64,000 nucleotides of DNA from Tachypleus tridentatus (Eukaryota; Arthropoda; Merostomata; Xiphosura; Limulidae): positions 40,976,348 to 41,040,347 of the forward strand of contig NC_134825.1 in the NCBI RefSeq assembly GCF_004210375.1, in the 5' to 3' direction. Numbering within the stretch: position 1 is the first letter of the stretch; every line of letters begins with the position of its first letter. This document shows, piece after piece, positions 1-64,000 of the stretch. The position numbers and the translations under genes are program-made. The notes below the pieces were generated by a model, which did no database searches, was not told the DNA's origin, and was given only the letters and a program-made list of their open reading frames with translations.

Positions 1-660
1 TTCAGACAGCATTTTGAAAGATGCCACATAAGAGGCTTGTAAATGAAAACATAGTTGTGGGGGATAACTTAGCAAAATGGATAGAAAACTGGCTGGATGG
101 AAGCTGTTACAAATGGAGTTCACTCAAGTTGGATTAATGTCACAAGAAGGTGCCTTAGGTTTCATTCTTAAGACCTTTGCTCTTTTTGATTTTGATTTAC
201 TTCAGTGGTATACATGAAAAAATGATCAATAAATTACTTACATTTGAAAATAGTATTAAGGTCTTGGGTGTTACCAGCTGTGAAGAGGATCCTGCTATTT
301 ATATCATTTAGTGAGATTGTGAAGGGATTTGATAGTTTCGATGCTTCATCTTTTTTTATACTTAATGCTGAGAATAGTAGGACTGGATGACACAAATAAA
401 GTTTGGCAGGGTAGGAGTCATCTTCAGCTAAGACAGTTTTATTTTTCTGACAGGATAGTTGGCCTTTGGAATTGATTGTTTTCAGATGTTGTGGAAGCAG
501 TAAATTTAAGTGAGTTTAAGAGAAAGCTTGATAAGTATGTGAATGATAAGGGATAGCTTTAAGTTTTTTAAAATTTATTTATTAATAATTTTATTTTGGT
601 TTAGAAGATGGGACAGACAGGTGGACTAATAGGTCCCATATTTCCCCAAAATGCTATGTT
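1..660 (+). mobile_element. CR1-like LINE, 3' part of reverse transcriptase ORF and tail (decayed)
   Basis: Translated piecewise on the plus strand, this stretch matches the end of a CR1-group non-LTR retrotransposon. The first 200 bases read like the RT region after the catalytic Asp (VNENIVVGDNLAKWIENWLD, as in '...LVNKL...GDNLVKWIENWL'). Around 430-550 comes the typical C-terminal block (FFSDRIVGLWN, then EAVNLSEFKRKLDKYVND) ending at a stop near 556. The palm region with the YADD box is not seen, so the copy is internally deleted as well as 5'-truncated by the window edge. Stops and frame changes are frequent. It most likely lies in an intron of the YAP gene that follows. Confidence 0.7.
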
Positions 661-1581
661 ATACTAATTTATCTACTTCTATAATTTCATAATATTCAAT
701 TTAGTGTTTCTTGAGAAGCTGTTTAGACACATATTGTGTGTGTGTTTCTTTAATGGTTGTTTTATTATTTCCAGGTCAGAATATAGCTTATTAATAATTT
801 TGAATAATAGATGTGAAAAAAATGTTAAACTTAAGATTATTTCAGTTTATAAATTTCACTATGGATAAAATCTAATAAAGAAGAACAGGTTTTTTTCTTC
901 CTGAATTTATGTTACATCAGCTTGTTTATGCATATACATTAATTCTGTAGTTAGTGTAGGTCATACAATTAAAAATATTTTTATGTATTAAGTGTTGAAT
1001 AATAAGTATTTATTTGGATGCTAAAACTGAACTGCTGTCACAATTTCCAAGAATTATTGATTACTGGCTGATATACCAGATCAATGCATCGGGAAAATGT
1101 AGAGGACCAGATTTGAATGCTAACTTTTATATAATGTTTGGGGGAGGGAGTCCTAAAGGTACATTTTATGTTTGGTAACAATTAGTCCATCAGCTCTCCA
1201 GTTACAAGTGGAAATGACATACAGGGAAGACATAGAAGCACTGGGAGCAATATGGAGGTTATGGAAGTCAATTAGGAATAGTGTAAATATTTTTTCATCT
1301 CATTGTTTCTTACTATAATATCCTTCTCATCTGTAGTGTTTTATGTAATCAGTAGGAGTTTGTTGGTTTATGTTAATTTTTTCTATTATTGGGATTTATC
1401 ATAAAAAAAGTGAAGCCATGTGACAAATCATCAACACAAATAGTTCCAGCTGGTTGTGAAATATGAAGATAAATTACACACCAATTTTATATACATACAA
1501 AGAAAACTTTAAGAAACTTCTATGTTATTAGAAAAAAGTAGAAATCATTGTGCATGTATACCCACTATTTCACAAATGTGG
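661..1581. other. AT-rich stretch, nothing recognised
   Basis: No exon, RNA gene or repeat family was recognised. It is probably intronic, because YAP exons on the same strand begin at 3997 and the missing first half of WW1 must lie further upstream. Confidence 0.5.
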
Positions 1582-1697
1582 TGTCCCCCGCTAGTACAGC
1601 TGTAAGTCTACGGACTTACAACACTAAAATCAGGGGTTTGATTCCCCTTGGTGGGCTTAGCAGATAGCCTCATGTGGCTTTGCTATAAGAACACACA
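1582..1697 (+). repeat. tRNA-derived SINE (family 2b) with 11-bp target duplication
   Basis: Starts with the CCCCCGCTAG head and carries box A- and box B-like segments (TTGATTCCCC). It continues through GGTGGGC and ends in a CA-rich tail. The flanks CACAAATGTGG at 1571-1581 and 1698-1708 are identical, which marks a target-site duplication from LINE-type retroposition. Confidence 0.85.
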
Positions 1698-1823
1698 CAC
1701 AAATGTGGAAGTACATTTTTCAGAATGGACATAATGGCAAAATAGAGAGTAAATATAAATATAAGCATAACCATTTTAAAATCATTGTATCATTTTTTCA
1801 CCATGATTCTCTTAAAGAGCATT

Positions 1824-1955
1824 CCCCACTGGTACAGCACTAAGTATACAGATTAACAATGCTCCAGGGCTTTTCTAGCCTTTCGATTCCCCCTTGTTGG
1901 ATTCAGCAGATTGCTCGATGTGGTTTTGCAATAAGAAAAACAAACACACACACTG
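1824..1955 (+). repeat. tRNA-derived SINE (family 2b), diverged
   Basis: Same family as the copy at 1582, from the CCCCACT head to the CAAACACACACACT tail, with extra bases in the middle. The flanks TTAAAGAGCA (1812-1821) and TTAAAGATCA (1956-1965) look like an aged target duplication with one mismatch. Confidence 0.75.
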
Positions 1956-2349
1956 TTAAAGATCACATAGAGACAGCAGAAATCTTAATTATCCAAATTA
2001 TTTGTAGTTTGCAGTGTTTTGTCTGTCTTGCTTTTACAAACGAAATATAAGCTTCATATGAAATGGATAATACTTTTACATCTATGTAATTTAATATGAT
2101 GTCATTTTCCATAGAATATTACATTTTTCATGCCTAATTAAGCAGATGATTTATCACAAGTACATTTCTAATTCATTTGATAATATAAGAGTTGCGTAAG
2201 ATAATAGAATTACATTTGTAATGCTTCATGGCTACATGGGTAGAAAATACTTGTTTCTATACTTCTAATGACAATCAACATTCAGTTATACTTTTGCATT
2301 TACAATGTAGTATCACTTATTTTCTGAGAAATTCAAGTTAGGTTTAAGT

Positions 2350-3880
2350 AACTGTTCTTCTTCAGCTTTTCCCTTTAGCAGGAGTTGCCATACTTTATGT
2401 GTGTTTTTCCTCCTATGATCCATCATTGCTTTTCATTGCCATGTTTTCTGCAGTTCCTTTCTTTTTCATATCTTATTTAATCCCATCTTTTCAATGCTTT
2501 ACTGGCCTTTCTTGTTTTCTCTTGAAGGCAGCTCTAATCCTCTCCTTATTGCTTGTTCTTTTCTTATGTGACTGAACCACCTAAATCTCGATTTTCTAGC
2601 CTTTTCCTCAATTCTGCAGAACTTTGTCATTTTCTTAAGTTTGTAATTAATTCTTTTCTCATTTGGTGACACTCTCAACAGCCAGCTCAGAGTTCTTCTT
2701 TCCATTCTTATCAACAAACCTTTTTCATTCTTTTTCAAAGTCTGTGTACTGGCTTTGTAGAGGGGAGCAGTGGTCTAATCATGATCTCCCACAAGGTTTC
2801 CTTTCAACAATCATTATTCAAGATGTTAACAACAGAAATGACCCTTGGTGTAGCCAAATATTTATTATAAACTTGTCTATTTCTCTGTATATTGTCTTCA
2901 CAAATGTTTTCACTCCGTCACAAGTGGCTCTCAACAGTCTTATTAACTTTTTGGGCACTCTTTTCTTTCAGAGACACTAGTATACCAATTTTCATGGCAC
3001 TCTGTCATGTGCTTCCTACAAACTTACTAAAGCATAATTTCATTCTTTTAGGTACTTTTCTTGCAACTGTCACAGTATAAAGATTATGTTTACTGTTCTT
3101 TTCTCAGCCTGAAACCCATACTGTATTTCTCAGTATCTATGACTTTCTTTGTTCTGATTTTTAGTCCCTTTCCTTTCACTAGATGCTACATCAGTTTTGT
3201 TCCTTTGTAGTTTTCACGCTTAAGAGCATCTCCTTTCTGCTTGTAGATGACTATCATTAGGCTCTCTCTTCCCTTCTGATTTTTTTTGACAGGGTCCATA
3301 CATACCCAGATTCATTATCTCCTAGTACCTTTACCATCTCAATGACAATCTATGATGGACCTTCAACTTTATCTGTCTTCATTTTCTGATTGCTTCTTTG
3401 ACTTTCACGCTACTGATGTCCAGTACTGGGCCTCTGGTGGTGGTGTATCCTCCAATTATTCTCCCTCATTTTTTGGTGCTAAATAGTTCTTCTTATTACA
3501 GTTTACATCTCAGTTTTATTGCCTTTTCATTCATCAAGAGCTTCCACTTTTGTCCTTAATTACTTTAGTCATTATAATGCCTCCTCAATTTCCATGTGCT
3601 TGCTATCCTATAAATACCATTTTCTCTCCTTCTAGCTTCTGCATGTTGTCATACCAATTTTTAACTGCCTCATTACTTGCAATTACAACTACTCTCTTCC
3701 CCCTCCCTTTTTTCTCTTTTTTTGTTACTTCATTTTTGAATAGCTATTCTTCATTATCTGCCATTATTTGAAGGCTTCTTTCTTTTCCTTGATGGTTAGC
3801 TGTATTTTTTCAGTTCACCATCATGCTTACTTCCTTTTGGGTCCATATCCTTTTGTTTTATGTAAATGTTTTATGCCTCT
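2350..3880 (-). mobile_element. RTE-like LINE, endonuclease/reverse transcriptase relic
   Basis: Read on the minus strand from about 3470 down to 2499, fragments line up in order with the RT ORF of RTE-type elements. These are IYKQKGDALKRENYKGTKLM (the 'IYKGKGD..ECGNYRGIKL' block), KYSMGFR (the 'MQFGFMPGR' block) and a C-terminal block ERRTLSWLLRVSPNEKR...SRFRWFSHIRKE. The last resembles the usual 'EMRMLRWM.GV...RLRWYGHV' tail. The 79-codon open stretch at 2499-2738 is this C-terminus. The copy has many stops and frame changes and no intact ORF. Its 5' limit is uncertain. It probably sits in an intron of the YAP gene. Confidence 0.75.
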
Positions 3881-3979
3881 TAGGTTTAATTAACATAATA
3901 TAAAAAATATTAAATTGTTTCTTTTTGTGTCATCTCTTGTACTTAAATATTATGTATTTTGTAAGAATAATATAAATAA

Positions 3980-6099
<2,120 letters not shown>

Positions 6100-6200
6100 C
6101 TCTACAGCTAGGAAGATTGCCATTAATGCAGAGTCCTCATCATGGTCTTCAACAACCAACTATGCCATCTTCACAACAATTAGGCCAGCAGCAACAACAG
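6100..6200 (+). CDS. yki/YAP1: Yorkie/YAP exon: linker with Gln run
   Basis: A 101-base exon between TTTATCAG (ends 6099) and the donor GTGAGA (6201). Its first two bases join the single A left by the 3997-4232 exon to form ACT (Thr), after which it reads LQLGRLPLMQSPHHGLQQPT and ends in GQQQQQ at phase 0. It encodes the low-complexity, Gln-rich stretch after WW2, a region that is poorly conserved in YAP proteins. Phase agreement on both sides and its place between WW2 and the coiled coil support the call. By sequence alone it would be hard to identify. Confidence 0.85.
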
Positions 6201-7187
6201 GTGAGATAACCAACCATTTGTGGGTAAGAGAAAAAATGCTCTATTGCACCACAACAGAATTTTAAGAACCTTCTTCATGGGAATACTTGTCTAAGTTATA
6301 AATGTTTCAAAATTTGTATTTCCACATTTCTTTGAACTAACTCTCTTCCCCTTTTTTTTTTTGTTTCTTTGAAAAAAAGTTTCATTGAAAACTGTTTCAA
6401 GAAGATACTTATGTTTATTAATTCATTAATTATTATAGACCAACTGAGCCACTGCCACTTTGAGTTAACAAGTAAAATAGAGGAGGAATCATTGTGTTTG
6501 CAAGCAAAGAACTGTATTAGAAGACATGCCTATTGATTTGTAGCTTTTATTATGCATACTAAGTCGCTGGGGTTCTGGTACCCTGGATGGAAGTTACGTA
6601 AATTCAAGATTAATGAAAGGTTATCTTAGGATATGAAAAGTTATATCCTTTATATACAGTTGAAAAAAACAAACAAACCCAAAATGCCTATAAAAACAGC
6701 AAAACACAAAATGTTACACCATAAGTTAACATGTATCTTCTCATGAACTCAACAAACCTTCATGCCAAATTTGAAGATTCATCAATGTGGTGAAGTAGAG
6801 ATAAAAAAACAAACAAACCCCAAAATTAATCATGAAAACTTCACGTGCAAAATTGAAAATTTGTATGTATTTCCTCATGGATCTAATGAACCTACATACT
6901 AATTTTGAAGATCCATCCACACCTGAAAAGTACCTACATTGACATACAGCAGACATTACTATTATATTTTTATAGATGGCGCCAGTGCATGAGATTGTGT
7001 GTGACATTTTGACATGACATAATATCTGCACCCTGAGATTGGAGAAAAATAAAGTTCTCTGTTACAGGAAATAGAGGTGAAATAGGAAAATTGTGATTTC
7101 TATTGCAAATCTACATGCAAACAGGATAAAAAATTTAGTGATTTCATATCACTATATAAACTATATGTATATTAATTTTCCAAATAG
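6201..7187 (+). other. YAP intron
   Basis: Non-coding. It contains an imperfect tandem duplication at 6662-6930, listed separately. Confidence 0.8.
6662..6930. repeat. Imperfect tandem duplication, about 140 bp per copy
   Basis: Two successive stretches share the same order of motifs: AAACAAACAAACCC, then CTCATGAACTCAACAAACCT or CTCATGGATCTAATGAACCT, then TTTGAAGATTCATC or TTTGAAGATCCATC. They start near 6662 and 6803. The copies are clearly diverged. The family is not known to me. Confidence 0.6.
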
Positions 7188-7388
7188 GTGCAGGCCAATT
7201 CAACAGGAACTCAGTCTCATGTTCAGAACAATGCAGTATCTGCTTCAATATCAGCTGCAGTGACCACTGTGACAGGATCAGTGAACAGTCAGCTGAATCT
7301 TCAACAGCAACAGCAAAAACAAAGACTTCACAGACTCCAGCTGGAACGAGAACGTCTCCGGCTTAGGCAGCAAGAAATACTCAGACAG
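7188..7388 (+). CDS. yki/YAP1: Yorkie/YAP exon: coiled coil
   Basis: A 201-base exon, phase 0 at both ends, between CAAATAG and the donor GTAAAC (7389). A second in-frame acceptor (CAG at 7191-7193) would trim two residues. The first part is Ser/Thr/Val/Asn-rich. The second part reads NLQQQQQKQRLHRLQLERER, then LRLRQQEILRQ, which matches the vertebrate YAP1 coiled coil ([24 protein letters not shown] in pieces). In YAP this segment precedes the C-terminal transactivation domain and PDZ-binding tail. No later YAP exon was found in the 1.3 kb before the gap or in the sequence up to 11955. Confidence 0.93.
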
Positions 7389-8720
7389 GTAAACATGGTT
7401 TTTAGTGTTATCAAAAGTAACACAATGGCCATTTATCCCTGCATAATACCCTTGAACTTGCATTCAGTTTATGGTCCAGTTGTATAATGAAATATAAAAT
7501 CCTAAAGCGTGAATTATGTAGAAATACATCTTTCAGAGAATAAGTTGGTAAGTTGATGCAGTCTTAAATATTACATAACCATGAAATTAACAACTATGGT
7601 TACTATGAGAAAACATCTGTGCCAGCTGATGTCATACAGTAGTAGCACTTGACTCTTGTTTTTAGGAAAAGTGTTTAAACAAATGGACTGATTATTTATT
7701 ACAAAGTTTGTCATTTAATTTTTATGCAGCTAGTAGACTTATAAATTGTGAACATTTAATTTCTTGATATTAAGTGAGTAAAGAGAAGGCAAAGGACAGT
7801 AATGATAAATAATTGGAATTTACATCATAATGCTGATAAATTGTAATTTGTTCTGTTTATTTGATGCTAACTTGTGTTACTATTTGGTGGTTGCTAAGTG
7901 CTTTTAACCATTGTTATAATATTTTACTATGAGTAACAAACTATTAATAAGTTACCATCTTGAAGAGTGGCAGAGAATTACAATGCAGACACCTGTGACC
8001 TTTTATTCACAAGAGTGGCCTTGTTCAGTTTTTCATTTCTTATGCATATGCAAACTGTACCTTGTAATTCAAAGTGTTCAATTTCCTTATGAAAATGTAC
8101 ATATATATAAAAAAAATCCCCTAGTTTTTTTTGTAGCTTTTGAAAGACGTAAGTGAAGTTTACCTCAGAGATGTAGCCAGAAAAATGGTGGTTGGGGTCA
8201 AACATCCATCTCAATACTGTAAAATAGTGAATAGTCCATTATCTTCTGATGTTTTTTTAAAGTAAACATTTTCATTTAACTTACATACATTTTTTTTGGG
8301 TAGAAGAAAAGAGTCATGTTGTTTAGAAAAGACCCTCTCGACAACACTAACTTTGTATTAAAGTTTACATTTGGCAGATTAAACAATGACATTGAGAATT
8401 TGTTGCTGTGCTGTATTTAGATTATACAACATTGAAATTTGGTGCAAACTTAGTATTGTGTTTACATACACACATAAATGTTTGATTGGTATTGCTTGAA
8501 ATTGTATAATCAAGTTTGTTTTAGTTTTATGTATTCATTTTTCAACATAAAATATACTTCTGAAGTAACACTTCATTAACCTGAATTTACTTTTAGAATA
8601 AAAGTATTCATTATTTTGAAAGATATCAATTACACAAAAGTAGCAAAGAGAATTGCTTTGGTTATTTACTGAACTGATAAGAGTCGGCTCTAAACGGGAG
8701 GTGAGATGTATTACATCAGG
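7389..8720. other. AT-rich stretch after the YAP coiled-coil exon
   Basis: Probably the next YAP intron. No exon for the C-terminal transactivation region, no SINE and no RNA gene was recognised before the gap. Confidence 0.5.
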
Positions 8721-9220
8721 NNNNNNNNNNNNNNNNNNNNNNNNNNNNNNNNNNNNNNNNNNNNNNNNNNNNNNNNNNNNNNNNNNNNNNNNNNNNNNNN
8801 NNNNNNNNNNNNNNNNNNNNNNNNNNNNNNNNNNNNNNNNNNNNNNNNNNNNNNNNNNNNNNNNNNNNNNNNNNNNNNNNNNNNNNNNNNNNNNNNNNNN
8901 NNNNNNNNNNNNNNNNNNNNNNNNNNNNNNNNNNNNNNNNNNNNNNNNNNNNNNNNNNNNNNNNNNNNNNNNNNNNNNNNNNNNNNNNNNNNNNNNNNNN
9001 NNNNNNNNNNNNNNNNNNNNNNNNNNNNNNNNNNNNNNNNNNNNNNNNNNNNNNNNNNNNNNNNNNNNNNNNNNNNNNNNNNNNNNNNNNNNNNNNNNNN
9101 NNNNNNNNNNNNNNNNNNNNNNNNNNNNNNNNNNNNNNNNNNNNNNNNNNNNNNNNNNNNNNNNNNNNNNNNNNNNNNNNNNNNNNNNNNNNNNNNNNNN
9201 NNNNNNNNNNNNNNNNNNNN
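8721..9220. other. Assembly gap, exactly 500 N
   Basis: The run of N has a round length, typical of a scaffold join of unknown true size. Open frames across it are meaningless. Confidence 0.99.
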
Positions 9221-9224
9221 CCTA

Positions 9225-9950
9225 GTTTCCACTCTATCTCATTTCCCTGTGTTTGAAGTAACACTAAATCTAAAATATCATTGTATTTAAGAGGAGAAAG
9301 CCACCTTGAACAGCTTTCAAAAATCCTTCATAATTTGACTCTAGTATTTCCCAGTCTGTGTGCTGGGAATTAAAATCACCTATAATTATAGCTTCAATAA
9401 CAGTTGGAATCTTAATTTCAATGTTAATTTTCTCAGTTTCATCAGTATGATCTTGTGGTTTTGTAACAAATGCCCACTAAAAAAGCACCCTTGGACACAT
9501 TTATGATGTTTTTTCTTTAAATGCCTTTATCCAACCTCCTGTACTTCCAAATTAGTTCTTCTGACCTACTCTTTTCCTACATCATCAGCCTGTACATCCA
9601 CAGCAAAAAAATCCATCATTGCTAGCCTGTTTTATTCTATCTCTCTCTGTCAGTTATGTTTTTTAACCCTTTCCTCAATAATCTAATTTTTTCTCTATTT
9701 TCCCTGCAGACTATCCTCTCCATGTATTGTTAAATAATCATTTATAACTATAACCATAAGTTTATCAATCACATCCTTATCTCCTTTTGTTTTCCTACCC
9801 ATCAATAGTTCCTTTTCTGCAAAGCTAAGGGCTAAAATGTGTTGCTTGATAGAACATGCTCATTACAGTTAAATTTAATACTGTTTCTAAATTCCTTGAA
9901 GTCATTGTTAGCTGATTTGTCCTTTACATACAAAGTTTAAGTTCCTCTTG
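9225..9950 (-). mobile_element. CR1-like LINE, endonuclease relic
   Basis: On the minus strand, from about 9420 down to 9285, the sequence reads EAIIIGDFNSQHTDWEILES followed by NYEGFLKAVQGG. This is the catalytic GDFN..DW block of the APE-type endonuclease of CR1/Jockey-group LINEs. Upstream fragments up to about 9600 also fit the endonuclease, with frame changes. There is no intact ORF. It could be the 5' counterpart of an element interrupted by the gap. Confidence 0.65.
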
Positions 9951-9956
9951 AAATGG

Positions 9957-10067
9957 TCCTCAGTGGCTCAGTAGTATGTCTGTAGACTATACTGCTAAAA
10001 ACAGGGTTTCAATACCCATCCATTGTGGATAGAGAACAGATAGACCTGTGTGCTTACTAAAACAACA
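9957..10067 (+). repeat. tRNA-derived SINE (family 2a)
   Basis: Begins TCCTCAGTGGCTCAGTAG and has the internal CTAAAAACAGGGTTTCAATA promoter-like block. It resembles the clearer family 2a copies at 61119 and 61462 and is strongly diverged toward the tail. Confidence 0.7.
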
Positions 10068-11954
10068 ATCTATGTGAAATACTGCTGCCTTTTCAACAAA
10101 TCTAGGAAAGACAAGAAAAGAAATTATAGTTTGAAAATTTATGTTAATAATTTTTAGATTCACAGAAATTAAATTATTGAATATGCTGATTTGTTTGTTG
10201 CTATGCAAGAGATTGTAGTGATTCTGCCCTTTCTTCGAGCTCATTGTGTTGGCTGGAATATTGGTCTTTTTATCAGCAGTAAAGACAGTATCATTGAATA
10301 AATATCTAATGATGTGATGCTGTGTAAGTTGTGTTGTTCTGTGTGTGTGTATATTGTGTATTACATTACATTAACTGATTAGTGTCTTGTTCTTCAAACC
10401 ATAATATATGCAAGTAGAAAAAAAACAAAGTTGGCACCAAATGCTACAAGATAATGCCTCCCCTTTAGTCAGCAATTCAAAGTTAATTACACCAACAGAT
10501 AGTCTTAGTAGTTTGTTTGGTAATAAAGAGAAAGGGTGGACAAATTTAGTGGCAATGGGAACATAACACAAGACATTCAAATCATCAAACCTGAAAACTT
10601 GAAGAAAAATTTAAAATCAGCTAGATAACAGATAATCAGTTATGTAACTCTGTGCTTAACAACAAATCTATCATCAATATTTTGATTATTTATATAGTTG
10701 CAGTAATTGAATATTCTAATTTCAGTTAACCAGTTAGTTTACTTGTGAATAATCATTGTTATAACTGCTGTAGTTATGTGTTTATTATTTTATAGTTCTG
10801 ATAATTATAGTGCTCTTCTTAAGAACATAATGTCTTTTGCTTGAATATTGTATGTCTCAGCTGCATTGAGGTGCCACTTTGAATGGTCTGACATTTCTGT
10901 TATCTATTAACATCTTAATTTACACTGTTGTTTATTCTGCCATAACCTTTTCCTTTTATAATGATTTTAATTTTGTTTTTTACTTTCTGCTGAAGTTATT
11001 AGCAAAGCATCAGATCTATACAACCAATAACTTTAGGCCTAATTGTCACATTTGAGGCATATGAGATGATTGTAAACATAATAGTTATGAAGTAGTGCAT
11101 TTTCTAATTTAAAGCATCAAGAAGTATAAAGATTAATTGTTGTCATCTTTTTTCGTGTACATTTCTTGTGTATGTGTATAAATTGCATTTGTATATCACT
11201 TGAAACCTATGCTTATTTTCTGTCATTCATTATTAGCTGTAGAAACATTAAAAAGTAAATTACGGAAGTTGCAGTAATTATTGAGGCTAATTTCATAGAT
11301 TATCATTGCAGATAAATATATGCTTTGCTTGTAAAGATTATTTAAACTCTATGCCTAACTGTTAGATTTTAGACACCTGTTCGAATTTGTATTGAGATGT
11401 AATGGTATTCCATTATTATTTACAAACCATGGAATAGCAAAGAAACAATGTTTCTTATATGTTTATGTTACTGAAGTGATTTCCTTTAATGTTATAAATA
11501 TTGTAGTTTTGCATTAGTATATATTTTAAGCATTGTGCACTTTTGCACTTGTATAAGTGCAAATGTACCATTGTACAATTATCTAATCAGAATTTTGGGT
11601 TTGTATGTGAGCAAAATTTATGAATGCATGAATTGTCTACATTATTCTTTTAAGAATGTAGATTTTAATTCTCCAGTGTCATTAAAGTGTGGTTATAATA
11701 AAATCTAAACAGATGTTTTAATTATTCTTTTGTTTCTGAAACCTGTCTGGGTTTACTTAATATGAAATTAAAATGCATCTGTTTAGTGTTAAAACTTTTT
11801 TTTTAAAGTAAAAATTTAAACAGTATATATTTAGTACTGCATTTCAAACCATTTATTACAATCAAGAAAAGGTAAATTTTGTTAGATGCAACATTAATAT
11901 AAAAATGTCTGTGATTTGTAATAACTTTTAAAGCCTTGTATAATTCATTTTCAG
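10068..11954. other. AT-rich stretch, no exon recognised
   Basis: Scanned for a DHHC cysteine-rich exon (expected upstream of the exon at 11955) and for YAP C-terminal exons. Neither is visible. It is probably intronic. Confidence 0.5.
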
Positions 11955-12364
11955 GAGCCATATATGGAGTCTCTTATCAATGGGATTATTGTTTACAGCA
12001 GCTTGGTGGGTTAAGATTTGGGTCTGTTCTTGTACTAATAGCACCACATTTTGCATGGGTATTTGGTGCAGTCTCATCTTTTGGATTCCTAGTTGCTGTT
12101 CTTCACACTTTAGGAATGGTTGTCTTTCTCATAACTAGTTATCTTCTTTTGATACAACTGCTTGTTATATTCTATGGACAAACACAGTATGAAAGGAAAC
12201 ATAATATAGAATCCTATAACCTTGGTTTCAAATGCAACTTATTGGATGTTCTTGGAACAAGATGGTACTTAGTCTGGCTTTTTCCTTGGATACCTTCAGC
12301 CCAGAGTGGTGATGGCCTACATTTTTCACATGTCAATGATTTGGAAAATGTGAAAAACATCTAG
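11955..12364 (+). CDS. ZDHHC24: ZDHHC24-like palmitoyltransferase, C-terminal exon
   Basis: Terminal exon of a DHHC-family S-acyltransferase, which attaches fatty acids to cysteines of target proteins at Golgi or ER membranes. The acceptor is TTTTCAG (ends 11954) and the stop is TAG at 12362. It encodes about 135 residues. Two hydrophobic segments (roughly PHFAWVFGAVSSFGFLVAVL and FLITSYLLLIQLLVIF) would be the last two membrane helices. After them comes GQTQYE, the position of the family's TTxE motif, and then YNLGF.CNLLDVLG, RWYLVWLFPW and SGDGLHF. The order GQTxxE / YxLG..NL..LG.RW.LVWL.P / GDG.F is that of human ZDHHC24, better than other DHHC enzymes I can recall. The catalytic DHHC exon is not seen upstream in the window. 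Confidence 0.85.
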
Positions 12365-12940
12365 CCTTCTTATAATTTTCTGATTGAAGAGTATATGAAC
12401 AATTATTAATCAAGGAACTGCAAAACAGTATTATGTTGTTGTACTTTTTTAATATAATTTATGGGTAGCTGCTATATTTTAATTAAAAGAAAAAAATGGT
12501 ATTTGTTATCCTAAAAGAAATATTGATTTCTCCAGTTTTCAAATTCATTATTCTGTTATTAAGTCTGTTCATTGGAGTTTCAATGAAATATGTAAGTTAA
12601 AGAATATTATGTAAGAAATGTTTTTGAATATAACATAAAAATAGAATGTGTATTAGTAATTGGGAACATTAAAATTTTGCCATACATTCTGGAACATTTT
12701 TTGACAACATTTTTTTTTATTAGAAATGCAAGTCCATGTATAAAGGATCATTATTTATTTATTGGTAATGTGTGTATGCAACTGTATAAACATACACTAT
12801 TAGAAGCAGTTGAGAGATAATCCATGTTTTTACATCCTGGCTATTACAAGACCCATTTGCTTGATAAATTGAAATAGAAACCCTGTAATCTGGATGTTAT
12901 TTTTTTTGTGTGAACAAGGATATCTTTCATAGTTTACATC
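12365..12940 (+). other. Probable 3' UTR of the ZDHHC24-like gene
   Basis: AT-rich sequence after the stop codon with no second gene. I see no canonical AATAAA; an ATTAAA occurs near 12480 and another near 12670, so the poly(A) site is uncertain. Confidence 0.45.
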
Positions 12941-13830
12941 CCACCCCAAAATGGTTGTCATCCATGCAGTAAAGCCTGTTGTCAAACCTGCAAATTCATA
13001 AAAAATTACTGACTCATTTTCTTACAAACACAATCAAAGAAATTTTAAAATATCTAAAGAAATAACTTATGAAACAAAAAACTCAATTTACCTTATACAG
13101 TGTAAATAATGCAATCATGTGGGACAAACACAAACAATTCTAAGAGAACATTTTAACAATCATAAATCTATTAACACTACAAAAGATCTTCCTGTTGCTC
13201 AATGCTTAAACTAACATGGTCACTCCATTAACGATGTTACTCTCAGTGGCATTAAAAAGAGGATTCAAAACTAAAGCATATAGAGAAATAAAAGAAGCCT
13301 ATTGGATTGCCAAGCTAAACACTGTTCAACCTTTCAGAATTAATCTAGATCCAGGAATCGATGATCTCCAGTTATTAGTTTCATCTCTGTCGGAAAAAGA
13401 AAAATTACTTTGTTCTTTGTTTTTTCATGAAATATCAAAGCTGGTTTTTGAAATTGATTATTATAAAATATCTTTTTCAATCACTCTACAGGTGTTATCT
13501 CTATTTTACTTAAACACCTATGCATATTTAAAAAAAAAGTACACATACATATAGCCATTTCAAAATTAAAATATCACTGACACCTTTTAACGCACACTAT
13601 TGCCGTTGGCTACTTTGCACCAGAAATGAGATGCTCACAACAGTACACAGAGAAATAAACAATTCCCAGAACACAGGATGACCCCCATGATGTCACTAAA
13701 CACCCTTTATATATGTCACTCATTCAATCATACTACTGCTCCCAGTTTGCCCCTGAAGAAGAAAGGTCCACCTTTCGAAAGAGCATGGGTTATAGGGTTT
13801 GTTTCATTTTTATCAAGACATTGCTCCACA
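12941..13830 (+). mobile_element. Penelope-like element, GIY-YIG end and 3' region (decayed)
   Basis: Around 13080-13390 the plus strand encodes pieces of the GIY-YIG endonuclease that ends Penelope-type retroelements. NSIYLIQC-like sequence comes first, then HVGQTQTILREHFNNHKSIN, DLPVAQC, NDVTLSGIKRGFKTKAYREI, and EAYWIAKLNTVQPF. The 112-codon open stretch at 13216-13554 is the tail of this domain, not a host gene. Near 13750 the GCCCCTGAAGAAGAAAGG / CCTTTCGAAAG block resembles the 3' untranslated end of such elements. The upstream RT is missing. Confidence 0.75.
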
Positions 13831-13969
13831 TGTTTTTAGAACATCATGAAAAGACACATTTGCTGTTATTAAATAATGTCAATTGTGCCAGTGAGTCCAT
13901 TTTTATGCAAAATGGGTGGCCAGTCATGTGACCTACCATGTATGTTTCAGTTGAGTATACAAGTGAAGG

Positions 13970-14770
13970 AATAGTTTTTTTCAGTCAATTAACAGTGACA
14001 ACTGAAGAAAGAATGAGGAGATCTAGGTAGAAAGTGAAATGTCATGAAACCATGAAAGATACTGAGTATAACAGACTGGATAAAAATTGGTCAAATACAA
14101 GTCTTTGCACAATACCTACAAGTCTGACAAAATACAGTTAGAAAAAATGAATTTGCCTTCATAACACAAATAGAAGTTGGTTGGAGACCTGAACAAGGTA
14201 GACCATTGTCAATAACCACACAAAATGAATGGGCTTGCAGCAACCGATTACCTTCAGTGAATCAACTGTTCAAGACAGCAAGTGGATGAAAAATCAGTAA
14301 TTTGGAACAGGTTTAATAATGTTTTTATAATGGTTATTCTTTATGCCAAATGATTAATTTAATTTGTGTTCTCAAACAGCCCATCTTAAACATTACCAAG
14401 GCTATGGTTTGGTCATCTTAGAAGCAGGCAAATGTTATGAGGATAGTTATGGCTACACTGACTTTTTTTGTGCATTGGCATGGCATTTTAAATGCCATAC
14501 AACTTAAGAGATGTAACCTTACAACCATTAACATTACTGTATATAGGTGTATTAAGTTGGAACTTTTCTCTAATGTATGGTAATACACATATCCATCATG
14601 CTCAACTGTTTAGAAAATTCTTAGAAAAGAAGGAATTGAGCTAATAGACTGGCCATTACACTTACTGAGCTCAAGCATTATTAGACATGTTGAAATTCTC
14701 TAGGAAGACACGAGGTAGCACTGTTCACTTCCAAGCAGTGTTAATGAACTAAAAGTAACTCTGATGAATC
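13970..14770 (+). mobile_element. Tc1-like DNA transposon relic
   Basis: Plus-strand pieces match a Tc1 transposase. VGWRPEQGRPLSITTQNEWA lies near 14170 in the DNA-binding/linker part. Near 14590 HIHHAQLFRKFLEKKGIELI is followed by DWP, the '.NARPHTA..FLEEEGI..LDWP' block after the second catalytic Asp. That Asp itself is not preserved in a readable frame. The copy is old, with several frame changes. Inverted repeats were not found. Confidence 0.6.
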
Positions 14771-17700
14771 ATATTACCTTTGCAACTGTTTGATTCACTC
14801 ATTTTGAGTTTACTATATCGGTGTGTGCCTTTAGATTACTATCTGAGTTGATCATATGTTTTTCTAACCAATTTCTTCTGGATCATTTATTATGATGTAA
14901 AGTCTTTAGTGACAAATAACCATTTGAAATATGGACTCAAATAACAGATACTTTCATATCAGCCACATGACTGTCTGACAGTTTGCATAAAAATACAATA
15001 AACAGTGCTATTGATATTGATTTAGAAGAGTAGTTGTTCTTATAGCTAGAATAAAACTTATCATCCCATGATTATTTTAGCAGTATTGTTTTTAATGAAG
15101 AAAGAATTAAATTTAAATAGAAAAAAATAAGCTTTCAACAAACTTTAAAGACGTGCTTTGGATTTTTGTTTGTTTTCTAGTCAGTTTAATACAGTGTAAT
15201 ACTATGAAATACACGTATTCTAAATGCTGATGACTTTTCTAACATGATTTTTGTTAATATTGTAATTAGTTTTATATGTTTTGCCTTATTCCTTATTGTG
15301 TTTTGCATTTTTCATATTTTGTACTTGTTTAGAGGAAATACTTGTATCTTTTGAAGTACCATTACTCTAAACAATCTGCAACTATACATACCATAGTTCA
15401 TGGTTTTCAGTTATTTCTGTGTCATCTGCCTGCAGTCTTCAGCCACATAAAGTATCCAATAAAGAATGTATAGGAATGACACTTGACTATTGACTGTGAG
15501 TTAGGCAAAGTGACATAAAAAGTTCTATTTGGTGTTTCTTAAGAAATTGTAACTGAAAATTTTCACATTTTTTGTTGATTCTGTGTACATAAAATATTTT
15601 ATATAGGAAGTAACTTTCTAATTTAAATTTAATGAATGACAAATGTAAAGTATCTATTAATCAGTACTTTTATATCTAAGACTAACCAAACAAAATTGGT
15701 TGTGCAAAACAACCTTTCTATCAAAAACTAAGTATGTGGGTTTGAACCATAATTATATTATTGTTATATGAATTTAAAGTATTATTTTTGTGTAAAACTG
15801 TTTTATGTATGTTTATTGAGTGTATGTGTATTATACATTTAATACCAGTTGAACATGGTTGTAAGAATGTTATAACATTTTTTGACCATAATTCCTGAAA
15901 CTTCATAGGATACAAAATATAAAACTTCTTTACATTTGTGACTTCATTGTACTTTAATGTGTTTAAGGATTAATTCATAATACATGAACGTAGTTTGTGT
16001 TACAACAATGACATTAGTGGCTATTATTTATGGCACTGTCTTCTTAGATACTTTTTGTTAATTAATGAAATGTGATTTTCACATATTTTGAAGCTGATTA
16101 AAGTATGAATATGTAACATGTTGAATAGAAATGAGTCTTAAATAAAATATGGCCATATTAAAATACACTATATACAGTGAACAAAATTTGTCAGGTTTTT
16201 GGTGACCACATCCTGGTGCAGTCACTTATGACAATACTAAGTTTATCACACAATCTCTAATGGTTACATGTAATAAGTAATCAAACTTATATAAAATAAG
16301 AAAGAAACACCTTGGTCAACATACATTTATTCTCAGCTTTGAACAAGAGCTCTTTTGTTATGTTCAGTATTCATTCATCAGTGAAATATTCACTGTTTGC
16401 TTGATTTAACATTGTGATTGAGTATGGTTTCATTATGATTCAAACAATACAAATGGACAAGTTCTCACCTGTTAAATGAAAATTCTGTCCACATTTTCAG
16501 GCTTCTAGCTAGTTGGTGCATTATAATTAAATTGTAGTTTTGAACAATGCAATTCAACATGTGATATACCCTAGCAGTAAATGTTCTCCATACAAATATT
16601 AGTAAAGAAAGAACTGTTTGTAGTCATGACACTCATAAAACAGTTCTTTCTTTACACAGTAATGGCACTGGGTAGACAGCATTTCTTAACATATCTTAAC
16701 ATGTTCTATCCTATCCTGTACTTGTGGTCCAGGTAGTGGACAAAAAGATGAAAATACCTGGATAAATGAGGGACAACAAGTATATGCAATGTTGAGGCTA
16801 CCACACAGGTGCAGCTCATATTTTAAGTAAATAATATCCCAGTGTATATATGATCACGTATAAAAATTCTGGACAGGCCTGGTTACCTATAACCATGGCT
16901 ATAAGAAGGAGACCTTGTTGCCAACATTTCCAAAGTGTGGTCTAATAAATTAGTATTTCATAAAAAAAATAAATTAACATTGTGTTGAACAAATACAAAT
17001 ATTTTTAAAAATCAGTGTGCAAAAATGATATAAAATAATTACAAGTATAAGTGTAAAAGAATACCTAAACAGTATTAATAGGATTATTACTTTCCCATAA
17101 CATTCTTTAAAGAATTTTAAAAATGTGATTTTCATTTCTGTCTGATAATCCTGTCACTTCATAAATCTAAAAAAGGAAGGCTTTTATGGGTTTTGTATTA
17201 TACAACAAAAAAAACAACCAAAAGTGAGCTGTATTGCCTTTTTCATACAACTTTAACTGTTTACTAACTTCTGATTATACAGTGAGAAATAGTTTTTCAC
17301 CCACTATTGCAAACAATTCTGAAATTTTCATTTGATGCATGATATTTGAGTGTAATAGTGCTATTGTATTGTGTAGTGTTTGTATAATTACTTGATGATT
17401 TGGTCATTATAGCAACTAAACAACTATGAATTAACAGCCATATATATGAATGATGCCAATTAGCACATTATGATTCTAAGGTTATGGGATTATATAACAT
17501 AATAAATTATTGGATTTACAGATTACATTGAAAAGAATGATGGTTCAAAAACTAATTATATGTATATTTGTTTGTGAAGAAAAGTAATCACCTACTATGT
17601 GATTATATCCTGCAGAGCCTGGGAGAGATAATTGCACCCTTTGCACTGTAACTAAACCCAATGTTCATTGCACTATAGAACATTTTTTCTGCCTTACATT

Positions 17701-17899
17701 TCAGGTTTAAGTTGTAAACATTCAATACAATGACTTCATCTTTTCAATTGTGACCAATCATAAATTTTGTCATGGTAGGTAAGATACCATGCCCATTGGA
17801 AACTACATCATGGAAATACTAGCAGCCATTCTAAAGTCAGTGGTACATTATAGAGGCTGAGTTGCAAGACATGATATTTGTATTAACTTTTATGAGTGG
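14771..17899. other. AT-rich stretch; hairpin and possible Tc1 5' fragment
   Basis: No gene recognised. It holds a perfect hairpin at 16602-16655. At about 16720-16935 a segment (TGGACAAAAAGATGAAAATA ... ATGGCTATAAGAAGGAGACC) looks like the 5' leader and start codon of a Tc1-like element, recognised only by general resemblance. Confidence 0.35.
16602..16655. repeat. Perfect 18-bp inverted repeat
   Basis: GTAAAGAAAGAACTGTTT at 16602-16619 is exactly complementary to 16638-16655, with an 18-base loop. It could be the fused ends of a small inverted-repeat element or the stem of a structured transcript; nothing around it decides. Confidence 0.9.
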
Positions 17900-19000
17900 T
17901 GCAAACAACCTTGACTTTGTTTTAGCATTTAAATTGACCTGACGGAAGCCAGAAATGGGTTTTCTTAGGTAGATGATTGAGTAAATCCATTGGCAGTTCT
18001 ATCTTTGATGATTTTTAAGTAATCTCAATTGAAATCTTGGGCTCCCAGACAGGTCAATTTTTTTGCGTAGACTACTACCTGTTATTTTGTATTCTATAAA
18101 CCACATCATTGATTTATTTAAGTACAACATATGGTCGATCTTAATGCTTGCCTAATTTTCGAATTATTCTTTCTTACAGTGGTGTTTGTACAAACATACC
18201 ATGTCAGTTCAATGGAATGCAGTCTTATCAGCATTAATATCACAGAAAATTTTTATTTTATCATTAGTTTATTTAAAGCCTTTCTCAGGTAAGTCTTGTA
18301 TGACATTGATAGTTTGTTTAATCTCTCTATGCATTATGTGTAAGACTATTGAGTGACTATCATCTGGATGTAAGTAAAGAAGATCCATGGCCTATTCTAC
18401 CAAAAATAGCAGTGATCATGGTGTGTTGCCTGTAGCTTCATGTAGTGATGCCAAAATACTCATAAGTAGCAGTGGAAAATCATGATCTCATGTTTTATGG
18501 TGTTCATCAATTCAAATAGCTAGTTGAATTAACAATGTATGGTTGTATTTCATCACCATGATATTAGAAGATGAATAAAGAGCTGTCGTTTGGAAAATTT
18601 TTATTCTTTGGATTTGACATATTTCTGGAAACAAAGCTTACTTAAAATCCCACACCTGATTGAAGTGAAGTTCCATAGACACACCAAATCTTAAAACAAA
18701 TTCATGAACAAGTTTCCTTGCTAGAGTTTATATGCATAGTTCACAGGATTTGCATCAATTTTTCACAGACCCTTGGCACCAAATCGGAAACAATTTCTCA
18801 CTGTCCACTGCCCTCTTAACACTCAAGTATTCGGGCTGTTGGAAGGTTGTTGAGATGATGGACTGCTTCAGAAAGTAGAGACTGTGGAAATGCCAACTGT
18901 AATAATTGATTTTTTTCCTTTAGTACCTTTTCATTTTGATATTGTAAACCTTCTTGTAGGCATAATGAACCCCATATACACAAGTAAAATGAAATACAAT
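17900..19000 (-). mobile_element. Ty3/gypsy-type LTR element fossil, integrase part
   Basis: Old, broken copy on the minus strand. The clearest part is at 18816-19004, which resembles the lead-in and zinc-binding start of a Ty3/gypsy integrase (a QLAFP..LLSEAVHHLNN pattern). The lower-coordinate remainder is very degraded. No LTRs were recognised, so the limits are approximate. It looks ancient, with many breaks. Confidence 0.45.
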
Positions 19001-19271
19001 ACAACCTTCCAATAAAATAGAAGTAGGTTTTGTTACATATCCTGTTACAGAAAGTAACTTTTCAGGTTGTATTTAGTATACGACCTCAGTCATATTTAGC
19101 ATGTTATGTGTAATATCTAGATGAATCTAATGTGAAATACTTTAAGAGAACAAGATATATTATACTTATACACGACAACCTTTAGGTTTGTAGAACTGTC
19201 AATTTGATCAAATTTATAGTAAGATTAATTTGTCATTATCCTTGTAATTATATTTATTATACTATTGAAAT

Positions 19272-20225
19272 GTACAGGATGATCATAAAGTTTTTTAATC
19301 TAGTGCATCATATTTCACACATGTATTATGGTGCAGGAAAATTAATTACAGAGGAATGTTAACGATATCATGTTGATACAATTACCACAGTTTTTTACGT
19401 ATTTATATCAGGAGTGTACTAGGAGTAAATGTTTCAAATGTAAGTCTCCAACATTCAGAAGACGTTGCATCTGTGCAACAATTTACATTTCATCTGGTGT
19501 TTTGGTCATTTCCTATGTAACTGCATCTTTGAGGCCTGGAACGTTTCAGGAATTCCTGCAATACAAGTGCAACTCTAGGGACTTCCACATCCAGACTTTG
19601 GCTGATATTAGTTAAGTTACTGAAGTAACCATTTACGAGGAGAATGAAAGGAAATTATTTTGCCCCAAAAGTACTCCTGTATGAAGTGTTTTACTTAGTT
19701 ACCAATACGCAGAGGGAATAATCCTTCGTGAGAACATTAATGTCTATTAAATTTTGTTTCTACAGCATGGTTATCAAACTGTTTATGAGAATTGCATGAT
19801 ATTGTGCATGTTTACTGATGATTTTTTAAAAATCTAGGGTACAATTACAAATTTAGCTGTTCAACCACACCACGCTGTTACTTTAGAATCATGAAGTATG
19901 CGGGATATATTACGTGTAGATTAGTTTCTGGCCAGGTAATGCAGTTGTTTTGGCACTTTCAAAAAGATTGAAGTATGCTTGATCAGTCAATAAGATATAT
20001 ACAGGCCATTATTCATTAACTTCCATCCTTGGTAAGAACTACAATGCGAAATCAAAATGTTGGGTTAAATTTGTCTCCTTCAGTGCTTCAACTTTATACA
20101 GCTTGTAAGGAAACCTTCGCGAAGTTTACTGAAGTCTTACAAAAAGCTGAAGTTAGCTATTTAACATACCCAGCCAGGCAACATAATGTGCACAGCTGCA
20201 TCAATGTGCTCTTTAACAGGCTTGT
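19272..20225 (-). mobile_element. Mariner/IS630-like DDE transposon relic
   Basis: Minus-strand translation near 19960 gives LLTDQAYFNLFES, the '.FSDEAHF.L' first-Asp block of a transposase family common in arthropods. It is followed by a '..VVWLNS'-type stretch (family: VTVWCGLTA). The C-terminal end near 19400 is only loosely family-like. TACAGGATGATCATAAAG at 19273 looks like a terminal motif (compare CAGGGTGGCCAGAAAGT ends). The matching other terminus was not found. Several stops and frame changes are present. Confidence 0.5.
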
Positions 20226-20307
20226 TTAACTATGGTCTGGTAGATCACAACAAGAGTTACATTAGTGCAATTAGTTTCCTCAGTTACACAAAACAACGTT
20301 ATGAGGA

Positions 20308-20418
20308 ATATATATGCAAAAACGGCTCGTTTGAGTTGAGAAAATATTTTACGTAGAAGAACGAACAACTTTTCGACCTTCTTCGGTCATCGTCAGGTTC
20401 TTTTTCTCGACATCACTG
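20308..20418 (-). mobile_element. 111-bp Penelope-like element stub with 13-bp target duplication
   Basis: Carries the PLE 3' hallmark (TTTCGACCTTCTTCGGTCAT, read here on the plus strand) preceded by TGCAAAAACGGCTCG. AACGTTATGAGGA occurs at 20295-20307 and again at 20419-20431, directly flanking the stub. The insertion is therefore a severely 5'-truncated retroposition event. Confidence 0.85.
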
Positions 20419-20880
20419 AACGTTATGAGGACTTTTGCAAATGTTATATACTCTTATGATATTCCCCGAGAGCTGTCTTGGAATTGAAAACATTTTTTTG
20501 TGTGTGTGTAATAACACTTCACCACCTCACTTCCACCTATCTGTATACTGTATGTCTGTATTTCCTGATAGAAATTCTAGCTTAAAGTTTCTAAGCCAGA
20601 GACTGGGAAATTACTAGGAATATTCAGGAACTTTTATCTACGTAAAGCGCAAGAAGAGAAATTTCAGGTTGAGTAACACTGCAATCGAGAGGCTCATTCA
20701 TGTCCACGGGAAATAAGTAAAAAAATAAAAGCGATTGTGGCGCTTATGGTGGTAACTCGACACTTACAGTCGCCCAATAATTTTAACACTCCGGTGAATT
20801 TTTTCTTCTTATGTAATACCACTTGTGAGATATAACACTCTGAATTGCAAACAGTTACTTATAATCATATTGTATAGTTC

Positions 20881-20990
20881 GCCCCCTAGTGGCATGTCTG
20901 AGGCCGAGCATTGCTAGAAACCGGGTTGTGAGACTAGCGTAGAAAGTCCATTGTATATCTTTGTGCTTAACTACAAATAAGTAAAACCAA
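20881..20990 (+). repeat. tRNA-derived SINE (family 2a), diverged
   Basis: GCCCCCTAGTGGCATGTCTG head, CTAGAAACCGGGTT core and a TTTGTGCTTAACTACAAATAA tail region with internal losses. Confidence 0.75.
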
Positions 20991-21544
20991 TGTTCACTTT
21001 GATCGTTAAACCAAAGGTATATGTATCATTAAACTGCTTGAATCCTTCAAGTACGTTTTGGTTTAAGCTGTCAAAATAGATGTATAAAGAAGTAACTTCA
21101 ATACTATTACATTAATTGCCAATAGGCGATTGAAGTCAGCACTATAAAACAATAATGAATTTAATATAAATTAGGCATTAAGAAAATTTTAGCAAAATCA
21201 ATTGTTAATCTTCACCCTCACTTTAAATTCACAACGGATAATGCCTGTGGTAACAGCTAACAAAGGTGTTGGAGATAACCTATTTACCATACAAAGCCTA
21301 TACGCTGAGATAAAAATATCCGGTAATCAAGAATATGGAGTTGAGTGCTTACACCAACAACGGCACAATTCACAAACCCTTTCAACATTGCTAAACTGAA
21401 ACATATTTTCTGTATTTTCCGATACTTATCGTCTTAACTTTAAAGACTTTCTATATATATATGAACAAAAATGTGTCTACTATCCCTATATTTTATCGTT
21501 TAAAACGATTACGTAAAAATATAATTCGATATCGATGTCAGAGA

Positions 21545-21601
21545 AGCAGAATGAAAACAAGCTAGGCTTAAACACACGAAATCCGAAATCACGCTCTGTT
21601 A
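21545..21601 (+). pseudogene. Relic of tRNA-iMet in an old repeat unit
   Basis: Only the ends are recognisable: AGCAGAATG at the start and AAATCACGCTCTGTTA at the end, compared with AAACCACGCTCTGCTA in intact copies. The middle, including the anticodon arm, is unrecognisable. What follows (CTTTTTCTGGATTTTGATAA) also follows the broken tRNA copy at 51731, which supports common descent. Confidence 0.6.
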
Positions 21602-22300
21602 AACTCTTTTTCTGGATTTTGATAATTTCTTATCTTATTAATAAACTTTAAAATAACTTTCTTCTAAACTAACAGTTACTATTTTTAGTTCTTGTGGGAT
21701 TAAAATTTTTTAAAACATGCACAAATAATTTTGTCACCTTTATATATTTTCTATAAATGACGTAAAACTACGCATGCGTTAACGAATCATAGAGCGCAAA
21801 TAAATTTGGATTTATATTTCCATTTAATGTGATAAAACATCGAGATAAAAAATATCTTACGTGTAGAGTAATATTTTCTCTTTCTTTCTTTCACTAAGTA
21901 AATCTAGACAAACATGGTCCATTTATTGTAAATAATATGGTTCTTTAAAAAATGTTGGATTATTTGAACAAATATCTCACCTTGTTGCTTAGGGTACTTT
22001 ATTAGTATTTTGGCGTAATCGTTGGTAACTACGTTTTACCAGTAATATTAAAAAGTTCATTTTATAGCCACTCAATTCATATTTAACGATAATCAGATGC
22101 TGAAATATGTCTTTGTTTTTCTCTGACACGTACAAAATAACCTAATGTCGTATGTATGTAAAATGGATTCGACAGTAAAGTTAGCTATTTTGTATAAAAA
22201 ACAACAACAGTAAAACAGTGCTCTTTATGACAGAATCTCAGTAGATGAATGGTGTAAGTTGTTTTATTGAATCTGTATGTTTAAAATATTACTCTTTGTG
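21602..22300 (+). repeat. Old copy of the tRNA-iMet macro-repeat, downstream part
   Basis: The block starting AAATGACGTAAAACTACGCA (near 21757) recurs at 34440 and, more diverged, at 54195 and 54630. The shared order is ..GCGTTAA.. / AACAAAAATGGTC.. / TTGTAAATAAT.. / GTAATTGCAGGTAACTA. / ..ACACAATAACCTA. The copy ends with GTTTAAAATATTACT near 22280. It lies about 11 kb upstream of the main array in the same orientation. Confidence 0.7.
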
Positions 22301-22689
22301 TTTCCCGATTGTTTTACTTTTGAATAACACCAAATATTTATCAAGCAAGTTCTATAACAGCTTGTAGGAAAACAGTAGCTTCATATTTGAAATATTTAGA
22401 GATAATCCATGAACATTTCCATCGCAACATTACCTAACAAATGAAAAACAAATCTATGACCTTTAGCAGGTTTACAAACTCAAAAATTCATCTGTTTGGA
22501 AATGTTTGAAAGTTATTGTATTTACCATAATTACTTTGTCAGAAAAAATGTACCAAGAAGAAAATGAGAGAACTCAAAGTAGTGGTATAACTGTATGTTA
22601 TATACAACAAATTAAAATCCCATAAAAAACAAAAACAAAATATTAATTGTATGTTAAAGAAGATTATTGAAAATTTATTAAAGACGATA
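22301..22689. other. AT-rich stretch, nothing recognised
   Basis: No gene, SINE or transposase remnant seen. Confidence 0.5.
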
Positions 22690-22810
22690 AGAAATAATCA
22701 AAATATAGAAAGGACCCCTTAGAATGGAATACGCTTCCAAGTCGTAAATTCGCACCAAATTCCAACATGTTAAACTTTCAAAATATTAATCGCACACAAT
22801 AATACTTAAA
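22690..22810 (+). pseudogene. Unrecognised coding-like fragment, inverted relative of 37970-38179
   Basis: The plus strand reads EWNTLPSRKFAPNSNM and then NFQNIN. The minus strand at 37970-38179 reads EWNTLPTDEFAPNANK and then NVENIN. Conservation at the amino-acid level between two diverged copies points to a once-coding sequence. The protein family is not recognised. Here it is short and ends at a stop shortly before a hAT terminus at 22831. Confidence 0.5.
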
Positions 22811-22830
22811 AAAGCGTTTTCTAAATTTTC

Positions 22831-24806
22831 CAGCCAGGGACCGGTTTAGTTTTGTAATTTGTCATGAGGCCCGGTCTCCTCAAATACCTAATTAGATAAC
22901 CTGCTAAGACATGGCTAAGTGTTAACGTCAAGCTGGAAGCAATAGATCTGTCAATACATCATTTATTATAAAATATACAGGTGTTTTATAGTACTACTGT
23001 GTAACAAAATTATACTTCATCGTTATTTAATCCTTACATTAGTTGTATATTTATAAATGCTCTTTTAAGACGTAAACTTACCTAATGAGAAGAATGATGC
23101 TGCTTTTCATCACAGAGCATCTTCAAATCATGAGGAAAATAATTCAGTTTGACCCTCAAATCTGGCTCAACATCTAATCTGTTCCTGATATTTGTTTTCT
23201 AAGAAAATCAACGTTGAAAACCTGATTCGCATCTATAAGTCGTGACAAAGGGCATAAGAAATCTCACTGCTCAGCACAATAGCTCAGTCAAAAATTGATT
23301 AACAAGACTTAATTAAAACAATCAAACAATCCTTCAATAAAGTGTCACAGGACAGTTCAATAATAGAATCAATTCATAATTCATTGAGTTGTAGTCCTTT
23401 CTCATTTTCCGTATCAACAGTAAAAGGGTTCCTGATACACATTCTACTGCTGTCAATTGGAGGAAAATATTCTTTCAAGCCTGATTTCTGCCCTAAAAGA
23501 TGCATTTTGATTGACAAGGAAATATCATTTGGAATATTACCTTCTTCACATTCGTTTTGTAATTATGTTAAAGAAGAGAAAGACATAATTTCTCCTCTCA
23601 ACTGAAGTACCCACAAGTTACTTTTATTATAGCTGCTTCTGTATTTTCCTAGACTTTAAAATATTTATGCTAACACCTTGTAAATTTTGAATTAATGCAT
23701 TTAAAAAGTCAAAAATGTCACACAAATAGGCCGCCTTAATTAACCAATGCAAATTACGAACTTTGTCTCTAAATTCAGATATTGCATCTTTTGCTGATGA
23801 GAAATGTTGCTCCAAAAACAAGATAACTTCATTCTTCATTTCGATAAGTCTTTTTAAGACATTTTCTTTTGATAACCACCAAACTTTACGGTGCAATAGG
23901 ATATGTTCGCGTTCACTTTCTAATTGTTTGCACAAACCTGTAAAGATTTTGAATTCAACGCACTATATTTTATATAGTTTATGAGTTTAACACATTCTTC
24001 CATATTTGAATTCAAAAGTAAGAGCATTTCCTTCATAGCTAACGCTTCTCTGTAGATGCTACAATGCACCTATTCAAAGTGTGGTACCACTGCTCTGATC
24101 TTCTGGAAATCTCCTGTTTGGAAACCTCCCATTGAAGGAGCATATTACCGGTACTCAATCCAACAAATTTTTTTCAATGAATACAACTATACGTTATAAA
24201 ATTATTGATTAAATTAAAGATTTCGTCAGCTTTTCTTCTTGTTTGAAGCGGTTTTCATAGCGATACATATTCATGAATTATATCCTTAAAATCATATCTT
24301 ACAAAGCACATTAAATTGATATTATCTGCTTTGTCTGTGATTTCATCTATTTGTAATAAAAAACTGACTACAGTGAGCTCAATGTATAAGAGTTTCTTCA
24401 ATATTTTTCACCATATCCATAATTCTACCTTTACTGTATTATTAGATAGGGACAGTAAATTGAACTAATTTTCTTGTTTATTTATAAACACGAGATGTAA
24501 TTATTATTACTGCAAGAAGTATTAATGTTTCACCAATGGTGTGCGGATGACTTGTCTCAGCTATTAATTTTGAAATTTCATGAGACTATGACAGACTTCG
24601 TTGGAAGATCTCGTAAAAAAGTGTGTGAAATTATTTGTTTGGAAAACTATTTCATTTTTAGTATTTATGAAAAAATCTGTTGACTTACTCGAGTATTCTA
24701 GACGTCTGCTATCCAAGTGCCGTTTCACTTCCGATGGTCTCATACTGTCATTTGATAATGTTGAACAACAAAAAAACACATAGTGGCAAGTCATTATAGC
24801 TTCCAC
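22831..24806 (-). mobile_element. hAT transposon relic, ZBED5/SCAND3-like
   Basis: Minus-strand order from high to low coordinates: a BED-finger/N-terminal block (SNDSMRPSEVKRHLDS..EYSSKSTDFF near 24700); TSHPHTIGETLILLAV (24550); a DEITDKADNINLMCFVRYDF-type stretch near 24330, the first catalytic Asp region; HCSIYREALAMKEMLLL (24060); HRKVWWLSKENVLKRLIEMK (23870); and the C-terminal dimerisation motif CESGFSTL near 23200. This is the full domain order of the hAT transposases that gave rise to vertebrate ZBED5/SCAND3. CAGCCAGGGACCGGTTTAG at 22831 looks like the 3' terminal repeat. The other terminus is not visible and may be lost next to the Tc1 element at 24903. Multiple stops and frame changes. 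Confidence 0.8.
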
Positions 24807-24902
24807 AACTTATAAAACCATACATCAAATGTTCATCACAATACTCTCGAGTGTTAGAGGCCTTTGTTTTCTTTTCTTTGATACTAAGCTACATTTCATA
24901 TA

Positions 24903-26467
24903 CACTGCTGGCTAAAACCTTAAGGCCAATGAACATAAAGAAAAATATGCATTTTGCGTTGTTAGACTCAACCACACATTTGAGTAGAGCTTCAAAAGAG
25001 AAAATGGAAATAAAAAACCTTTTAGCATTTAATAGGGAAAATGTGAACATTATAAAATTAGCCTAAATACTAGCTGGTCAAAAGTTTAAGACTATACCAA
25101 AAAAGAAGTCCTAAACAGGGTAGGAAATGCCCGACAAGAAGTCTCAGTAGTGAGTTGCATGGCCGTCATTGCGAATAACTTCAAACATTCGCTTTGGTAT
25201 GGTCGATATAAGCGTTTGCAGAAGGCTGACTGGAATGTTATTTCAAGTGGTGAAGATGCTTTCACGAAGATCATGCAATGTTTGGAGTTGACGTCCATTT
25301 CTATAGACTTTCCCTGCTATCCCAAACATTTTCAATGGGGTTCAGTTCGGGCGAACACGCTGGATGGTCCAAAGGAATAACGTTATTCGTTGGGAAAAAG
25401 TCCTTTGTTTTGTCCTACGGGCATTGTGGACTGCAGCATTATCCTGCTGAAAGATCCAGTCATTTCCACACAAGCGAGGGCCTTCAGTCAATAAGAATGC
25501 TCTCTCCAACATGCCAATGTAGCCAGCTGCTGTTTGACGCCCCTGTATAACCTGAAGCCCCAATGTTCCATGGAAAAAGAAAGCACCCCACATCATGATG
25601 GAACCTCATCCACTGCGTCGTGTAGAAAATGTCTCCAGTGGGATATCCTTATCGTGCTAGTAACTTTGGAAGCCATCTGGACCATCTAGGTTAATTTTTT
25701 CTCATCAGAGAACAAAACCTTCGTCCACTTTTCTACGTCCCATGTTTTGTGCTTCTCAACAAAGTTTAACTGAGCTGTTTCGTGGTGTGGAAGGAGGCGT
25801 GGCCTTTGAAGACGTTTACGGTTTTTAAAGCCTTTCTCTCCTAGATGCTGTCTTATTGTTCTTGAGCTGTATTCTGCGTTCGTAAGGGACTTAATCTGGT
25901 TGGACGATCGGTTGGTGTCTTGCCGGATAACTCTTCGAATTCTCCAACTCAACGCCGGCGAAAATTTCTTGGGCCGACCATTTGAAATTCTCGTTCTGTA
26001 TCCCTCAAGGTCTTTTAAGGAATTTACAACGGCAGTTTTACAACGCCCAATCTCACCAGCGATGGCACGTTGAGAGATACCTTGATTTTGCAGCTCGATA
26101 ATTCTGCCACGTTCAAACTCTGTCAACTTTTTAACCTCTGTCATGTTTTTACCCAATGTAACACAGGAGATGTCAGCAGGAGATGTTGGCAACGCTAATG
26201 CTTGAACACAAATGACTAAATTTCGTTACGTGTTTACCGATTAACGCTTCGTTTCAGTATGGTCTTAAACGTTTGACCAGCTAGTATTTAAGCTAATTTC
26301 ATAGTGTTCACATTTTTCCTATCAAATGCTAAAATGTTTTTTATTTTTATTTTCCTTTTCTTATTTTCATTTTTCGAAGCTGTACTGAAATAAATGGTTG
26401 AGTCTAACAATGCAAAATGCATATTATTTCTTTATGCTCAATGGCCTTAAGATTTTGGCCAGCAGTG
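24903..26467 (-). mobile_element. Tc1-like DNA transposon with ~200-bp inverted repeats
   Basis: The ends are CACTGCTGGC... and ...GCCAGCAGTG, each flanked by TA (24901-24902, 26468-26469), the Tc1/mariner target. The inverted similarity runs inward for about 200 bp on both sides (to 25110 and 26250), far longer than a minimal Tc1 terminus. The total length of 1565 bp is normal for a full Tc1-like element, so nothing large is missing. It lies between the hAT relic and a Penelope fragment. Confidence 0.92.
25090..26192 (-). pseudogene. Tc1-like transposase, DD34E, frameshifted
   Basis: The open frame from 26192 begins MPTSPADISC and contains a helix-turn-helix (LQNQGISQRAIAGEIGRC), the GRPKKFSP linker motif and the first catalytic Asp in LFSDEKK. 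One base is then missing (EKK..NLDGPDGFQ continues in another frame) and a W-to-stop change follows in FQSY*HDK. The next block has MMWGAFFFHG and the second Asp in FQQDNAAVHN. After another frame change comes SPELNPIENVWDS with the catalytic Glu. All three catalytic residues are present. The gene is broken but not ancient compared with its neighbours. It would cut and paste the element by acting on its inverted repeats. Confidence 0.88.
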
Positions 26468-26469
26468 TA

Positions 26470-27030
26470 TGTAAAAACGGCTGGTATGAGTAGAGAAAGC
26501 ACAATGTAGAGGAGCCAACAACGTTTCGACCTTCTTCGGTCATCGTTAGGTTAACAAAGAGAGAAAGAGGTAACTGACCGATAGCTGACCACATGTTTGA
26601 AGGCTGTTGTGTAATTGAGTGTAGGAATGTAGAGGGCGTGTTTAGTTGTTTGAATATATTTACTAATATAGGTATATAGGTGTTCCTTTGTATTGGTTTA
26701 TTTTGGGCTTGAGTTGTTGTATAAGTAAGCCTTCTTCAATTTCGTGTTTGTTTATGTTTGTTTCTTTATTTAGTATTTGGGTGTTTTCTATGGTTATGCT
26801 GTGTTTATTTGATTTTCGATGTTCGAAAACGTGTGAAGGTTACTTTTGTGTTTTTTGGATTTGGTTTCCATTTTTCTACTTGTTTCTCCAATATAGAAGT
26901 CGTGGCAATTATCACACTGTATCTTATAAATAATGTTGGTGTGGTGTTTGTCAGTGTAGTTTTTACATAGCATAGATCTTAGTTTTGTGGGGAAACAAGT
27001 AGAAAAATATGAGGTTGTTTGTAACATATA
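26470..27030 (-). mobile_element. Penelope-like element, GIY-YIG domain and 3' end
   Basis: On the minus strand 26794-27027 reads KLRSMLCKNYTDKHHTNIIY, then KIQCDNCHDFYIGETSRK, the GIY-YIG endonuclease core of Penelope-type retroelements. The C-terminal part continues with frame changes, and the 3' signature (GTTTCGACCTTCTTCGGTCA on the plus strand) lies at 26522. The 3' end abuts the TA of the Tc1 element. It is 5'-truncated at about 27030, so there is no reverse transcriptase. Confidence 0.8.
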
Positions 27031-28369
27031 ATTTTTATCTTACAGAACTTTACTCACTCCAACAATAAAAACTGAGTATTACTTTTTCTTCTGTCTATAA
27101 TGATTAAACAATCCTTTTCGTGATAAAATTTATCCGGGATTTTATTTGTCTACAGTTCTTTCACTTATGTTGATTGTGCCATTCTACAGATATGCAACTT
27201 CTGTTATAATCAGAACATACAACAGATTGAATTTTTCAGAGCTACATTACTGTAACAATCGTTACAGTACTTTTCACAACGATGTTTATTTAAATGTTCT
27301 GATGATTTATTACGTTTCTAACTGTAATATTTTATCCGAAGGAAACTTTTCATTGACGTTTATAACGTTAAAACGGTGATCCTGATATCACAGAAAGATT
27401 TTGTCCGATTGTAAATAACATTCATATATTATACGGTTAAAGGTTTCCGACGTAACTACATGTGTTCGAATGACGTTCAAATGACATTTAAATGACGTTA
27501 AAAGTTGCCAGTATCTTTTATCCCACATGGTCCTTCTGTAACATTAGCCGAAGTGTGTAAGTCTTTCGTCACGCGTGTCCGTAATTGTGATCTTTTCTCA
27601 GATACGCTAACCCTAATACTATTAATTTAGAACAACAAAGATCGTCGTTGTTATTATTTATAGGAATAAATGAACTTTTCTTAAGTCGGTCAAGACTAAT
27701 ACTCGATAATTTGCGTCTGGCACTACCTACTGGTAATTCTAACGTTGTAACCTCAATCTGAAATGAGTCATCTAGTGGTATATCTCTTTCACTCTTGTTT
27801 ACTTTTTGAACTGTAGTTAAAATAATTTCACAAAATAAGTCCGTGTATTTTATGATTAAAAGAAATACTGTAAAAAGTAGAATGTGCAGTACACTCTTTA
27901 ACTCTTCTACGCGCAGACTTTCTAGCTATAAATTCTCTGTCTTTCTCGTGAGGATATTTAGTGTATACATGTAAAAAACAGATAATATTATGAAATGTAA
28001 TTTTTAAAGGAAAATAAATTCAGATGTGGGAATATAAGTTTCAAAACCTTTTCTCACCTTCTATGCTTGACGATCTTTTGACACCTCGAAAGGTTGGTCT
28101 TCATTGGTTATGTGTCTGTAAAATGGTAAATGAGGTAATGTTTTTACAGAAGTTCTATCTCAGTCAATACGACAAATAGAGGCCACAGAGGAAGTAAAGT
28201 CTGCCTTATTTATGACACGTATTTCTCTCTAATTTGTGGAGGATTTCACTGTTGATCGATAGTGAGACCATTTCCCACATAAATATAAGTTAGCTGTAAC
28301 AGAACGTATTTAGTTTAACAATATCTGTTTCATTTATGTTTTACCAAGAGGGCTGGAGTGGGTATTAAC
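27031..28369. other. AT-rich stretch, nothing recognised
   Basis: Only a small direct repeat (AATGACGTTC / AATGACATTT / AATGACGTTA at 27470-27502) stands out. Confidence 0.5.
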
Positions 28370-28440
28370 ACCTTAATTAAAATAAAGTACAAAACAACGT
28401 TTCGACCTTCTTAGGTCATATTCAGGTTAACAGTTTTTTT
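28370..28440 (-). mobile_element. Penelope-like element 3' stub
   Basis: ACAACGTTTCGACCTTCTTA followed by GGTCATATTCAGGTTAAC is the same 3' signature as at 20380 and 26520. It is too short to show any coding part. Confidence 0.65.
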
Positions 28441-28469
28441 CATTTAGTTCAGAAATAAATTCACAATAG

Positions 28470-28749
28470 ATTTTGTTTGTTTATTTTTGAATTTCGCGCA
28501 AAGCTACTCGAGGGCTATCTGTGCTAGCCGTCCATAATATAGCAGTGTAAGACTAGAGGGAAGGCAGCTGGTCATCACCACCCACCGCCAACTCGTGGGC
28601 TACTCTTTTACTAACGAATAGTGGGATTGACCCTCACTATATAACGCTTTCACGGCTGAAAGGGCGAGCATGTTGGCGCGACGGGGATGCGAACCCGCAA
28701 CCCTCAGATTATGAGTCGCACGCCTTAACGCGTTTGTTCATGCTGGGCC
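28470..28749 (-). repeat. tRNA-derived SINE (family 1), full length, 10-bp target duplication
   Basis: On the minus strand the head is GGCCCAGCATGAAC.. with an ACTCATAATCTGAGGGTTGC anticodon-like arm and a GGGTTCGCATCC box B. The body follows (GCTCGCCCTTTCAGCCGTG, GTAGCCCACGAGTTGGCGGT), and the tail is AAATAAACAAACAAAA. TTCACAATAG flanks it at 28460-28469 and 28750-28759. The head is Thr(CGT)-like in better copies. Confidence 0.92.
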
Positions 28750-28759
28750 TTCACAATAG

Positions 28760-29410
28760 GAATATAATACTATTAGTTTAGAAATATATTCAAGAATCAT
28801 ACTTGCGTCAATTAAGTTGTCCGTGGTCAACGCAAGAAGAACTATAAGATGTAGTTATCGCATGGGTATCGAATTTAAAGTAACTCTAAACTGATTGACA
28901 GCTGATTATATATGGTCGAATTATTATGTTCGGATTGGTTTAGTGAACTAGACTTTGTCAACGTAGAAGTGACCTATGACAATGCCCTCGTCTATATAGC
29001 ATTAAGTCTGCATTCACTGTTTCAAAAGTATTATATTAGCTACAATGATTATTGTTATGTAATTACACATAATACAACTTTCATTTTATTCTAAGTCCAC
29101 ATTCTGACAGTATGTCGAACACAGTATGTTATAACTGATGTTTCGTCATTCATAATTACATTTTATAAATGTGCAGTTTAATTAAACACAAAACATGTAT
29201 CTAACTGACATGCATCACCGCATATTTACAGTTTTGTAAATATTTTAGTACATTGTTATTACATAGCAAAAGCGTATTATAATTGATTTTTATGTTAATA
29301 ACATTTTCAACTAAACATTAAATATGTTGTAAATACATAGATAATGACAAAGTGTTGTAATTAACTCTTATTTTAATAAAATATTTTTTTAAATATAAGT
29401 GTCGCCCGTT
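28760..29410. other. AT-rich stretch, nothing recognised
   Basis: No gene or repeat recognised between two family 1 SINEs. Confidence 0.5.
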
Positions 29411-29657
29411 TAAGTTTTAAATTTTTGCGCAAGGTTATACGAGGGCTATCTGCGCTAGACTTCCTTAACTTATCAGTGTAAGACTAGTGGAGAGGCAGCT
29501 AGTCATCACTACACACTGCCAACTCTTGGGCTACTCTTTTACCAACGATAAGCGGGACAACTGACCTTTACATTATAACACCCCCATGGCTGAAAGGGCA
29601 AGCATGTTTGGTGTGACAGTGATTCGAACCTGCGATCCTCAGATTACATGTCGGGCC
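29411..29657 (-). repeat. tRNA-derived SINE (family 1), head partly lost
   Basis: Same body as the 28470 copy (GGGCTACTCTTTTACCAACG, CAGTGTAAGACTAGTGGAG). It stops in the tRNA-like head at CATGTCGGGCC, lacking the usual D-arm segment. Confidence 0.85.
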
Positions 29658-30995
29658 GACGTTTAAGTAGAACTTTTGTTTTATTCTTAGCGGACTGAAA
29701 CACACCGATTGTTTTTGTAATAATCGAGACTGAGTAATGAATTAATTATTTAAATATTACGTAAAGAAATTTCAATAATTAAAGTATACTTTACATATGT
29801 AGACTTCATTATTAAATACATGGTATATAGTAATTTCAGTCTAACTGAATATATCTAGCAATTTGTGAAAGTAAATATTAATTATTATATTAACAGATTG
29901 CAAATATGAACGACATACTTTGAATTACTATAAAGAAAATTAATCACTTGTAGCCGGTTATTTTGAAATAGAATTGGTCATCCTAGTTACGTGTTTTTTT
30001 TTCTAATTTTGTATATGATCATAACCAAGACGTTCTGTGGTCTTGAATATCAAACATATTTCTTAAAATATATACTTCTTAAAACTCTGCTTCACTTCTA
30101 CATTGCAACACAGTACTTACTTCACAAATCACTCAGACTTGGTTAACTCAGAACTAACTCTTGATAAACTGCGTGTTAGTAACGTCAAGATCTTCTAGTA
30201 TCGTAGAAGAAAGCTAAGCTTTTGGATCACGCGTTGTTAGAATAACTGTCTGTATGCGTGTTCTTGTTTGTCATCAGATACGGTGTGTTAGCCTAATGAA
30301 ATAGAGCAGAAACGACATTAGAAATTTGTATGTGTTTCGTGATAAACAATCTGAAATCAGAGGTATTTTAAATATTAGTAATCAGTAACTCATTCATTTA
30401 TTATATTTAGCTGTAGGGCGATTATTGTTTGTGTATGATTTGTGAAACAGTAAGAGTCCTGCAGAACATGGAAATAAGTTATGTATTCCATACTTTCACA
30501 AATTTTGTGTAAATTTAACAGTGATCAATGGTTATTTAGAAAATAGACAGATACAGTTAATCAATCATTTATTATTTTATTACAGATAATTAATTTTAAC
30601 GTAATTCAATTTATACGTCGATGACTTGTAGAAGTAGTCTCACAGTATATTTGTTAAAATTCTACAGACAACAGAAATTAAATACATATATATATATGTT
30701 GTGAAACACATCTAAATTATTTTGTTGCATAATGTGAGATTAAAGAAGTGTTACTGTATACTAATCGTTTTATTAACAAGGTAATATAATGTACAAAAGT
30801 ATATGTTTTAATCAATGCATGATATGACCTTTTTCAGGTCACTTTAAACCTGCAGACGTGTATTTTGAGTGTGTGTGATAAAAATGTATATAATTATAAT
30901 CATGTTGAGCTAAATAATATATCATGTTTTTGAAAGAACACATATTCGATTGATAATTAAAAGAGAAGGTATTAATTAAGACATCATCCTTTTGT
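29658..30995. other. AT-rich stretch, nothing recognised
   Basis: No exon, RNA gene or known repeat seen. Confidence 0.5.
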
Positions 30996-31120
30996 CCCCT
31001 CGGTGATGCAGTTGTATGTATGTAGACTCACACTACTAGAAACCGGATTTCGATAACAGTGGTGGGCAGAGTACATATAACTCAGTGTATAGCTTTGTGC
31101 TTAATTCAAAACAAACAAAA
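30996..31120 (+). repeat. tRNA-derived SINE (family 2a)
   Basis: CCCCTCGGTGATGCAG head, CTAGAAACCGGATTTCGATA box B region, GGTGGGCAGAGTAC, and a TTTGTGCTTAATTCAAAAC tail with AAACAAAC. Confidence 0.88.
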
Positions 31121-31246
31121 TGTTGGCCTTTCAGGACATAGAAAGGATAAGAAAATTTAATTAGCTGATGAACTAGCATTAAGCATCCTTTTTCTTCTGG
31201 TGTACTAATTATAGCCGATTAATTATAAATGAATTATGTTAAGCAA

Positions 31247-31515
31247 TTTTTTTTTGTTTTCGTTCAAAGATACACGAGGGCTATCCGCGCTAGCCGTCAC
31301 TAAGTTAGCAATGTAAGACTAAAGGGAAGGTAGCTGGTCATCATTACCCACCGTCAACTCTTGGGCTACTCTTTTACAAATGAATAATGGGATTGACCGA
31401 ATTATTTTAACGCCCCCACGGCTGAAAGGGCGAGCATGTTGTTGCGATGGGGATTCGAACCCGCGATCCTCAGATTACGAGTCGAACGCCTTAACTCACT
31501 TAAGCATGTCGGGCC
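31247..31515 (-). repeat. tRNA-derived SINE (family 1), near full length
   Basis: Complete from the T-rich (tail) end to GTCGGGCCC at the head. Box B reads GGGTTCGAATCCCC on the minus strand, the best-preserved in the window. Confidence 0.9.
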
Positions 31516-31539
31516 CCTGTCGGTGAATCACGTTTGATT

Positions 31540-31975
31540 TCTCCGAATGTCATGAGTTACACGAGTCCAGTTCTACTCTTTCGCCCAATAGTACTTTCTA
31601 TTTTGATTGCATGTTCCAAATTTAGTTGTATTTAATGGCTATAATAGGCGTAAATAACTCTTATATTTCTCCACTTTTTATGTTATATGTGGTATGTCAA
31701 GGAGAGAGTTGTTATATTAAGATTTATTTAATATCGAGTGAAATTAGTTTGTTGATTGTTATGAAGAGAAGTTTGTGAACGATGATAGAATATTTACAAA
31801 AAATGTGGTTTTGAGATAAATATTACAAAAATGCGTTTGATGTAATTAGAAAATAACTGTTATTAATGGAGCTGGGACAAGGATCTATTCTGGAAAGAGA
31901 GACTCTTTAGGTAAAGGAAATATTGCTTATCATAGACTACAGTTTCCTGAAGCTATAAGACCTTTTATTTTTATT
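31540..31975 (-). repeat. Inverted partial copy of the long-unit segment (41680-42110)
   Basis: The reverse complement of this stretch follows 41690-42110 nearly base for base. Both have GGGACAAGGATCTATTCT / AGAATAGATCCTTGTCCC, the ATCAAACGCATTTTTGTAAT block and the CACTCGATAT block. It shows that the long-unit segment exists outside the tandem array. Confidence 0.85.
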
Positions 31976-32339
31976 GTTTGTTTACGAACTGCAGAGTTAC
32001 AAATGCATGCTGGGTACTTCAAATGTGGAGAAACGGAGAGAGAAAAGTGGTTTAAAGACATAACGAGGAAAAAACAGATGAAATTAATTCTGTACAATAT
32101 ACAAAAAAAGAAAGAAAAACCTAAGTGCAGAGACGACAACAACAGGTACACCAAAAGCACTTTATAATCTTCGTTAGACAACGGAAGAGATGCACAAGAG
32201 TGAGGAACAACAATGACACCGCAAGCACTTGGAAATGTACACAACAAAACCGAAAAACCGAGAGCAACAATAAGAAAAATCACAAGAAAAAAAATAATTT
32301 CGCAGGGTCTGATGGCCATTATTATATACTTAAGTGAAA

Positions 32340-32547
32340 AGAAAATACATCTTGAAACCAGTATGAGACAAGTAGAAAAAAGCTGGAAACCAGTATAACA
32401 AAAGTAAAAAAAAATATAACTCGAGACTAGTACGAGATAGGTAGTAAAGAAGATATAGTTAACATCAATACGAGAGATACAGCTGAATGAATACCAGTAT
32501 GAGACAGGTAGTAAATAAGATATCTTGATATAGGTATAGGATAGGTA
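32340..32547. repeat. Degenerate minisatellite, about 35-40 bp period
   Basis: Successive units carry ACCAGTATGAGACA.GTAG, ACCAGTATAACAAAAGTA, ACTAGTACGAGATAGGTAG and ACCAGTATGAGACAGGTAG. The same motif occurs twice inside the long array units (near 40740 and 46050) and near 62665, so it is part of that repeat family. Confidence 0.65.
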
Positions 32548-32709
32548 GTCAATCCCACTATTCGTTGGTATAAGAGTAGCCCAAGAGTTGTCGTAGGGTG
32601 GTAAGGACTAGCCAGCTGCCTTCATTCTAGTGTCATACTGAAAAATTAGGGACGGCTAGCGCCTACAGCCCTCGTGAAGCTGTGCGTGAAATTAAAAAAC
32701 AAACAAACC
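32548..32709 (+). repeat. SINE (family 1), 5'-truncated
   Basis: Begins at GTCAATCCCACTATTCG, so the tRNA head is missing, and ends GAAATTAAAAAACAAACAAA. 5' truncation is usual for LINE-mobilised SINEs. Confidence 0.85.
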
Positions 32710-33520
32710 AAGTGCCCCATTGTGCAGTAAGTAAAAGTAACAATCGACTTTATACATGGAGCTGTTATTAGTGACAGAACCAATGGGTTTCTTTTTAAAA
32801 AACGTATTTTAGTTGAATATTGTACATTTAAGCATGACTTGTAGTTACTGAAAAAAAAACAGATTTAACAATTTGAACACGAACTTAGTACGATCATGAT
32901 ATACTGATGTTACAGCAGGTAGAAGAGCGCCGGAAGAAAAAAGTGATTTTTTTTTTCTTCGATGTTGAGAAAATGTTTCTCGTAAAACGTGTTTTGTGAC
33001 CTGTATGTAGAGCTTGTTTGATTATTTACTAACGGAAGTTAAATAGATTTCACGACACTTTTCATGTGAATGAACAAAACATTTGAACATAAATTTTAAA
33101 ATTGATGGTTATTTTAAATGTTCCACTACAAACACAGTTTGTTCAAATAGTGTATAATACTGATACTAAATGAAAACAGAATGTTTGAAAGAAAGACCTA
33201 AAAGAAAGTCACGTGTCTGAAAAATGGTATATGTTGAAATAATGTATAAACTGATACTAAATAAAAACAGTGTACTTAAAAAAACCAGAAGAAAGACACA
33301 TATGTCTGAGCAAAGGATATATATATATTATTCAATTCATAGAAATGCGTTTGATGCGAAAGTATTATATTATTTTTCATCGTTTAAATAGCTTTTCAAA
33401 ACACCTGTTTACATATTAAGATACCGTTGACGATGTATAGTTTAAATATATGAATCTAATACAAATTCTGATATATCACCTAAAAATCATATAGATATTA
33501 CAGTAAGAGTTGCATTTCAT

Positions 33521-33585
33521 AGCAGAGTGGCGCAGTGGAAGCGTGCTGGTATCAGAGGTCAGTGGATCAAAACCACACTCTGCTA
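33521..33585 (+). pseudogene. tRNA-iMet pseudogene (copy a), anticodon lost
   Basis: Matches the intact copies at both ends (AGCAGAGTGGCGCAGTGGAA and CACTCTGCTA). Seven bases, including the CAT anticodon, are missing between GTGCTGG and CAGAGGTC, giving 65 instead of 72 nt. It cannot work as tRNA. Boxes A and B remain, so transcription is still possible. Confidence 0.93.
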
Positions 33586-33709
33586 GCATTCCGTTTTCAT
33601 AATTTCCTTTCTCCTTCATCAAAGTTATTTAATGCACTTCAAACTAAGAAGTACTGCGAATATTTTCTATTATATATTTCTAATTTTTACTGTATGTATA
33701 ATCACACTG

Positions 33710-33886
33710 CCCCCCACTACAACGCTAAAATCAGGAGTTCGATTCCCGTCGGTGGGCTGAGAAATTGTCTTTCCGATTGGTGGTTGTGTAGTAGGCTAAC
33801 AACCTACTCACTTAAAAACCAACCTGTTACATAAAGCGCAGTGACTGCGGCCCTATGTTCCTCAAGGAATTCAGTGGCATATGATG
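33710..33886 (+). repeat. tRNA-derived SINE (family 2b-like, different tail) with 12-bp target duplication
   Basis: Head CCCCCACTACAACGCTAAAA, box B GAGTTCGATTCCC, then GGTGGGCTGAG and an unusual 3' part (AACAACCTACTCACTTAAAA ... GAATTCAGTGGCATATGATG). ATAATCACACTG flanks it exactly at 33698-33709 and 33887-33898. Confidence 0.88.
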
Positions 33887-34435
33887 ATAATCACACTGAT
33901 TAGTTTTAGTCTTTTCTTTTCACACGACTTCCTTCGTTTTATATGTACGTAGTTTATTATAACCAAAGACAAACCGCAAGATAAATAAAATTGAAAAACA
34001 CTGCGCCAATGGAAATGACCACAGGGTATATGGCATAGAATTTATCCTATGGTTTTGGAGGAAATAACGGAAGTAGAACTCATATTGCGGTGGATACATC
34101 GTCTATCAGTCTTAACATCCATTCGCCAGTTTCACATAATAAGTTTGCTTCCATTTTCCTGTCATGAAATAGAATACATTACTCTCTTCTTCATCAAATG
34201 TGATTATCATTTTTGCTTCCTTCTCTTTTCGTGGTGTTTAAGATTCCTTTTGATATTTCAAATACTTTAACCATTTCTCCCTTCTTATATCTTCACTGTC
34301 TCTAAAAGAGCTGTATAATATTCTCACGTGATTCTTTAACTTACAATTGCTGTTTTCATTCTATTGTTGGATTCCATTTTATCATATGTAACAGACAGTT
34401 GCATATATATTTTTATGTCTTCCATAAATATTTTC

Positions 34436-34890
34436 CATAAATGACGTAAAACTACGCATGCGTTAATAAATCATAGAGTACAGATATCTTTGGATTTAAT
34501 TTAAATTTTTAATTTCATGTAGTGTAATGAAACACTGAGATAAAGAATATCGTTTGAATAGAGTAAAATTTTCCTTTCCTTTTCTTTAACCAAGTAAAGT
34601 TAAACAAAAATGGTCTATTGATTGTAAATAATCTGGTTCTTTAAATAATATTGGATTATTTTAATAAAATACTTCACCCTAGTGCTTTACGTACCTGATT
34701 ATTATTTTTGAGTAATTGCAGGTAACTAAGTTTTGCCATTAATATTAAAATGTTCACCTTACAAACAATTAAGTTAACATTTAACTATAATCAGATGGTA
34801 AAGTATTGTTCTTATCTCACACGTTCACAATTACCTAGCGTCGTTACTATAGATTCGTCAGTAGAGTGAGCCATTTTCTATCCTAAAGCT
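34436..34890 (+). repeat. Repeat-unit core block in unit A
   Basis: Same block as 21757-22160 and 54190-54590, opening with AAATGACGTAAAACTACGCA and reaching CTCACACGTTCACAATTACC. The block defines the ancestral (short) unit. Confidence 0.75.
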
Positions 34891-35165
34891 GTTTGTTTGT
34901 TTTTTATTTTCGCGCAAAGCTACACGAGGATTATCTGCGCTAGCCGTCCCTAATTTAACGGTGTAAGACTAGAGGGGAAAGCAGTTAGTTATCACCACCC
35001 ATCGCCAAGTTTCGGCTATTCTTTTACCAACGAATAGCGGGATTGACCCTCATATTATAACGCCCACACGGCTAAAAGGGCGAGCATTTTTAGTGCGACC
35101 AGAATTTTAATCCGCGATTCTTAGATTACGAGTCGAACGACTTAAACCACCTGGACCTGCTGGAC
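34891..35165 (-). repeat. tRNA-derived SINE (family 1) inserted in unit A
   Basis: GTTTGTTTGTTTTTTATTTT tail side, CGCGCAAAGCTACACGAG, body and degenerate head (ACCTGGACCTGCTGGACC). It interrupts the array sequence between ATCCTAAAGC and TTTAAGGCAACAG, which are adjacent in units B-E. Confidence 0.88.
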
Positions 35166-36406
35166 CTACTACTTTAAGGCAACAGAAAAAGTGCAATTTC
35201 TGACAAATGAATGGTGTCAGTTGTTTATGGAATGTGCGAGTTTAAATATTACTGTTTAATAAAGGTTGCATGTACATCATTTTAAACATTTTAGATCATA
35301 ATATAAGCTTACAACGAATGTAACTGCATCTGAATTACTTTTATAGTTGTAAAGTCTGAGAATGCCTAGCGGAATGTCAGATAAGTATCTGCCCAAGTTT
35401 TTTTCAAATTCAATGCGTTTTAAGAAGTTCAAGTCGTTTCTTAGTAAAGTATACCTATTTCTTTAGTGCTCCAATGTACAAAATATTGAGAACTAGTTCA
35501 GCGCTCATGGTACAATTACACAACTTTATGAAACGTTCACTCCTACTGTGCAGATTATATAGACAACAGAATGTAAGTTATGAATATTTGTTTAAAGTTC
35601 TTCGATCTTTCCTGCTAAGATTCTCTTTTGCTACGTTATTACTAGTCTGTTCAACGCTACCTTTAATTTTTGGAAGATAGAACTGATATGAGAATGTTTT
35701 TGTTTAGTGTGCTACCTATCTGTAGAAACATGAGTTCGTTTTTTAGAAGTTAGTAACGTGAATATGACCGCTTATAGTGTTCACTACTGTGACGTGGTTA
35801 AACGTGAAAATTTTTCAGTTAAGTAACTTTAATTTCACATGTTTTCGATCTGTTATAGACGCCTCTTTGTAAGCTATTTGGTCTAAAGATGTTTTCGTTT
35901 AATGTTATTAGGTTCTATATTTCTTTTGCAAATATGTTATTGCTCGCAAAGCTGATTGTCTAGAGTAAACTACTGACTAAGTGTGAAAATAATCAGAAAC
36001 ATGTTCACTTTCCAAACTCTTCAGTTAATAAAGAGTATTAACATTTCTCAAGGAATTTTTCAGTATATTGCATACACTTCTGTGATTTTCTGAAGTAAAT
36101 TTTACATTCCTATTAAAGTACTTACGAAGTACTAAAGTACTTTTCTTTTCACATTTCTTCCTTCATTTTATATGTATATACTTTGTTATAACGTAAAACA
36201 TATTGCTACATAAAAAAATGAAAAAACACTGCACCAGTTGAAATGATCCCAGTTTATATGATGGGTTTTGGAGGTGTTAGCGGAAGTAGGACCTACGATG
36301 TGCTGGGGTTACATCGTCAATCAGTCTTAACATCCACTCGCCAGTTTCACATAGTAAGTTTGCTCCCATTTTCCTATCATCAAATAGAATAGATAACTTT
36401 CTTCTT

Positions 36407-36506
36407 CTAGAGGGAATGCAGTTTGTCATCACCATCCACCGCCAAGTCTTCGGCTACTCTTTTATAAACGAATAGCGGGATTGATCGTCACATTATAACG
36501 CCTCAC
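36407..36506 (-). repeat. SINE (family 1) body fragment shared by units B-E
   Basis: AGAGGGAATGCAG ... CACCGCCAAGTCTTCGGCTA ... CGAATAGCGGGATTGATCG ... ATTATAACGCC, without head or tail. The same fragment with the same limits lies at 39254-39352, 44560-44658 and 49865-49963, so it was present before the units multiplied. Confidence 0.85.
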
Positions 36507-37347
36507 TTTACAACCAAGTATACTTGTCTTGTCTTGTATGTCTTGTCTCACACGTACACAATAACCTAGCAATGTTTCTGTAGATTCGTCAATAGTGTAA
36601 GCCATTTTGAATCATAAAGCAACAGTAAAAAATTTCTTTTTCTGGCAGAATCTCAATAGAAACATTTCAGATCTTTATATAAGCTCACATCTAAAGGGAC
36701 CGCTTCTGAATTACTTTTATACTTGCAAGGTCTAAGAATGCCAAGCGAAATGCCCAATAAGAGTTTGTAGAATGTTTTTAAACAAGAAGTTCAGTGAGTT
36801 TTAAGAAGCAAATATCGTTTGTGACTAAAATATACCTATTTCTACAGTGATTCAACGTAACAAGATATTAAGAACTTGTCTAGGGCTCGTGGTACAATTC
36901 CACAACTTTATGAAACGTTCTCTCTTACGGTGCTGACTATATAGATAATAGAATGTAAGTTATGAATGTTTATTTAAAGTTCTTGGATCTTTCCAGCATT
37001 GATTTTCATTTAAGATTCTCTTTTGCTACGTCATAACAAGTCTGTGCAACGCCACCTTGAATTTTTGGAAGGAATTAGAAATGATATGATAATGCTTTTT
37101 GTTCAGTACGTCACCTATCCGTAGAAATATGCTTTTTTTAGAAATTACTCTCGTGAATATGACCGCTTATGGTGTTCACTACTTTAACGCAGTTAAACAT
37201 GAGAAAATTTCATTTAAGTTGCTTTAACCTCTTATGTTTTCTGTCTGTTAGAGACCCCTAATCATTAAGCTACTTTGTCAAAAAGATGTTTTCGTTTAAC
37301 GTTATTAGGTTCTATGTACATTTTCCAGACTCTTTAAGTTAATAAAG

Positions 37348-37480
37348 TTGTTGTTGTTCTTTTGAATTAAGCACAAAGCTACAGAATGGGCTATCTGTGC
37401 TTTGCCCACCACCGGTATCGAAACCCAGTTTTTAGCGTTGTAAGTCCGCAGACATACCGCTCAGCTTCTGGGGGGCCAGT
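37348..37480 (-). repeat. tRNA-derived SINE (family 2a) in unit B
   Basis: GAATTAAGCACAAAGCTACA ... CCACCACCGGTATCGAAACC ... GCGTTGTAAGTCCGCAGACA ... TGGGGGG. The counterpart is at 50801-50932 in unit E; unit A has the uninterrupted site (near 36025-36045). Confidence 0.88.
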
Positions 37481-37969
37481 TACTCAAGAGTAAAAACATT
37501 TCTTAAGGAACTTTTCAATATATTGCATACACTTCTGTGATTTTGTGAGAAGTAAATTTTACATTCCTATTAAAGTACTTATGAAAAATACAATAACTTA
37601 ATTATTTCCATCTAGATGAGTTATGTATTTGTAAACCTACTCTTTAAGCCTTAGATTTGTTTTCACTCGTTAGATAAAGTTTCGGGGGAAATACTCATGT
37701 TACAAAAGTTATATGGAAGGATTTCTGTGTATTTGAGAAACAAAATTTATATAAACGTCGATGACACTTACTGAGCACAGTCGCTAGTAATTGAAAAGTA
37801 AAACTTTTTTCGAATTATAAACAATATAGCAGAACTCATAACACAAATAAGCTAATTGTGTGTTTAATCCATGTGTAGAAACGGCAAGGTATGTCTTGAG
37901 CGGTTCTTTGACTTGATTTGTGAATGAACACGGTTCAGTCGGATGAATAAATAGATATTAATACACACT

Positions 37970-38179
37970 CTATGATCGCTGTAGTAGTGCTGTGAAAACA
38001 TCATAGACGTATCGGGTTTCATGGTTTAAACGCTTTAAGTCATGTTGTTTGTAATTAATATTTTCAACGTTTATTTTATTTGCATTTGGTGCGAATTCAT
38101 CAGTTGGAAGTGTATTCCATTCTAAGGGCTCTAAAGGTGTTCTACAAAGATATCTTTCAAAAGTATGTGACTTAAACAT
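37970..38179 (-). pseudogene. Unrecognised 69-codon coding-like fragment
   Basis: The minus-strand frame starts MFKSHTFERYLCRTPLEPLE, continues WNTLPTDEFAPNANKINVEN and ends TRYVYDVFTALLQRS before a stop. I do not recognise the family. Two points suggest it was once protein-coding. Its composition is normal for a protein, unlike the AT-driven frames nearby. A second, diverged and inverted copy at 22690-22810 keeps the EWNTLP....FAPN pattern. It lies in the ~480-bp piece private to unit B. It could be one exon of a captured host gene or part of an unknown element; no splice sites or promoter were identified. Confidence 0.45.
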
Positions 38180-38742
38180 AATTTCACACTCTTTCTTTAT
38201 AATGCAATTATTCTGAATATTTGAAAGTATGTAGTTATTGTTTTTCTACAAATTCTTGTAGAATGTTGATGCTAAACATAAAGCGCTATTTAAAAGTAAT
38301 TTAATAAATAACTACTCACGTATTAACCGCAGTTGTAGTTGACGCCCAGAGGACTTATAAGGCATTTGTAAGAACAAAAAAGTGAACTAGTACACAGTAT
38401 ATTACGGTACAATATTAAAAAAGAAAATTTTAATTTTAATCTTTTGATTTAGTGAATAGAAGTTCATAGCTACAGTTTATGACGAGAAAAATGTTAAAAA
38501 ATTTAACAAAGTGATATGTTAAAAACGATGTCACCTGTTATTATGAACTTTTACAAAAAATATTTTCGAAACAACAGTATTGTATTACACCATTTTATTT
38601 ATTTTTTAGTAATCAGATATCTAATATATTTTACTGTTTTACCCACACTTTTTGTACGTACTGTAGATGTATGGAAATGTATGTCGAATATTCCAATATT
38701 TTATGATCTAAAACACTCTGGTATAAACAATGTAATATGTTT

Positions 38743-38814
38743 AGCAGAGTGGCGCAGTTGAAGCGTGCTGGGCCCATAACCCAGAGGTCCGTGGATTGAA
38801 ACCACGCTCTGCTA
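38743..38814 (+). tRNA. tRNA-iMet(CAT), copy b, with tertiary-contact changes
   Basis: 72 nt with A1-T72, discriminator A73, anticodon CAT at 38775-38777 and the GGG/CCC anticodon-stem pairs of eukaryotic initiators. It differs from copies c and d in the D loop (CAGTTGAA instead of CAGTGGAA, the G18 position) and the T loop (ATTGAAA instead of ATCGAAA, C56). These bases normally make the D-loop/T-loop contacts (G18-55 and G19-C56). The T-to-C change also alters box B. TTTT lies at 38823. It is either weakly functional or an early pseudogene. Confidence 0.85.
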
Positions 38815-41541
38815 AAATTACGTTTTCATAACTTCATTTCTCGTTGATCAATGTCATTTAATTTATTTCAAACTAATAAGTACTGCTTGGATTTTCTTTG
38901 TTATCTATTATATATTAATAATTTTTGATGTACTTACACTAATTAGGTTTTTGTATTCCATCGTTAGTTTGCTGCGTGTTTTAGTCTTTTCTTTTCACAT
39001 GCCTTCCTTCATTTCATGTGTATATAGTTTGTTATAACGTAAAATATATTCGAACATGAAGAAATGAAAAAACATTGCACCAGCTGAAATGATCCCAGGT
39101 TATATGGAGGGTTTTGGAGATGTTAGCGAAAGTAGGACCTACGTTGTGCTGGGGATACATCGTCAATCAGTCTTAACATCCATTCGCCAGTTTCACAAAA
39201 TAAGTTTGCTCTCATTTTCCTATCATCAAATAGAATAGATAACTTTCTTCCTCCAGAAGGAATGCAGTTAGTCATCACCACCCACCGCCAAGTCTTCGGC
39301 TACTCTTTTATCAACGAATAGCGGGATTGATCGTCACATTATAACGCCTCACTTTACAACCAAGTATACTTGTCTTGTCTTGTCTTGTATGTCTTGTCTC
39401 ACACGTACACAATAACCTAGCATCGTTTCTGTAGATTCGTCAATAGTGTAAGCCATTTTGAATCATAAAGCAACAGTAAAAAATTTCTTTTTCTGGCAGA
39501 ATCTCAATAGAAACATTTCAGATCATTATATAAGCTCACATCTAAAGGGACCGCTTCTGAATTACTTTTATACTTGCAAGGTCTAAGAATGCCAAGCGAA
39601 ATGCCCAATAAGAGTTTGTAGAATGTTGTTAAACAAGAAGTTCAGTGAGTTTTAAGAAGCAAATATCGTTTGTGACTAAAATATACCTATTTCTACAGTG
39701 TTTCAACGTAACAAGATATTAAAAACTTGTCCAAGGCTCGTGGTACAATTCCACAACTTTATGAAACGTTCTCTCTTACGGTGCTGACTATAGAGATAAT
39801 AGAATGTAAGTTATGAATGTTTATTTAAAGTTCTTGGATCTTTCCAGCATTGATTTTCATTTTTTCTCTTTTTCTACATTATAATTCACTCCATTTTTGT
39901 TTACTTCAAATTATTTTTAGAGTAAACTTGAAAATTTCGTGGCGTTGCTAGGATGAAAATTACTTTCATTATGCTGAGCTGTTTTAATGAAGTAACCATA
40001 TTAATTGTGACTTTTTGCAAAATAAAAAAAATGATTATCTAGTAAATATTTTGATTAAAATGAAAAAAATAACAATGTCTGAAAAACATAAATAATTGTT
40101 AAAGCTGTTTTAACAAAAAGAGAACAGGATACATTGCTCCTGATTCTTTCATGTGCTTTGTATGACATTTCAAGTTTTCAAAAGAAAATAATCTTTTTTG
40201 GTGTCGTGATTTCTATTTTATGCTATCGTTTGCAGCGTTTTATGAATTTACTATTGTTTCATTTAAAGAAGAACTTTTTTTTTTCAAAACACACATGAAT
40301 AATGCAATACTAACGCCAATAAAACTAAACCAAACGAGACAAAAACCCAAATATAACGTACGAAAGCAGAAGTCGAAAAAACATAAAAGCAGCCACGTCT
40401 CTGTACTCATCTGTCACCATTTTGTTTCACTTATATTTCTGTGGTATTATACTCTTATTTTTCTGTTGATGTGACTGAATAAAGTAATTAGAGGTAAAAG
40501 AAAACAGTTTCACTGCCTATAATTTCTTATAAATAGCTACAACAGAAGAAATGGTTAAAAAATATACTTTGTCTCCAAGGTCAGAGATGATAACATACGA
40601 TCATCTTTTATCTGAAGCTTTACCAACATTTTGTACTGCTCTTTACAGTAATCTTTTGCAAATCAATGACTTATTACCCTCAAATACATAATTTAGTAGT
40701 TTCTCGGAGCTTCAGGTTAATCAAGGGCTGGCTGTATACCAGTATAAGATAGGTAATATGAAGATACAGCTCGATATCAGTATGAAAGAGGTAGAAAATA
40801 AACCGTGTTTTACAATATATAAAAGCGAAAATGATTAGGTTATAAACATGGGCTGATTACTGTTTACCTTTATGATTTTTTTCTTTGCTAAATTACCGTT
40901 TTCTCTAATAATAACCCTCGTTTTCTAAAGTATTCACAGTAAATAACATGTTATTTATTGAATATTTTAGAGTATTGTGATTTGTATATAAATGAGCTGT
41001 TCCCAGTGTCTTCAGAATGTCAAGTTACCTAAATTATTCGTTTAAGCGTGCGTGGCTCACCAGTGAGCTCGAGGGTTAATGAAGATAAAATTCATGTGAC
41101 TGACACAATGAACTTAAGCTTACTTTGAGCTCAAACAGACAAACAGAGCCTAGTGAGTGAACTTTATCCGAGTGTTTATTGTTAGGAAGTATACTTTTTG
41201 TAATTTGAAGGTTTCAAACTATCTTTAACTCTGTATGCTATACACGTTTTACGTGATAGAAAATCTACTTATAACCAAAATGTACTCTTCTTGAATTTCA
41301 TGTAAGTGTCGTGCAGCATTTAGTTTCGTATGTCACATCGTTATTCACGATTTTCATTCAAGTTACCGTGTACGTTTTGTTGCTAAGAAACTCAAGCATT
41401 CATACACCAGTAGGTAACAAGTCTCAGGATCTTTTGTAAAAGTATTGAAATCCACCTTGTATGCATTGGTTTACTGTGTTCATGTTATACTGTAATATAG
41501 AATCCCATAAAAAACAATGACAATTTAGAGCCTACTAAATT

Positions 41542-41632
41542 TATTTGTAGTTAAACACAAAGCTATGCAGAGGGCTATGTGTACTCTGCCCTCCACGGGC
41601 GTTGTAAGTCCGCAGACCTATCATTGTGCAAC
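41542..41632 (-). repeat. tRNA-derived SINE (family 2a), truncated, in unit C
   Basis: TAGTTAAACACAAAGCTATG ... CTGCCCTCCACGGGC joined directly to GTTGTAAGTCCGCAGACC, so the box B part is deleted. The identical deletion is seen at 46851-46943. Confidence 0.8.
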
Positions 41633-43381
41633 TAGTTTGAAAACAGACAAAATAAAAATAAAGGGTCTTTTAGCTTCAGTAGACCGTAGTTTATGATAAG
41701 CAATATTTCCTTTACCTAAAATGTTTCTCTTCTGAGAATAGATCCTTGTCCCAGCTTCATTAATAACAGTTATTTTCTAATTACATCAAACGCATTTTTG
41801 CAATATTTATCTCAAAACCACATTTTTTGTAAATATTCTATCATCGTTCACAAACTTCTCTTCATAACAATCAACAAACTAATTTCACTCGATATCAAAT
41901 AAATATTAGTATAAAATCTCCATCCTTGACATACTTTTATATAACATAAAAAGTGGCGAAATATAAGAGTTATTTATGCCTCTTTTAGCAATTAAATTCA
42001 ACTAAAATGGGAACATGCAATTAGAAGAGAAAGTATAATTGGGGAAAAAGAGTGGAACTGAACACGTGTAACTCACGAAATTCGAAGAAATCGAAGGTGA
42101 ATGACCAACAAACACTTGATTTTTATAAAAATGATTAACGGTTCAAATACTCTAACGAACTGTGGCTGTAGTTCACATATTTGGAGAAAAACAATAAATA
42201 CCTCACGCTATCTACTTTCAGAAGGAAACGTGTGAATTAACTTTATGTTTTCTATATTCACGTATTAATGAATTATATCAGATAATCTAATTAAAATAGT
42301 AATGACAGAGACCTAAAGTTCAATCAGAGACTTTTAATTTTATGCAGAATATGTCAACACATCCTACTTCTTGTAAACTAAGTAGTGAATTTTAAATCCA
42401 TGACTTAAATATCAGAGATCACCTAAGCTTTATTTAAAAACATACTAATAAAAATCTGTAATTGTATTTTCAACAATTACAAAACGCGTCAATAAAAAAG
42501 TCATTAATCTTAATACAAAGTATGATTTTATCTAATTAAGTAAAGAGTAAAAATGACGTTTATGTGTGTTCTTTATCATTTAATATCATGTTATTATACG
42601 AATATTTAGATTACAATGTGACATTTCCCTCATGACAAAATGTTTTTAAGAAAGTTCCACCATACACCTAACTGATTTATTATGGAATACGAATCATTTT
42701 GGTTTTACTGAACTGTTTACAGAATAATTTTTCTTGAAGATCACTGATTAAAAAAGTGAGGTTATAATTAATTGTAAATATTAAAAACATCCAGGTATTG
42801 GTTTACAAAATAGATATTCATGCATATGCCGCAGAACGTTTTTTTACTAACATTTAGAAATATACCTTTAAGAATTGAATAATTTTATAATAATGTGTTC
42901 ATAATTTTCGATATATGAAAAAAGTAGCGATTTTATCAGTTTTTGTCCAGAGTGTTGTATCAGAGGTGCAGAGGTTAATGACGACTAAACATGTCTTTAT
43001 TATATTAAAAATCCCATATTTTACTGAGATTTAATATGTGGAGCTAAAGAAACAGTAACTTTTTTTTCAGAAGCAAAAATCTGAAAAAGCTACTTTTGTT
43101 GATAATAATCAAGCAACTTGAGTTTTGAACTTAAATTTGTAATGCTGTATTACACTTCAACTAACAGAAACACTGTAGAAAGGTACGAAATGAAACATAT
43201 ATTCGAAATAGCTAATAGTATATAAAAATATATTTATGTATGTATTCAATACGCAAAACTATCGTTGACCCTAACAAATCATTAATACATTATTTTCTTT
43301 TACGAATTCCTTAGGGTTTAAACAAAAGACTTGAAAGACTTTGGATAATTATTAATATTTGATGCATATGAAGTAAAAGTG

Positions 43382-43460
43382 TTGTTGTTTTTACTGAAGA
43401 ATATCTGTCGTCTACCCACAATGGTAACGAAACGCGGTAGCTAAGGTGTATAAGTTTACG
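43382..43460 (-). repeat. Decayed SINE (family 2a) at the right edge of the long segment
   Basis: GAATATCTGTCGTCTACCCA, CAATGGTAACGAAACGCGGT and AGCTAAGGTGTATAAGT follow the minus-strand family 2a order (CTGTGC..GCCCACCACGGGTATCGAAACC.., GCGTTGTAAGTC). The counterpart in unit D is at 48688-48765. Confidence 0.6.
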
Positions 43461-44048
43461 TGTGGTTATTTAAAAATAAACAGATTTAACAATTACAATG
43501 TACTATATACGATCACAATATACTGATGTTATAGCAGGTAGAACAGCGCCGGAAGGGAAAAGGTTATTTTTTTTCCTATAGTGTTGAGCAAATCTTCTCG
43601 TAAAACGTGTTTTATATGTTCAACTTGTTACGCTATTTACTAACGGAAGTTAAATGGATTTCACCACACGTTTTCTCTGAATAAACAAAATATTTGAACG
43701 TAAATTTTAAAATTAATGGTTATTTTAAATGTTCCACTACTAACACATTTTGTTCAAACAGTGTATAATACGATTACAAAATAAAAACAGTATACTTAAA
43801 GAAAAAACACAAAAGAAAGACATATATGTCAGAGCAAAGGGAATATATATATATTATTCAATTCATAGAAATACGTTCGATGCGAAAGTATTATATCATT
43901 TTTCATTGTTTAAACAGCTTTTCAAAATACGTGTTTACATACAAAGATGGGGTTGACGAAGTAAAGTTTGAATATGTAAATCTGATAACAATGAGGAATA
44001 GTAGCACCTAAATGTCATATAAATATTACTGTGAGACGTTACTTTCAT

Positions 44049-44120
44049 AGCAGAGTGGCGCAGTGGAAGCGTGCTGGGCCCATAACCCAGAGGTCCGTGG
44101 ATCGAAACCACGCTCTGCTA
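44049..44120 (+). tRNA. Initiator tRNA-Met(CAT), copy c, intact
   Basis: 72 nt, colinear with metazoan initiator tRNA: AGCAGAG acceptor strand pairing with CTCTGCT (A1-T72 pair) and A73. The D arm is GCGCAGTGGAAGCG. The anticodon arm CTGGG-CCCATAA-CCCAG has three G-C pairs next to the loop and CAT at 44081-44083. The T arm CGTGG-ATCGAAA-CCACG has the initiator bases A54 and A60. Box A (TGGCGCAGTGG) and box B (GGATCGAAACC) are intact, and a TTTT terminator follows at 44129. It delivers Met-tRNAi to the small ribosomal subunit via eIF2. It is part of a tandem array. Confidence 0.98.
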
Positions 44121-44128
44121 ACATTACG

Positions 44129-44132
44129 TTTT
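44129..44132 (+). terminator. RNA polymerase III terminator of tRNA copy c
   Basis: TTTT eight bases after the tRNA end, conserved at the same distance in copies b (38823-38826) and d (49433-49436). Confidence 0.8.
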
Positions 44133-44672
44133 CATAATTTCATTTCTCGGTGACAAATGTCATTTAATTCATTTCAAAGTAATAAGTACAGGTAGGAGCT
44201 TCTTTGTTATCTATTGTATATTAATAATTTTTGATGTACTTACAGTAATTAGGTTTTTGTATTCCATCGTTAGTTTGCTGCGTTTTTTAGTCTTTTCTTT
44301 TCACATGCCTTCCTTCATTTCATGTGTATATAGTTTGTTATAAAGTAAAACGTATTGGAACATAAAAAAATGAAAATACATTGCACCAGCTGAAATGATC
44401 CCAGGTTATATGGAGGGTTTTGGAGATGTTAGCGAAAGTAGGACCTACGTTGTGCTGGGGATACATCGTCAATCAGTCTTAACATCCATTCGCCAGTTTC
44501 ACAAAATAAGTTTGCTCCCATTTTCCTATCATCAAATAGAATAGATAACTTTCTTCCTCCAGAATGAATGCAGTTAGTCACCACCACCCACCGCCAAGTC
44601 TTCGGCTACTCTTTTATCAATAAATAGCGGGATTGATCGTCACATTATAACGCCTCACTTTACAACCAAGTA

Positions 44673-44712
44673 TACTTGTCTTGTCTTGTCTTGTCTTGTA
44701 TGTCTTGTCTCA
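44673..44712. repeat. (CTTGT)n pentamer run, variable between units
   Basis: ACTTGTCTTGTCTTG... with five TTGT repeats here, four at 39368, three at 36521 and two at 49979, followed by ATGTCTTGTCTCACACG or similar. It sits between the SINE fragment and the ACACAATAACCTAGCA motif in each unit. Confidence 0.85.
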
Positions 44713-46850
44713 CACGTACACAATAACCTAGCATCGTTTCTGTAGAATCGTCAATAGTGTAAGCCATTTTGAATCATAAAGCAACAGTAAAAAATTTCTT
44801 ATTCTGCTAGAATCTCAATAAAAACATTTCAGATCATTATATAAGCTCACATCTAAAGGGACCGCTTCTGAATTACTTTTATACTTGCAAGGTCTAAGAA
44901 TGCCAAGCGAAATCCCAAATAAGAGTTTGTAGAATGTTGTTAAACAAGAAGTTCAGTGAGTTTTAAGAAACACATATCGTTTGTGACTAAAATATACCTA
45001 TTTCTACAGTGTTTCAACGTAACAAGATATTAAGAACTTGTCCAGGGCTCGTGGTACAATTCCACAACTTTATGAAACGTTCTCTCTTACGGTGCTGACT
45101 ATAGAGATAATAGAATGTAAGTTATGAATGTTTATTTAAAGTTCTTGGATCTTTCCAGCATTGATTTTCATTTTTTTCTCTTTTTCTACATTATAATTCA
45201 CTCCATTTTTGTTTACTTCAAATTATTTTTATAGTAAACTTGAAAATTTCGTGGCGTTGCTAGGATGAAAATTACTTTCATTATGCTGAGCTGTTTTAAT
45301 GAAGTAACCATATTAATTGTGACTTTTTGCAAAAGAAAAAAAATCATTATCTACTAAATATTTTGATTAAAATGAAAAAAATAACAATGTCTGAAAAACA
45401 TAAATAATTGTTAAAGCTGTTTTAACAAAAAGAGAACAGGATACATTGCTCCTGATTCTTTCATGTGCTTTGTATGACATTTCAAGTTTTCAAAAGAAAA
45501 TCATCTTTTTTGGTGTCGTGATTTCTATTCTATGCTATCGTTTGCAGCGTTTTATGAATTTACTATTGTTTCATTTAAAGAAGAACTTTTTTTTTCAAAA
45601 CACACATGAATAATGCAATACTAACGCCAATAAAACTAAACCAAACGAGACAAAAACCCAAATATAACGTACGAAAGCAGAAGTTGAAAAAACATAAAAG
45701 CAGCCACGTCTCTGTACTCATCTGTCACCATTTTGTTTCACATATGTTTCTGTGGTATTATACTCTTATTTTTCTGTTGATGTGACTGAATAAAGTAATT
45801 AGAGGTAAAAGAAAACAGTTTCACTGCCTATAATTTCTTATAAATAGCTACAACAGAAGAAATGGTTGAAAAATATACTTTATCTCCAAGGTCAGAGATG
45901 ATAACATACGATCATCTTTTATCTGAAGTTTTACCAACATTTTGTACTGCTCTTTACAGTAATCTTTTGCAAATCAATGACTTATTACCCTCGAATACAT
46001 AGTTTAGTAGTTTCTCGGAACTTCAGGTTAATCCAGGGCTGGCTGTATACCAGTATAAGATAGGTAATATGAAAATACAGCTCGATATCAGTATGAAAAA
46101 GGTAGAAAATAAACCGTGTTTTACAATATATAAAAGCGAAAATCATTAGGTTATGAACATCGGCTGATTACTGTTTACCTTTATGATTTTTTTTTTGCTA
46201 AATTACCGTTCTGTCTAATAATAACACTCGTTTTCTAAAGTATTCACAGTAAATAACATGTAATTTATTGAATATTTTAGAGTAATGTGATTTGTATATA
46301 AATGAGCTGTTCCCAGTGTCTTCAGAATGTCAAGTTACCTAAACTATTCGTTCAAGCGTGCGTGGCTCACAAGTGAGCTCGAGGGTTAATGAAGATAAAA
46401 TTCATGTGACTGACACAATGAACTTAAGCTTACTTTGAGCTCAAACAGACAAACAGAGCCTAGTGAGTGAACTTTATCCGAGTGTTTATTGTTACGAAGT
46501 ATACTTTTTGTAATTTGAAGGTTTCAAACAATCTTTAACTCTGTATGCTATACACGTTTTACGTGATAGAAAATCTACTTTTAACCAAAATGTACTCTTC
46601 TTGAATTTCATGTAAGTGTTGTGCAGCATTTAGTTTCGTGTGTCACATCGTTATTCACGATTTTCATTCAAGTTACCGTGTACGTTTTGTTGCTAAGAAA
46701 CTCAAGCATTCATACACCAGTAGGTAACAAGTCTCAGGATCTTTTGTAAAAGTATTGAAATCCACCTTGTATGCATTGGTTTACTGTGTTCATGTTATAC
46801 TGTAATACAGAATCCCATAAAAACAATGACAATTTAGAACCTACTAAATT

Positions 46851-46943
46851 TATTTGTAGTTAAACACAAAGCTACGCAGAGGGCTATGTGTACTCTGCCC
46901 TCCACGGGCGTTGTAAGTCCGCAGACCTATCATTGTGCAACTA
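46851..46943 (-). repeat. tRNA-derived SINE (family 2a), truncated, in unit D
   Basis: Same insertion and same internal deletion as 41542-41632, copied with the unit. Confidence 0.8.
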
Positions 46944-49352
46944 GTTTGAAAACAGACAAAATAAAAATAAAGGGTCTTTTAGCTTCAGTAGACCGTAGTT
47001 TATGATAAGCAATATCTCCTTTACATAAAATGTTTCTCTTCTGAGAATAGATCCTTGTCCCAGCTTTATTAATAACAGTTATTTTCTAATTACATCAAAC
47101 GCATTTTTGTAATATTTATCTCAAAACCACATTTTTTGTAAATATTCTATCATCGTTCACAAACTTCTCTTCATAACAATCAACAAACTAATTTCACTCG
47201 ATATCAAATAAATATTAGTATAAAATCTCCATCCCTGACATACTTTTATATAACATAAAAAGTGGCGAAATATAAGAGTTATTTATGCCTCTTTTAGCAA
47301 TTAAATTCAACTAAAATGGGAACATGCAATTAAAAGAGAAAGTATAATTGGGGAAAAAGAGTGGAACTGAACACGTGTAACTCACGAAATTCGAAGAAAT
47401 CGAAGGTGAATGACCGACAAACACTTGATTTTTATAATAATGATTAACGGTTCAAATACTCTAACGAACTGTGGCTGTAGTTCACATATTTGGAGAAAAA
47501 CAATAAATACCTCACGCTATCTACTTTCAGAAGGAAACGTGTGAATTAACTTTATTTTTTCTATATTCACGTATTAATGAATTATATCAGATAATCTAAT
47601 TAAAATAGTAATGACAGAGACCTAAAGTTCAATCAGTGACTTAATTTTATGCAGAATATGTCAAAACATCCTACTTCTTGTAAACTAAGTAGTGAATTTT
47701 AAATCCATGACTTAAATATCAGAGATCACCTAAGCTTTATTTTAAACATACTAATAAAAAATCTGTAATTATATTTTCAACAATTACAAAACGCGTCAAT
47801 AAAAAAGTCATTAATCTTAATACAAAGTATGATTTTATCTAATTAAGTAAAGAGGAAAAATGACGTTTATGTGTGTTCTTTATCATTTAATATTATGTTA
47901 TTATACGAATATTTAGATTACAATGTGACATTTCCCTCATGACAAAGTGTTTTTAAGAAAGTTCCACCAAACACCTAACTGATTTATTATGGAATACGAA
48001 TCATTTTGGTTTTACTGAACCGTTTACAGAATAATTTTTCTTGAAGAGCACTGATTAAAAAAGTGAGGTTATTATTAATTGTAAATATTAAAAACATCCA
48101 GGTATTGCTTTACAAAATGGATATTCATGCATATGCGGCAGAACGTTTTTTTAATAAAATTTAGAAATATACCTTTAAGAATTGAATAATTTTATAATAA
48201 TGTGTTCATAATTTTCGATATATGAAAAAAGTAGCGATTTTATCAGTTTTTGTCCAGAGTGTTGTATCAGAGGTGCAGAGGTTAATGACGACTAACCATG
48301 TCTTTATTATATTAAAAATCACATATTTTACTGATATTTAATATGTAGAGCTAAAGAAACAGTAACTTTTTTATCAGAAAAAAATCTGCAAAAGTTACTT
48401 TTGTTGATAATAATCAAGCAACTTGAGTTTTGAACTTAAATTTGTAATGCTGTATTACACTCCAACTGACAGAAACACTGTAGAAAGGTACGAAATGAAA
48501 CATATATTCGAAATAGCTAATAGTATATAAAAATATATTTATGTATGTATTCAATACGCAAAACTATCGTTGACCCTAACAAATCATTAATACATTATTT
48601 TCTTTTACGAATTCCTCAGGGTTTAAACAAAAGACTTGAAAGACTTTGGATAATTATTAATATTTGATGCTTATGAAGCAAAAGTATTGTTGTTTTTACT
48701 GAAGAATATCTGTCGTCTACCCACAATGGTAACGAAACGCGGTAGCTAAGGTGTATAAGTCTACTTGTGGTTATTTAAAAATAAACAGATTTAACAATTA
48801 CAATGTACTATATACGATCACAATATACTGATGGTATAGCAGGTAGAACAGCGCCGGAAGGGAAAAGGTTATTTTTTTCCTATAGTGTTGAGCAAATCTT
48901 CTCGTAAAACGTGTTTTATATGTTCAACTTGTTACGCTATTTACTAACGGAAGTTAAATGGATTTCACCACACGTTTTCTGTGAATAAACAAAATGTTTG
49001 AACGTAAATTTTAAAATTAAAGGTTACTTTAAATGTTCCACTACTAACACATTTTGTTCAAACAGTGTATAATACGATTACAAAATAAAAACAGTATACT
49101 TAAAGAAAAAACACAAAGGAAAGAGATATATGTCAGAGCAAAGGGAATATATATATATTATTCAATTCATAGAAATACGTTCGATGCGAAAGTATTATAT
49201 CATTTTTCATTGTTTAAACAGCTTTTCAAAATACGTGTTTACATACAAAGATGGGGTTGACGAAGTAAAGTTTGAATATGTAAATTTGATAACAATGAGG
49301 AATAGTAGCACCTAAATGTCATATAAATATTACTGTGAGATGTTAATTTCAT

Positions 49353-49424
49353 AGCAGAGTGGCGCAGTGGAAGCGTGCTGGGCCCATAACCCAGAGGTCC
49401 GTGGATCGAAACCACGCTCTGCTA
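49353..49424 (+). tRNA. Initiator tRNA-Met(CAT), copy d, intact
   Basis: Identical to copy c over all 72 positions, with the anticodon at 49385-49387 and TTTT at 49433. The 5' flank is also nearly identical to that of copy c. Both retain every initiator feature, so both are likely functional, or at least were until very recently. Confidence 0.98.
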
Positions 49425-50800
49425 ACATTACGTTTTCATAACTTCATTTCTCGGTGATCAATGTCATTTAATTTATTTCAAACTAATAAGTACTGCTAGG
49501 ATTTTCTTTGTTATCTATTATATATTAATTATTTTTGATGTACTTACACTAATTAGGTTTTTTGTATTCCATCGTTAGTTTGTTGCGTGTTTTAGTCTTT
49601 TCTTTTCACATGCCTTCCTTCATTTCATGTGTATATAGTTTGTTATAACGAAAAACATATTGGAACATAAAAAAATGAAAATACATTGCACCAGTTGAAA
49701 TGATCCCAGGTTATATGGAGGGTTTTGGAGATGTTAGCGAAAGTAGGACCTACGTTGTGCTGGGGATACATCGTCAATCAGTCTTAACATCCATTCGCCA
49801 GTTTCACAAAATAAGTTTGCTCCCATTTTCCTATCATCAAATAGAATAGATAACTTTCTTCCTCCAGAAGGAATGCAGTTAGTCATCACCACCCACCGCC
49901 AAGTCTTCGGCTACTCTTTTATAAACGAATAGCGGGATTGATCGTCACATTATAACGCCTCACTTTACAACCAAGTATACTTGTCTTGTAAGTCTTGTCT
50001 CACACGTACACAATAACCTAGCATCGTTTCTGTAGATTCGTCAATAGTGTAAGCCATTTTGAATCATAAAGCAACAGTAAAAAATTTCTTTTTCTGGCAG
50101 AATCTCAATAGAAACATTTCAGATCATTATATAAGCTCACATCTAAAGGGACCGCTTCTGAATTACTTTTATACTTGCAAGGTCTAAGAATGCCAAGCGA
50201 AATGTCAAATAAGAGTTTGTAGAATGTTTTTTAAACAAGAAGTTCAGTGAGTTTTAAGAAGCAAATATCGTTTGTGACTAAAATATACCTATTTCTACAG
50301 TGTTTCAACGTAACAAGATATTAAGAACTTGTCTAGGGCTCGTGGTACAATTCCACAACTCTATGAAACGTTCTCTCTTACGGTGCTGACTATAGAGATA
50401 ATAGAATGTAAGTTATGAATGTTTATTTAAAGTTCTTGGATCTTTCCAGCATTGATTTTCATTTAAGATTCTCTTTTCTCTCAACGTCATAACAAGTCTG
50501 TGCAACGCTACCTATAATTTTTGGAAGGAATTAGAAATGATATGATAATGCTTTTTGTTCAGTATGTCACCTATCCGTAGAAATATGCTTTTTTTAGAAA
50601 TTACTCTCGTGAATATGACCGCTTATGGTGTTCACTACTTTAACGCAGTTAAACATGAGAAAATTTCATTTAAGTAGCTTTAACCTCTTATGTTTTCTCT
50701 CTGTTAGAGACCCTAATCATTAAGCTACTTTGTCAAAAGATGTTTTCGTTTAACGTTATTAGGTTCTATGTACATTTTCCAGACTCTTTAAGTTAATAAA

Positions 50801-50932
50801 GTTGTTGTTGTTGTTTTAAATTAAGCACAAAGCTACAGAATGGGCTATCTGTGCTTTGCCCACCACCGGTATCGAAACCCAGTTTTTAGCGTTGTGAGTC
50901 CGCAGACATACCGCTCAGTTTCTGGGGGGGGC
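50801..50932 (-). repeat. tRNA-derived SINE (family 2a) in unit E
   Basis: Counterpart of 37348-37480 at the same place in the unit, so the insertion preceded the separation of B and E. Confidence 0.88.
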
Positions 50933-51730
50933 CAGCTACTCAAGGGTAAAAGCATTTCTTAAGGAACTTTTTAATATATTGCATACACTTCTGTGATTTT
51001 GTGAGAAGTAAATTTTACATTCCTATTAAAGTACTTACGAAAAATACAATAACTTAATTATTTACATCTAGATGAGTTATGTATTTGTAAACCTACTCTT
51101 TAAGCCTTAGATTTGTTTTCATTCCATAGATAAAGTTTCGGGGGAAATACTCATGTTACGAAAATTATATGGAAGGATTTCAGTGTATTTGAGAAACAAA
51201 ATTTATATAAACGTCGATGACACTTACTGAGCACAGTCGCTAAAGCGACTAAATAAACAAAAATAAAGCGCTATTTAAAAGTAATTTAATAAATAACTAC
51301 TCACGTATTAACCGCAGTTGTAGTTAACGCCCAGAGGACTTATAGGGCATTTGTAAGAATAAAAATGTGAAATAGTCCACAGTATGTTACGGTACAATAT
51401 TAAAAAAGAAAGAATTTTAATTTTAATCTGTTGATTTAGTGAATAGAAGTTCATAGCTACTGTTTATGACGAAAAAATGTTAAAGGAATTTAACATAGTG
51501 ATATGTGTTAAAAACGATGTCACCTGTTATTATGAAGTTTTACAAAAAATATCTTTGAAACAATAGTATTGTATTACACCATTTTATTTTTTTTTAGTAA
51601 TCAGATATCTAATATATTTTACTGTTTTACCCACACTTATTGTATGGACTGTAGATGTATGGAAATGTGTGTCGAATATTCCAATATTTTATGATCTAAA
51701 ACACTCTGGTATAAACAATGTAATATGTTT

Positions 51731-51795
51731 AGCAGAGTGATGCAGTTGAAGGGTGAATCACTCATAACTCTGTGGACAGAAATTACGTTCTGCTA
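51731..51795 (+). pseudogene. tRNA-iMet pseudogene (copy e)
   Basis: AGCAGAGTGATGCAGTTGAA at the 5' end and TTCTGCTA at the 3' end match the family. The anticodon arm (CACTCATAACTCTG) and T arm no longer pair properly. It shares the D-loop GTTG change with copy b. Confidence 0.85.
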
Positions 51796-52187
51796 GATAG
51801 TTTTCTGGATTTTGATCATTTCTTGTCGTCAATACTGAATTTTAGCTATTTTTTTTTCGCCTACAACTTATGTTTTCTTTTTCTTGTGTGATTTTAATTT
51901 ACTATGTATAACAGAATACATCCGGCCCAGCAAAGTAGGCCTAGAGTCCTGTCATCAACATATAAAATATGAGTCACTCAGGAGAGTGCAAAATATATGT
52001 ATAGTGTCTACAATCTGTATTCAAATAACACGAACAGTGTATGTTCAGATTTCCTGGATTTCAAGAAATAACTTCAAAAAATAAACAGCGGATGCACCGT
52101 GGACGGCTAGCAGCACCATGGCACTAACCTAGTCCTCAAATTCAAAATGAAATCATCAATGCCTGTAATACTCATGTTCTTGAGGCT

Positions 52188-52487
52188 TTGGTCAACAGGG
52201 TTAATGCTGCAAAGTGTTTCTCAATATTAGCTGATGAAACAACAGATATTTCAGGCATTCAACAGTTTTCGCTGATTGTTAGATATTTGCATGCCAATGA
52301 TAACTTTCTTGCAACGAGAGAAGATTTTTTGCAATTTATACCTGTTTATGATGTGACAGGCAGAAACCTGGCTGATGTCATAATAACAAGTCTGACAAAA
52401 TATGGTATTGACATGGCTTACCTTCGAGGACAAGGGTACGACAGTGATGCCTCTATGAGTGGGAAATTCAATGGTGACCAGAGACAC
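52188..52487 (+). pseudogene. hAT transposase fragment, catalytic N-terminal part
   Basis: Open for 100 codons up to the SINE insertion at 52488. It contains ILADETTDIS and LRGQGYDSDASMSGKFNGDQ. The true reading frame starts further upstream (at least 52140) with no ATG that fits family length, so this is a fragment. Confidence 0.85.
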
Positions 52488-52760
52488 GGCCCGGCATGGC
52501 CGAGCGTGTTAAGGCGTTCGACTCGTAATCCGAGTATCGCGGGTTCGAATACCGGTGGCACCAAACATGCTCGCCCTTTCAGCCGTGGGGGCGTTATAAT
52601 GTGACTGTCAATCCCTCTATTCGTTGATAAAAGAGTACCCCAAGAGTTGGCGGTGGGTGGTGATGACTAGCTGCTTTTCCTCTAGTCATACATTGCTAAA
52701 TTAGGAACGGCTAGCACAGATAGTCCTCGAGTAGCTTTGCGCGAAATTCAAAACAAAGGA
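52488..52760 (+). repeat. tRNA-derived SINE (family 1), full length, inside the hAT ORF
   Basis: Best full-length copy: GGCCCGGCATGGCCGAGCGT head, GACTCGTAATCCGAG anticodon-like arm (CGT, Thr-like), box B GGGTTCGAATACC, body and GCGAAATTCAAAACAAAGGA tail. ACCAGAGACAC occurs at 52477-52487 and 52761-52771. It inserted within the codons after FNGDQRH. Confidence 0.97.
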
Positions 52761-52977
52761 ACCAGAGACACATAACTGATAACTTCACACTTGCACCCTA
52801 TGTACACTGCAGTGCCCATTCCCTAAACTTGGCAATTTCTGATGCTTGTAAAGAAGGTCCTGGGGGAAATTGCATAAGAGTAATTTCTAGCACTGAAAAC
52901 TTTCTCAATACACCCAAACGAAAGCACGTTTTGGCTCTTTCAGTGGAGAATAAAGCACCTGAATCGGAAAAAAAAGT

Positions 52978-53959
52978 TTGAAAGGTCTCAGCTCTACCCG
53001 GTGGGTTGAGAGGCAGGACTCAATCATTGTCTTTCTAGAATTAATCCATGCAGTTGCAGACACCCTTGAGACCATATCAGGTTGTCAAGACAGAGATTCT
53101 GCCACGCAAGCCAATGAATTGTTGTGTTCTATAACACAGCCAGAATTCATCATCAATTTACTTACCATTGCTAAATTGCTTTCCTTCAGTTTACCTCTGT
53201 GCAACTTACTGCAGCAATAGAACATTGATTTAGGTGTTGCAATGCATCATACAGAAATAGGGAAAGATTTAATCCGTTCACTCAGAAATAATACTGTGAA
53301 TGAATTTAACAACATTTTCTGTGAGGCTCAAACTGTGTGTAGGGAGCTTCAAATTGACATCATAATGCCAAGACAGGCTAAAACGTGCTAACCCAGAAAC
53401 CACTAGCCCTGAGGAGTACTTTCGTATTGTTGTACTGGTACCATTTGTTGATCACTTTCTTTCACAAATATGTGACCGTCTGTCCAGTCACAAAACTCTC
53501 CTTACAAACTTCATGTGTCTACTACCATCAGGATCTACCACAGAACGGTCAGAACCTACAGCACAACAATGTGACCAAATTGAAGAGTTGGTCAATATAT
53601 ACATGGCTCACATTGACAGCATTTAACTAGTTGCAGTAGGTGAACTTAGGGTTTTGTACAAATCACTTATGAACAACAGACCAAACAATGTCATGCATGC
53701 ATATGCAATGTACAATGCATAAATGTTCCTTGTCATTTCTGGACTGTTGAAAGTATTTGCCACGCTGCCTGTGTCAACGAGACCAGTGGAACGGTCGTTT
53801 TCAACTCTCAGAAGACTCAAAAGGTATTTGAGAAATACCACCACTGAAGATCGATTGAATGGCCTGGCCTCATTGTACATTCATCGTGATATTAAATTTG
53901 AACCAAACTGTGTAGTAGATGTCCTTGCAAGAACGAACAGGCGTTTGAGCCTTTCATAG
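52978..53959 (+). pseudogene. hAT transposase fragment, C-terminal part
   Basis: Two open stretches. 52978-53220 carries GLSSTRWVERQDSIIVFLEL and runs to LPLCNLLQQ. 53723-53959 carries the dimerisation domain (RPVERSFSTLRRLKRYLRNT, LNGLASLYIHRDIKF). The part between them is recognisable only in broken frames. Confidence 0.85.
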
Positions 53960-54185
53960 ATATTCGATTGTATTTCTCTAGTTCTGACAAAACTTGCTGT
54001 ATTAAAAGTGTTCAAACAGATATTTGCATTTGAACATTTGTTGTGTGTGAAATTATCTGTCATGCAATCACGGATGTTTATGAAACTTCACAGGTGGCAA
54101 CTGAACTTGTCTAAAAGGTTTGGGTCCATGGGAGGGTTAACCCCTAACCCCCCCCTTGGCTACGCCCCAATGTCTTTTATACATA

Positions 54186-54600
54186 TATTCTCTTAGTAAC
54201 GTTAAAGTACGCCTGCGTTAACAAACCATAGACCATACTTTGATTTAATTTAAATTTTAAATTTTATGTAGTGTAATGAAACATTGAGATAGAGAATAGT
54301 TATTGAATGGAGTAAATTTTTATACTTATTTTCTCAACCGTGTAAAGCTAAACAAAAATGGTCTGTTGATTGTTAATAATCTGATTCGTTAAATAATGTT
54401 TTATTATTTTAATAAAAATACTTCACCCTATTAATTAGTGTTTTGGAGTAATTGCAGGTAAATAAGTTTTATTAGTAATATTAAAAGGTCAGTTTATAAC
54501 CAACTCAATTCACATTAAAATATTTAGATGTTGAAGTACTTTTTTGTTTTTGTGTCACTCGTACACAATAACCTAACACACAGCTACACAAATATTTTAT
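54186..54600 (+). repeat. Repeat-unit core block, diverged copy F1
   Basis: Resumes array-type sequence right after the hAT end: TACGCCTGCGTTAACAAACC, AACAAAAATGGTCTG, GTAATTGCAGGTAAATAAG, CACTCGTACACAATAACCTA. It matches 34440-34880 and 21757-22160 in order. Confidence 0.75.
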
Positions 54601-54960
54601 ACCTTATTTAAATATCTGTGTATCAATGATGTAAAACCATGCTTGTGTTAACGATTAATATAACGCAGATATAACTGGATTTAATTTGAATTTTTAATTC
54701 CATGTAATGTGATAAAACAACAATAAAGATAAATAACACAATTTGTATAGAGTAAGTTTAGTATTTGATTCCTTTAATGAAATAACGATTTTAACAGTCT
54801 TAGTCTATGGATTGTAGATAATATGGTTGTTTAAATAAATTTGGATGATTTGAATGAAATACTTCAGTGCTTTAATTTGTGTGCTTCACTATAATTTTGG
54901 TGTAATTACAGATAACTAAGTTTTTTGGTAATATTCAATAGGTCGCTTGATCAACTATTT
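54601..54960 (+). repeat. Repeat-unit core block, diverged copy F2
   Basis: The same block again in tandem with F1: GATGTAAAACCATGCTTGTG, CATGTAATGTGATAAAACAA, GATTGTAGATAATATGGTTG, GTAATTACAGATAACTAAG. More diverged than F1. Confidence 0.65.
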
Positions 54961-56445
54961 TTTTGAAATCATGTTCTACTTTTAACTTTTATAAGACGTT
55001 TCAGATGAGCTATATCTTTGTCATTATCTTTGACTCTGTTTTGAGGTATTTTTTATGAATGTTGATAGTAATGTTTGATATATTTCTTTTGTCTTCTCTA
55101 TTCTTTAATGAATTTATAATAATAATAATTTTAAATTATTTTTCCCTTTGTATCTCTCCTGTATATACTCGTCTCTTCTGTCTTAACCTTTCCAATAAAA
55201 TTTCATTTAATTTTATTTTTATTATTTTCACATTCATTATTTCTTTTTCTTTTATTTCTTCTTCTTCTTTCTTTCTTTTTTCCAAACACTTCTCTATCAA
55301 TTGCCATTCCTTCAGTTTTCAGTGGATAAAGCGAAACTTGGTATAATCATATCATGGCCTAAATTAATCATACAGTTTTATATTTTTTAATTCAAGTTTT
55401 TAATACAGATTTTAAAATAAGTCAAACCACCCGAAAATCTAGATTTGGCTCTCTATGTAGTCATATTTGCCTTAATCAATATGAAATCTGGCAGAAATAT
55501 TAAATGTTCATGCGCCCAACACATATAAATCAGAAAAGTTGGGTGTACATGGTTCTGTCGCATTAGTCATTACTCGGCCGTATTTTAACCAATTTACATG
55601 AGAATATAAATAAAAAACTCTTTCATATAAGTTTCGTGCATTGACAAACAAAAATGGTGAACCTGACAATTGTTAGAAATTCAAATCGGATTATATGCAC
55701 ATTTTTGGTCATATTATGAAAGCCAGAAAGTTAAAATAAACTCATGGGAGATTTAGTGTATCATTCAGCCCCGTTCAGACCAACTTACATGCAAGGCGGC
55801 AAAGAGGTACTTTTCTACAGCTTCTCTAAACTGGCACCCTATAAATTTGGACTTGCTCGTTTTCAGTAATAAATGGGTGATTGAGAAGCCAAAGGTTGTT
55901 GTTCTTTACAACTACGACACAGTATTCATATTTTGGTCAAGTTACCAGAGATTTGGTACAAATATACCTTTTTAAACGTTTTAAACAGAGATATGGACAG
56001 CTTTGATATTTTTCTCTTTTTTTGCTCAATTTTTAGGAAGAAAAGAACAATTGGTCTCTACCTCTAGTAATGTAGATGGTATTTAGTAAAAATATATCTC
56101 CTTGCACGTAACAAACAGTGATATAGACAATTGTCGATATTTTTTTGTGTTTTTCATTATTTTCATGGTGATAGGTAGGCCATGATGGAATTCGTGATGG
56201 AGACATACTGCATTCATCCCTTAAATTCTTTAATGTCTTTTTCTATATAGTCTCGTAATTATCTCATGTTTCTAACTGCTACATCTATCCTTCAAACCTT
56301 CTTTTGCTGCCTATAACAAGGTGCAGATCTGCCTAATCCAAAAGTCAATGCTAAAATATTTAGCCTGAATTATTTTTAAATGTTTCCTCCCTTTTCTACT
56401 ACACATGCCATATCGATACTCAACCATTTAACCTAGAATTCACAG
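54961..56445. other. AT-rich stretch, no gene; T-rich tract and unclassified segment
   Basis: A T-rich tract at 55040-55320 gives an open frame of Phe/Ile/Ser only and is not a gene. A similar tract recurs at 60860-60960. The segment 55430-56210 is less AT-biased and contains repeated phrasing (AACAGAGATATGGACAGCTT / AACAGTGATATAGACAATTG with GATATTTTT after each), suggesting an old duplication. The family is unknown. Confidence 0.5.
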
Positions 56446-56711
56446 AGACTTGACAAGGTGATTTAGACACCCGACTTGTAATCTTAGGGTCCGGAGTTCG
56501 AATCTTTATTGCACCAAACATGATCGCCCTTTTAGCAGTGGGGGTAATGTAAAGTGACGGTCAATCCCACTATTCTTTGTAAAGGAGTAGTCCAATAGTT
56601 GGCAGTAGGTGGTGATGACTTGTTTCATTCCCTCTAGTTTTACACTGCTAAAATAGGGACGGATATCGCAGATAGCCCTCTTGTAGCATTGCGCGAAATT
56701 CAAAACAAACC
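56446..56711 (+). repeat. tRNA-derived SINE (family 1), diverged
   Basis: GACTTGTAATCTTAGGGTCC arm, GGAGTTCGAATC box B, ACCAAACATGATCGCCCTTT body start and GCGCGAAATTCAAAACAAAC tail. Confidence 0.88.
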
Positions 56712-58375
56712 ATAGAATCCTAATATATTTCATTCTATTTCTGTTTACGTTATTTCAATTTATAATGAACTGAGCCTTCGATTTAATCTCTTTTAGTGTT
56801 ATTATCATAAGTTCTGTGGTTAGTTCAGAAGTAAACTGGAAAAAAGTTTTTGTTGTGAAAATATCTACAAATTATTCGTGAACATGGTCAAACTTCTAGC
56901 AAAACAAAACCTAAAACATCTTTGAAAAAGTAGGTTGTTACTCCTTGTCTCTAATGCTATTAAAATCATGATTCTCAGAAATAACAACAAAGAAATGGAA
57001 TGAAAGCTGTCTATAACTAGATCCAGCTATTAGATTTGCTAGCCGATCTTACAGAGACACAGACTGAACTTTTCTGTTCTTTCAAGATTCAACCATATCA
57101 CAATCACGTACTAGATTTTTTCACAAACATTAGTTCTAACCTCATTACATATAAATACTTAATAAAACTACATAAACATAAGATTTAGTCAAATATCTTG
57201 ATTATTTAAAAGTATAGAGAATAGTTCCAGAACTCTCACTTGGTTGATGATAAGAAACGCTAATTTTGATTCATACGAAAACTATTATCTTACTGGCAAA
57301 CATGTTTGTTTTTTTTCGTTTTTGTTCTACTGAATCACGAGTAATTAAAATACTCAACTCAAATCTGTTTTCTTTGTAGGTAACACTAATAAGTACACAA
57401 TTTTCATAATTTGTATAGGGGTATGTGAAGAACGTGCAGTTACTATATTGAAGCTGTGCATTAATAATTAATAAACACATAACCGGTAACAACATTAGTA
57501 GTTTAAACCAGATTTCGTAAAATGAATGCGGGACTCTAGTAGATAAAGAAAATTCGTGAAATTATTGGCGTTGTGTGGTTTCGATTCACGAATTTTGGGG
57601 TTATTAGCCCAGTACACTTTTATTGCGCCTTTCTGATATTATTGTACAGTCTTAATAATAAAGCTTACGAAGGTTAATAAATAAACGTTTTTAATCGTAT
57701 TTTCAAATATTGTATAATAAATAACAATATTATTGAAAATTGTATCAACGTCACACCTACTATCAGTTTTATGTACGTAAGCTCCATGACGTTAAGCCTA
57801 GAAAAGAATATTTTTTAGTTATTTTAAAAGGAAAGAAAAATACAATAGTTATTCTCCGAAATTCAATTTATGAGTTGGATAACATATCATCATTTATGAC
57901 GAAAAGTTTACCAAGCTCGTATACAGTAACGATAGTTATGTGTTCGTCGTTGGTTGATGTTGTTTTCTATATAAATCTTGTATTTAGTATGAAAGTTATA
58001 TATCAATTTAGCTACAATGTGGAATACTAATAAGCTGAACATTACATGTTTTGAATTCACACAAATACTTTGTTAGTTTACACACACAAAAGAAAATTAT
58101 TTGTTCCTTTATATAATTAGCAATAGTCGAAGGTTGAACATACTTTTGCGTATCTTCAACGTCATTAAAAGATTAAACAAGTTTTACCCCTTCCTAAGAG
58201 GCTCAAAACTCTTTTCACGAAAAATGTGGTTTAAAAGTTCGAAGTAAATACGTTTTTAATTCTAACGCTGTTCTACTTTCGATAACATCAGTACTTTACA
58301 TATACTGGGCATGTTTTGATTTTTAAGGTAGTTTCACTGACTAAAGTCATGTTTTAAAGAATAATATACATCTGA
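56712..58375. other. AT-rich stretch, nothing firm
   Basis: A 96-codon open frame at 57740-58030 starts with ATG. It has AT-driven composition, no recognisable domain and no splice context, so I do not call it a gene. Confidence 0.5.
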
Positions 58376-58465
58376 GTATCGGGCTACCTGCTGAGACAAC
58401 CTAAAGGAATCGTACCTCTGATTTTAACGTTGTAAAACCCAAGTCTCCGTGGAAAGTGGTTGAAT
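58376..58465 (-). repeat. tRNA-derived SINE (family 2b) fragment
   Basis: The minus strand reads TTTTACAACGTTAAAATCAG, GGTACGATTCC and GTCTCAGCAGGTAGCCCGAT, matching family 2b around box B. Confidence 0.65.
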
Positions 58466-58947
58466 TGACACAGGTTAGTCGTCACTAAACTTTGGCACGA
58501 GATCACAAAACATAGAACTATATTATTGCATTCGCTTTTTCTTTGTGGATAGTTGGATATGCTGGAATTTCGATACCCAGGATGGTCAATTGCAAAGTAC
58601 CTCATTATTGTATTAAAAATATTCATTTGAACATTCATGATAAACTATTTTCAAAACTCACTTTCCTTGACACATTTTGATTTACTTACATAAAAAAAGA
58701 AATTATTTATGTAACTTAAAACGACATTTCCTACGACATAGTAATATATTAAACTATGAAGCTGTTGTTAGCTGAAGTAACCAGACATTGTTAGTAGAAA
58801 ATTTAAGTATCACAAAATAAATAATTCTTTTTACAGGAAATAGAACCTGACATTATAATTCTACAGTTACTATGGAAATATTGTAGAAAGCAATGCAAAA
58901 GGATCACAACTCTATTACTCGGAAAAGAGAATTTTTCTATATCTCTT
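58466..58947. other. AT-rich stretch, nothing recognised
   Basis: No exon or repeat family seen. Confidence 0.5.
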
Positions 58948-59045
58948 CATATGTGAGTAGTGTAGGACTAGTGGGAAGGTAGCTAGTCATCTCCACCAAC
59001 CACCAACTATTTGGTTTCTCCTTTACTTATTATGGCGAGGATGAA
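58948..59045 (-). repeat. SINE (family 1) body fragment
   Basis: GTGTAGGACTAGTGGGAAGG, TAGCTAGTCATCTCCACCAA and TTTCTCCTTTACTTATTATG follow the body order but lack both ends. Confidence 0.6.
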
Positions 59046-59469
59046 CAATACTGTATGCATCAAAGAGAGTTCTGAAATTATGAAGTAAATAAGAAGCGTG
59101 ATTTTTTTTATTGGTACAACTTGTTTACATGGAAAATAAATTCACCTATCGTGATCTACAGATAATATTCATATAATAAAATTCATTCTATGTATGTGCG
59201 TCGTGTAACTCATCGTACTGACTTCTAAGTGCTGCCCAATTAATCGTCTCAGACCAGAAGTTTGCACAAAGGTAAAGCTTTTCACCCAGCCCCTAAGGAT
59301 ACCGAGGTATTTGACGAAAACACTTTTGTTGTGGTACTCCAACAGCGGACCTAAAATCTGGCACTGTTTTAGATTAGAGCACGAAATAAGAGTGCCTACT
59401 AATTACCGTTCGTAACTTGGCTGAAGAAATTAAATATTCATAATTCATATTATTAAACAGAAAAAGAAT
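59046..59469. other. Short AT-rich spacer, nothing recognised
   Basis: No exon, RNA gene or repeat seen. Confidence 0.5.
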
Positions 59470-59748
59470 TGATTATTTATTTTTGAAATTTGGAGAAAGC
59501 TACAAAAGGGCCATCTGCACTAGCCCTCCCTAATTTTAACGTGAAAGACAAGAGGGAAGGTAGCTAGTCATAACCACACACCGCCAACTCTTGGGCTACT
59601 CTTTTACCAACAAATAGTGGAGTTGATCGTCACGTTATATCACTCCCACAGATAAAAGTGCCAGCATGTTTGGTGTGACGGGGATTCAAACTATCGACTC
59701 TCAAACTACGAGGCGAGTGCCTTAACTCTCTGGACATCTGGCCGGGCC
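59470..59748 (-). repeat. tRNA-derived SINE (family 1), full length
   Basis: ATTTATTTTTGAAATTTGGA tail side, body, and head to CTGGCCGGGCC. It lies 12 bases from an inverted tRNA-iMet relic. Confidence 0.9.
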
Positions 59749-59760
59749 AAAAGACAAATT

Positions 59761-59829
59761 TTGCAAAGCGCGGCTTTGATCCGAGAAGCTTAGGTTTATG
59801 GGTTCAGCACGCTTCCACTGCACCACTAT
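59761..59829 (-). pseudogene. tRNA-iMet pseudogene, opposite strand
   Basis: The minus strand reads GGTGCAGTGGAAGCGTGCTG, then AACCCATAAACCT (CAT still present), then GGATCAAAGCCGCGCTTTGC. Box A and the anticodon loop are well kept. The anticodon stem and T stem are mismatched. It is the only copy in this orientation and has no clear array sequence around it. Confidence 0.8.
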
Positions 59830-59910
59830 AATGTGGAAAAAAAAAAAAAATGAAAACAGTAAATCTAGCATTACCATCGCTTTATAACAGTCCCTCATGC
59901 CTCCCGTTAA

Positions 59911-60180
59911 TTGTTTGTTTGTTTTTGAACTTCGCACAAAGCTACTCGAGGGCTATCTGTGCTAATTTCGCAGTGTAAGACTAGAGGGAAGGCAGCGAGA
60001 CATCACCACCCACCGCCAACTCTTGGGCAACTCTTTTACCAACGAATAGTTGGATTGAGTGAAACATTATAACGCCCATACGGTTGGGAGGGCGAGCATG
60101 TTTGGCGCGACTCGGGCGCGAACCCGCAACTCTCAGATTACGAAGCGCACGCCTTAACGCGCTAGGCCGTTCCGTGCCCC
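59911..60180 (-). repeat. tRNA-derived SINE (family 1), near full length
   Basis: TTGTTTGTTTGTTTTTGAAC tail side, body with CACCACCCACCGCCAACTCT, box B region GCGCGAACCCGC, head ending GGCCGTTCCGTGCCCC. Confidence 0.92.
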
Positions 60181-61118
60181 CCTTCCCTTAAAAGTGTTGT
60201 TATTTGTTTATGTAAAAGTAACTGAGTAAAACCTTATAAACCTTATTAAGAGATGAAGAAAAGTAAGTGAAAATTTTATATCTTCTAAATTTCAAGTGTA
60301 TTTTAAAAAGTAAAGTTATATGTTGAGCAGTATTATCAGACTTTCAGTGGACACAATTATTTTAATAAATAGTCTCTTAAGCCTAATAATACTTTCAAGA
60401 CAATGGTTGTTTAAACTTGAACATTATAGGAACAAATAAGATGAGGTCTACCTTTAATAATAATAATTATTATTATACAAAATATTTATTCCCTAATTTG
60501 TTTTATATTTCCTGGGAACAGATTTTCGACATTTTCGACGAAATATATTAATTTAAATTCTCTGTGTCACTTATTTCATTTTCGCATATTCAAAAACACT
60601 ATAACTATTTTTTAACTTACCGTGCATTTACGTACACTTTTTTAATTAATAATTCTCTTCTATAACCAGAGTTTTGACACTATTTTACTCTTTTTCAATC
60701 ATTCTTTCAATCATCGCGTCCGGTCCAAATGTGTAGAATTGACCGTTGTTAATCTTTGAAGTATTTACACATTGTTTTTCTTTCTATAATGTTATTATTC
60801 TTCCCTCTTGCTTATCTGCCGCATTTTAATTATCGCATCAGTTCTGTTCTCGTCCCACTTAATTTAATAACTTTGATATATTTCTTTTATTCCATCTATT
60901 ATTTAATGCACTAATAATAATGACAATATTTATATTTCCTTTTTCCAATGTATTATTTCTGTAGATTTCTTTTTTCCAATATGAAATACATTGGAAAAAA
61001 CTTTTTGTGGAAAATACTTTAAAAAATACATATTTTCTTATTTTTTATTTATTTTTTCTTAAGTTTTAATATATATTTTCCATTCTGTCAAATCCTTTTG
61101 TAGTTTCTTGCTATTTCA
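60181..61118. other. AT-rich stretch with inverted repeat
   Basis: No gene. An inverted repeat (TTTTCCAATGTATT near 60941 and AATACATTGGAAAA near 60986) could be the ends of a very small element or chance in T-rich sequence. Confidence 0.5.
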
Positions 61119-61245
61119 AAGTGGCAAAGCAGTATCTCCGCAGACATCCAACGCTAAAAACTAGGTTTCGATACCCATGGTGGGCAGAGCACAGACAGCC
61201 CATCCCAAAGCTTTACGCTAAACATAAAATAAACAGACATTTCTT
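61119..61245 (+). repeat. tRNA-derived SINE (family 2a)
   Basis: AAGTGGCAAAGCAGTATCTC, CGCTAAAAACTAGGTTTCGA, TACCCATGGTGGGCAGAGCA and an AACATAAAATAAACAGAC tail. Confidence 0.9.
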
Positions 61246-61461
61246 GCATTTTTCTTGTTGCTTAATATTCCACTGGATATGCCTTTAATAGTTTTTTATC
61301 TTATTTAATATTTAATGTTCATCAATAAAGTTACATTACTTTTTCAAAGCAACAAGCGCCATATCTAAATTTCTAATCTTCATTTCCTACATTCCAGAAT
61401 GTGTAATTCTGTCTAATCCAACAGCTCATTTTAATATATCTTACCCTAATCCTTTCCTTTT

Positions 61462-61590
61462 GCCCCTCAGAGGCCCGTTTGGTATGTCTGCAGACTTACA
61501 ACGCTAAAAAACCTGGTTTCAATACTCGTGGTGAGCAGAGCACAGATAGCCCATTGTGTAGATTTGTGCTGAATTCAAAACAACAACAAC
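61462..61590 (+). repeat. tRNA-derived SINE (family 2a)
   Basis: GCCCCTCAGAGGCCCGTTTG, ACAACGCTAAAAAACCTGGT, GTGGTGAGCAGAGCACAGAT and a TTCAAAACAACAACAAC tail. The diverged copy of the long-unit segment begins about 16 bases after it. Confidence 0.9.
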
Positions 61591-61605
61591 AATTCTTTCA
61601 TTTCT

Positions 61606-64000
61606 TTATCTTTTTCTACATTATAATTCACTCCATTTCTGTTTACTTTAAATTATATTTATTGTAAACTTGAGAATTTCGTGACGATACTGGGATGAAA
61701 AATACTTTCATTATGCTGAGCTGTGTTAATGAAGTCCCCATATTAATTGTGACTTTGTGCAAAAGAAAAAAAAATAATTACTTACAAAATATTTTGATTA
61801 AAATCAATAAAAATAACAATGTCTGAAAAACATAAAACAATTATTGAAGATGTTTTAATCAAAAGAGAACCGAATACACTGCTGCTTCTTCTTGCATGTG
61901 CTTTGTATAACATTTCACGTTTTCAAAACAAAATCATATTTTCTGGTGTCAAGATTTCTATTTTGTTGTATCGTTTGCAGCGTATCATGAATTTACAATC
62001 GTTTCATTCAATGAAGAACTATTTTTGTTTCGAATCACACATAAATAATGCAATACTAAAGCCAATAAAACTAAAACAAAAGAGACAATAACCCTAATAT
62101 GCCAAAGAAAGCAGAAATTCAAAAAAACATAAAACTAGCCACGTCTCTGTACTCATCTGTCACCATTTTGTTTTACTTATGTTTTTGTGCTATTACTCTA
62201 TTATTTTTCTGTAGATGTGACTGAATAAAGCAATAAGAGGTAAAAGAAAACAATTTCACTGTCTATAATTTCTTATAAACAACTACATTAGAAGGAATGA
62301 GAAAAATATTTTACCTGCTAGGTAAGAGATGAAAGCATACGACTATCTTTTATCTGAAGATTAATAACATTTTGTACTGCTTTTCACAGCAATATTTCGA
62401 AAATCAATGACTTCTAACTTCAGACACATAGTTTAGTAGTTTCTCGAAACTTCAGTCGCTCACCGAGCCAAAGAAAACTTTTTTTAATTACACAGAGTAA
62501 AGTCGAACACGACAGATTAGGAAAAAAATTGAGTTAAGTTTAGTGTGTCAGGAAAAGAGTTAAGAGCATGGTAGAAAGGGGAAAAACTTAGCGGTGTCCC
62601 GCTTCTCTTGTTGCCCTGAGCACGTACTTATTTTGCTTAATGGTTAATCCAGGGCTGGCTAAGGTAGGTAATATAGAAGATACAGTTCAATATCAGTATG
62701 AAAGAGGTAGAAAATAAAGTGTGTTTTCCAATATATAAAAAAATTATATAAATGAGCTGTTACCAGTGTCTTCAGAATGCTAAGTTACCTAAACTATTCG
62801 TTCAACCGTGCGTGGCTCACCAGTAAGCTCGAGGGTTAATAACGATAAAATTCGAGTTGGATTCATGTGACTGACACAATGAACTTAACCTTACTTTGAG
62901 CTCAAACAGACAAACAGAGCCTAGTGACTAAACTTTATCCGAGTGTTTATCGTTACGAAGTATACTTTTTGTAATTAGAAGGTTTCAAACAATCTTTAAC
63001 ACTGTATGCTGTACACGTTTTACGTGATAGAAAATCTATTTTTAACCTAAATGTACTCATCTTGAATTTCATGTAAGTGTTGTGCAGAATATAGTTTCGT
63101 ATGTCACATCGTTATTCACGATTTTCACTAAAGTTACCGTGTACGCTTTGTTGCTAGGAAATTCAAGCACACATAGACCAGTGGGTAACAATTCTCAGGA
63201 TCTTTTGTAAAGGTACGCAAATCTATCTCCTATGGACTGGCTTAGTGCGTACATGTTAGACACTTGTATTGTATGCCCACAGGCATTGTAAGTCCACTAG
63301 GGGGCACAACATTTGAATTATCCAGTATGCTTTTGGAACACTAAAGAGTTTCTCTTCTTAGAATAGATCCTTGTCCCAGCTTCATTAATAACAGTTATTT
63401 TCTAATTACATCAAACGCATTTTTGTAATATTTATCTTAAAACCACATTTTTTGTAAATATTCTATCATTGTTCACAAACTTCTCTTCATAACAAACAAC
63501 AAACTAATTTCACTCGATATTAAATAAATCTTAATATAACAACTCCCTCCTTGACATACCACATATAATATAAAAAGTGGAGAAATATAAGAGTTATTTA
63601 CGCCTATTATAGCCATTAAATACAACTAAATTTGGAACATGCAATCAAAATAGAAAGTACTATTGGGCGAAAGAGTAGAACTGAACACGTGTACTTACGA
63701 AATTCGGAGAAATCGAACGTGACTAACCAACAAACACTTGATTTTTATAATTATGATTAACAATTCTGGCATTCCAAAGAATTGTGGCTGCCAGATTACA
63801 TATTAAAAAGAAAATCACATCAACTTTCAGAAAGCAATGTAAGAATTAAGTTTAGTTTTTTTTATATTCACGGATAACCGAATTATGCAACTGTGAATAT
63901 GTTTAAAATAGTAATGATAGAGACCTAAGGTTCAATCAGTGACTTTTAATTTCATAGAAAATCAGTTTTTTTTTCAACACATCCTAGTTTTTGTAAACTA
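61606..64000 (+). repeat. Diverged copy of the long-unit segment (runs off the window)
   Basis: Aligns in order with 39866-42380: TTTTCTACATTATAATTCAC, the GTCTGAAAAACATAAA block, TTATCCGAGTGTTTATCGTT, GAATAGATCCTTGTCCCAGC and CACTCGATATTAAATAAAT. It lacks tRNA and array body on the left. Compared with units C and D it has an extra ~190 bp (about 62455-62640) and a shortened SINE remnant near 63270-63305. Confidence 0.85.
63270..63305 (-). repeat. SINE (family 2a) remnant
   Basis: TATGCCCACAGGCATTGTAA followed by GTCCACTAGGGGGC is the box A side of family 2a on the minus strand, at the place of the truncated SINE in units C and D. Confidence 0.6.

Follow-up and report, generated by a model that had tools for sequence, protein, structure and literature searches.

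A repeat array carrying initiator tRNA genes

The window (the whole 64,000-nucleotide stretch of DNA analysed here) contains a genuine repeat array, in which five initiator-tRNA-like sequences (at 33521, 38743, 44049, 49353 and 51731) lie in one orientation inside long direct repeats, as a preliminary description had reported. The array is assembled from a shared block, S, consisting of the tRNA and about 1.1 kb of downstream sequence, which is followed by one of two spacers. Spacer a (about 4.2 kb) gives units of 5.30 kb, and spacer b gives a unit of 2.38 kb; the spacers are two different sequences. The blocks run a0-S0-b0, then, past a junction, S1-b1-S2-a1-S3-a2-S4-b2-S5, and further downstream a3, with six direct S slots in the window (Table 1). 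The largest direct repeat matches 38742-45184 to 44048-50477 (96.9% over 6454 columns). In contrast, five of five dinucleotide shuffles of the window, with its N run removed, gave neither a self-match at the same threshold nor a match to the tRNA profile. The single N run of the window lies at 8721-9220, and thus no marked scaffold gap falls inside the array. The right end of the array is open, since the third a-type spacer (from 61596) passes the end of the window.

Table 1. Features of the array and its surroundings (positions in the window)
Feature	Position	Strand	Evidence
a0, end of old a-type spacer, upstream of first tRNA copy	32837..33520	+	80-83% to 43458-44047
S0, tRNA-iMet pseudogene, 7 nt missing around anticodon	33521..33585	+	61/65 aligned bases identical to intact gene; no ARAGORN or Rfam call
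Old S0 flank and b0 spacer, interrupted by SINE-like element (34890-35145) and other insertions	33586..36128	+	matched segments 72-81% to young S/b copies; last 107 bp 87-90%
b0/S1 deletion junction; b0 end, tRNA and S1 start missing	36129..36139	.	11 bases between matches (about 13 filler bases by eye)
Unit S1 (tRNA lost) and b1 spacer	36140..38742	+	95.7% to 49597-51242
S2, tRNA-iMet, two substitutions (numbered here 18 and 56)	38743..38814	+	70/72 identical; ARAGORN; Rfam 52.4 bits
S2 flank and a1 spacer (with S2 tRNA, first 5.3 kb unit)	38815..44048	+	97.3% over 5313-column unit
S3, tRNA-iMet, intact	44049..44120	+	Rfam tRNA 57.7 bits; identical to S4
S3 flank and a2 spacer (with S3 tRNA, second 5.3 kb unit)	44121..49352	+	repeat alignment
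S4, tRNA-iMet, intact	49353..49424	+	Rfam tRNA 57.7 bits
S4 flank and b2 spacer (with S4 tRNA, 2.38 kb unit)	49425..51730	+	repeat alignment
S5, broken tRNA-iMet, 5' part like young array, 3' part far more diverged	51731..51795	+	abrupt divergence inside tRNA
Decayed inverted tRNA-iMet relic	57575..57637	-	nhmmer E 4e-8
Decayed inverted tRNA-iMet relic	59763..59828	-	nhmmer E 1.7e-11
a3, third, old a-type spacer, cut by window end	61596..64000	+	83-89% to a1/a2 in matched segments

The unit map first proposed was wrong in places. Its two unit lengths are real where the starts of the tRNA copies are 5306 (38743 to 44049), 5304 (44049 to 49353) and 2378 (49353 to 51731) bases apart. However, the 5222 bases between 33521 and 38743 are not a 5.3 kb unit; they comprise two b-type units from between which the tRNA was deleted near 36128/36140, together with insertions. 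The range given for the array (32840-55000) leaves a3 and the decayed copies at 57575-57637 and 59763-59828 outside. A derivation of the 5.3 kb unit from the 2.4 kb unit by insertion was rejected as well, because at E 1e-3 a short SINE-like stretch is all that spacers a and b have in common. Relative to b2, the b1 spacer carries an insertion at 37787-38273. A piece of the a spacer also occurs inverted at 31505-32000.

Intact, altered and broken tRNA copies

Five tRNA-iMet copies had been proposed. ARAGORN, and Rfam at its gathering score, each accept three of the five sites (38743, 44049 and 49353, with a tRNA fold and a CAU anticodon) but call neither 33521 nor 51731, and relaxing Rfam to E = 1 revealed no further tRNA in the window. 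The tRNAs at 44049 and 49353 are identical to each other, while the one at 38743 differs from both at two bases, in positions that are nearly invariant. Among the six direct slots, two tRNAs are unchanged (S3 and S4), one is altered (S2), two are decayed (S0 and S5) and one is deleted (S1). Eukaryotic initiator tRNA-Met is marked by A1:U72, three G:C pairs at 29-31:39-41, A54 and A60, and all of these were present when the sequences at 44049, 49353 and 38743 were read by eye. S3 and S4 are each followed, 9 bases downstream, by TTTT and preceded by a TATA-like stretch, TATAAATA. Both copies probably act as normal initiator tRNA genes, with Pol III transcribing them from internal promoters.

The upstream flank and tRNA start of S5 are common to the array, whereas the rest of the tRNA is far more diverged (upstream, 26/468 substitutions; 3' part of the tRNA, 13/41; Fisher p 1.6e-6). 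No S flank was found downstream, and 51760-51890 has no array match at E 1e-4. Beyond S5, a weak match to the sequence upstream of the tRNA in the a-type units (58160-58294, E 1.9e-5) lies on the same strand (-) as the relic at 57575-57637.

All seven copies were folded, with each direct copy starting one base ahead of its tRNA. At minimum energy, 44049 and 49353 form the acceptor, D and T arms but lack the standard anticodon arm. Fold z-scores were -2.4 for 44049 and 49353, -2.1 for both 38743 and 33521, -1.6 for 51731, and -0.4 and +1.5 for the inverted relics. Thus a clear lack of fold signal is confined to the two inverted relics, and folding cannot separate broken direct copies from intact ones.

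Layers of divergence

The array has a young core (approximately 36140-51755), in which copies are 2-7% apart (93-98% identical), lying between older members; these edge members are 10-28% apart (72-90% identical). The right edge of the young sequence falls within a tRNA gene. For S0, pairwise divergences of 36-38% were discarded because the alignment forced S0 insertions onto unrelated sequence, and BLAST segments and segment alignments were used instead. Compared with S3, the tRNA body of S0 differs at 4/65 sites and its flank at 126/671 (Fisher p 0.0097), the flank being three segments with the insertion-interrupted parts left out; in the Fisher test of b0, counts came from BLAST percentages, gaps included, over 35284-35918 and 36022-36128. 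With less divergence in the tRNA body than in the flanks, S0 was probably once a working gene, and the contrast fits past selection on a gene that the 7-nt deletion broke later. In the young copies, the identity of the S3 and S4 tRNAs (0/72 differences versus 36/1026 in the flank) is a weak sign of selection, and the S2 tRNA shows no such sign compared with S3 (2/72 versus 38/1036 in the flank).

The two 5.3 kb units differ at 127/5297 sites (2.4%), including 48/2503 in the a-spacer part. Differences are more frequent in S (44/1143) than in the rest (83/4154; p 0.0006, with counts from two alignments). More exchange in S than in the spacers would give such an excess; uneven mutation could be an alternative, and 17 of the 127 differences fall in the first 250 columns. 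Shared sites group the S copies by their downstream spacer at 9 positions, against 2 of another pattern, when the spacer edge is included, and at 4 against 2 after trimming. Together, these site patterns lend weak support to exchange inside S.

Origin of the array

As the preliminary description had it, initiator tRNA copies, some intact and some decayed, form a head-to-tail array of kilobase units, and we consider it likely that the array arose by local tandem duplication of initiator tRNA genes, with unequal crossing-over and birth-and-death. The birth-and-death reading is supported by the block structure, the unit lengths and the layered divergence. We infer recombination between S blocks out of register, which would let either spacer follow S and the copy number drift. 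One deletion took out the tRNA of S1. The term satellite-like, which implies many homogeneous units, does not suit six direct slots in the window with two spacers and 2-28% divergence.

An assembly artefact, in which two haplotypes or falsely duplicated contigs were placed in tandem, is unlikely. The 5.3 kb units differ no more than two alleles could in an outbred animal, but the array interior has no N run, and divergence layered from 2% to 28%, two spacer types, a filler-bearing deletion junction and single-copy insertions all speak against it; allelic copies would account for at most some of the divergence steps. There is only a slim chance that the unit itself is mobile, whether as a transposable or retroposed element that carries the tRNA as a passenger or as a SINE derived from a tRNA. 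Such an element might explain the two inverted relics (57.6 and 59.8 kb), the a-type spacer at 61.6 kb that is not preceded by S, the inverted a-spacer piece (31505-32000) and the SINE-like, hAT and Tc1-like elements close by. Against this, the members are adjacent and head to tail, the repeats span both sides of the tRNA, and three ORFs in the array (38507-38758, 40166-40471 and 43769-44008) have no Pfam match above the curated cut-off, in a run that sampled coding content with 20 chosen ORFs of 273 stop-to-stop frames of at least 50 aa. The viral contigs scanned contained no match to the exact tRNA body and none to a 19-base SINE piece.

A maintained dosage locus, where selection keeps the initiator tRNA multicopy and unequal exchange sets the number, would be compatible with local duplication and is in keeping with the two identical intact copies and with past constraint on the S0 tRNA. 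We nevertheless regard it as very improbable, as only two of the six direct slots are unchanged, one being altered, two decayed and one deleted; with two unchanged genes, the dosage-adjusting role suggested earlier is unsupported. It is similarly improbable, though conceivable, that a long-lived initiator-tRNA locus is renewed from its centre, with old units pushed outward to die, and that its copy number varies between individuals and alters translation capacity. The best account of the locus is ordinary local duplication and decay, not a special device. It leaves the existing picture of tRNA gene families unaltered, and offers a compact, readable case of tRNA gene gain and loss through tandem duplication, layered by age from the core outwards. 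In S0 the tRNA body changed little as the flanks drifted, and comparison of this old copy with related genomes would make it possible to date a tRNA gene loss.

Comparison with known tRNA arrays

The literature matches listed included neither an array of initiator tRNAs nor any tRNA array from a horseshoe crab, and no paper matched the SINE strings. In Xenopus laevis, a 3.18 kb tDNA repeat holds tRNA-iMet and is, like the units here, a kilobase unit with an initiator tRNA; it differs in being homogeneous and present in many copies, and each of its units has several different tRNAs.

A survey of eukaryotic tDNA clusters, in the excerpts consulted, describes rapid turnover, genes mixed with pseudogenes and mostly parallel orientation (PMC2888827), as we see here. 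It counts neighbours within 1000 nt as clustered, and by that definition the array is not a cluster, since its copies are 2.4-5.3 kb apart. The tRNA-Ser/tRNA-Tyr (SYY) cluster of Arabidopsis likewise has tandemly repeated tRNA genes in one chromosome region but, going by its abstract-level account, belongs to a plant and consists of tRNA genes for serine and tyrosine (PMC12308677). In Entamoeba histolytica, tRNA genes also sit within tandem array units; as outlined in PMC2652664, almost all tRNA genes are arrayed, with at most 5 genes in a unit and short tandem repeats in between, whereas here there is one short array of one isoacceptor.

Kilobase units with tRNA genes, arranged head to tail, are what is seen in a tandem tRNA VNTR, and such repeats are already known from human 1q23.3. 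That locus is another case of kilobase units with tRNA genes, head to tail, on an animal chromosome, with 9-43 GC-rich units of 7.3 kb per allele and CTCF binding in the portion of the report available (PMC4041453). Unlike it, the present array has six direct slots and is AT-rich and diverged, with two unit lengths and one tRNA in each unit, most of them altered, broken or lost.

Organization of the tRNA array

The head-to-tail array of initiator tRNA-Met (tRNA-iMet) genes proposed in the preliminary description is real in the assembled sequence, but its units had been partly misread. Self-comparison of the window and per-part profiles resolved it into a shared block, S (the tRNA plus ~1.1 kb downstream), followed either by spacer a (~4.2 kb) or by spacer b (1.25 kb; 1.7 kb where an insertion lengthens it). 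From left to right the order is a0 S0 b0 / S1 b1 S2 a1 S3 a2 S4 b2 S5, and later a3, which is separated from S5 by nearly 10 kb of other sequence and is cut by the window end (64000). At E 1e-3, spacers a and b have only a short SINE-like stretch in common, so the two unit lengths reflect two different spacers instead of a single unit that has or lacks an insertion. At the S/spacer border of both types a short similar stretch is visible by eye, a possible crossover point.

True a-units span 38743 to 44049 (5306 bases) and 44049 to 49353 (5304), and a true b-unit spans 49353 to 51731 (2378). In contrast, the 5222 bases from 33521 to 38743 are two b-type units whose intervening tRNA was deleted, and thus the window holds six direct tRNA slots (S0 to S5). 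At the deletion junction b0 ends at 36128 and S1 begins at S-internal position 244, with 11 bases between the matches (a filler of about 13 by eye). The inverted a-spacer piece on the left could be either a dispersed element within the spacer or the product of exchange with a3.

Features located in the window
Feature	Position	Strand	Evidence
WW-domain exon	3980-4237	+	Pfam, E 2.7e-14
Gap of 500 bases, the only one	8721-9220
Tc1/mariner-like transposase remnant	25345-26225, also given as 25689-26225	-	Pfam HTH_Tnp_Tc3_2, E 5.5e-8
Inverted a-spacer piece	31505-32000	-	Self-comparison; 95% identity to part of a3 (63341-63732), 88% to a1/a2
S0 tRNA, 7 nt missing around anticodon	33521		Profile, E 4.8e-16
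S1, tRNA absent	from 36140
S2 tRNA	38743		ARAGORN, Rfam
S3 tRNA	44049		ARAGORN, Rfam
S4 tRNA	49353		ARAGORN, Rfam
S5 tRNA	51731		Profile, E 1.2e-7
hAT-type transposase pieces, broken	52128-52601, 53723-53956	+	Pfam
Decayed tRNA copy	57575-57637	-	Profile, E 4e-8
Decayed tRNA copy	59763-59828	-	Profile, E 1.7e-11

State of the tRNA copies

ARAGORN and Rfam (gathering score) identified three tRNA genes in the window, S2, S3 and S4, each with a CAU anticodon (ARAGORN); relaxing Rfam to E = 1 revealed no extra tRNA there. A profile built from these three good copies and run on the window gave seven matches (up to E 0.01), two of them on the minus strand. All five tRNA-iMet sites originally listed match this profile, only three being accepted by ARAGORN and Rfam. 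When the window, minus its N run, was dinucleotide-shuffled five times, neither a profile match nor a self-match at the repeat threshold arose.

The S3 and S4 tRNAs are identical (72 bases) and carry A1:U72, three G:C pairs at 29-31:39-41, A54 and A60, which are features of initiator tRNAs. S2 differs from them at two bases, numbered here as 18 and 56. Since these are nearly invariant D-loop/T-loop contacts, with 56 lying within the B box, the S2 tRNA is probably weak or dead. The upstream flank of S5 differs from that of S2 by substitutions at 26/468 sites, and the first 25 nt of its tRNA show three differences from the array. The rest of this tRNA diverges abruptly (13/41; Fisher p 1.6e-6), and for 51760-51890, after the break, the array offers no match at E 1e-4; the young sequence therefore ends, on its right side, inside the tRNA gene. 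The two inverted relics, both strongly decayed, agree with the intact gene at 51/72 and 52/67 bases. Upstream of the one at 57575-57637, on the same strand, lies a weak a-spacer match (58160-58294, E 1.9e-5), and together they suggest an old inverted unit.

Age layers, possible selection and possible exchange

Unequal exchange that recurs near the centre of a tandem array would leave a core of young copies flanked by older ones, the pattern seen here. Core copies share 93-98% identity in S, a and b. Identity to the core is 72-83% for a0, S0 and b0 on the left and 83-89% for a3 on the right. The exception is the last 107 bases of b0 (87-90%); as they are less diverged than the preceding 635 (Fisher p 0.004, on counts calculated from BLAST percentages), they may represent an intermediate layer.

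The S0 tRNA differs from S3 at 4/65 aligned sites, compared with 126/671 in the flanks (p 0.0097; p 0.012 for near flanks only). This contrast is the best evidence here for genuine genes instead of passengers, and S0 was probably retained as a gene as the sequence on either side drifted, until the deletion broke it. Among young copies, the signal of selection is weak or absent (tRNA versus flank differences: S3/S4, 0/72 and 36/1026; S2/S3, 2/72 and 38/1036; S2/S4, 2/72 and 22/1031). The two 5.3 kb units, S2 + a1 and S3 + a2, differ at 44/1143 sites in S and at 83/4154 in the remainder (p 0.0006, counts taken from two alignments), and the first 250 columns hold 17 of the 127 differences. When S copies are paired by downstream spacer (S2 and S3 versus S1 and S4), nine sites follow the pairing and two a different pattern with the spacer edge included, or four and two after trimming it. 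Exchange within S seems plausible.

Surrounding sequence

G+C content ranges from 24 to 41% in 2-kb steps. The WW-domain exon, with best PDB matches to Itchy/NEDD4-group E3 ligases and then YAP1, probably belongs to a host gene. Together with the transposases and the tRNA sequences, this exon suggests animal DNA. Self-comparison places inverted copies with 82% identity beside the Tc1-like remnant (24894-25097 and 26257-26476), and a SINE-like repeat (~52488-52757) between the hAT pieces, whose DUF4371 and hAT dimerisation matches fall in separate reading frames. The SINE-like 19-base core has 12 matches with at most 3 mismatches (0.02 expected), four of which (36457, 39303, 44609, 49914) lie within repeated S blocks and so are not independent. 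Both this SINE-like core and the base composition would fit a horseshoe crab. The SINE-like strings had no literature match; PMC7815833 describes SINEs as a small share of horseshoe crab genomes. A dispersed ~0.5 kb repeat (34389-34881, 21718-22245, 54170-54944; copies 69-77% alike) lies partly inside an S block.

Comparison with known tRNA arrays

The mechanism is probably ordinary, namely local tRNA gene duplication and decay. The dosage-adjusting locus suggested in the preliminary description, an unlikely reading, overlaps with this explanation and is not exclusive of it. To our knowledge an array for the initiator tRNA alone is uncommon; our literature search was narrow, hence we do not claim that it is unprecedented.

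A survey of 74 genomes (PMC2888827) describes rapid turnover of tRNA genes and pseudogenes, mostly parallel cluster members and large clusters that arise independently elsewhere too, and gives tRNA tandem repeats as known until then only from Entamoeba histolytica, where nearly every tRNA gene lies in arrays (PMC2652664). In Arabidopsis, Ser and Tyr tRNA genes form a tandemly repeated cluster (PMC12308677), and at human 1q23.3 each allele carries 9-43 tRNA-repeat units, each 7.3 kb long (PMC4041453). The Tachypleus locus is a small, decaying case of such tandem tRNA repeats, which are already known with kilobase units in animals.
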